Both the position numbers and the translations under genes were made by a program. 44,511 bases of DNA from Coemansia sp. RSA 487 (taxonomy: Eukaryota > Kickxellomycota > Kickxellomycetes > Kickxellales > Kickxellaceae), in NCBI GenBank assembly GCA_027577595.1, contig JANBRJ010000121.1:1-44511 (forward strand). The letters run 5' to 3'. Positions 1-44,511 of this stretch are shown piece after piece; within the stretch, counting starts at the first letter, position 1; the number at the start of each line of letters is the position of its first letter. The notes below the pieces were generated by a model. It saw nothing but the letters and a program-made list of their open reading frames with translations. It was not told the origin of the DNA and ran no database searches.

Positions 1-77
1 AACAGCTTTCTCCAAAGCTCCATTTGCGCCTCTTGCTTCCAAGTGCAAATATAACGCCAAACGATGCAAACGACTTT
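1..77. repeat. Left arm of a 77-bp perfect inverted repeat at the window ends
   Basis: Bases 1-77 equal the reverse complement of 44435-44511 without a mismatch, and diverge at base 78 (c against t). After a roughly 41-bp stretch present only in the right arm, similarity resumes at 79-111 (one mismatch in 33). The repeat is therefore real and diverged beyond the perfect part, and probably continues outside the window. The 77-bp length equals a common de Bruijn k-mer size, so the exact end point may be set by the assembler. Confidence 0.9.
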
Positions 78-301
78 CACCATTCGACGCATATACATCC
101 TTCTTATTCGATGCAACTACCTTTGCAAATAAAGTATTGAAATGAGGTGTTCAGCCCTCCCCCATGATCATTAGAATGGCGGCCATAACTCTAGAGTTTT
201 TGCGATTCATGCCCAAAAAATTTTAATGAAAAAAATCAAACATCCTCACTCTTGTGATATTTCTAATTCTAAAACCACTTTTTTTATTAATCGAACCTTA
301 A

Positions 302-862
302 ATGGAAATGGGGAACGTGCTTCAATCGGTGATGTCTACAAAGGTGCCGCTTTGGCAGGCAGCGCTTCTTATAGGCGGCACAGCGCTGGTAGCTAGCCGC
401 CTTCTATTCTTGCGCCGCAGCATTTCGTCAACACCGGCATTCAAAGCAGCATCGAACAAAACAAAGAAGGGAAAACGATACGACGAGGTGGCAACATTGA
501 TGGCAAGGGAAGAAATAAAACTGGTTCTGATAATCCGCACAGACCTCGGAATGACCAAGGGAAAGATCGCAGCGCAATGTGCACATGCCGCACTGGGCTG
601 CTACAAGCGGGCAACTAAACAAGAGCCTGCAGTGCTTCGTGCATGGGAGCTGATGGGTCAGCCTAAAGTGACGCTCAAGTGCTCCAGCGAAGAAGAAATG
701 GTTGAATTGCAATCAAGAGCGAAAGAGCTGGGGCTTGTTGCTCAGTCCATTTGCGATGCTGGGAGAACCCAAATTGCAGCAGGCTCCCGGACGGTCCTCG
801 GCATAGGCCCTGGTCCGAGTAGCGTCATTGACAAAGTTTCCGGCAACCTAAAGCTCTATTAG
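302..862 (+). CDS. PTH2: Peptidyl-tRNA hydrolase 2 (PTH2/Bit1 family), membrane-anchored
   Basis: This 186-aa protein hydrolyses the ester bond between peptide and tRNA in peptidyl-tRNAs released from stalled ribosomes. The Pth2 domain spans about residues 72-186. It starts KLVLIIRTDLGMTKGK, followed by the family motif IAAQCAHAALG (89-99), and closes with DAGRTQIAAGSRTVLGIGP (152-170), where the family's conserved Asp (152) and Thr (156) lie. A hydrophobic segment at about 16-36 followed by basic residues matches the N-terminal anchor of eukaryotic Pth2, which is usually on the mitochondrial outer membrane. The first ATG is used; Met3 and Met11 are alternatives. The frame is intact and has no intron. 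It converges with the minus-strand protease-like gene, whose stop is 78 bp away. Confidence 0.93.
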   Translation: MEMGNVLQSVMSTKVPLWQAALLIGGTALVASRLLFLRRSISSTPAFKAASNKTKKGKRYDEVATLMAREEIKLVLIIRTDLGMTKGKIAAQCAHAALGCYKRATKQEPAVLRAWELMGQPKVTLKCSSEEEMVELQSRAKELGLVAQSICDAGRTQIAAGSRTVLGIGPGPSSVIDKVSGNLKLY

Positions 863-940
863 TTGGTTGTGTTTGTGTTGGTGCAAAAAGAATGTTGACA
901 TTTAGGTTAGAAAGAAATGAAAAAGAAATGGAAACGGAAC

Positions 941-2284
941 TTAGTATGCAATCTTGTTGTCCAGGTGTGCCCTGTCATAGTCGTACGGGTTGCTGTAGCT
1001 GGACATGCGATCTGCTTGGTCACCGGCACCAAAGTCATTGTTGTACATGTTTGCCTGGTACTGCTCGTGAGCGGCACGAGCCGCCTTGCGCTTCTTGTTG
1101 CGCCTCCAGAGGAAGAAGATGATCAGGCCAATGACAAGAAGAACAACACCGACAATGATAAGGATCGTTGCAATGTGGCTGCTGCTGCTCTTGCCGTTTG
1201 AAGCCTCAGAAGCATCATCCGACGAGCTCGACTCGTGGTCTTCCGATGTGGAGGGCGATGACTCTGGCTCTTCAGTGCTCGAAGTTGGCTCAGAGCTGTT
1301 TGAAGAAGCAGATGACGAAGATTCGGACGGAGACTCCTCTGGAATGGCGTACAAGTCGCCGCCAACTATGACGCCCGAGACACTGGCGCTACCTGTTGGG
1401 TTGGTCATTGTATAGTTTGCCTTATTGTTGTTTATGTAGCTCTGGTCAGTGGCAAACAGATAGATGGTAGATTTGGCCATGACACCACCCCATTCGAGGA
1501 AGTTGGACAGCACCGTGTAGTAGTTGAACACCGCCGAGTTGCTGCACAGACTGTCGCCGACAATCAGCGAATGGCTGTACAGAGCAGCGACCGCCAGATT
1601 GGGGCCCTGAATACCGTAGACTGAGCCGTAAGGCATCACGCACTTTTTAGACGAGCTGCCTGAAACCGTGTCAGTTGTGCACAAAAAGTCCACTTGGTTT
1701 GCCGCATACAGGGCCGACGCCTTGGCACACCCGGAGGGCGCACTGCCCGAGGATTGCACAACATTAGGGGTATTCCAGTTGCTTGAAGTTGAGTTGGTTG
1801 TAAGCGTGCGCTGCACATAGAACTCGCTGTCCCATTCGGTCGGGTTAGCAGCAATGTAGTTTTTCCACTCGACGCTGCTATCGCTGTTATACTTTAGTAG
1901 CGCAACATTGTTTGCAAAAGTCTTGGGATTGTATCGGGGATGAGCGTCGACTTCATCCACATCGTACCGGCCTATGGTCTTGGTGTTGCCGTCGGATATC
2001 ATGACTTGGTACACTGTGGACGAATCAACGGTGTTGGTTCCATCCGTGTAGTCCAGGCAATTGGCTGCCACGAAGGCTGCCTTGTTGCTTATGAGCGCAA
2101 GCTCACAGGTAGTCACGTCACCGTTCTTGATAAGAAGTGCACCCTTCATTGTTTGCACAGCGTCAGTGTCAAGTCGCTTCATGAATGAGTGCTGCTGGCC
2201 GGCAGCAGCAGATACTGATGAAGCAGCTAGCCATCCAACCGCTACCAGCTTTGCCTGATGCTTTAGATTAGCAAATCCACGCAT
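941..2284 (-). CDS. Single-pass membrane protein with a trypsin-like domain lacking its catalytic residues
   Basis: This is a 447-aa protein. Residues 1-28 form a signal peptide. Residues about 46-270 have an S1 (chymotrypsin-fold) layout: AAFVAANC (69-76) sits where trypsins have LTAAHC, and FANNVALLKY (123-132) where they have NDIALL. A Ser/Glu-rich stalk follows (about 316-367), then one membrane span (about 371-393), a basic stop-transfer RRNKKRK and a roughly 54-aa cytosolic tail rich in Tyr. The catalytic His is replaced by Asn75 and the catalytic Asp by Asn126. No GDSGGP is present; the only GDS (243-245) is followed by LC. I infer a surface pseudoprotease used for binding or sensing rather than cleavage. 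The ATG at 2284 is chosen because it opens the signal peptide. Confidence 0.8.
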   Translation of the reverse strand: MRGFANLKHQAKLVAVGWLAASSVSAAAGQQHSFMKRLDTDAVQTMKGALLIKNGDVTTCELALISNKAAFVAANCLDYTDGTNTVDSSTVYQVMISDGNTKTIGRYDVDEVDAHPRYNPKTFANNVALLKYNSDSSVEWKNYIAANPTEWDSEFYVQRTLTTNSTSSNWNTPNVVQSSGSAPSGCAKASALYAANQVDFLCTTDTVSGSSSKKCVMPYGSVYGIQGPNLAVAALYSHSLIVGDSLCSNSAVFNYYTVLSNFLEWGGVMAKSTIYLFATDQSYINNNKANYTMTNPTGSASVSGVIVGGDLYAIPEESPSESSSSASSNSSEPTSSTEEPESSPSTSEDHESSSSDDASEASNGKSSSSHIATILIIVGVVLLVIGLIIFFLWRRNKKRKAARAAHEQYQANMYNNDFGAGDQADRMSSYSNPYDYDRAHLDNKIAY

Positions 2285-3037
2285 CGTTTATTCACAATAT
2301 AAAATATGCTTCCTATAGTATAAAAAGTGTAAAGTTTTGTTTTGTGAAGGAAAGAGAAGATTAAAAATTATAAACTTGTAAAAAAGCTAGTCGTAAGTGT
2401 AGTTTGTCCAAAATCCCGTTAAAATAAAAATCCAATGTGAAAAGGAGAGAAAAAAAAATAAAATTGGAAATGGATACAACCACAAGATGTGCGCCAAAAC
2501 TTATGAACAAGAAGCAAAAAAACGTGTCTGCTCTCCTTTTAGAACTAAAATGGAATCTTTGTAAAACAAGCTGAAAAGGAAAGTGGTCTCTTTGTATTTC
2601 CTTTTACTATTTTAAAAAAGACTAGTTTGTTCTTTAACATTTGAACAAAGGATGAAAAAGAAATAAAGAACTGGGCTGACCAGTTTTTTTATATACATTG
2701 GATATTTTTAAATCTTTGAGCAAAAAAAAAAAACCATGTGTTCGCTCATTCTCTGTAGCTTTATAAAGATTTCTAAAATAAACATTAACTCCGTTTATAA
2801 AAAATACAATTGAACCGCTATAGATCAAGTAAAAAAAATGTCGGCTTCAGTCATAATGGTCCCAAACTCCCATTCAAAAAAAATGGTAAACGAAAACACG
2901 CACGTGATTGGTTCCCCTTATACGCCAGGAGCAAATCATGCAAGCGAAAAATATGTGTAAACCTCTAAAAATAAACAACAGTTTTACATTAATCTTATTA
3001 TTCACACACACACATATATATATATTTGTATTATAAA
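2285..3037. other. Divergent intergenic promoter region, AT-rich
   Basis: This stretch separates the divergent genes at 2284 and 3038. It is A/T-rich with many A runs and shows a short CA/TA microsatellite at about 3003-3025 just before the plus-strand start. A TATA-like run (tataaaa) lies near 2318. No credible coding frame or RNA gene is visible. Confidence 0.6.
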
Positions 3038-3688
3038 ATGAGGCCGCACAGACAACCACCACCACTGTTCCCATCACTTGAAGCCAACGATAACAGTAGC
3101 GAAGGTGCCCGTGGCTTTGACAACAGCCGCCTTTACCAAACGCCAGACACATATGCGCACAGAGGAGATGTAGAAATGATGAGCGTGGAAAGCGGCCAAG
3201 GAACGACGGGCGGACCGAGACTCGGCGGACATTACACAGGCGAATACACACCACCAAGCCATGTGGCAGCAGGGGCTGTGGGGCGGCGTTTGGATTTGAC
3301 CATGCCGCCACGGTTTGCATTGGCACGCGAGGAAGCTGGACCATCCGGCATTGCAGAGTCGCAGCAGCCGGATGGGATAGACGCCTATTATGCACCGCTT
3401 ACCAGGAAACAACAGCAACAGCGGCTACCGTCATCGCCCGATGGATTGGACGACCCTGTTTACCAGGAAAGTAGCTTTCCTACCCCGGTCGGCGGGTTAG
3501 CCAATGTGCAGCAGGAGGAAATTCAAGTGGACCAGGACTTTGTGCTTAGTTTGCGACAAGAGGGTGAGCTAGAAACGCTTACACGCAAAGCAATGAAGGA
3601 TGCTCGTGAGGCATGGAAGCAGATAACGATGGATTATTTGCACAAGCAAGTAGCTGGTTTGGAACAAGATGAATGGATGTATTCTTAA
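3038..3688 (+). CDS. Unrecognised 216-aa protein with a C-terminal helical motif
   Basis: I do not recognise this protein. The first in-frame ATG is at 3038; the open frame extends slightly upstream only through a TTG. Residues 1-160 look disordered, rich in Pro, Gly, Gln and Ser. The last 40 residues are a charged probable helix, with LETLTRKAMKDAREAWKQI followed by a YLHKQV segment and the ending LEQDEWMYS. It has no signal peptide or membrane span, so it is probably nuclear or cytosolic. The C-terminal helix faintly recalls small complex-binding subunits (a W...YLH pattern occurs in APC13), but that is a guess. The frame is intact with codon use like the neighbouring GC-rich genes, which supports a real gene. 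Confidence 0.65.
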   Translation: MRPHRQPPPLFPSLEANDNSSEGARGFDNSRLYQTPDTYAHRGDVEMMSVESGQGTTGGPRLGGHYTGEYTPPSHVAAGAVGRRLDLTMPPRFALAREEAGPSGIAESQQPDGIDAYYAPLTRKQQQQRLPSSPDGLDDPVYQESSFPTPVGGLANVQQEEIQVDQDFVLSLRQEGELETLTRKAMKDAREAWKQITMDYLHKQVAGLEQDEWMYS

Positions 3689-3807
3689 ACTTAGATTTCT
3701 CTCCCCCTAGCTTTATTTTAAACTGGTAAATAATTAGTTAAAGCGTCATAACTTGAAAGGAGGGGGAAAAAGGAAGAACGAAAAAACAGCTAGCTAGTTT
3801 TCTTTGT

Positions 3808-4857
3808 TCAGTAAACGATGGTAGGGCGAGGGATGCACTTTTGCTGGGAAGGAGTATCGGTGGGAGAGCCGCTGCCGCCGGTTCCGGCATTGGTGGAGCC
3901 GGGCTCGCCGCCGTCCGTGGCCGATGGCTGGTCGCCACCGGCCGGGGAGGACGAAGCGGCATCGGATCCGCTGCACTCGATGGTGACGGAGTCGACGTAC
4001 ATGGAGTAGACCGTGGAGGCAGACCACGGGGTCGGAGTTCCGGCCCAGTCAGCAGTTCCCTGGGCACCCGAGTTGCCACCGTCCCAGATGGAGAACGCCA
4101 CGCGGCCCCTGGTGTCGGGGAACGCATACGTGTTGGTGGCCGCATTGTAAGTGTCGGCGCGGTTAAGTGTGCGGATAGCAGTGCCGTCGACGGACCAGAC
4201 GATCTTGTCCTTGGACCACTCGAACGAGTAGTCGTGGAAGTCGGCCGACGTGTCAGCCATCGTGTGCGGGATCATCTGCTGGTAGTTCAAGACGTTGCGG
4301 TAGTAGAAGTTGGTCTGCACTTGCGCGGGCGACTTGCCGACCCACTCAAAGTCAATTTCGTCACCGGTGACGTCGCTGCGGAAAATAAACGAGGACACAA
4401 CGCCGGGTGCAACCGAGGCGGTCTTCACGCGGGCCGTTGCCTTTCCGTAAAGGAACGTGTGCGATGCATCGACGGTGGCGCCAAAGCCCTTGTTCTGCGC
4501 CGCATCGTATTTCATCGACAGCACAAGGTTTCCGTTGGCAACCGACGAGTAGTCAGGGTCGAACACCGACACAAAGGCGTTGTCGGCTGGGTTGCCCTTG
4601 TAGCTGTTGATTGAAATGGCGTCGCTGCTGCTGGTGAAGTCCACGGTCTGCGTGGTGCATGTCTCGGGCTGCCAGCACGAGGTCGAGTTGTACGACTGGG
4701 TGGAGTCGCACAGGCCCCACATGCAGAACATGGCGCTGCTGTTGCAGTATCCCTCGCGGTAGCACGGCGACCATTCGTCGCACTGGCTAGCGGCCAGAAC
4801 AGCAGGCACAGCCATCAGGGCGGCGGCGGCGGAGAACGCAGATGCGGTGATTCTCAT
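3808..4857 (-). CDS. CRH-like GH16 cell-wall glycosidase/transglycosylase
   Basis: This 349-aa secreted enzyme is of the Crh1/Utr2 type. In yeasts the family transfers chitin chains onto beta-glucan in the wall. Residues 1-24 are a signal peptide. A Cys-rich N-terminal module (26-67) recalls the chitin-binding-like region of Utr2/Crr1. The GH16 domain follows (about 72-295) and contains the signature DEIDFEW (166-172), with Glu167 as the expected nucleophile and Glu171 as acid/base. The fold ends near VDSVTIECSGSD. The tail is a Ser/Gly/Pro-rich linker ending KCIPRPTIVY. There is no hydrophobic C-terminus, so the GPI signal of yeast Crh proteins is not seen and the product may be soluble or held by other means. 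The start at 4857 opens the signal peptide. Confidence 0.92.
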   Translation of the reverse strand: MRITASAFSAAAALMAVPAVLAASQCDEWSPCYREGYCNSSAMFCMWGLCDSTQSYNSTSCWQPETCTTQTVDFTSSSDAISINSYKGNPADNAFVSVFDPDYSSVANGNLVLSMKYDAAQNKGFGATVDASHTFLYGKATARVKTASVAPGVVSSFIFRSDVTGDEIDFEWVGKSPAQVQTNFYYRNVLNYQQMIPHTMADTSADFHDYSFEWSKDKIVWSVDGTAIRTLNRADTYNAATNTYAFPDTRGRVAFSIWDGGNSGAQGTADWAGTPTPWSASTVYSMYVDSVTIECSGSDAASSSPAGGDQPSATDGGEPGSTNAGTGGSGSPTDTPSQQKCIPRPTIVY

Positions 4858-6282
4858 TGCTTTTTGGTGGGGGGAGGGGAAGGTGGTTGGGATTTAAGAA
4901 GCGTGAGGTAAAGAGGGAGGAGGGGAAAAGGTATGCGTTAGAGCCAAAACAGGAGGAAGAGCGGGTGGGTGGATAGATGGGTGATGTTAGAGATGTTGGA
5001 AAAAAAAAACTCGAAACCCACGGTCCAAGAGGGAGAGATGGGAACAAGGCGAGTTTTATATCCATTTTCACGCGGACTGTCGTGCGGGAAAATGAGAAAG
5101 GGGAAATGGGCTGCGGCGCGCATTGGACCGGACAGATCATTTTTGTCTAGAAAAAAACAGGAATAGCTGGGATCGGCTCCGTGCAGATTTGGTCCAAAAA
5201 TAGAGCGCTGGGCTTTTCGAAAAACATTTTATTGAAGCCGAATGCAGGACCACCAAGCGTGGCAAAGGAAACCATGTGTGAATGAATGGTCTGTGAAAGT
5301 GTCACCTTTTTGTAAATGTATGCACTACAATGGACAGGTGTTCCATTCCTGTTTTTTTTGTTTCACAGTGAATTTACGGAAATGCACTGAAAATCAGGAA
5401 ATGGCGGTTCCTTCCTTCACCATATGCTTCTGTGCCGAATGCGTTTAACGCCATGTTTTCTTTTTGGCTATTTCCGCTTGCCACGCGAATCTTGTGCAAC
5501 TAACGTAAATATAAATATAAATATAAATATAACTATAAATATAGCTATAAATGTAACTATAAAACTAAAAAACGTGACCTCGCCTTGTCTGATCAAGCCT
5601 TGGGAAAAACGCAGGCTTTCCAGAAAAAGGCTATCGGCTTTTAGACAAATCACAAGAAAGTCAATGCGCCGATATCAGAATGGTTATACAGCTGAGACTT
5701 GTCCAGCGGTTACAATTCCAAGCGTGTGGACAATAGCGCACGGAGCGATTGTGTGCATCAGCACTATACGTCAGTGCTAAAGAAATAAAAAGTCAATTGG
5801 GGGGAGTGGAAACAAGACAAGAAAGTGCTCAATTTCAATGTGTCTTTTCATGTAATTTTTATCGTTTTATCGTTTTATTTATTTATTTATTTATTTTTGC
5901 TACAGCACTCTGCGTTTCAAACCAAATATAAACCCCATCGATGGCTTGGAGCCACAACATTTTGAAGGAATAGCGCAAATCCGATGCAAGTATAAAGGTC
6001 TTTCTGTTTTTTTCTGTATCTACTCCCCCTCTTTTTTTTATACCTAGCTTCGTGTGTTTTGCCTTTCTGTTCCTGTGCTTGGCCTAGCTGCAATCTCGTC
6101 CAATCGGCTGCAATCGCAGGTCATAAATCCAAACAACACGCCTTTTTTCTTTCCTCCCCTTTTTCCCTCACAATCCCCCCCTAATTTCCTACCCTTACTC
6201 TGTACTTTTCAAGTTGCTATATTTACTTGTCACTTGCGGCGGGTTCTCTCTTGTACAGCTCTTTGCACTTTATCACCTCACA
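4858..6282. other. Long intergenic region with simple repeats
   Basis: About 1.4 kb separates the GH16 start from the first exon of the kinase gene, so it should contain both divergent promoters. A degenerate AAATAT/AACTAT hexamer tract lies at about 5507-5567 and a TTTA tract at about 5873-5896. Pyrimidine-rich stretches at about 6000-6210 are typical of a fungal core promoter or 5' UTR for the kinase. The short open frames here lack family features and I reject them as genes. Confidence 0.5.
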
Positions 6283-9200
6283 ATGGAACACGGCCAGCGA
6301 CCTCCACTGTGTACCGAAGGTAAGCTTTTCCACCAAAGACAGAAAAAGGGCAAGCGCCCTTTGTTTGCTTGCAGCAGCATATCCCGCGACTGGTGCGCTG
6401 GATTGCGCTCTTTTTCGCTCCAAACACCACCACCCCACCGGCAAAGCGAGCCAAGCCAAAAATGCGAGCTGCGTGCGCTGTCGAGTAAAACCGGGACACA
6501 CTCGCGCAAAAAGGCACACCTGCCCGCGCGCCCCCTCCTTGTCAGATGCTTCATCCGCAACGGGAACGGATGGCTTCTCACGTGCACCAAATTTCACTTC
6601 ATCCCGAGGAAGGGGCGGGTGGGCGAGCGAGCGAGCAGTAGAAGGCAAAACAAGCCCGCCTGCCCAGCCACAAAACATGCATTTTCCCATCTCAAGCTAA
6701 ACTCTTGTATTTGCATCCTTTTCCACATGCGCAACAAAGACAACACTGGGACCTTGTAGCTTTGCAAAATGCATCGCTCGAACGCCATGCTTTCCGCATC
6801 GACGTATGCGGACACCAGTACTCTGTGCCGTCGGAGCAAATGGACGCGCAGTTGCTCGACCACCATTTGCTTCAGCTCTCGCAGCCATTCAACCAGTCGA
6901 TTTGCGCGTTGTCGGTGGATCTGGCCCCGCTCATCGCCGACTCCATCGAAGCCCTACTTGAATCCGTTGCACGCACACCACATGATGCTTCCCCCTCGTC
7001 TACTGCTTCAATGAGGCCCAGTAGTAATCGTCGTAGACGCTGCTCCAGCACCGCCAGCCCAGCAAAGATGGCGAAGCCGCCCAGGCTTCTGCGCAAGCGT
7101 ATCAGCTTGCTGTCGTCGGTGGCCATGGCCGAGCAGCAGTCGCTGGCGTCGTCGTTCTGGGACCTCCTGTGCAACACATCGTCCCCCGTGTCGGGCGCCC
7201 GCAACAACGGGCCTCTGGCGGGCATCCACGACGCCATGGCATTGCTTGCCTCGGAGGTGCACGACAAGATGCCGGACCCCGGCACATCCAGCGCCGGAGC
7301 CATTGCACAGGTGGCGCGCACATTCGGCGTGTCCGCACAGCCCACCAGCAACGACGATGTGATAGAGTTTGTGGCATCGCCCGTTTCGCAAGAGTGCGCA
7401 AGCGACTCTGTGGTGGGGATCTACACCACGAGGGACGACGCCGAGCGGCCGTTTTCGACCGGGCTCATCGAGTACCTGATCTCGGGGATGAACAGACATG
7501 CTCGCACGCACCTGAATGTGCGGCACGCGTGGGCGCTGGTTCTGGCGCCCGGCATCATGCGCTACTGTTTGGTTGAAAGCGACGCAATCCACATGTCGAG
7601 CGCCCACGACCTGGCCACCGCCGCAGGCCGCCGCGCACTGGTCGACTTCTACACCAACGCCTGCCTGGCCGAGCCGTGGCGCCTTGGCGCCGACCCGACG
7701 ATGCGGTGGCAGGCGGCGATTGGGCGCTGGGAGATCGAGTGCCCCAACGCAGACGATGTAAGCAGGCGGCATCGCCGCACCACGCGCAACAGCCTGGCCG
7801 TGCAGCAGGCAACCACCGTGGTCTATGCGCAGCGAGCGCCGCTTTTCGTGGCGGACTCTTTCTTTGGCCGGTTCACGCGGTGCTTCCCCGTATCGATGAC
7901 CCCCGACGGTCCGCTGGACCAGGTGCTCAAGGACTCGTGGCAGCTGGTCTCGGCCGACTGCGACTCTGTCGACGACGAGATCAGCGTGCTGCGGCACATC
8001 CGGCGGTGCTTGGACTCGGCCCGTCCCGCCGCCGGCGCGGTGTATCCGCGTATTACGTGCGGCGGAACTGTGCGCATCAGCACTGGCGCAAGTGCGGTGA
8101 CCACGCGCGACACGTCGCACCTGATCCTGGATGAGCTGGACGCCTATGCGCGGTGGACGGTGCCACACGGGTTCCGGAAGCTGGCACCTGGCTCGGAGCC
8201 GGCCGGTGCACAGCCCCAAAAGCTGCAGCGGCTACATCGACGCATGGTCACGGGACCCATCGGTATTCCCATCCAGACACTGAGCACCGAGCAAGAGGTA
8301 ATCACGGTGCTTGCTGACGCAATGCAGTCGCATGCCGATATTCTGCACCACGCTGGGATTTTGCATCGCGACATTTCGCTCAACAACATCATGGCTGCTC
8401 GGACAGCGCAAGGCGAGCTGCGCGGCATGCTTATAGACTTTGACCACGCGATAGACCTGGCGGCTGAGCGCAACCAGCAGACTCCGGGCAACGTTGGAAC
8501 AGGGCCGTTCATGAGCATCTCGAATCTCGAGGGGCTTGACGTGGCACGCACGGCAGTGGACGATTGGGAGTCACTTATCTGCCTTCTGTTCTGTCTGGCC
8601 GCCAACGGCCCCCCCGCGATGGACGAGCTGGGCCGCCTGTTTGGACATGTCAACGGACAGGGCGTAGCCGACATGAAGCGCGAGATCTTTGCGTCGCCCA
8701 GGGCCCTCGATTATGCGATTGACCGGTACCTGAACCCCTCGTACCACACGATCATCCGCACCATTCGCGCGCTCTATGTTGCTGCGTTCCAGCACTCGCG
8801 ATGCCAAGGCACGGCACGCATCTTTCTGCGCGGCAACAGGAACGTCGACCCCGTGCTCCGTCGCGCCCAGTACGCTGACGAGATCCAGGCCCGGTGCATG
8901 GGTGCCCTGGCCTCGATTGCGCTGGAAATCAGGTCGATGAGCAGTTTGAGCGACCACTTGGCCACCATTTCGCACGAGTGCTGCGACCTCAAGTGGCACC
9001 AGCACTTGTATAGCATGGACGGCGGCCCCCACCACCACCAGGTGCCATCGATGTGCAATGCGCCCATAACCCCCGGCGAGCCGCCATCGGATCCTACCAC
9101 GGCTACCGAGGAATCGGCGCAGCGGGCGGTGGCGGAACGGCTTGCCGGCATGATCTCGGCTGTTACCTCCCAGCAGATCGACCACCACCACGGCGCCGAA

Positions 9201-10001
9201 CCGCGGGACTCGTGTAGCTCGTCGAACGGGGAAGGCGACGGCGACGACGACGACGACGGCGGAGGAGGAGGAGGCGATACAACGGCTGTCAGCTGCAAGA
9301 GCCTCCATACGCTGGATGCGCGGAGGAGGGAGCGTGCGCACAGTAACGGCGGCGCAGACTCGCTGGGCAATAGTGCCACGCCGCCACCGGAACCAATGAC
9401 TGCTAAATCAGAGGGCCAAGCAAACGGCGAGTCCAATGCGTCACTTGCCACGCTGCTACGCGAAACCAGCGATCTTCCAAAATACGGCACGCATACCAGT
9501 CAGAGCACACGGTTCCTCCCACCATACGGAGGAGGCCATTCGACATCGAGCACTCTGACCGACCTGTACTCGTCGTTAAAGGACATCGGCGTCACCCAAG
9601 ACAATACACAACACGGACCACCCAACTCGGTGAACAATAAGATGACCGCACAACTGATGGCGCTCGTACAGCAGGAGGAACAGGCATTGTTGCGTAACAA
9701 ACGGAAAGCCAAAGAAGAGCAACAAGACTCGCCACGCACAAAACGCCGGAAAATGATTCACCAGGACGTCGATTGTGGCAACTTTGAATTGAGCCCAATG
9801 GACGGCGGGTCGCCTCGGCCTCAGCATCGCCGTGCCTTGACGTTTGGCTCCCCCGTTAATGCGCATTCGCCGCTGAGAAGCCCGTATTCGCGTAGACACC
9901 GCCGCCCTCCTATTCGCTCGGCTGCCGCCACGCCCAGTACCGAGATCGAGCGCCTGGGGCTGCCGGTGGCATCGACGAAACTCAAACGTAAACTATTCTA
10001 G
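6283..10001 (+). CDS. FunK1-type fungal protein kinase (two exons)
   Basis: The proposed model is exon 1 at 6283-6319, an intron at 6320-6696 (GTAAGC donor, TTTTCCCATCTCAAG acceptor) and exon 2 at 6697-10001, giving 1113 aa in frame. Without splicing the first ATG is at 6840. The FunK1 hallmarks are present: GILHRDISLNNIM with catalytic Asp571, LIDFDHA (DFD, 593-595, where most kinases have DFG), a GTGPFMSI segment in the activation loop, and AVDDWESL. The Asp and Asn needed for catalysis are present, so activity is likely. The C-terminal third is low complexity: an acidic DDDDDGGGGGG run, then a basic patch (PRTKRRKM) that looks like a nuclear localisation signal. FunK1 kinases are expanded in many multicellular fungi; their substrates are largely unknown. 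Confidence 0.85.
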
Positions 10002-10262
10002 ATCCTTTCTTTGAAAGAATCTAGTGCATGCGGATTAGATTTATTTTCACATCTACTTGTACTTGTATTTTTTTTAATCTTCTTGCTAATATCCAGCATG
10101 TATGTGGATTGTGAGATGTATTGAGAATTCAACCAACCAAACAATTTGGTAAATAGTGATAAAAAGATAAAGAAAATGCTGTTATCTGAAAACTGAAGGG
10201 AGAGGTGCATATGTAGACCAGTACCCGTAACACCTTTAGCCATCCCTCTAACCACATACCTG

Positions 10263-11267
10263 TTAAAGAGTGTACACGTTGGGCTGCTGGTTAGGCGCAA
10301 CAACGGCGTTTTGCTGGACCTGGGGCATGGCCTGGCCGTTATTGCTGTTGCCATAGTACTGGACATGCTCATTGACAGTACTTGTGTACGTGGGGCCGAC
10401 GACCCGGACAATCTGTGCCGATGCTGTCAAGCGTGTCTGGACCACTGGCACCTGGCTGACCACAACGCTGGTCTCTGTCTGCGCAATCTGCTGCACGTTC
10501 TGTTGGACCACTGGGGCCTCTGCTGTGACTGTGACTAGGTCGGTCTCCTTGACCGTCTCCACCGCTGTTACTGTGACCGGCACATAGCTGACGTTGGGGA
10601 TGGCGTTGCTGACAATGATCATTCCACTGAACCCGTTGTTGTTCGACGGAGGCACGGATTGCTCGGCTGCCTGAGTGATTGAAACTGTTGGCGTCACCAC
10701 AACTATGTTGACGCCTGGGTTTACGGTTGTGGTGACGCCAGAGGCCACAACAGAAATGTTCTGCACATCCTGGTCGTCATCTTCCTCGGTGACTGTGACG
10801 GTTACAGTGTTTGGCGATGCATCTTGCGGCTTATCATTGTGCCAATGATGCCCACTAGTGGCAGTTGTTTCCTTGATGTCGGATCCAACGCCCAGCTTGT
10901 CCAGAAGCCAAGTAAACAGGAGAATGAGTTTGTTATCATCGCTGTCGCCGTCTACGCTATTGTTGTTGATAATGTTGAGCATGTTGCTGCCCAATGAGGA
11001 GGATGAGGATGAGGAAGCTGCAGTCGGAGATGCTGAATTGGCAATCATAGGGTCGTCGACAAAGGAGGCAGGGGTTTCTCCGGGGATGGTTGACAGTCCA
11101 TAGTTGTCGCCATATGGAGACTCTGACGCGTAGCGGTCGTTTGTTTCCCATGCATACACAGGGCCGTCAATCTTTACCGACACAACAGACTCATCTTGTG
11201 CTGCCACCTTTCCTGCTGCTATTCCCAAAACCGCCAGCGGAAGAAAGAAACGCACTGATACTTTCAT
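10263..11267 (-). CDS. Secreted Thr/Val-rich protein, outermost member of the central block
   Basis: The predicted product is 334 aa. I take the start at 11267 because it opens a clear signal peptide (MKVSVRFFLPLAVLGIAAG, cleaved near AAQ), although the frame stays open upstream. The protein has a Ser run, a short hydrophobic/amphipathic segment (LILLFTWLLDKLGVG), then SDIKETTATS, which resembles the KETS motif of the neighbouring family. Beta-prone repeats of TVTVTVT and VVVTPTVS follow, then a Gln/Asn-rich C-terminus. It lacks the two-cysteine tail. It is probably a wall-associated or secreted protein and a distant relative of the genes to its right. No enzymatic domain is visible. Confidence 0.75.
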   Translation of the reverse strand: MKVSVRFFLPLAVLGIAAGKVAAQDESVVSVKIDGPVYAWETNDRYASESPYGDNYGLSTIPGETPASFVDDPMIANSASPTAASSSSSSSLGSNMLNIINNNSVDGDSDDNKLILLFTWLLDKLGVGSDIKETTATSGHHWHNDKPQDASPNTVTVTVTEEDDDQDVQNISVVASGVTTTVNPGVNIVVVTPTVSITQAAEQSVPPSNNNGFSGMIIVSNAIPNVSYVPVTVTAVETVKETDLVTVTAEAPVVQQNVQQIAQTETSVVVSQVPVVQTRLTASAQIVRVVGPTYTSTVNEHVQYYGNSNNGQAMPQVQQNAVVAPNQQPNVYTL

Positions 11268-11962
11268 AATTGTTGAAAGGTAAAAAAAAAGTTGGCAGGA
11301 TGTCTGGATTTGGTATAAAAAAAAAGATTGCACTAGTTGTCTAAACACAGCCACTTGATGATTTATAATATATTTTTTCCAAAACAGGACGTATAGAAGA
11401 AAAAGTACAAATAATAAATAGAGAAGTGATGGAATAAAGGAGGAGAAAAGGAAGAAAGGAATGTTTAAAAACCCACCATGCTCATGCCTATTCATTTATT
11501 CACAATTTTTGTTTAAACAAGGAGACCAACAAGTCTAACACAAAACAAACGTTAAAAGGAGATGTACAAAGAGCGGTCCTTTTGTAGTCTTTATACTTTT
11601 TGCCATTTTCTTTTGCAATGCTTCAACGTGGATTGTGCAAAAAAACCCTGTGCTTTTTTGCATAAAAACGTGAGTTTTTTCTTTGTTTTACAAGACCCGC
11701 TTGCGCAAGATGTGTTCTTTCAACATGGAGTTCGATTTCAAAAGCTATAGAGGGAATGCTTGCTTAACATCTCCCCTCACTGAATGCATTTCATGTGATG
11801 TGTCAGTGCTATCGGATAAAAAGAGAAGCATTCAAGTTGACCACACCAAAAAGAGCTAAACTAAAAAAGACCTTTGTATCTCTTACACTGGTGGACCCGT
11901 GTTCACGCATTACACAACTTTAATAATATTGAAATGGTCAAAAAATATTGTTCGTATAGGAT
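11268..11962. other. AT-rich intergenic region
   Basis: About 700 bp lies between two minus-strand genes and should hold the promoter of the 10263-11267 gene and the terminator of the 11963-12847 gene. It has many A and T runs. Short open frames here have no recognisable features. Confidence 0.5.
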
Positions 11963-12847
11963 TTAAACAGTGACAGTGTTTGTCACATAAACATTGGTCA
12001 CCACGGTTGTAGCCTGTGTATAAGTAGGCGCCCAAAGCTCTTCGGTGAATCCAATCTTGTAGCTCAAGAACCCGTTTGCCAGTGTAAACGTCCTGGTCTG
12101 TAGATCGTACGATGTGGACACGACAGAAGTATAGACAATGTCAATCTCTGTGGATGTCGACATTACCGTTGATATGTCTGTTGAGGGCGCCAAGGTTGTT
12201 GTTGCTGTGACAGTTTCGGTAGTAGTTTCAGTAGTAGTAGCTGTGGATGTCACTGGAGGAGGCGTTGTTGGGCTAGCTGTTTCTGTCACTACCGACGTAA
12301 CAGAAACGACCTGTACGGATGCTGGAAGGTTAATTGTGTTGGATATGTACGATGTGTTTGTTTGCGTCACCGTCACTATATCCGGCGTCAGCAGCTGTGC
12401 AGGTATATTCACTGATTGGTCGGCATTTCCAGAGCTCCATGTACTGGTTACAATATCTGTAACAGTGACAGTGGGTATCCCGCTATTTGAATGCATTGTA
12501 ACTGTAATTGTTTCTGTTTCCATATCTATTGATGTTGTAGCTACGAGCGGCACTTCAACAGGCGACACCACTTCTGGAGAATCCGATGGAAGATTTCCTA
12601 GCTCCGACTCTGATTCCTCGGAAGAAGATGGTTCCTCAGATGTTTCTTTAACAGCCATGCCTGGCGGATACGCATCAAGTCCATCGTCGCTGCTGAATTC
12701 AAAGCTAAAAGATGTGTCGTTTGGAAATGGTCTCTCATATTGTGTATCTGACGCAGATGATGAGCCTATCTCTTGCCCAAGGGACCCATGTAATCTTGCC
12801 AATACCGCCGTGCATACAAGCACCGTCCTCAGCAGTGTGTATTTCAT
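11963..12847 (-). CDS. Secreted Thr-rich protein of the KETS family, without cysteine tail
   Basis: The product is 294 aa with a signal peptide (MKYTLLRTVLVCTAVLARLHG). It carries one copy of the family motif as PPGMAVKETSEEPSSSE, then Thr/Val-rich beta-prone sequence with many TVTVT-like runs (ETITVTMHS, PTVTVTDIVTS, ETVTATTT). It ends in NVYVTNTVTV with no Pro-rich linker and no C-x7-11-C tail. It is a diverged member of the family filling 13-29 kb. The function is unknown; the composition suits an O-mannosylated extracellular stalk. Confidence 0.75.
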   Translation of the reverse strand: MKYTLLRTVLVCTAVLARLHGSLGQEIGSSSASDTQYERPFPNDTSFSFEFSSDDGLDAYPPGMAVKETSEEPSSSEESESELGNLPSDSPEVVSPVEVPLVATTSIDMETETITVTMHSNSGIPTVTVTDIVTSTWSSGNADQSVNIPAQLLTPDIVTVTQTNTSYISNTINLPASVQVVSVTSVVTETASPTTPPPVTSTATTTETTTETVTATTTLAPSTDISTVMSTSTEIDIVYTSVVSTSYDLQTRTFTLANGFLSYKIGFTEELWAPTYTQATTVVTNVYVTNTVTV

Positions 12848-13269
12848 AATTGCGCTAATAGAAATAAACTATTTGTCGTGACATAAATAAATTGGATAAA
12901 AGAGACGTGGGCAAAACAAACTAGCTGCAACTAAGTAGAACGCTTCATTTTCAATCAAAAAAGCACTGTTTTATTCACATGGTTTAACGTTGGTTTCTTT
13001 TCGCTTTATATAATTGCCTGTGCTTTGTTTTTGCATTGGATTCTTTTTGGAGTTCTTTGTTATAATGGATTGAAAAGCCAGGGTCTTTGAACATTAACGG
13101 GGCAGTTTCCTTAGGTTTCATGACCAATAAAACAAAGCTAATATCCGCCAGTATTTTCACACCGTTTTTGTAGCTGAATTCGGTGGCTGTGGTGAAACTC
13201 GGGAGCGAGAATTTCGATTTTGATAGTCTAAATGAAAAATAAAAGAAAACAAGAGAAAATTAAAATTGG
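12848..13269. other. AT-rich intergenic region
   Basis: About 420 bp lies between two family genes. It is AT-rich and contains no supported gene. It should include the promoter of the left gene and the 3' end of the right one. Confidence 0.5.
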
Positions 13270-14337
13270 CTAGCATATTTGGTTAAGGCGGTAGAATCTG
13301 TTTCCAGCACATGGGTCCTTTAAATCTTCCGTAGTTGTTGTAGGAGTAGTTTCAGCAGGAGGCGGAGCTTGTTCTGGTGGTGGGTCTTGTGCTGGCGCCG
13401 GGTTATTCGCTGGTGCCTGTGTCGTCGTCGTAGTGTACGACGTAATTGTTGCTGTCGAGTAAAGTACTTGGGTGCTCAAATAATATGGTTGGAACCTGTC
13501 TAGCGATCGCATAGTCAAAGTTTCTGTAGATGTGCTGCTAATTAGTTTCTGAGTCCAGAGTGCCTCTGTTTGAAGCGATATTTCTATGGATGTGCTTGTT
13601 TCCGTTGTGTAATTGTCAGAAATGGCTGTGCTTAGAACCTCTGGCGCATTGGTAGATTCTGTAACCGTAACTGTGTCGGTCGATGTGGTTGTCACAGTTG
13701 TTAGCATGGTTGATGGCTGCAGCCCATTGAGTGGCTCAATGGTCGTTGTCAATGTAACATATTCAGTGGTGTATGAAACAGACGGTGTAACTGTGGTACC
13801 AGAGAGCACATAGTCCTGGGCATATGCTGTGAGCGTAATGGTGCTCTGTGCGTCGAATGCATCTGTAGAAATCAGAACGCTACCGGGCTCAAATGTAAAG
13901 CCGTATGATGTGTCAATTTCAGTCACCGTTGCAGTTTCAGTTGCGTCGGGATATTCGTAAACTGTTGCATATACCGTTGTTTTTTCTTGCGAAATAAACG
14001 TTTCCGTCGATGGGATAATTGAAGGAGATGACGAGGAAAGAGGTGGTTCAAGCATGCTACTCAATGAGTTTGTCTCAGGCTCTGACTCGAACGAGGAAGA
14101 TGTTTCTTTGTTTGCTGTTCCCTCTGGAAATGAATCCTCTGCCATTGACGTCTCTTTCGATGCTTCGCCTAACGGAAAAAGCAATGAGGCAAATAAATTA
14201 CCATCAAGCTTGGAGTTTGGCGCAAAAAGCGGATCTTCGGTGTACGGGCTGGCATTATTGAATTCATCTTGACAGTGTACTGTAGCTATTTTTGATACAA
14301 GGATAATAGAAAACAACCACACACACGACCTTTTCAT
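13270..14337 (-). CDS. Secreted KETS-family protein with C-x11-C tail
   Basis: The product is 355 aa. It has a signal peptide (MKRSCVWLFSIILVSKIATV), two KETS motifs (GEASKETS and GTANKETS) and the Thr-rich core with the family block YEYPDATETATVTEIDTSY. Later core landmarks are SLQTEALWTQ and TMRSLDRFQPYY. A Pro-rich linker (APANNPAPAQDPPPEQ) leads to a tail with Cys343 and the terminal Cys355. The core DNA (13549-14134) matches 27917-28502 with one visible difference while signal peptide, linker and tail differ. It is extracellular by its signal peptide. The function is unknown; no catalytic domain, membrane span or GPI signal is present. Confidence 0.85.
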   Translation of the reverse strand: MKRSCVWLFSIILVSKIATVHCQDEFNNASPYTEDPLFAPNSKLDGNLFASLLFPLGEASKETSMAEDSFPEGTANKETSSSFESEPETNSLSSMLEPPLSSSSPSIIPSTETFISQEKTTVYATVYEYPDATETATVTEIDTSYGFTFEPGSVLISTDAFDAQSTITLTAYAQDYVLSGTTVTPSVSYTTEYVTLTTTIEPLNGLQPSTMLTTVTTTSTDTVTVTESTNAPEVLSTAISDNYTTETSTSIEISLQTEALWTQKLISSTSTETLTMRSLDRFQPYYLSTQVLYSTATITSYTTTTTQAPANNPAPAQDPPPEQAPPPAETTPTTTTEDLKDPCAGNRFYRLNQIC

Positions 14338-14772
14338 GGTATAGTATACTTGCGAAAAAAAAACCTATGTTCGTTAAAGCTTCTATTAGTATATAAATTG
14401 AAATAATATTAAAATGATAGAGCACAAAGCCAAAGAATAGACACCGTGTTCATTTATTTTTGTCGGTTCATTTGGTTTACACCAAAAGAAAATGCAAAGG
14501 GCGTTTTAAAAAGTTGCTTTACCTTTCTACAAGACACCGCTTCAATAGAAAAAAGTAATATTTAGAATATTCCATTTATATTAGCCTTTACCTTATTATT
14601 TTTTCGGTAAAGGCAAATAACTCAAACAGTAAAGCAAGTCCAACATGCCGAAACCCACGAATACTTGATTAAGCTAAAGAACAAAAAATATATACAATTT
14701 TATTTATAAACTTTTTCATTTATTTTACGCAATTGATAAAACGTATGTTACATTAAACATCAAGCCATTACA
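14338..14772. other. Intergenic region upstream of the 13270-14337 gene
   Basis: About 435 bp, strongly AT-rich. Read on the minus strand, a TATA-like stretch (tttatatactaa) lies near 14385-14397, about 50-60 bp before the start codon at 14337. No gene is visible. Confidence 0.45.
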
Positions 14773-15810
14773 TCACATTATATGTAAGCATTCCCTGTCC
14801 ATTTGCGGGTTTTCTGCACATTTGTCGTTATTGTGAGGTTGGGTTGTAATGCTAGCTGGTAGCTGTTGCTGTGTTGTAGGTTGTTGTTGCTGTGTTGCAG
14901 GCTGCTGTTGCAGAGATGTAGGAGTTGTTGTAGTTATATAGTCCGTTTGGGTTACAGTTGAATGAATGGTTGAAGTTGTTACATAGTAAGGCTCAAACCG
15001 ATCAAGTGAGCGCATAGTTAGTGTTTCGGTAGACGCACTGCCCGGCAACTTTTGAATCCACAATGCTTCCGTCTGGAGTGACATTTGTATTGATGTGCTC
15101 GTTTCCGTTATGTAATAGTCGCTAATGGTTGTGGTGAATATCTCCGTTGCCTGAGTTGATTCTGTAACTGTAGTAACCTCTGTTAACGTTGTTACCGCTG
15201 TTAATATAGTTAATGATTGCAGTTCGTTCAACGGTTCTATGGTTATGGTTGATGTAACATATTGTGTTGAATATGAAGCTGATGGCGTTGATGTAATACC
15301 ATCTAGTGTATTTGCATACAACGTCGCTGTAAGCGTAATTGTGCTCCGTTCGTTTGGTGCTTCCGTACTAATACTAACGTCTCCAGGTACAAATGTAAAC
15401 ATGTAAGATGTGTCAATTTCAGTCACCGTTGCAGTTTCAGTTGCGTCAGGATATTCGTAAACTGTTGCATATACTGTTGTTTTTTCTTGTGAAGTAAACG
15501 TTTCCGTTGAAGGAATAGCTGAAGGAGATGACGAGGAAGGTGGTAACTCAGAAAGTGTGCTTGATAGTTCTTGACCAGATTCGGACATTGAGGATGTCTC
15601 CTTAACTGCATTTCCAGACATAGATGGCACTTCTGGCTCGGATGTTTCCTTTTCAGCTATCCCTGATGGAAATGGAAAGGTATCAAATGGGTCACTGGTA
15701 AATCCATGGCCAGGGATATTTTGTCGATTATAAAATTGTGCTTGATAACATACAATTAAACAATTAAATACAAGGATAGTACTTACGAGAGAGCGTCTAG
15801 TGCTTATCAT
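14773..15810 (-). CDS. Secreted KETS-family protein with C-x9-C tail, left edge of the array
   Basis: The product is 345 aa. Its signal peptide (MISTRRSLVSTILVFNCLIV), N-terminus, two KETS motifs (54-57, 70-73) and first part of the core are shared with the array units to its right. From base 15236 upward the DNA repeats with a 1482-bp period. Below 15236, from about residue 192 on, the gene is unique: the rest of its core resembles the 13270 gene (TMRSLDRFEPYY), the linker is Gln-rich (QQQPATQQQQPTTQQQ), and the tail has Cys331 and Cys341 before LHIM. It donates the 5' half of the chimeric array gene. Confidence 0.85.
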   Translation of the reverse strand: MISTRRSLVSTILVFNCLIVCYQAQFYNRQNIPGHGFTSDPFDTFPFPSGIAEKETSEPEVPSMSGNAVKETSSMSESGQELSSTLSELPPSSSSPSAIPSTETFTSQEKTTVYATVYEYPDATETATVTEIDTSYMFTFVPGDVSISTEAPNERSTITLTATLYANTLDGITSTPSASYSTQYVTSTITIEPLNELQSLTILTAVTTLTEVTTVTESTQATEIFTTTISDYYITETSTSIQMSLQTEALWIQKLPGSASTETLTMRSLDRFEPYYVTTSTIHSTVTQTDYITTTTPTSLQQQPATQQQQPTTQQQLPASITTQPHNNDKCAENPQMDRECLHIM

Positions 15811-16230
15811 GATAGCTTGCTAAATAGTAAACAATTTAAAAATGCTCTTGAAAAAAGTATGTTTAAAAATAATTCAAGAAAAGAAAGTTCTATCGCAGAT
15901 ACGAAAGAAATTTTGCTGGTTCAAATAAAAAGCAACGCATTATGTAAAGCATAATGGTCATTTGCTAGTATAAGGATATTCGACTTTTTATCCATTATAG
16001 CCCTTTATCTTATTGTAATGTAGTGAAGCAGCTAATCTTTGCAAAATCTATCGAGTAAAGTCATGCGACCGCTTATACCCGCTGCTATACATTGGACTGA
16101 AGAAATAAAAATACACCTGTTGTCTCATTTTATACATTGTTGGTTGGCTTTGAACTCTCTTATACATTTTTGTTTTTCTACAGCGTAGTCTGTATTGTAA
16201 AAAATCTACTTTACCTCTTGTCAAATATTG
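15811..16230. promoter_or_regulatory. 420-bp array spacer with promoter, repeated in every unit
   Basis: This spacer carries the promoter of the gene on its left and the 3' region of the gene on its right. Identical copies lie at 17293-17712, 18775-19194, 21105-21524, 22587-23006 and 24069-24488. Read on the minus strand there is a TATA-like GGATAAAAAG about 170-190 bp before the start codon. A 10-mer catgcgaccg at 16062-16071, about 250 bp upstream of the start, recurs at 27425-27434, about 280 bp upstream of the 26109-27143 gene. Each array gene therefore has its own full upstream region. Confidence 0.55.
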
Positions 16231-17292
16231 CTAAACAGTAAAACATGGCATGCCCATTGGAGCATGATTGCAGATAAAGTGTGGACCACCTCGGCCAGCT
16301 GCCGATGAGGATGATGTTGTAGGTTGTGGAGGAGGGTCTTGTTCCGGTGGTGGATTGTTGGCTGGCGGTGGATTATTTGCTGGTGGAGGTGCTGGTGCCT
16401 GAGTGGTGGTTGTGGTATACGATGTAATGGTTGCAATTGACTGAATAGTTGTGGTTGTTTGATAGTAAGGCTGCAACCAATTCAAGGACCTTATCGTAAA
16501 TACATCTGTAGAAGAAGTATAAAAGTTTGTAACCGTCAGCAGTGCCTCTGTTTGTAGTGATATTTCGATGTCAGTACTTGTTTCTGTTTCGTAGAAACCA
16601 CTTACAAGAGTACTAAAAGCAGTTGGCTCTTGTGTAGATTCTGTAGCTGTAGCAGTCTTTGTTAGTGTTGTCGTTACCGTTGTTAATATAGTCGACGCCT
16701 GCAATCTAGCTGACGGCTCTATGGTTATGGTTGATGTAACATATTGTGTTGAATATGAAGCTGATGGCGTTGATGTAATACCATCTAGTGTATTTGCATA
16801 CAACGTCGCTGTAAGCGTAATTGTGCTCCGTTCGTTTGGTGCTTCCGTACTAATACTAACGTCTCCAGGTACAAATGTAAACATGTAAGATGTGTCAATT
16901 TCAGTCACCGTTGCAGTTTCAGTTGCGTCAGGATATTCGTAAACTGTTGCATATACTGTTGTTTTTTCTTGTGAAGTAAACGTTTCCGTTGAAGGAATAG
17001 CTGAAGGAGATGACGAGGAAGGTGGTAACTCAGAAAGTGTGCTTGATAGTTCTTGACCAGATTCGGACATTGAGGATGTCTCCTTAACTGCATTTCCAGA
17101 CATAGATGGCACTTCTGGCTCGGATGTTTCCTTTTCAGCTATCCCTGATGGAAATGGAAAGGTATCAAATGGGTCACTGGTAAATCCATGGCCAGGGATA
17201 TTTTGTCGATTATAAAATTGTGCTTGATAACATACAATTAAACAATTAAATACAAGGATAGTACTTACGAGAGAGCGTCTAGTGCTTATCAT
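16231..17292 (-). CDS. Chimeric array gene, copy 1: secreted KETS-family protein, C-x8-C tail
   Basis: The product is 353 aa. Residues 1 to about 190 equal the 14773-15810 protein (same signal peptide, KETS motifs at 54-57 and 70-73, first part of the core). The remainder equals the right-edge gene at 24489: TITIEPSARLQAS, SLQTEALLTVTNFYTSS, TIRSLNWLQPYYQ, a Pro/Asn-rich linker with PPPANNPPPANNPPPEQ, then Ser-Ala-Gly residues and a tail with Cys341 and Cys350 before FTV. It is extracellular by its signal peptide, has no GPI or membrane segment, and its abundant Thr/Ser suggests heavy O-glycosylation. The function is unknown. The junction of the two parental halves lies in the 314-bp shared core. 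Confidence 0.9.
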   Translation of the reverse strand: MISTRRSLVSTILVFNCLIVCYQAQFYNRQNIPGHGFTSDPFDTFPFPSGIAEKETSEPEVPSMSGNAVKETSSMSESGQELSSTLSELPPSSSSPSAIPSTETFTSQEKTTVYATVYEYPDATETATVTEIDTSYMFTFVPGDVSISTEAPNERSTITLTATLYANTLDGITSTPSASYSTQYVTSTITIEPSARLQASTILTTVTTTLTKTATATESTQEPTAFSTLVSGFYETETSTDIEISLQTEALLTVTNFYTSSTDVFTIRSLNWLQPYYQTTTTIQSIATITSYTTTTTQAPAPPPANNPPPANNPPPEQDPPPQPTTSSSSAAGRGGPHFICNHAPMGMPCFTV

Positions 17293-17712
17293 GATAGCTT
17301 GCTAAATAGTAAACAATTTAAAAATGCTCTTGAAAAAAGTATGTTTAAAAATAATTCAAGAAAAGAAAGTTCTATCGCAGATACGAAAGAAATTTTGCTG
17401 GTTCAAATAAAAAGCAACGCATTATGTAAAGCATAATGGTCATTTGCTAGTATAAGGATATTCGACTTTTTATCCATTATAGCCCTTTATCTTATTGTAA
17501 TGTAGTGAAGCAGCTAATCTTTGCAAAATCTATCGAGTAAAGTCATGCGACCGCTTATACCCGCTGCTATACATTGGACTGAAGAAATAAAAATACACCT
17601 GTTGTCTCATTTTATACATTGTTGGTTGGCTTTGAACTCTCTTATACATTTTTGTTTTTCTACAGCGTAGTCTGTATTGTAAAAAATCTACTTTACCTCT
17701 TGTCAAATATTG

Positions 17713-18774
17713 CTAAACAGTAAAACATGGCATGCCCATTGGAGCATGATTGCAGATAAAGTGTGGACCACCTCGGCCAGCTGCCGATGAGGATGATGTT
17801 GTAGGTTGTGGAGGAGGGTCTTGTTCCGGTGGTGGATTGTTGGCTGGCGGTGGATTATTTGCTGGTGGAGGTGCTGGTGCCTGAGTGGTGGTTGTGGTAT
17901 ACGATGTAATGGTTGCAATTGACTGAATAGTTGTGGTTGTTTGATAGTAAGGCTGCAACCAATTCAAGGACCTTATCGTAAATACATCTGTAGAAGAAGT
18001 ATAAAAGTTTGTAACCGTCAGCAGTGCCTCTGTTTGTAGTGATATTTCGATGTCAGTACTTGTTTCTGTTTCGTAGAAACCACTTACAAGAGTACTAAAA
18101 GCAGTTGGCTCTTGTGTAGATTCTGTAGCTGTAGCAGTCTTTGTTAGTGTTGTCGTTACCGTTGTTAATATAGTCGACGCCTGCAATCTAGCTGACGGCT
18201 CTATGGTTATGGTTGATGTAACATATTGTGTTGAATATGAAGCTGATGGCGTTGATGTAATACCATCTAGTGTATTTGCATACAACGTCGCTGTAAGCGT
18301 AATTGTGCTCCGTTCGTTTGGTGCTTCCGTACTAATACTAACGTCTCCAGGTACAAATGTAAACATGTAAGATGTGTCAATTTCAGTCACCGTTGCAGTT
18401 TCAGTTGCGTCAGGATATTCGTAAACTGTTGCATATACTGTTGTTTTTTCTTGTGAAGTAAACGTTTCCGTTGAAGGAATAGCTGAAGGAGATGACGAGG
18501 AAGGTGGTAACTCAGAAAGTGTGCTTGATAGTTCTTGACCAGATTCGGACATTGAGGATGTCTCCTTAACTGCATTTCCAGACATAGATGGCACTTCTGG
18601 CTCGGATGTTTCCTTTTCAGCTATCCCTGATGGAAATGGAAAGGTATCAAATGGGTCACTGGTAAATCCATGGCCAGGGATATTTTGTCGATTATAAAAT
18701 TGTGCTTGATAACATACAATTAAACAATTAAATACAAGGATAGTACTTACGAGAGAGCGTCTAGTGCTTATCAT
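17713..18774 (-). CDS. Chimeric array gene, copy 2
   Basis: The 353-aa translation is identical to copy 1, including tail and spacer. No difference was found by eye, so this copy may have been placed by the assembler rather than sequenced separately. Confidence 0.85.
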   Translation of the reverse strand: MISTRRSLVSTILVFNCLIVCYQAQFYNRQNIPGHGFTSDPFDTFPFPSGIAEKETSEPEVPSMSGNAVKETSSMSESGQELSSTLSELPPSSSSPSAIPSTETFTSQEKTTVYATVYEYPDATETATVTEIDTSYMFTFVPGDVSISTEAPNERSTITLTATLYANTLDGITSTPSASYSTQYVTSTITIEPSARLQASTILTTVTTTLTKTATATESTQEPTAFSTLVSGFYETETSTDIEISLQTEALLTVTNFYTSSTDVFTIRSLNWLQPYYQTTTTIQSIATITSYTTTTTQAPAPPPANNPPPANNPPPEQDPPPQPTTSSSSAAGRGGPHFICNHAPMGMPCFTV

Positions 18775-19194
18775 GATAGCTTGCTAAATAGTAAACAATT
18801 TAAAAATGCTCTTGAAAAAAGTATGTTTAAAAATAATTCAAGAAAAGAAAGTTCTATCGCAGATACGAAAGAAATTTTGCTGGTTCAAATAAAAAGCAAC
18901 GCATTATGTAAAGCATAATGGTCATTTGCTAGTATAAGGATATTCGACTTTTTATCCATTATAGCCCTTTATCTTATTGTAATGTAGTGAAGCAGCTAAT
19001 CTTTGCAAAATCTATCGAGTAAAGTCATGCGACCGCTTATACCCGCTGCTATACATTGGACTGAAGAAATAAAAATACACCTGTTGTCTCATTTTATACA
19101 TTGTTGGTTGGCTTTGAACTCTCTTATACATTTTTGTTTTTCTACAGCGTAGTCTGTATTGTAAAAAATCTACTTTACCTCTTGTCAAATATTG

Positions 19195-20123
19195 CTAAAC
19201 AGTAAAACATGGCATGCCCATTGGAGCATGATTGCAGATAAAGTGTGGACCACCTCGGCCAGCTGCCGATGAGGATGATGTTGTAGGTTGTGGAGGAGGG
19301 TCTTGTTCCGGTGGTGGATTGTTGGCTGGCGGTGGATTATTTGCTGGTGGAGGTGCTGGTGCCTGAGTGGTGGTTGTGGTATACGATGTAATGGTTGCAA
19401 TTGACTGAATAGTTGTGGTTGTTTGATAGTAAGGCTGCAACCAATTCAAGGACCTTATCGTAAATACATCTGTAGAAGAAGTATAAAAGTTTGTAACCGT
19501 CAGCAGTGCCTCTGTTTGTAGTGATATTTCGATGTCAGTACTTGTTTCTGTTTCGTAGAAACCACTTACAAGAGTACTAAAAGCAGTTGGCTCTTGTGTA
19601 GATTCTGTAGCTGTAGCAGTCTTTGTTAGTGTTGTCGTTACCGTTGTTAATATAGTCGACGCCTGCAATCTAGCTGACGGCTCTATGGTTATGGTTGATG
19701 TAACATATTGTGTTGAATATGAAGCTGATGGCGTTGATGTAATACCATCTAGTGTATTTGCATACAACGTCGCTGTAAGCGTAATTGTGCTCCGTTCGTT
19801 TGGTGCTTCCGTACTAATACTAACGTCTCCAGGTACAAATGTAAACATGTAAGATGTGTCAATTTCAGTCACCGTTGCAGTTTCAGTTGCGTCAGGATAT
19901 TCGTAAACTGTTGCATATACTGTTGTTTTTTCTTGTGAAGTAAACGTTTCCGTTGAAGGAATAGCTGAAGGAGATGACGAGGAAGGTGGTAACTCAGAAA
20001 GTGTGCTTGATAGTTCTTGACCAGATTCGGACATTGAGGATGTCTCCTTAACTGCATTTCCAGACATAGATGGCACTTCTGGCTCGGATGTTTCCTTTTC
20101 AGCTATCCCTGATGGAAATGGAA
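19195..20123 (-). CDS. Chimeric array gene, copy 3, 5' end lost in the N gap
   Basis: The 3' part is identical to copy 1 down to the stop at 19195. By the 1482-bp period its start should lie at 20256, but the sequence runs into the N run at 20124, so about 133 bp of the 5' end (signal peptide) are missing. This is an assembly gap, not a biological truncation. Confidence 0.85.
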
Positions 20124-20133
20124 NNNNNNNNNN
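20124..20133. other. Assembly gap of 10 N inside the array
   Basis: Ten N join a point in the 5' part of one unit to a point in the 3' part of another. If the period holds, they stand for about 644 bp: 133 bp of coding 5' end, the 420-bp spacer and 91 bp of coding 3' end. Any number of whole units could also be missing. Confidence 0.95.
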
Positions 20134-21104
20134 GGTTGTGGAGGAGGGTCTTGTTCCGGTGGTGGATTGTTGGCTGGCGGTGGATTATTTGCTGGTGGAG
20201 GTGCTGGTGCCTGAGTGGTGGTTGTGGTATACGATGTAATGGTTGCAATTGACTGAATAGTTGTGGTTGTTTGATAGTAAGGCTGCAACCAATTCAAGGA
20301 CCTTATCGTAAATACATCTGTAGAAGAAGTATAAAAGTTTGTAACCGTCAGCAGTGCCTCTGTTTGTAGTGATATTTCGATGTCAGTACTTGTTTCTGTT
20401 TCGTAGAAACCACTTACAAGAGTACTAAAAGCAGTTGGCTCTTGTGTAGATTCTGTAGCTGTAGCAGTCTTTGTTAGTGTTGTCGTTACCGTTGTTAATA
20501 TAGTCGACGCCTGCAATCTAGCTGACGGCTCTATGGTTATGGTTGATGTAACATATTGTGTTGAATATGAAGCTGATGGCGTTGATGTAATACCATCTAG
20601 TGTATTTGCATACAACGTCGCTGTAAGCGTAATTGTGCTCCGTTCGTTTGGTGCTTCCGTACTAATACTAACGTCTCCAGGTACAAATGTAAACATGTAA
20701 GATGTGTCAATTTCAGTCACCGTTGCAGTTTCAGTTGCGTCAGGATATTCGTAAACTGTTGCATATACTGTTGTTTTTTCTTGTGAAGTAAACGTTTCCG
20801 TTGAAGGAATAGCTGAAGGAGATGACGAGGAAGGTGGTAACTCAGAAAGTGTGCTTGATAGTTCTTGACCAGATTCGGACATTGAGGATGTCTCCTTAAC
20901 TGCATTTCCAGACATAGATGGCACTTCTGGCTCGGATGTTTCCTTTTCAGCTATCCCTGATGGAAATGGAAAGGTATCAAATGGGTCACTGGTAAATCCA
21001 TGGCCAGGGATATTTTGTCGATTATAAAATTGTGCTTGATAACATACAATTAAACAATTAAATACAAGGATAGTACTTACGAGAGAGCGTCTAGTGCTTA
21101 TCAT
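20134..21104 (-). CDS. Chimeric array gene, copy 4, 3' end lost in the N gap
   Basis: The start at 21104 and the sequence down to the Pro-rich linker match copy 1. The final roughly 91 bp, coding the end of the linker and the two-cysteine tail, fall in the N gap. The tail type of this copy is therefore unknown. Confidence 0.85.
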
Positions 21105-21524
21105 GATAGCTTGCTAAATAGTAAACAATTTAAAAATGCTCTTGAAAAAAGTATGTTTAAAAATAATTCAAGAAAAGAAAGTTCTATCGCAGATACGAAA
21201 GAAATTTTGCTGGTTCAAATAAAAAGCAACGCATTATGTAAAGCATAATGGTCATTTGCTAGTATAAGGATATTCGACTTTTTATCCATTATAGCCCTTT
21301 ATCTTATTGTAATGTAGTGAAGCAGCTAATCTTTGCAAAATCTATCGAGTAAAGTCATGCGACCGCTTATACCCGCTGCTATACATTGGACTGAAGAAAT
21401 AAAAATACACCTGTTGTCTCATTTTATACATTGTTGGTTGGCTTTGAACTCTCTTATACATTTTTGTTTTTCTACAGCGTAGTCTGTATTGTAAAAAATC
21501 TACTTTACCTCTTGTCAAATATTG

Positions 21525-22586
21525 CTAAACAGTAAAACATGGCATGCCCATTGGAGCATGATTGCAGATAAAGTGTGGACCACCTCGGCCAGCTGCCGAT
21601 GAGGATGATGTTGTAGGTTGTGGAGGAGGGTCTTGTTCCGGTGGTGGATTGTTGGCTGGCGGTGGATTATTTGCTGGTGGAGGTGCTGGTGCCTGAGTGG
21701 TGGTTGTGGTATACGATGTAATGGTTGCAATTGACTGAATAGTTGTGGTTGTTTGATAGTAAGGCTGCAACCAATTCAAGGACCTTATCGTAAATACATC
21801 TGTAGAAGAAGTATAAAAGTTTGTAACCGTCAGCAGTGCCTCTGTTTGTAGTGATATTTCGATGTCAGTACTTGTTTCTGTTTCGTAGAAACCACTTACA
21901 AGAGTACTAAAAGCAGTTGGCTCTTGTGTAGATTCTGTAGCTGTAGCAGTCTTTGTTAGTGTTGTCGTTACCGTTGTTAATATAGTCGACGCCTGCAATC
22001 TAGCTGACGGCTCTATGGTTATGGTTGATGTAACATATTGTGTTGAATATGAAGCTGATGGCGTTGATGTAATACCATCTAGTGTATTTGCATACAACGT
22101 CGCTGTAAGCGTAATTGTGCTCCGTTCGTTTGGTGCTTCCGTACTAATACTAACGTCTCCAGGTACAAATGTAAACATGTAAGATGTGTCAATTTCAGTC
22201 ACCGTTGCAGTTTCAGTTGCGTCAGGATATTCGTAAACTGTTGCATATACTGTTGTTTTTTCTTGTGAAGTAAACGTTTCCGTTGAAGGAATAGCTGAAG
22301 GAGATGACGAGGAAGGTGGTAACTCAGAAAGTGTGCTTGATAGTTCTTGACCAGATTCGGACATTGAGGATGTCTCCTTAACTGCATTTCCAGACATAGA
22401 TGGCACTTCTGGCTCGGATGTTTCCTTTTCAGCTATCCCTGATGGAAATGGAAAGGTATCAAATGGGTCACTGGTAAATCCATGGCCAGGGATATTTTGT
22501 CGATTATAAAATTGTGCTTGATAACATACAATTAAACAATTAAATACAAGGATAGTACTTACGAGAGAGCGTCTAGTGCTTATCAT
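21525..22586 (-). CDS. Chimeric array gene, copy 5
   Basis: The 353-aa translation is identical to copy 1. Its start lies 1482 bp from those of copies 4 and 6. Confidence 0.85.
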   Translation of the reverse strand: MISTRRSLVSTILVFNCLIVCYQAQFYNRQNIPGHGFTSDPFDTFPFPSGIAEKETSEPEVPSMSGNAVKETSSMSESGQELSSTLSELPPSSSSPSAIPSTETFTSQEKTTVYATVYEYPDATETATVTEIDTSYMFTFVPGDVSISTEAPNERSTITLTATLYANTLDGITSTPSASYSTQYVTSTITIEPSARLQASTILTTVTTTLTKTATATESTQEPTAFSTLVSGFYETETSTDIEISLQTEALLTVTNFYTSSTDVFTIRSLNWLQPYYQTTTTIQSIATITSYTTTTTQAPAPPPANNPPPANNPPPEQDPPPQPTTSSSSAAGRGGPHFICNHAPMGMPCFTV

Positions 22587-23006
22587 GATAGCTTGCTAAA
22601 TAGTAAACAATTTAAAAATGCTCTTGAAAAAAGTATGTTTAAAAATAATTCAAGAAAAGAAAGTTCTATCGCAGATACGAAAGAAATTTTGCTGGTTCAA
22701 ATAAAAAGCAACGCATTATGTAAAGCATAATGGTCATTTGCTAGTATAAGGATATTCGACTTTTTATCCATTATAGCCCTTTATCTTATTGTAATGTAGT
22801 GAAGCAGCTAATCTTTGCAAAATCTATCGAGTAAAGTCATGCGACCGCTTATACCCGCTGCTATACATTGGACTGAAGAAATAAAAATACACCTGTTGTC
22901 TCATTTTATACATTGTTGGTTGGCTTTGAACTCTCTTATACATTTTTGTTTTTCTACAGCGTAGTCTGTATTGTAAAAAATCTACTTTACCTCTTGTCAA
23001 ATATTG

Positions 23007-24068
23007 CTAAACAGTAAAACATGGCATGCCCATTGGAGCATGATTGCAGATAAAGTGTGGACCACCTCGGCCAGCTGCCGATGAGGATGATGTTGTAGGT
23101 TGTGGAGGAGGGTCTTGTTCCGGTGGTGGATTGTTGGCTGGCGGTGGATTATTTGCTGGTGGAGGTGCTGGTGCCTGAGTGGTGGTTGTGGTATACGATG
23201 TAATGGTTGCAATTGACTGAATAGTTGTGGTTGTTTGATAGTAAGGCTGCAACCAATTCAAGGACCTTATCGTAAATACATCTGTAGAAGAAGTATAAAA
23301 GTTTGTAACCGTCAGCAGTGCCTCTGTTTGTAGTGATATTTCGATGTCAGTACTTGTTTCTGTTTCGTAGAAACCACTTACAAGAGTACTAAAAGCAGTT
23401 GGCTCTTGTGTAGATTCTGTAGCTGTAGCAGTCTTTGTTAGTGTTGTCGTTACCGTTGTTAATATAGTCGACGCCTGCAATCTAGCTGACGGCTCTATGG
23501 TTATGGTTGATGTAACATATTGTGTTGAATATGAAGCTGATGGCGTTGATGTAATACCATCTAGTGTATTTGCATACAACGTCGCTGTAAGCGTAATTGT
23601 GCTCCGTTCGTTTGGTGCTTCCGTACTAATACTAACGTCTCCAGGTACAAATGTAAACATGTAAGATGTGTCAATTTCAGTCACCGTTGCAGTTTCAGTT
23701 GCGTCAGGATATTCGTAAACTGTTGCATATACTGTTGTTTTTTCTTGTGAAGTAAACGTTTCCGTTGAAGGAATAGCTGAAGGAGATGACGAGGAAGGTG
23801 GTAACTCAGAAAGTGTGCTTGATAGTTCTTGACCAGATTCGGACATTGAGGATGTCTCCTTAACTGCATTTCCAGACATAGATGGCACTTCTGGCTCGGA
23901 TGTTTCCTTTTCAGCTATCCCTGATGGAAATGGAAAGGTATCAAATGGGTCACTGGTAAATCCATGGCCAGGGATATTTTGTCGATTATAAAATTGTGCT
24001 TGATAACATACAATTAAACAATTAAATACAAGGATAGTACTTACGAGAGAGCGTCTAGTGCTTATCAT
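23007..24068 (-). CDS. Chimeric array gene, copy 6
   Basis: The 353-aa translation is identical to copy 1. It is the last whole unit before the right-edge gene. Confidence 0.85.
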   Translation of the reverse strand: MISTRRSLVSTILVFNCLIVCYQAQFYNRQNIPGHGFTSDPFDTFPFPSGIAEKETSEPEVPSMSGNAVKETSSMSESGQELSSTLSELPPSSSSPSAIPSTETFTSQEKTTVYATVYEYPDATETATVTEIDTSYMFTFVPGDVSISTEAPNERSTITLTATLYANTLDGITSTPSASYSTQYVTSTITIEPSARLQASTILTTVTTTLTKTATATESTQEPTAFSTLVSGFYETETSTDIEISLQTEALLTVTNFYTSSTDVFTIRSLNWLQPYYQTTTTIQSIATITSYTTTTTQAPAPPPANNPPPANNPPPEQDPPPQPTTSSSSAAGRGGPHFICNHAPMGMPCFTV

Positions 24069-24488
24069 GATAGCTTGCTAAATAGTAAACAATTTAAAAA
24101 TGCTCTTGAAAAAAGTATGTTTAAAAATAATTCAAGAAAAGAAAGTTCTATCGCAGATACGAAAGAAATTTTGCTGGTTCAAATAAAAAGCAACGCATTA
24201 TGTAAAGCATAATGGTCATTTGCTAGTATAAGGATATTCGACTTTTTATCCATTATAGCCCTTTATCTTATTGTAATGTAGTGAAGCAGCTAATCTTTGC
24301 AAAATCTATCGAGTAAAGTCATGCGACCGCTTATACCCGCTGCTATACATTGGACTGAAGAAATAAAAATACACCTGTTGTCTCATTTTATACATTGTTG
24401 GTTGGCTTTGAACTCTCTTATACATTTTTGTTTTTCTACAGCGTAGTCTGTATTGTAAAAAATCTACTTTACCTCTTGTCAAATATTG

Positions 24489-25571
24489 CTAAACAGTAAA
24501 ACATGGCATGCCCATTGGAGCATGATTGCAGATAAAGTGTGGACCACCTCGGCCAGCTGCCGATGAGGATGATGTTGTAGGTTGTGGAGGAGGGTCTTGT
24601 TCCGGTGGTGGATTGTTGGCTGGCGGTGGATTATTTGCTGGTGGAGGTGCTGGTGCCTGAGTGGTGGTTGTGGTATACGATGTAATGGTTGCAATTGACT
24701 GAATAGTTGTGGTTGTTTGATAGTAAGGCTGCAACCAATTCAAGGACCTTATCGTAAATACATCTGTAGAAGAAGTATAAAAGTTTGTAACCGTCAGCAG
24801 TGCCTCTGTTTGTAGTGATATTTCGATGTCAGTACTTGTTTCTGTTTCGTAGAAACCACTTACAAGAGTACTAAAAGCAGTTGGCTCTTGTGTAGATTCT
24901 GTAGCTGTAGCAGTCTTTGTTAGTGTTGTCGTTACCGTTGTTAATATAGTCGACGCCTGCAATCTAGCTGACGGCTCTATGGTTATGGTTGATGTAACAT
25001 ATTGTGTTGAATATGAAGCTGATGGCGTTGATGTAATACCATCTAGTGTATTTGCATACAACGTCGCTGTAAGCGTAATTGTGCTCCGTTCGTTTGGTGC
25101 TTCCGTACTAATACTAACGTCTCCAGGTACAAATGTAAACATGTAAGATGTGTCAATTTCAGTCACCGTTGCAGTTTCAGTTGCGTCAGGATATTCGTAA
25201 ACTGTTGCATATACTGTTGTTTTTTCTTGTGAAGTAAACGTTTCCGTTGAAGGAATAGCTGAAGGAGATGACGAGGAAGGTGGTAACTCGGAAAGTGTGC
25301 TTGATAGTTCTTGACCAGATTCGGACATTGAGGATGTCTCCTTAACTGCAGTCCCAGACAGAAATGGCACTTCTGGCTCGGATGTTTCCTTTTCAGCTGT
25401 TCCAAATGGAAATGGCAAGGTATCAAATGAGTCACTGATAGTCTCTACGCTGGGAATATGATCTCTACCATGCATATAAACCAAACCACCATGCAGCCGC
25501 GCATAGCAGCAAGTCAGTTGAATGCTGATCACATAAAAAAGCCCAGTTAAAAGATGTACCAGTTTTACCAT
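24489..25571 (-). CDS. Secreted KETS-family protein with C-x8-C tail, right edge of the array
   Basis: The product is 360 aa. It has a different signal peptide from the array genes (MVKLVHLLTGLFYVISIQLT) and a different N-terminus (LVYMHGRDH, then PFPFGTAEKETS and SGTAVKETS). From base 25289 downward it equals the array units, including the SARLQAS region, the Pro/Asn linker and the tail Cys348-x8-Cys357-FTV. It is the apparent donor of the 3' half of the array gene. Beyond 25290 it still matches the units closely to about 25350 and then diverges. Confidence 0.87.
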   Translation of the reverse strand: MVKLVHLLTGLFYVISIQLTCCYARLHGGLVYMHGRDHIPSVETISDSFDTLPFPFGTAEKETSEPEVPFLSGTAVKETSSMSESGQELSSTLSELPPSSSSPSAIPSTETFTSQEKTTVYATVYEYPDATETATVTEIDTSYMFTFVPGDVSISTEAPNERSTITLTATLYANTLDGITSTPSASYSTQYVTSTITIEPSARLQASTILTTVTTTLTKTATATESTQEPTAFSTLVSGFYETETSTDIEISLQTEALLTVTNFYTSSTDVFTIRSLNWLQPYYQTTTTIQSIATITSYTTTTTQAPAPPPANNPPPANNPPPEQDPPPQPTTSSSSAAGRGGPHFICNHAPMGMPCFTV

Positions 25572-26108
25572 AGCAGCTGATTTTATAGTTTCAACCTTAG
25601 AAATATAGATATTAGATAAGAATAGTGTAAATTACAAGCAAGAGAAATAAAAAAGCACTTGTCATTAATGGATAACTACAGGCGGCTTGTTGGACAGAAA
25701 ATTCTATAAGAGGAAAAATAATAGCTGTCTCTTGATATCTTTATGTACTATTGTCATTGTACTTCACAACGTTTTGTCTATTGTAGAGCCTTTGTGTTGT
25801 TTAGTAAAAAGAAGATCTTTCTTCATCGCAAAGTCATTAGCATTAAATCTCAAGACACATAGGTATCCGAACTACATGGACTTTTGTGTACGTAATTTCT
25901 TGCTTTAATCGTTTCATCTGTTGTAATATCTAGTGAACACATAATGGTTACTTTTAGTTTTTTTATAGTTTTTTTACTTTAACAGTCATCTTCAGTAGCT
26001 AACTCACCATGTTTGGAAAGGGGCACAGTCATATTCCGCTAATGGACAAAAGTAACAGCGCACTTCATTAAATATACCCAAAACAAATATTTTCCTCAAA
26101 TATAACCG
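25572..26108. other. AT-rich intergenic region
   Basis: About 540 bp upstream of the right-edge array gene. It is unlike the 420-bp array spacer and lacks the catgcgaccg 10-mer, so this gene probably has its own promoter. No supported gene is present. Confidence 0.5.
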
Positions 26109-27143
26109 TTACATCCTATGCTGGCATTGTAAAAGCATTTGTGGTGGCATTCCGACGCAGTAGTCAAAGGGATCGCCTCCATAACGGGTTGATGGCGACG
26201 ATGATATGCTTGTAGGATTATTCTCCTCTGTTGGTGGCGGTGGTGGTGGCTGTGGTGGCTGTGGCTCTGGCGGAGCTGTGGTTGTTGTTGTTGTATAGGT
26301 AGTGTACGTATAAGTAGAATAAATATATGAAGTGTCTAGGTAGTACGGTCTATTCCGCACAAGCGAGTTGACCGTAATGTAATCAACTGACAATCCATCA
26401 ACATTTGTAATGGTCAAAAGCACCTCCGTTTGAAGGGATATTTCAGTTAGGATGCTTGACTCAGTTGTGTAGTAGTCGTTGGTTATTACCCGGTAAACCT
26501 CGGGTGCCTGTGTCGATTCTGATACAGTGATAGTATCCGTCATTGTTGTTGTAACAGTCGTAACTACTGTTGCTGGTTGCAGCTCACTCAATGGCCCGAT
26601 TGTTATTGTGGATGTGAAATACTCTGTGGTATATGAGACTTTTGGCGCAATTGTAACACCAGATAGTACATACGCCTGCTCATATGCTGTAAGAGTAATC
26701 GTGCTTTGAAGTCCAGGGGACTCTGTTTCAACAATGACGTTGCCAACATCGAAGGTGAAAAGATACGATGTCTCTATTTCTGTGACCGTTGCAGTCATCG
26801 AGGCATCTGAAACCTCAAGTACAGTTGTGTATGCTGCTACTTTGTCTAGAGATGTATACGTTATAGTAGAAGTAATTTCTAAAGCTGAAGGCGGCAACCC
26901 AATTAATGACGTACTGGTTGGCTCTAGCTCGGAAGTTGAGCTGAATGGTAAAGATGTTTCTTTCAATGCAATTCCTGTCGGAAATGGAATGCTATCAAAT
27001 ATGCCACTACCAGTTTTGCCTCTAAATCTATGCTCTCTATTAAGCATGTAAACCCCCTCTTCGTAAGCCTTCACTAGTGGTTGACTCTGAAAGATGCTTG
27101 TTAGCAAAACAAAGCAATGAAATAACCATGCTGCAGTTGACAT
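26109..27143 (-). CDS. Secreted KETS-family protein with C-x10-C tail, diverged core
   Basis: The product is 344 aa. It has a signal peptide (MSTAAWLFHCFVLLTSIFQS), then VYMLNRE, which parallels LVYMHGR and LVYVHKR in two neighbours, and one motif PTGIALKETS. The core has the same layout but is clearly diverged (MTATVTEIETSYLFTF, VSYTTEYFTSTITIGP, SLQTEVLLTITN). The linker is PEPQPPQPPPPPPTEENN. The tail has Cys329 and Cys340 before QHRM. It is not part of the homogenised set, so it shows which core positions are constrained: the Tyr, the TATVTEI and the SLQTE segments persist. Confidence 0.85.
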   Translation of the reverse strand: MSTAAWLFHCFVLLTSIFQSQPLVKAYEEGVYMLNREHRFRGKTGSGIFDSIPFPTGIALKETSLPFSSTSELEPTSTSLIGLPPSALEITSTITYTSLDKVAAYTTVLEVSDASMTATVTEIETSYLFTFDVGNVIVETESPGLQSTITLTAYEQAYVLSGVTIAPKVSYTTEYFTSTITIGPLSELQPATVVTTVTTTMTDTITVSESTQAPEVYRVITNDYYTTESSILTEISLQTEVLLTITNVDGLSVDYITVNSLVRNRPYYLDTSYIYSTYTYTTYTTTTTTAPPEPQPPQPPPPPPTEENNPTSISSSPSTRYGGDPFDYCVGMPPQMLLQCQHRM

Positions 27144-27613
27144 GACGTGTTAGCAAGCAGTTGTGTAAATTCAAAATAAATACTCTTGATTAGAGAATGT
27201 GAACAAAAATATGAAGAACAAAGATGTTTCGGCCATTGATTAATATCGCCCACTTTGAATTTAAAGAAAACCCAATGCATTGCTTTTAAACAAGTAAATG
27301 TAACGACTGGCTACTGGTTTTAAATTTCCTTGTTCTTATATAAAAGATTTCTTCGTCCAGCTGTATTTTCTGGCTCTTTTTAGTATAAAGCATCTATAAG
27401 CCTTTAAAGTCGTAAAATTCGAACCATGCGACCGACGGAAATCCATTTTACATAGAAATGTAAACTAATCAAATATACTGACGAAAAGCATGCGTTTATT
27501 AAAGAAAAAGCTGCTTTGGCATAGAATTAATTAAAACTGAATTAAAAATTCGTACGTACTAGCCAATAAAACAAAGAAATTAGAAAAACAAAACCAGTTT
27601 CATTGTCGGTAAA
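27144..27613. other. AT-rich intergenic region
   Basis: About 470 bp. It contains the catgcgaccg 10-mer at 27425-27434 shared with the array spacers. No gene is visible. Confidence 0.5.
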
Positions 27614-28705
27614 TCATCCGCCAACAAGAATACAACGTGCATTAATCCCTCCAAAGTAGAAACATTCCAAGCTGCCACTACTTGATGAACTAGATATTGA
27701 AGACGGGCTCAGACTATTGGTATCCTGCTGATTCTGAGGAGGTGGCTGTTGTTGTTCTTGTTGCTGTTGCTGTGGCGTGGGAGTAGGAGTTGTTGTAGTT
27801 GTATAAACATTTTGTATGTATGTGGTAGAAATGAATTTAGTACTCACAAAATTTGGTTGGAACCTGTCTAGCGATCGCATGGTATTTACTTCTGTAGATG
27901 TTCCATTAATCAACGTCTGAGTCCAGAGTGCCTCTGTTTGAAGCGATATTTCTATGGATGTGCTTGTTTCCGTTGTGTAATTGTCAGAAATGGCTGTGCT
28001 TAGAACCTCTGGCGCATTGGTAGATTCTGTAACCGTAACTGTGTCGGTCGATGTGGTTGTCACAGTTGTTAGCATGGTTGATGGCTGCAGCCCATTGAGT
28101 GGCTCAATGGTCGTTGTCAATGTAACATATTCAGTGGTGTATGAAACAGACGGTGTAACTGTGGTACCAGAGAGCACATAGTCCTGGGCATATTCTGTGA
28201 GCGTAATGGTGCTCTGTGCGTCGAATGCATCTGTAGAAATCAGAACGCTACCGGGCTCAAATGTAAAGCCGTATGATGTGTCAATTTCAGTCACCGTTGC
28301 AGTTTCAGTTGCGTCGGGATATTCGTAAACTGTTGCATATACCGTTGTTTTTTCTTGCGAAATAAACGTTTCCGTCGATGGGATAATTGAAGGAGATGAC
28401 GAGGAAAGAGGTGGTTCAAGCATGCTACTCAATGAGTTTGTCTCAGGCTCTGACTCGAACGAGGAAGATGTTTCTTTGTTTGCTGTTCCCTCTGGAAATG
28501 AAGCTTCCACCTCAGATATTTCCTTAATAGCTGTTCCTATTGGAAAAACTACTGTGTCGAACTGGTCGCTTGTAGTTTCAAGAGAAGCAGCAGTTTCGCG
28601 CTTATGAACATATACTAAACTATTATAGCGTTGTCCTTGACATGAGATCCATGTAAAGTTGGCTATAAACAAAACGCACATCAAACACCTGGCAAGTATT
28701 GTCAT
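27614..28705 (-). CDS. Secreted KETS-family protein with C-x9-C tail, core shared with the 13270 gene
   Basis: The product is 363 aa with a signal peptide (MTILARCLMCVLFIANFTWI), then LVYVHKRE, GTAIKEIS and GTANKETS. The core from 27917 to 28502 matches 13549-14134 with one visible base difference (28194 against 13826, Glu against Ala). Outside that block the two genes differ: here the linker is Gln-rich (PTPTPQQQQQEQQQPPPQ), followed by Ser residues and a tail with Cys348 and Cys358 before ILVGG. The pair is 14.4 kb apart with the whole array between them. Confidence 0.87.
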   Translation of the reverse strand: MTILARCLMCVLFIANFTWISCQGQRYNSLVYVHKRETAASLETTSDQFDTVVFPIGTAIKEISEVEASFPEGTANKETSSSFESEPETNSLSSMLEPPLSSSSPSIIPSTETFISQEKTTVYATVYEYPDATETATVTEIDTSYGFTFEPGSVLISTDAFDAQSTITLTEYAQDYVLSGTTVTPSVSYTTEYVTLTTTIEPLNGLQPSTMLTTVTTTSTDTVTVTESTNAPEVLSTAISDNYTTETSTSIEISLQTEALWTQTLINGTSTEVNTMRSLDRFQPNFVSTKFISTTYIQNVYTTTTTPTPTPQQQQQEQQQPPPQNQQDTNSLSPSSISSSSSSGSLECFYFGGINARCILVGG

Positions 28706-29465
28706 ATTTCGTTAATAATTTGTAGTTAGAAACATAAGTGTAATGGTAAAGTAAGCAGACAAATAAATCTATCAATAAAGCAAAGAATGGAGCTTTTGTG
28801 CGTAATATTCCAACTTTTCAACTAGGTAAAATGGGCTCCGAATGTAGATGGAAGAAACATGCGCATTAGAAATATTAGTCATGTAATATAAAAGGTAGAT
28901 AATATACGCTTTGTATCCTTTGTATTGCTCGAGCAAAAACAAAGGAGCTCTTTGCTCTAAAAACAGGGTGAACATTGGATTGTACAAAGCTAGTTAGTTC
29001 GCGGCACGCACATTTCCATATACGCTCTGCATTCAGCACAATAGTTTTCTTTTTCGAAAATGAAAAGAATCATTAGTTTTGGCTGGAGTTTGGGCAAGAA
29101 AGCATTGGTGTTTAGATGGACTAACTAATTATTGCTATGCTAGAATCCAGACTGATGTTTTTGCAGGAGAAACTCTCGCCATTCATGGACAGGGCAGCAA
29201 ATTCTTTTGTGAGGCTTATCAGTACTAACGCTCTACACGAGAGATAGGCTATAAGAGGGGTAATGCTGCTTGCTGCTATCCTCGATAAAAACAGGACGTA
29301 TAAAGACGCCCTTTACGTAAATGATTTTGTCGGGCATGGCAAAAAATGAGGTTGCTTAAAGACGAGGTACAATATGGTAAGTGCTACAAGCAGGAAAAAT
29401 TGACGCGGTAATGTAATGTAATTTAGATTCCCTCTCCTCGATTGTTTTTTTGCTACACATTAAAA
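28706..29465. other. Intergenic region
   Basis: About 760 bp upstream of the 27614-28705 gene. It is AT-rich with no credible gene; a minus-strand frame at 28772-28987 is of intergenic composition and has no features. Confidence 0.45.
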
Positions 29466-29808
29466 TTAACAAAATAAAATAATTATAAAGCATAAACGTG
29501 CAAGCAACTGGAAATGGAGATTGAAATATGATACATGATTACAAACAGACAAAACAGAAGCTTGGCGCTTACATTATTGTACTGACATTCAACATTATCG
29601 AACCCCCGTTGAGCGCCCACTTTGCATACGGCCCGCCGTAAATGGAGGTACTGGAGTTCTTGTGGAGTGCACGCATAGGCATAGTAGTATCTGCTATCAT
29701 TCAGCTTATCATCATCATTTTCTGGACAGACTGGAACATGGAAGTTGAGCGATATCTGCACAGACTCGCCGACAGCAGCCTCAGAACTGTCAAGTTTATT
29801 GTTGGTAG
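29466..29808 (-). pseudogene. Possible exon remnant or 3' part of a spliced gene
   Basis: A minus-strand open frame without an in-frame ATG has protein-like content with several Cys (HVPVCPENDDDKLNDS, YACTPQELQ, NVECQYNN). A good acceptor (TTAAC then TGTTTTGCAG) could start an exon at 29808. A GTAAGC donor after NVECQYNN and an ATTTCCAG acceptor define a 65-nt intron (29508-29572). The frame then continues in phase for 14 codons of hydrophobic sequence (LLARLCFIIILFC) to a stop at 29466. No convincing first exon is found, so it could be a remnant. A plus-strand 79-aa frame (29642-29881) overlaps it and is the alternative reading. Confidence 0.3.
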
Positions 29809-30143
29809 CTGCAAAACACCAGTTAATGAGGTGGCCACTGAGCAAATTCGTGCCAGAGAAAGCCACAGGTTAACCAAATAAACATAATAATATGAACTAT
29901 ATATTGCTTTCTTTATTTTTTGGTTTGAAGTTATGATATAATATACGTGCTTTTGTGCAAGTTAGGAACATATTAACATACGTGGTAGGATATTGACTAT
30001 CCGCTTTATTTATACATTCTATAAACTTAATAAACATTCCTTAAACAGCATGCTATCCTTAGTATATGTGATTCTTTGTTATGTCTGTGTGAAGCTACGT
30101 TATATAATTGGCTCATTACTTTACCTTTCCATCCCTTGGCTAA

Positions 30144-30569
30144 CTAAAATAAATCCAGGCATCCACGCCCAGAACCCGCCTGACATCTGATAATTGCGGT
30201 ATCGGCTGGAGGGTCTTCCTGTTTGGCTGGAGGGTCTTCCTTATCAGCTGGAGGGTCTTCTTGTTCGACTGGAGGTTCCCTTTGTTCAATGGTGGTAGAT
30301 GTGGTAGAGGATGTAGAAACTGAAGAGGTTGTTGGTGTGGGGTTAGGCATTGGAGTTGAAGCTGACATGCTAGATGATTCTAATCTGGATGATGAATTGG
30401 ATATAGTTTGAGTCTTGATAGACGTATAACTGGTTATTGTATGTACGTTGGATGTTGTTAATGTGGTAGTTAGGGTAATTGTTCGTTGATAATAGATAGA
30501 ACTTCCGAAAGAAAGGTCCAAACAAAGGAAAATAGCCAAAATAAAGTAAAATGAGGACAATAGCTGCAT
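30144..30569 (-). CDS. Minimal secreted protein: signal peptide, Thr-rich segment, DPPA repeats, C-x7-C tail
   Basis: The product is 141 aa. It has a signal peptide (MQLLSSFYFILAIFLCLDLS), a short Thr/Ser-rich stretch (TITLTTTLTTSNVHTITSY) and then a linker of four near-repeats (EPPVEQ, EDPPADK, EDPPAKQ, EDPPADT). The tail is CQAGSGRGCLDLF with Cys129 and Cys137. The KETS motifs and the large core are absent. It looks like a stripped-down version of the neighbouring family that keeps only secretion signal, stalk and cysteine loop. The start opens the signal peptide and there is no intron. Confidence 0.75.
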   Translation of the reverse strand: MQLLSSFYFILAIFLCLDLSFGSSIYYQRTITLTTTLTTSNVHTITSYTSIKTQTISNSSSRLESSSMSASTPMPNPTPTTSSVSTSSTTSTTIEQREPPVEQEDPPADKEDPPAKQEDPPADTAIIRCQAGSGRGCLDLF

Positions 30570-31096
30570 ACTAATAATGTAATAAGTTATTCAAAGAAGA
30601 AAAATTAAGTGAACAATATTTTTCCAAAGTCCAGCATCACGAAATTTATATTTATTCAAGGCTAACAATTTTTCCACAGTACGGTAAAGGATTGAGCAAA
30701 CTTTCAATAGATACAGATACAGCCCACATGCTTGGCTTCCAAATGACAATGCCATGAAGTATCTGTTTCAGAGTCTCTGTTGGCACATTATTTCCGAATA
30801 AAAATTCACAATTCGACAAACGTAGTTGCAATACATTATCTCCAATAGTACACTGGCAGATTATCTAAAGCAACACTCTAATTATTATATATGTTATTAT
30901 ATTTATTGAATGTATTTGCAGTTTAGATATATATATGGCTCAAATAATTTGTTTATTGGAAATGGATGCGTAAGAAAAAATAAATGAAAAATGCCTACAA
31001 ACCAGTGTAATGTGAAAATCCACTTATACTTGCGGAATACATGTATATACTAGTTATTCTAATAGCAAAGCACATTAATTGTGAGGTAGCTTGCGT
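30570..31096. other. AT-rich intergenic region
   Basis: About 530 bp, strongly AT-rich with tatata runs near 30885-30935. No gene is visible. Confidence 0.45.
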
Positions 31097-31321
31097 CTAC
31101 ATTACACTATTCAAAATGTAGCCTGTGCCAACGTCACTGATGGTTGTAATTTGTGTACTTGTACATGTTTCCGTAGTATAAACGCTATAATTAGCATCTG
31201 TAGGAAAGCTGGAATTGCTTGCAGTATAATATAAATTGCTGGCGATTGTGCTAACTGGTGTCATATATCCCAGATTTCCTGGAATACTAGAAAGTATTTG
31301 AACCACTGTGATAGCAGCCAT
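31097..31321 (-). CDS. Short, possibly decayed paralogue of the 31853-32401 gene
   Basis: Translation from the ATG at 31321 gives 74 aa. The segment GYMTPVSTIASN aligns with GYRTPITAISSN of the gene to its right, and the following Thr/Ser residues also correspond. The frame is open far upstream (to 31672), but that part is hydrophobic AT-rich sequence of intergenic type. A 3' splice-like tract (TTTTTTATTCTAG) lies just upstream near 31335, so a spliced first exon with the signal peptide is possible. The partner's low-complexity C-terminus is missing. It is either a short gene with an unseen exon or a truncated copy. Confidence 0.45.
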   Translation of the reverse strand: MAAITVVQILSSIPGNLGYMTPVSTIASNLYYTASNSSFPTDANYSVYTTETCTSTQITTISDVGTGYILNSVM

Positions 31322-31852
31322 AGAATCATTAATCACAACTAGAATAAAAAATAAAAATATGAAATAGTTGTGATATCTTGTATGTTGAAGAATAGATTTT
31401 CTGCTAGATAATGAATGAAAGCAAGAAAGAAAAATGACATTATACTCCTGTAAACCATGGCTATTTATAAACATGCTTAAAATGTGCAGTGTCACTCTTT
31501 GATATACATTTTGATCATCAACAGACATGTATTTTACTGTCACAATGCTAATGACAATATCCAATTCTACATTTTTCAACATTTGCCAATTTAGCCATAT
31601 AATGTAAAAACTAGTCAAGATGGATAAAAAAGCATTATGAAAGGAATATAAAAGGAAAGTATGTGATTTCAAGTGTTGTTATTAACAAAATCATCAAATA
31701 ATAACTTCTGATTTATTCTTCGTGGTAAAAAGCTTATAAAGAGCTATAAAACATGTGTTGTATAATGGAATATACCATTCACCCTTTGTCATAAACCTCA
31801 GCCCATTTTGTAACATGTACCATAGCACGTTAATGGTGATGGAAAATATGCA

Positions 31853-32401
31853 TTACTTTAATATAGCTTTTGGAAGATCACCAGGGCCATTAATTAATCC
31901 AAATAGGGGATTCTTGTCAAAATTGGTAGATGAGGAAATAGATGTTGATGTTGATGTTGATGTTGGTGTTGGTGTTGGTGTTGGTGTTGGTGTTGGTGTT
32001 GGTGTTGGTGTTGGTGTTGGTGTTGGTGTTGGTGTACTAGATGGCATTGTCATAAAAACAGAATTGGTTATTCTAATAGCAGTGCATACAGATGGCGAAT
32101 TTGTTTCAGAAGACATATAACTAGCAGCTATTCTAATGGCAGCACATACTGATGGTGAATTTGCTTGTATCTGTGTTGGGCTAATCTGAGTTTCATCGGA
32201 ACCATCATTCTTTATGGTTGCAGTGTATATACGTGTGCCTGTTACTGTGCTAGCGTAACTACTACCCATGTCAGCAAGAAGACTGGGGCCGCCTGCGGCT
32301 TGCTCTACATTACTGGAGATTGCGGTAATTGGTGTTCTATATCCTAGTGTGGCAGCACTAACAAATAATGCAAGAGTGAGAAGATGTGAATTTCGCACCA
32401 T
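31853..32401 (-). CDS. Secreted protein with a Thr-Pro dipeptide stalk
   Basis: The product is 182 aa with a signal peptide (MVRNSHLLTLALFVSAATLG), followed by YRTPITAISSN, which is shared with the 31097 gene. An internal duplication reads NSPSVCAAIRIAAS and then NSPSVCTAIRITNS. A (TP)n run and a (TS)n run come next, and the end is NPLFGLINGPGDLPKAILK with no cysteine tail. The TP/TS run is encoded by the hexanucleotide tract at about 31937-32034. It is probably extracellular and heavily O-glycosylated; the function is unknown. Confidence 0.7.
   Translation of the reverse strand: MVRNSHLLTLALFVSAATLGYRTPITAISSNVEQAAGGPSLLADMGSSYASTVTGTRIYTATIKNDGSDETQISPTQIQANSPSVCAAIRIAASYMSSETNSPSVCTAIRITNSVFMTMPSSTPTPTPTPTPTPTPTPTPTPTPTPTSTSTSTSISSSTNFDKNPLFGLINGPGDLPKAILK
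31937..32034. repeat. Hexanucleotide microsatellite inside a coding region
   Basis: Tandem TTGATG/TTGGTG-type hexamers form about 16 units. They code on the minus strand for alternating Thr-Ser and Thr-Pro. The six-base period preserves frame, so slippage would change stalk length without breaking the gene. Confidence 0.85.
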
Positions 32402-32754
32402 CGTAAGGCCTGGTTAATAAAAACTTTTGGAAAAAGCTGGGAAAAAAGAGAAAAAGCAAAATTAGCATCATCTTCAACCATGACTATTTATGTGTAAGCT
32501 TGAATTTTGCAATGGGTTATTTATCTCTTTTTGAGTGTTGATGGATACAGATTGTGCATTTGTGATTTAGTTGATGCTTTCCAATTCTACTTTATTCAGG
32601 ATGTGGAAATTTGGTTGTGTTGATCAAATAAGAATCAGAATAAAAATAGAGAAAATGGCTGAGATAATGTAATGAGTAAAAAAGTAAGTGTTGTCAAAAG
32701 TTGCTACATTAACAAAATTGCCAGCAAAACTGTGAAGTAGCAAACAATTTGAAA
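32402..32754. other. AT-rich intergenic region
   Basis: About 350 bp between two minus-strand genes. No gene is visible. Confidence 0.45.
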
Positions 32755-33312
32755 CTACATGTATGGCATACAACGTTTGTTACGTTTGTTGTAAACACCA
32801 ACACAGTCAATAAAGGACTTGCTTGAGCTTGAGCTAGAGCTAGTAGTTACACTTGTGCTTGTGCTTGTGCTTGTGCTTGTAGTATCACCTGGACTCGGAC
32901 TTGTGCTTGTGGTTGATGCACTTGAGTTAGTAGTTTGAGTGCTCATTATGAATGTGCTTGTTGTGGATGTGGTAAACAAACCATCATCTGCTGATGTGTT
33001 GGTAATCAAGACAGCAGAATATGCCTTTCCATAGCCAGATGAGCCAGCAAAAATACTATGAGCAAGATCATAGCTTGTTGGAACGTGAGCATTGGTGAAT
33101 ATCAAGGTGGTGGTTCTTGTAACAGTAGGTCTGCCTTCAGTTGGTTTATCAATGCCAGCACCATTTTCTCCAAATGTCGACTGCTCCACTGCACTTGCGC
33201 TGGTAGTTAGGGAAGACATGTTAGTAGCATATTGGTCCGCTTGTGCTGTAGCAAATATCAACAGACCCATAAATGCTATTAATGAAAATGTATAGTGAGT
33301 TGGTCTAAACAT
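32755..33312 (-). CDS. Secreted Ser/Thr-rich protein with C-x10-C tail
   Basis: The product is 185 aa with a signal peptide (MFRPTHYTFSLIAFMGLLIF), a mid region with TRTTTLIFTNAHVPTSYD and AYSAVLITNTSAD, and a long Ser/Thr stalk (TSTSTSTSTSVTTSSSSSS). The tail SFIDCVGVYNKRNKRC ends MPYM, with Cys170 and Cys181. The tail resembles that of the 26109 gene (CVG at its start, C-x3-Met at its end) although the rest of the protein does not. It lacks KETS motifs. The shared tail on an unrelated stalk supports the tail as the functional element. Confidence 0.75.
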   Translation of the reverse strand: MFRPTHYTFSLIAFMGLLIFATAQADQYATNMSSLTTSASAVEQSTFGENGAGIDKPTEGRPTVTRTTTLIFTNAHVPTSYDLAHSIFAGSSGYGKAYSAVLITNTSADDGLFTTSTTSTFIMSTQTTNSSASTTSTSPSPGDTTSTSTSTSTSVTTSSSSSSSKSFIDCVGVYNKRNKRCMPYM

Positions 33313-33792
33313 TTGGGGAGCCTTACACTAATGTTATAATATAAAAGTGCGAAAATATCGAAATGTGGTGAAAAAATCCAATTAGCTCCTAAAGAAAGAA
33401 AACTCTCGATTGCCAACTTATACATGCCTTCTTGGAGAGGAAATGGTGATCTGATGCTGACAGTCTTAATGGTTCTTTTTGAAAGGCAATATGGTCAATA
33501 AGCTTTTATGAAAACACACTGTTTCCATCTGAATAATGGACAAAAAAAGAAAATCGTGTAAAAGCGTACTTGTAAGCTCAAGGAGGTAAAAGCCAAATAT
33601 CCAATTATCACACATGGTGACTATTCAGATACATTTTTTGTGAAATCTCTCCTACTAGAAATTAGCATGATGTGTATCATTATCTGACATTTAGCTGAAT
33701 GTTATCATAGACTAATTTATTCCAAAAAAAAAGTCCAGACATTTAGCCAAACAACAAAAAAGTTATTTTAAAAAGAAAATTCAAATCTACAT
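33313..33792. other. AT-rich intergenic region
   Basis: About 480 bp; nothing beyond promoter-like AT-rich sequence can be supported. Confidence 0.45.
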
Positions 33793-34080
33793 TCACTCAG
33801 CGGGAGTGGGAGTAGGAGAAGATGGCGCCACAGTGCCCAATTCAGCGACTGCAGGTATTAGACCGAGATCCCTAGCACTGGAAAGGACCTTAGGGTCAAT
33901 ACCAGCAGCCTCGTCACGCTTGGCGTTTACTCCACCAATGGGCTTGTAAACTACTGGTTCGGCAAGTTGTCTGGCACTAATAGGTATAGCACTGTGGTAG
34001 GGAGCAGGTTGCCTAGCGCCGGTGCTTGCCAGTACACCAGATGACGCTAGAAGAGTGAAAAGGGCAGCCACAAGCTTCAT
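33793..34080 (-). CDS. Small secreted protein with a Kex2-type site, possible peptide precursor
   Basis: The product is 95 aa with a signal peptide (MKLVAALFTLLASSGVLA). The body has three short similar segments, ARQPAP, ARQLAEP and ARDLGLIP. A dibasic Lys54-Arg55 is followed by DEAAG, which recalls the Kex2 site plus acidic-Ala dipeptide spacer of alpha-factor precursors. The end is Ser/Pro/Thr-rich (SSPTPTPAE). It has no cysteine in the mature part. It could be a processed secreted peptide, but the mating-factor analogy rests only on the cleavage-site pattern. It is the last gene of the minus-strand secreted block. Confidence 0.7.
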   Translation of the reverse strand: MKLVAALFTLLASSGVLASTGARQPAPYHSAIPISARQLAEPVVYKPIGGVNAKRDEAAGIDPKVLSSARDLGLIPAVAELGTVAPSSPTPTPAE

Positions 34081-34636
34081 TTTTTTCTTATAATGGTACT
34101 GATATTGAGTGCTATAGCTTTTATGCGTCTAGTAATAAAATGTTGGTAATAGAGATATAATTTGCAAATACATAAAATTTATGTTAACAAGAGAGGGAAG
34201 AAAAAAGAGATAGACAGGGAAACCGCTTGCGCTCCATACATCTCAGCTGGCATGCGTTTATTTTTACATAATGGATGGACGGTTGTGATCTTGCAAAGAA
34301 GTCCAATGCCGTTTTACTCCTTGCACATGGCAATATCCTAGTTGAAATCCGATCACTAACATAAAGAGCAAAAAAGAAGTGGGAGAAATTTGTCCACGTT
34401 TTCAATCCACCAATTGGATAAACGCATGTTTGTATTTCACAAAACAGCAGAAAAAATATGTCCAATAATAGCAGGGGAGATATTACATGTTAAGAGTAAG
34501 TACAAATTGAAGAAACTAAAAAAGTCCAACAAATGTAGAATGTGGTGGAGAGTGTGGTGGGGGGATAAGAGATACAAAAGCCTTTGGGATTTTAGTAGCT
34601 TCATTTTTTCAAACTAAAAATAGATTTTATACTGTT
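34081..34636. other. Intergenic region between the secreted block and the BED/NIF3 gene
   Basis: About 555 bp. It is AT-rich and marks the right boundary of the AT-richer block. It should contain the promoter of the 95-aa gene and the 3' end of the BED/NIF3 gene. No gene is visible. Confidence 0.45.
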
Positions 34637-37034
34637 CTACTCGATAACGATAGGGTCTCTGTCGAGCTTACTGACGACAACACTGGCGGCGGACTCTGCA
34701 CCCTCAGTGCTATCCGAGTCCAGCTCCTGCTGCAAGCGCTTGGCAAGCACGGCACGCAGATACCCGCGTTCAGTGTTCGAGTGCTCACCCAGGATGCAGC
34801 TGGTGCCTTTTGCAGTGACAGCCAGGGCGTCATGGTGGCCCATCTCGCCTGTCAGATACACATCAGCCTGGGTGTCGCTGACAACCGAATATCCAGCGCC
34901 AGCGCAGACGGCCACGCGCGAGACAAGCTTCAGCGCGTCCTGGTCGCCCTCCTTATGGCATGGCGCACGCGCAACGCGAATACGCTCAAGGGCCAAACGC
35001 TCCTTGACGCGCGACACTATAACCGACAGCGGCTGCGGAGTGGTCAGGTCGATAACGCGACCGGAGCCGGCGTTTTGCTGACCAGCAGCGTCCTCAGGCG
35101 ATGCAGGGACGATCGGCGCAACCTTGCCTTCGCCAACGACAGAGGCAAGCCAGTCGTTGATCCCATCCTCGCAGCTGTCGAGCGACGTGTGCGGCGTGTA
35201 GATGGATACGCCAGCGCTGGCGCACTTGAGGATCAAGCTCTGCTTGTGGTCGGCCATCGTCAGTGACTTCCACGCGAAGAATATGGGCGGGTGGTAGGCG
35301 ACGATAACTCCAACAGCGGGGTCGTCCAGCGCCTCGTGAAGCGTTTCAGACGTCAGATCGACAGTCAGAAAGACGCGCGAGGCGCTTGGGCGCGGCTGGG
35401 CAGCCTCCAGCAGGATGCCGACGTTGTCCCATTTCAGCTCAGCCAGGCTCAGCGGAGCGATGCGCTGCATGGCAGCGGAGACACGCGAGAGGAGGGTCAT
35501 TGTGGTGGAGACGGTGACTGGGCGGGGGAGCGCTTTGTGGATGGTGTACGGCAGATGGTGAGCGTCACGGCCAGCAAAGGGGATTGAAAGAAGAGAATAG
35601 AATGGGGACAGAGCAGAAGAAGAGGGAGAAGTTGCGCGCGGCGAAAGAAGAGGCGTTTTGGTATTGTGCAGCGAGCTGGATGAGGGGATAACCGTCGAGC
35701 TGCCATTGAGCCGCGGCGCGCCCTCGCCTTCAGCACGGTCCAGAAGCAGCCTGTTCCGGATGTGTCCAAAGAGCGTGTCAAGAGGATCACCGCTTCTGCA
35801 ACCGCCGTCCGCCAATCGCTGCTGCCCGTCTGCCGCCTCTTGCGCTAGCAGCGGCAGCGCGTGTGCAACGCGTAGCATCAGTTCCGACGACAGCGCCACA
35901 AGCTCTGTTGCTGACAGCCCACTAGGCACCTCACCGCCCGGCGAGGCTGTCCGTGCCACACTGTGCGCGCTGGCGTCAGTCGCCCGCCGTCTCTTGTGTG
36001 GGTGATGTATATCGCCGCCATCGCTCTCATCACCAACATCAGCTCCTTGTTGCTGCTGCTGCCGCTGCCGCTGCTGCTGCTCCTGCCGTTGCTGTTGGTG
36101 CAGTAACTGTGGATGCAGTGGGTGTTGTGCGCGTCGCATGCCTGCGCTCGCCAACGCTGCATCGGCCATCACCTCGTCGTGTGCCGACGTAGCAGTTGAT
36201 GGCGACGGTGACACCGAGATATCGCGCGTCTCAGGGTCGATTGTCGTGGCACCTGCGCTGGACGGCGCCGGGTACACACTTGGGTCAGACAGCCGTGTCG
36301 GGCGCCGCACAGGCCGAGAATCGACATCCATACGTGAGTCACCACCGCCTGCCGCCATGCTCAGCAGCGCCGAGCCAGCAATTGCTGAGCTGGGATCCAT
36401 GTCTACCGAGTTCACACGCAGCTTACTGGGCTGCTGAGCCGGCGGCGGCAGCAGCGTCTGCTGCGGCGAGGTTTCCAGGATGGGCTTCGAGTCCACCGCC
36501 GCCACCCCTCCCGGTCCCTGCAGCGGGGCGGCAGCTCGGACCTGGGGCCGGGCTGAGGGTGGCGACGAAAATGGCGATGCCTCGCGTCGAGAACGTGACT
36601 CTGTGCGATGCGAGTAGGCACGCGGCCGCGGCACGTGACGACCTGCCGCATTGGTGTTGCCTGCTCCTGCTGCTGTTCCGGTCGCTGGTGGTGGGCTGGG
36701 CCGCGAGAATGATGCGCCAGACCCTCCGACGTTGATCTGGTGCTGCCGGAAATGGCGCTTCAGTGTACCCGTCGACGATCCCTTGGAGTACTCCTTGCTG
36801 CAAATGCGGCACCGCGACATTCCAGAGTCCAGCCGCTCAAACCCTGTCGGCCCCCAGACCACAGAGCTCAGCCGCCGTGTCGACTCGCGCACTGGCGAAT
36901 GCGCCGATGCCGCTACGTTTCCACTGTTCACTGCTGCTGCTGCTGCTGCTGCTCCGCTGTTGGTGTTGCTGACTGCCACAACTGATGCTAGTGGTGCCGT
37001 TGCTGACGGAGGTGACGTACGCTGAGGAGGGTGG

Positions 37035-37070
<36 letters not shown>

Positions 37071-38257
37071 AGCTGTTGTATTTTAGGTGAAGGAATGCGC
37101 GGGAACGGCAAGGGCGACCTCTGCAGACCGCCTCCAATATCGTAACGACCAGGGACCGGAAGGTATCGCCGTCCAGGTGGAGGCGGCGAAAGTGAACGTT
37201 GCAAAGGCATCCCTGGGCCAATGCTACTGCTACCGCTACCTCCCCCTCCGCTGTAGCTAGCACGATGGCCAAACGGTGGAAGCCGGCCGCCTCCAGGCTG
37301 CTGTTGTTGATGTTGCTGATTCTGATAATTTGAAGATAGGTTGAAGTGCTGCTGGTTCGACGGCGCAGATGCAGGCGGCGGTGGTAACGGCTGTGGTCCC
37401 TGGTGCTGGTGATGAACATGGCTCGGAATGTACAGAGGCTGGCGTGCCGAAAAGGACTGCGTTGTCGGAGCAGCAGACGAAGCTATAAATGGTCGCTGGG
37501 GCGAAGGCTGCGAGCTCGATGCATAGTGGGACGACGTTGACCGGCTAAACGACATCTCGTAATGGTCGCGGTTAGCGTCAGCACTGACTGGTGTTCCAAT
37601 AAAAGTCATTCTACGGGGCCGCGCATCGTGAGGGCTTCCTGGTGGCGGCAATTGTTGTTGCTGCTGCTGCTGGCTGTGATAGTGTGGCGGCGGGTGCAGT
37701 GGTGGATGCGGATGTGGATGTGGATGTGCTGACTGATGAGACTGCGGTGGTGTTTGGGGATGAAAGTATCGGCCGCCTGGCTGTTGCTGCTGTGACTGCT
37801 GCTGCTGCTGAGACTGCTGCTGCTGGGGAGACTGCTGCGGCATAGGAGCCCGAGGAGAACGAAGTGCCGTCAATTGAGGCCCCATGGGTTCGCTAATGGT
37901 CGCAGCATGCTGGCGTGTCCTGCGAATGGTATGCTGCTGTGATGGTGGTATCTGCTGCTGCTGCTGCTGCTGCTGCTGGGCAAAACTGTGGCTAGACGAG
38001 CCAGAGGACACAGCAGAAGTCGTTGGAGTATAAGGCGATGCATTCATAGGAGGCACTGAATCAACAGCAGGCGTGCCGTCACGCGACGAGTGGCTCTGAA
38101 GAAGGTTCTCAACCTTGTTGATGCGTGAGTGCTCATGGCGCGGTGTCGTCGTCGATGACGCTGTCGGCTGAGGCGGATGCTGTGAAGCCATCGAGTATGA
38201 CGCGTGTGGTTGGGGACCGGTTGCCAGGTGGCCGTTGTTGAGCAAGCGTTTGCTCAT
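34637..38257 (-). CDS. Continuous frame joining a Gln-rich BED zinc-finger protein to a NIF3 domain
   Basis: The frame encodes 1206 aa. Residues 1-460 are low complexity with several Gln runs coded by CAG/CTG tracts. A BED-type finger has Cys483, Cys486, His502 and His506, as expected of a DNA-binding protein. Residues about 520-910 are again disordered, with a possible basic patch HKRRRATD. Residues 920-1206 are a full-length NIF3 (DUF34) protein: LKWDNVGILLEA, AYHPPIFFAWK, YTPHTSLD, TGEMGHHDAL and GEHSNTERGY, which include the His/Asp/Glu of its two-metal site. The NIF3 part begins with its own Met at 35500. Either this is a natural fusion, or two genes lie end to end with no stop between them: a BED gene ending by an unseen splice or 3' end, and a NIF3 gene at 34637-35500. 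Confidence 0.8.
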
Positions 38258-40224
38258 TCCGTATATACCTTTTTGAAATTTTTAAAGAAGCGTTTAGGTA
38301 ATTAGAGAAACAGAAAAAGGGTTAAACGCAAGAAAGAGAAAGGGGGCAAGATATATGAGTAGACAAGTAAATATATATAAAAAAGACTGTGAGTGGAGAA
38401 AGAAGGGGGAGGAAGGGGAGAGAGGGGAGCTTTGCCAATGTTGGAACCAAAGCGAAATAGTCCAAGAAAAAAAAGCCTCTCCTACACACAAGACAAAAGC
38501 GAAGACAAGGGACGGTTTTGGAGGTAGGAAAAAAGATCTCGAGGATGGGGGGATCTTTTTTTTGCCGAATCCTTTGCTAGACTTTTTTCAGAGCAAACAG
38601 GTTCGGATAGAGCGACCAACCACACTGGCTGCGGGCTGGACTGGGGGGAGATGTCAGTGCCTGGGAATGGCTTGTGCAGGTATAGCGGAGGCTAAAAATG
38701 GGCGGACTGGGGCAGTAGCTCTGGGCCTGATGCACTGCTGCTGGAATGGGGTTTGCGCTCTGCAAGCGCGAGCAGTAGTAGCTGGGAGGGGGAAGGAAAC
38801 AGACCGCGTGTCCCCGGCCTGGCGTTAAGCGTGACAAGCAAGTAACAAAGTAGAGCTTCTGACGATGGCGGCGCGGGTCAAATCAGGGGCAAAAGAAAGA
38901 TGTGCTTTGCTGCTGGTGAAGAGCGGGCTGCGTGCTTAGCAAGAAGGTGATGAAGAAAGAGGTTTTGTGTGCAGATTCGGAGTGCCAATTCGAAAAGCAA
39001 AAAGTTCAAGAGAGAGAAAGCAGAGAAGAGAGAAGTAACGAGCCCAGGTTGCACAAGCAGGTGGAGCGAAACATCAAAAATGTGTGCACACGTCACAAGA
39101 GCAGGGCTGAATTTCCCTTCGGTCTGGCCGCAACTGCTGTTGCTGCTGCTGCCTATTTTTGGAATGCTTGAAGAATAGGCACAGGCGTTGCAGATCCCTT
39201 TTCCCGCCTGCTGCTGCTTATATTACGAGACTACCCTCGCACACGCCCATTTTCCTGTGTCTGCAGTCTCACAGCAATCAGTCAGCCTTTTTTCCTGTTC
39301 CAGCTTTGGAACGAAAGTCTCATTTCCTCCTTTTTTATGTGGTTGACCAAGGCGGAAGGAAGATGGCCTTTTTATTCCTATTGTCTGCCGTGCGAACCAA
39401 AGCGCCTTTTCCCTCGTGCATGCTGTGCTTGGAGCGGGAGGCGTTTGCGCCGCTTCAATAGACCTCCGTGCGGCTCTCCCATTCTTGCTACCTGCATCTT
39501 CCGGCGTCTTTGCGCCCTCTCATGTGCGTTACACAATACATGGCAGCACCCTTTCTTTTAATTTCTGCCCACTTGATTCTTTTCGCCAACCGTGCGTCTG
39601 TGCAGCCAGTCTCTTGTCTTCTGCTCACGTGCGGAGACGCACTTTGGCGTGGCGAACAGGGCAATTTTAGATGGATGGAGCGCACTCAAAGGAGGCGGCG
39701 GCTGGCTGGTCATTTCTAAGCAGCCTTTGGTCATCAGAAGTCGCCACGTGCGTTGTGTTGAATGTTGAATGTTTAGCGTTTAATGTGGCAAAGGATAAAA
39801 AAATGTTTTGCATTTCTGGGACCACGCATGTGGGGAACAGAGTAAGGTGGTTGCGGTTCTAGCCTTGTTTTGTTACTGCCTTTTCTGTGACAGGCCCACT
39901 CCTTTTGCACAGAGACAGAGCCATGATCCGTCTCCCCTTCCTCTTCTCCACGTTCCTCGTCTGATCAGATTTATGCGAGACCGCTCGATTGAATCTGCGC
40001 ATTTATTGAGATTTCTGTAAATCGTACACTGTAGCGCCCTTCCAGATATTCGTTGGAGGTTGGATGTGATCCCTTGTTTGTTTTTGCGCAGCTACCCAAC
40101 AGACACGCCTTTGCAAGTCAATTCTGCCAACCAAATTGCATTCCTTCTCTTTCTCATCTTTACGACCCGCCTTTTATTTATTTCTTTTCCACCAGAAACT
40201 CCAAAACTCCTATTTAATTCTGAA
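38258..40224. other. Two-kilobase divergent promoter region
   Basis: This is the largest gene-free stretch. It lies between the divergent BED/NIF3 and TUG starts. A purine-rich tract is at about 38387-38432 (plus strand). Pyrimidine-rich sequence at about 40130-40215 directly precedes the TUG start and fits a 5' UTR. Open frames of up to 157 codons occur but have no conserved features, and I do not call them. Confidence 0.5.
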
Positions 40225-41964
40225 ATGTCAACAACGCTGTCCATCACCTATGCGCAGGGTCGCTCGGTCAAAGTAAAGGCTGCACCAATGACCACGCTGC
40301 AATCAGTGGTTTCCGAAGCCTGCGGAAAGATCCCGAATTCCGCGCATCCCGAGTCCTACCAGCTAATACACAACAAGAAAGCCTTGGACCTCTCGCTCCC
40401 TGTACGGTTTGCCAACCTCCCGCAAGGCGCGACCCTGACACTTAAACGAGTATCTTCAGGAGGACCTGCTGCCACATCCTCCAGCAACTCACAAAAGGTC
40501 GACAGTAGCCGCCGAGCTCAGCAGCTCATTAAGGTGGCACTGCAAATAGTCGGAGGCTCACGCGTGATCAACGACTTTGAGCCATCGACCACGCTCTGGG
40601 ACATTGTTTACTCTGCGGAGACGGAGTCACGGGGGACGCTCAATTTGACAGCCAGATACCGCGAAGGTCCACCAGGAGTGTCCAGGAATGGAGCTACACC
40701 ATCATCACCGCTGGAGAGCATGCAAAGGGCGGTGTTTGGACCTATGCAGAGCCTATACAACTCGGTCAGTGGCAGCTCGTCCAGCAGCCGCGCATCCACG
40801 CCAGGCTCGGGCTCCCCCTCGTCGCAGAAACTAGCGGCGCCCACTACGCGAGTTTACCAGCAGCCTGTGTTGCAGTTTCTAGGCCACGAGGTTGCATCCT
40901 TTGAGGAAATGCAGGCGACCACGCTAAGGTCCCTTGGATTCACGTCGGGCCAAGCACTAATCCGCCTGTTCTTCAAGGATGCGCCAAAGCCTGCCGCTTT
41001 GCCATCACCGCCAATGAAAACAGCGCCCCTCCAAGAGCAGCAGCAAGATGAAGCACCAAAAGCAGAGAATAAAGAGCAAAAGGTCCGCCCTCGTGTCCCA
41101 AGCCCACCATCAAAGGACGAGTCCGTTCCCGCTGTTAAGAAGCCGACACCAGAAAAGAACGCCTCCCTTGCAAAGAGCGCAGAGCCACCTTCATCCAATG
41201 GCCTTGTTCCCCGCCGCCACGTACAAGTGTTTGGCAACAGCGCTGCGGGTCCATCTGCTCCGGTGCAGATAGTGCTCCCCGAGTCGTTCTACGACCCGAG
41301 CTCCAGTGACGATGCCTCGCTGCTGATCAAAGCACAGCGCGCACGGCTTGTGGAAGCCGACCGCGAGTTCAAAATGCGATCCACCGAAGAAAAGAAACGA
41401 CTCGAGCAGCGCGAAAAGTTCAAGCACAACCACCCGACCACCGTTATCCGGTTCCGGTTCCCCGATACCACGCACGTACAGGCAACTTTTGCATCCACAG
41501 AACCGATTGGTGAGTTGTTTATCTTTGTGCAGAGCATTTTGGGTGATCGCTCCCAAGTGCTTCAGACGCTGGTGATGCAACCACCCGTCCAAGATCTTAA
41601 GGAATTGACAGCCACGTCACTGTTTGACGCAAAGATGACACCTGCTGCCGTCGTGCATGTAGAGCTGCAAAGCAACGCCATTAATAAGCATTCTTCATCG
41701 CTGGACTTGCTGCGTCCGGAGATTGCTGCCCTGGCTCAACCCCTCACGGAAAATTACGCCCCTGCTGCGCTGGAGTCAGATCAGCATAGCAACAGTAATG
41801 ATGACGCCACCACTAATGCGACCCTGGATCACATGTTGCCATCCTCTTCTGCTGCCTCTCGAACCAGCAGTAGCAGAACAAGCGGTGGCGAACAGCAGCA
41901 ACGGACGGCAGCTCAGGGCACTAAAATGCCAAAGTGGTTTCTTGCTGGGCAGAAGAAGCGTTGA
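40225..41964 (+). CDS. UBX4: TUG/ASPL/Ubx4-type UBX-domain protein
   Basis: The product is 579 aa from the ATG at 40225, chosen because the TUG ubiquitin-like domain begins directly there (MSTTLSITYAQGRSVKVKAA); the frame is open further upstream in pyrimidine-rich sequence. Domain order is a TUG-UBL1 (1-75), a second ubiquitin-like segment (about 93-170, then 210-255), a long charged Pro/Ser linker, a coiled-coil-prone stretch (about 370-400) and a UBX domain (about 402-483, starting NHPTTVIRFRFPD). The C-terminus is disordered and ends WFLAGQKKR. Family members bind the Cdc48/p97 ATPase through UBX and disassemble or retain client complexes. There is no signal peptide or membrane span. Confidence 0.9.
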   Translation: MSTTLSITYAQGRSVKVKAAPMTTLQSVVSEACGKIPNSAHPESYQLIHNKKALDLSLPVRFANLPQGATLTLKRVSSGGPAATSSSNSQKVDSSRRAQQLIKVALQIVGGSRVINDFEPSTTLWDIVYSAETESRGTLNLTARYREGPPGVSRNGATPSSPLESMQRAVFGPMQSLYNSVSGSSSSSRASTPGSGSPSSQKLAAPTTRVYQQPVLQFLGHEVASFEEMQATTLRSLGFTSGQALIRLFFKDAPKPAALPSPPMKTAPLQEQQQDEAPKAENKEQKVRPRVPSPPSKDESVPAVKKPTPEKNASLAKSAEPPSSNGLVPRRHVQVFGNSAAGPSAPVQIVLPESFYDPSSSDDASLLIKAQRARLVEADREFKMRSTEEKKRLEQREKFKHNHPTTVIRFRFPDTTHVQATFASTEPIGELFIFVQSILGDRSQVLQTLVMQPPVQDLKELTATSLFDAKMTPAAVVHVELQSNAINKHSSSLDLLRPEIAALAQPLTENYAPAALESDQHSNSNDDATTNATLDHMLPSSSAASRTSSSRTSGGEQQQRTAAQGTKMPKWFLAGQKKR

Positions 41965-42639
41965 CTCTGGCACAGATCGCCAAACAAAAAAGCCTGGATC
42001 CCAACAATAGAGATGTTATTGTCTGAGCACAGCGCATGACTCATAATAGAGGGGCGTGAGAACACTGGAAACTCCCCCCTTTGCTCCAAAGCGCGATTCG
42101 GCGGTAGTGTTAGTTTATTGCAAACTCCGTTTGGAGTAGTCCGCTCTGGAATAACCAATTACCCATTTAGAAAGCCAATTGTTGTTCCGTCGTGTCTGCA
42201 TGAGTTGTGTATGGCGGCCTCGCTCTATTCTATGTCGTGCTTGCCGAAATGAACTGCAATCGCCTCTGTCTTTCTCACTCCAGCTGCCTCATTTGTTTGC
42301 TTTTCGATTGCAGTTAAGTGCATGTCAGAATCGCCTTGAAAATCACACCTCCCCATCGTTTCTGGTATAAAAGGTACTTTCCTATCTTCCGATTTTCGTT
42401 CTTGTGCATAAGCACCCTGGCTTCCGGTACAAAAGCATCAACAGTAGTGGAGAAACACAAGTCTTTGGTCTTCTTTCTGTTCTTTTGTAATTCTTCTTTT
42501 ATCACCTTTGGCGCCTTCACTATCTCTTCTATATTTCCTCTTTTTCTGATTAATTACCACCTCCGCCCATACCTAGCAAACGAAAAGGAGAAAGCACCTA
42601 GCACACACTGTCTTCCTTAATAAACTCCCCCACTCTGCG
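41965..42639. other. Intergenic region with promoter of the MFS gene
   Basis: About 675 bp lies between two tandem plus-strand genes. A TATA-like GGTATAAAAGG lies at about 42363-42373, roughly 270 bp before the start codon, followed by CT-rich sequence typical of a fungal transcription start region. No gene is visible. Confidence 0.55.
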
Positions 42640-44286
42640 ATGACATCCACAGATGCTAACTGTGTTCGGCGAGGCACGGACGCAATAGCTGGCACACCAG
42701 CTACAGACGAAGCGACAATCCGCGAGGATAGCGCCGCCACAGCAGCAGTGGACAAGGAGGAGACGCCGCTGCCGTGGGACAAGCTGCTTGTTCTCCTGTC
42801 TGTGCGGCTAGCTGAGCCCATCAACCACTCGCTCATCTTGCCGTTCGTGTACAAAATGGTCGAGGGCTTCGGCGTGGCAAAGAGCCCCAAGGATGTTGCA
42901 TTCTACGCCAGTCTCCTGTTCACATCGTTCTCGTTCTGCCAAGCGCTGACGATCATGCACTGGGGCCGCCTGTCCGACCGCATTGGCCGCCGCCCCGTGC
43001 TTCTGATTGGCCTGACCGGTAACCTGCTGGCATACGTGACCTTTGGTTTTGCCAAATCGTTCTGGGTGGCGCTTGCCGCGCGCTCGTTCAACGGCCTCCT
43101 TGCTGGCAACGTCGCTGTGGTGAAATCGGTCATCTCTGAAATCTCCGACGACTCGAACCGTGCGCGCATGATGGCCTTTTTGCCGCTGATGTGGAACATT
43201 GGCGCTGTGGCTGGCGCCTCGATTGGCGGAATCTTTGCGGACCCTGCACATCAGTACCCTTCTGTCTTTGGCAACATCCAGCTGTTCCGCACTTTCCCCT
43301 ACTTGCTTCCGTGCGCAATCGGCTGCTCTGTGACGCTCTTTGGCTTGGTCATGGGAGCATTCAAATTCGAGGAGACTTTGGTTAAAAAGAAAACACCTAT
43401 CCCTTCGCCCACTGCCAACAGGTCCTCGTCGACTCTGGCAAGCAACACTGAAGCCGCGCCTCTGCTAATTGTAGACGACCAGGAGGCGCAAGTCGTGCAG
43501 CCACCCAAGCAGCGCTCCATCCGGGACCTTTTGACACCAACCGTAGTACGCGTAATGACCACCAATTTCTTCATGTGCCTTTCAGTTTCAATGGCCGAGC
43601 AAATATACCCGATATTTGCAGCTACGTCGACTAATGACGGCGGTCTCGGGTTTGAGTCGCGCAACATTGGCTTTTCACTTGCAATATCCGGCCTAGCCAT
43701 ATTCTACTTGCAGATATTCGTCTACCCACGTCTCGAGCGGAAATACGGCGCCCTGTTCTGCTACCAACGCGGCCAAACACTTATAGTCATCCCGTTCACT
43801 TGCCTCTCGCTCCTCTCCAAACTTGCCGCACACTTGGAAGCCCTGACACACGGTGCAAACCCACTTCAATTACCTGAGTCCTGGAATATCACTGCCACGT
43901 TAGAGTACGCGGCTCTCTGGATACTCCTTATCGCACTGCTTTTGACGCAGATAGTTTCCAAAGTCATGGCGTTTACCAGTATTAATCTGATCACCGCCAA
44001 TCTGGCACCAAGCAGGGCCGAGCTTGGCTTCATGAATGGCACACAGCAAATGGCAATGACTGTGACACGTATCATCGGCCCACTTCTCACTGGTCTCATT
44101 TGGGCTTGGTCTATCAAGCATTCGTGGTCCTTTCCCTTTGATTCGCACTTTGTCTGGACCGTGGCCACCGCCTTTACTTTGACATCTTACTTTGTGTCGC
44201 GTAAAATCCCACAGTCTGTAAACACGTTTGCGGCTGGGAAGAATGATGATACTAGCGAGGAAGAATCATTAGATAGCAACAATTAG
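42640..44286 (+). CDS. MFS transporter, ZIFL/YCR023C-like
   Basis: The product is 548 aa with about 12 membrane spans in two halves. The loop 2-3 signature is WGRLSDRIGRRP (108-119), the classic MFS motif A preceded by Trp-Gly as in the zinc-induced-facilitator-like branch. The fifth span carries the antiporter-type MWNIGAVAGASIGG. A hydrophilic central loop (about 245-300) separates the halves. The N-terminus (1-45) is cytosolic and acidic, and the C-terminus ends in a Ser/Glu/Asp-rich tail. Substrate is not predictable: plant ZIFL proteins move zinc chelators or protons with potassium, and the yeast member is vacuolar. Start and stop are clear and no intron is needed. Confidence 0.88.
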   Translation: MTSTDANCVRRGTDAIAGTPATDEATIREDSAATAAVDKEETPLPWDKLLVLLSVRLAEPINHSLILPFVYKMVEGFGVAKSPKDVAFYASLLFTSFSFCQALTIMHWGRLSDRIGRRPVLLIGLTGNLLAYVTFGFAKSFWVALAARSFNGLLAGNVAVVKSVISEISDDSNRARMMAFLPLMWNIGAVAGASIGGIFADPAHQYPSVFGNIQLFRTFPYLLPCAIGCSVTLFGLVMGAFKFEETLVKKKTPIPSPTANRSSSTLASNTEAAPLLIVDDQEAQVVQPPKQRSIRDLLTPTVVRVMTTNFFMCLSVSMAEQIYPIFAATSTNDGGLGFESRNIGFSLAISGLAIFYLQIFVYPRLERKYGALFCYQRGQTLIVIPFTCLSLLSKLAAHLEALTHGANPLQLPESWNITATLEYAALWILLIALLLTQIVSKVMAFTSINLITANLAPSRAELGFMNGTQQMAMTVTRIIGPLLTGLIWAWSIKHSWSFPFDSHFVWTVATAFTLTSYFVSRKIPQSVNTFAAGKNDDTSEEESLDSNN

Positions 44287-44308
44287 CTTTTTATTGCTAA
44301 AAACTAGC

Positions 44309-44314
44309 AATAAA
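44309..44314 (+). terminator. Poly(A) signal of the MFS gene
   Basis: An exact AATAAA lies 23 bp after the stop codon at 44286, followed by a T/A-rich stretch (tatatatac), as expected for a fungal 3' end. Confidence 0.5.
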
Positions 44315-44434
44315 TGTTTGTAAAAAAATATATATACAGTGTTTTGCAAAACCAATTACGTCGAATAAGAAGGATGTATACGCGTCGAATGGTTAAAGGT
44401 TTGCCGTGGCGGTAGCGCATTTTGCGTTCCAAGA

Positions 44435-44511
44435 AAAGTCGTTTGCATCGTTTGGCGTTATATTTGCACTTGGAAGCAAGAGGCGCAAATGGAGCTTTGG
44501 AGAAAGCTGTT
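44435..44511. repeat. Right arm of the 77-bp terminal inverted repeat
   Basis: This is the reverse complement of bases 1-77. Moving inward, a roughly 41-bp segment is unique to this arm, then 44361-44393 matches 79-111 with one mismatch. Confidence 0.9.

Follow-up and report, generated by a model that had tools for sequence, protein, structure and literature searches.

A single-locus family of Ser/Thr-rich proteins with terminal two-cysteine tails and a recombinant gene array in Coemansia sp. RSA 487

Gene content of the locus and searches for relatives

The window analyzed here is a 44,511-nucleotide stretch of contig JANBRJ010000121.1 of Coemansia sp. RSA 487. Its tail-protein genes all lie on the minus strand and are named below by their lowest coordinate. 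Gene 13270 (13270–14337, 355 aa) ends in the tail CAGNRFYRLNQIC (13270–13311), which has 11 residues between its two cysteines (x11) and stops at the second one, and gene 14773 (14773–15810, 345 aa) ends in CAENPQMDRECLHIM (14773–14820, x9). An array with a unit of 1482 bp follows. Its copy 16231 (16231–17292, 353 aa) carries the tail CNHAPMGMPCFTV (x8), and the copies at 17713–18774, 21525–22586 and 23007–24068 have the same sequence. The array is interrupted by an assembly gap of 10 N (20124–20133), so that two copies are incomplete, the one at 19195–20123 missing its 5' part and the one at 20134–21104 its 3' end and tail, and the copy number is uncertain. Beyond the array lie gene 24489 (24489–25571, 360 aa), whose promoter and N-terminus differ from those of the array, gene 26109 (26109–27143, 344 aa; tail CVGMPPQMLLQCQHRM, 26109–26159, x10), whose core has diverged furthest among the five types, and gene 27614 (27614–28705, 363 aa; tail CFYFGGINARCILVGG, 27614–27664, x9). 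Two short tail proteins complete the set, namely 30144 (30144–30569, 141 aa; tail CQAGSGRGCLDLF, 30144–30185, x7), with a linker built from a 21-bp repeat, and 32755 (32755–33312, 185 aa; tail CVGVYNKRNKRCMPYM, 32755–32805, x10), with a Ser/Thr stalk.

The genes 13270, 14773, the array, 26109 and 27614 form one family, while searches found no relatives of 30144 and 32755. Gene 11963 (11963–12847, minus strand) is weakly related to the family (E 5.4e-4; 37% identical to 24489), with which it shares the motif P-x-G-x-A-x-KETS, and has neither linker nor cysteine tail, its C-terminus being VTNTVTV. Protein searches of the 17.8-Mb genome, from which 31853 and 33793 were left out, did not find the family outside JANBRJ010000121.1. 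Six tail types were scanned against Pfam, and nothing scored above the curated cut-off in 13270 and 27614 (threshold E≤0.01) or in 16231, 26109, 30144 and 32755 (E≤1). The same holds for NCBIfam with 13270, 26109, 30144, 32755 and 11963, and in the PDB neither the A1 profile nor 13270 had a sequence match; the function is thus not given by any family. Two sub-threshold hits were taken as chance. Ntox8 matched 32755 at E 0.14 and 12.8 bits, where the cut-off is 25, and an amidase model with a cut-off of 839 bits matched 30144 at E 0.024 and 13.1 bits. AlphaFold on A1 (7 sequences, query 26109) yielded a model too poor to use (mean pLDDT 31.7), and a scan of viral contigs with A1 yielded 202 pattern stretches, none of them confirmed.

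Layout of the terminal cysteine tail

The initial annotation described at least seven distinct minus-strand proteins ending in C-x(7–11)-C plus 0–5 residues, and the seven it lists indeed do so, with the coordinates, strand and spacings given above. The second cysteine is followed by 0 residues in 13270, 3 in the array, 5 in 27614 and 4 in each of 14773, 26109, 30144 and 32755. In every type the remaining cysteines lie at or before residue 22, a region that by eye appears to be the signal peptide. The proposed architecture, a Ser/Thr-rich stalk behind a hydrophobic N-terminus and ahead of the loop, is likewise borne out (Ser+Thr fraction 0.29–0.41; N-terminal hydrophobic segment judged by eye). 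The predicted lack of a GPI or membrane end also agrees with the hydropathy of the C-termini, on which this assignment is based (maximal value in 15-residue windows, −0.56 to 1.26). Of the seven tail genes, one, 27614, matches a simple 5'-splice-site consensus within its final 240 coding nt, and the match lies in the core; splicing-out of the tails is therefore not suggested and is disfavored. Introns are present in places in the genome, as seen by eye in stretch L028. Their small number, a FunK1 kinase and a membrane trypsin tentatively suggest a Kickxellales-like fungus, and a 960-aa RPB2 piece encoded at one locus has its best PDB match in the S. pombe chain 3h0g_B, with a lead of 58 bits over the second hit.

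We then compared the tail pattern with its background frequency. It fits 17 of the window's 105 open reading frames (ORFs) that reach 60 aa, comprising 12 claimed genes or array copies and 5 ORFs in the GC-rich flank (35.7–41.3 kb), among which only 41048 (74 aa) has no further cysteine. In the rest of the genome, the pattern occurs in 9 of the 233 ORFs that reach 60 aa in 8 stretches, and in 6 of the 185 ORFs that reach 100 aa in 13 stretches (129 kb; L029 picked around RPB2, the other 12 by contig number). A fit without any further cysteine after residue 30 was seen in 1 of these 185. By eye, that single ORF lies on the strand opposite a chaperonin-like frame. When codons were drawn at random with the base composition of the island, the pattern arose in 1.5% of 20,000 trials. 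Among 11 types of the island that look secreted by eye (29483 and 31097 excluded, the latter apparently decayed), 7 carry the tail, which is absent from the other 4 (10263, 11963, 31853 and 33793). Since five of the seven tail types are homologous, these amount to about three independent occurrences.

The loops had been called unrelated, which does not hold throughout: all five core-family types have M, I or L at the position four residues ahead of the second cysteine. Across the seven tails, 0.5% of 20,000 within-tail shuffles made the last four residues of the loop as similar as observed, a test made after the motif had been spotted. Neither the three residues that open the loop nor those beyond the second cysteine were more alike than in shuffles (36% and 74% of 20,000, respectively), and the three segments summed gave 3.8% of 20,000. 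Net charge after the first tail cysteine ranges from −2 to +4 among the types. Such variation would suit precursors from whose stalk secreted disulfide-ring peptides are released, whether pheromone-, toxin- or RiPP-like. Peptide-hormone precursors consist of a signal peptide, a long pro-region and a C-terminal ring, and the tail proteins have a similar plan. We nevertheless regard this origin as quite improbable: by inspection, no dibasic pair precedes the first tail cysteine within the last 60 residues of any of the seven types, which speaks against Kex2-processed precursors, and no processing or modifying enzyme was found in 20 Pfam-scanned window frames, save a membrane-bound trypsin-like protein (941–2284).

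Recombination and divergence within the family

The array gene is a hybrid. Specifically, its units match 14773 without a difference across 420 nt of upstream sequence and the opening 575 nt of the coding sequence, and they are 100% identical to 24489 from coding nt 262 to the stop codon and through a 420-nt 3' flank. It thus consists of the promoter and N-terminal half of 14773 joined to the C-terminal half, tail and 3' flank of 24489, while 14773 has a C-terminal half of its own that is not shared with the array. Two different tails are therefore found on one N-terminal half, which is direct evidence that recombination has placed different tails behind an identical N-terminal half. Exchange has also acted within genes, in that the cores of 13270 and 27614 have one differing site over about 570 nt (135 common core codons, 0 synonymous and 1 non-synonymous change), and both ends of these genes are strongly diverged.

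The contrast between a conserved core and a variable tail is largely the product of recombination, which overwrites the middle of the genes, and the measured difference between core and ends is inflated by conversion. A core dN/dS ratio could be calculated for 13 of the 15 pairs and was 0.14–0.32, which indicates that the core is under purifying selection. The remaining two pairs showed 0 or 1 change, and the 15 comparisons are not independent because two gene pairs each have a common core. The tails had been supposed to be specially variable, and this was not confirmed. The proportion of non-synonymous differences was 0.36–0.51 for linker plus tail in 14 of 15 pairs (0 for 16231 and 24489), and the signal and N-terminal segments differ as much (0.43–0.59 in 14 of 15 pairs; 0 for 14773 and the array). 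Synonymous sites are mostly saturated in both segments, and no positive selection on the tails was measurable among paralogue pairs.

These patterns of divergence would also be expected of old paralogues with relaxed tails, in which a generic capped C-terminus is weakly constrained, loop variability reflects drift and the uniform core reflects gene conversion; the tailless 11963 fits such a history as well. We consider it unlikely, since the cysteine pair is what persists once the ends are saturated: its narrow spacing is kept in all seven types, including those with saturated ends and the two proteins without detected relatives.

Comparison with known systems and proposed role

The EPA, ALS and FLO adhesin families comprise tandem genes with repeat-built stalks and recombination mosaics, and the present locus resembles them in its tandem genes and mosaics. 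These adhesins are GPI-anchored and carry N-terminal ligand domains (PA14, Als-N or Flo11-like), whereas the loop of the tail proteins travels with the C-terminal half. Membership of this class was rejected, as the C-termini lack the hydrophobic end of a GPI signal and finish in the loop plus 0–5 residues, and Pfam found no N-terminal ligand domain in 13270 and 27614 (E≤0.01) or in 16231 and 26109 (E≤1). PIR cell-wall proteins have PIR repeats and a conserved C-terminal cysteine domain, and CBM1 modules, which follow a Ser/Thr/Pro linker, have about 36 residues with four cysteines and conserved aromatics. Both were discarded, because the tail proteins have just two cysteines after residue 22 and no Pfam family above cut-off in the six scanned types.

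The statement that no named family has this layout was too strong, as the non-GPI DIPSY flocculins of Schizosaccharomyces follow a like plan. As described in PMC6023273, Map4, Mam3 and their relatives combine a secretion signal, Ser/Thr-rich repeats and a C-terminal DIPSY domain without a GPI signal; the domain is exposed at the wall surface, and cysteines are required. By analogy, these fission-yeast proteins appear to offer the nearest published layout. The tail proteins are Ser/Thr-rich, lack a hydrophobic C-terminus and place a module, putatively exposed outward, at that end. They differ in that DIPSY is a named domain, whereas theirs is a putative cysteine ring of 9–13 residues, variable in sequence, with no Pfam family above cut-off in the six scanned types. 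No adhesin domain was matched in 26109, 16231, 30144 and 32755 at Pfam E≤1, in a model set that may lack DIPSY. In the Aga2/Sag1 and Als systems, a short C-terminal peptide with a free carboxylate is the ligand (PMC4791367), a role that the tails may share by analogy; Als and Sag1, unlike the tail proteins, have N-terminal Ig-like binding domains, and Aga2 is the small partner in a disulfide-linked pair with a GPI protein (PMC6023273).

The tethering of Aga2 raises another use for the cysteines, one or both of which could be disulfide-bonded to other wall proteins as an attachment device, leaving the intervening residues nearly free. The C-termini are not hydrophobic, and the cysteines are retained when most of the loop is not, both as such a device would predict; moreover, the GH16 proteins of the window (3808–4857) and of L039 have a C-terminal Ser/Thr/Gly stalk that bears one cysteine, in QKC context. 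A two-cysteine tail occurs in none of the five GH16 C-termini read (these two, L040, L043 and L044; 7 GH16 matches in the genome), and L040 and L044 have by eye GPI-like C-termini, which are absent from the tail proteins. A tether would need one cysteine, however, and two of them 7–11 residues apart in every type would better fit an intramolecular ring. In addition, Map4, the precedent for the layout, is described as staying on walls after reduction (PMC6023273). We therefore hold attachment to be somewhat unlikely.

We favor, tentatively and with a probability of roughly 45%, a single-locus family of secreted, non-GPI, Ser/Thr-rich, probably O-glycosylated, adhesin-like proteins of the fungal wall or matrix that hold a terminal disulfide loop outward. 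Each protein would begin with a signal peptide and a short N-terminal segment, continue through a Thr-rich core and a linker of Pro/Gln or Ser/Thr type, and end in a ring of 9–13 residues, closed by one disulfide and directed away from the wall. The core would supply length and wall or matrix association, and the loop with its free C-terminus would meet partners. Unequal crossing-over and gene conversion within the core would homogenize the cores and recombine N-terminal halves with tails, and the 1482-bp array is one such hybrid, later amplified. A bolder extension, which we think distinctly unlikely, is combinatorial display: core recombination would shuffle a ring repertoire onto common promoters and N-terminal halves, the ring sets of strains would act as recognition tags for partner cells or prey, and 30144 and 32755 would be separate carriers of such tags.

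If the loops are functional ligands, the locus would be a natural small-ring peptide display in which rings are recombined with promoters and N-terminal halves, and a counterpart in fungi of the loci for variable antigens or allorecognition. Even otherwise, it provides a clean case of a crossover hybrid gene amplified as an array, and a warning that conversion can create the appearance of a conserved core with a variable end.

Occurrence and genomic setting of the cysteine tail

The motif C-x(7-11)-C followed by 0-5 residues terminates seven protein types of the window, named by their lowest coordinate (13270, 14773, 26109, 27614, 30144, 32755 and the type encoded by a tandem array), and reading of the ORF ends bore out the seven tails of the initial annotation. 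The remaining cysteines of each type lie at or before residue 22. Among the secreted-looking types of the island described below, counted without the decayed-looking 31097 and without 29483, the tail is present in 7 of 11 and absent from 10263, 11963, 31853 and 33793. As background, 8 other genome stretches gave 9 matches to the pattern among 233 ORFs (minimum length 60 aa), and 13 stretches totalling 129 kb gave 6 among 185 (minimum length 100 aa), with a single one of the 185 matching and having no further cysteine past residue 30; random codons match at 1.5%. Since five of the tail types are homologous, the independent occurrences number about three.

The genes occupy the minus strand of an AT-richer island (~10.2-34.1 kb) within positions 1-44511 of one of the 184 contigs of the 17.79-Mb genome, whose gene content is fungal. 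Island GC is 0.34-0.44 in 2-kb steps; flanking steps are at 0.49-0.62 in nine of ten and at 0.44 in the remaining one. By Pfam, one flank holds PTH2, a trypsin-like membrane protein, a GH16 protein and a FunK1 kinase, and the other a BED/NIF3 protein, with both domains in a single open frame (34637-38257, minus strand; the BED domain a zinc finger), TUG/UBX and an MFS transporter. The island edge encodes a small secreted-looking protein with a Kex2-like AKRDE site and zero cysteines (33793-34080, minus strand). Also on the minus strand, 31853-32401 carries two internal copies of an SPSVC-x-AIRI motif, as well as a hexanucleotide Thr-Pro repeat; 31097-31672 shares with it an LGY-x-TP...SN stretch, has no clean start and resembles a decayed copy; and 29483-29866 is an open frame with several cysteines and perhaps small introns, possibly a small secreted protein.

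Whole-genome protein searches with six queries (27614, 32755, 30144, 10263, the 26109 tail, and 11963, a weak tailless relative) gave no convincing match beyond this contig, the sole matches there being a large protein containing Gln/Pro, at E 0.63, and one at E 9.5; the search scores best candidates only and may rate simple sequence too low, with the result that remote Ser/Thr-rich relatives could escape it. For the proteins queried, Pfam, NCBIfam and PDB sequences yielded no match above cut-off, and two matches, Ntox8 on 32755 and an amidase model on 30144, were sub-threshold and taken as chance. The titles and abstract openings of the literature matches listed contain no family with this tail, which is weak as evidence of absence.

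Mosaic genes

The array, which an assembly gap interrupts, has a unit of 1482 bp; the four complete copies compared (16231, 17713, 21525 and 23007) are identical, intergenic part included. The unit matches 14773 without a difference over 420 nt of upstream sequence and as far as CDS nt 575. It is likewise identical to 24489, a gene with the array-type tail, from CDS nt 262 through the stop and the 420-nt 3' flank. Only 138 of 420 upstream positions are common to the array and 24489, and 33 of the first 100 positions of the 3' flank to 14773 and the array. The coding-strand order is 24489, array, 14773. We infer that the unit, since amplified, is what a single unequal crossing-over between adjacent genes of the 24489 and 14773 types, located between CDS nt 262 and 575 (1-based), would be expected to yield. 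Thus two different C-halves, each with its own tail, occur behind one promoter and set of first ~190 residues, and two different N-ends occur in front of one C-half. Additionally, 13270 and 27614, ~13 kb apart, are identical between CDS nt 203 and ~780 except at a single site and diverge strongly outside this stretch, which is a conversion tract.

Constraint on core, ends and loop

The core dN/dS is 0.14-0.32 in 13 of 15 pairs, those in which the ratio was computable, the pairs not being mutually independent. The initial annotation had proposed comparing tails with core; the non-synonymous proportion is 0.36-0.51 for linker plus tail and 0.43-0.59 for signal plus N-terminus, each in 14 of 15 pairs with the remaining pair identical, and since synonymous sites in these parts have largely reached saturation and the alignments had to be forced, diversifying selection is not demonstrated. 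What the comparison does establish is that the Cys pair has outlasted the change of nearly everything else there. Relaxed constraint on the tails ranks third among the readings considered and is improbable.

The loops had been called unrelated, which fits most of the tail but fits the last four loop residues less well. There, similarity among the seven types is modestly above within-tail shuffles (0.5%, a post hoc figure, the similarity having been noticed before testing), and in all five core-family loops the fourth residue ahead of the second Cys is M, I or L; similarity of the remaining tail parts does not exceed the shuffles. In two genes the linker directly preceding the tail consists of 21-bp tandem repeats (14864-14930 and 30202-30275), so stalk length may change through slippage. 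Past the signal peptide, at about residues 30-38, a VYMHGRD, VYMLNRE or VYVHKRE segment in 24489, 26109 and 27614, respectively, suggests a cleaved pro-segment.

Possible display or anchoring of the terminal loop

Two GH16 proteins of the same genome, at 3808-4857 (minus strand) and at a locus outside the window (L039), have a C-terminal stalk rich in Ser, Thr and Gly, and after it one Cys, within a QKC context, that 8 or 11 more residues follow; two further GH16 proteins (L040 and L044) have GPI-like hydrophobic C-terminal tails. The single-Cys ends keep viable the second-ranked reading, in which the tail cysteines would anchor the protein by disulfides, although we regard it as unlikely. Release of a peptide from the stalk ranks fourth and appears more improbable still.

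The build of the tail proteins, with secretion, a Thr-rich stalk, a Pro/Gln linker, a terminal ring and no GPI signal, resembles that of an adhesin or wall protein. Among described plans, the nearest belongs to the non-GPI flocculins of Schizosaccharomyces, whose C-terminal DIPSY domain is, according to PMC6023273, exposed at the wall surface and required, with cysteines, for aggregation. Sag1 and Als are known to bind free C-terminal peptides as ligands (PMC4791367). The top-ranked reading, to which we give somewhat less than even odds (about 0.45), is that the tail proteins would display their terminal loop outward.
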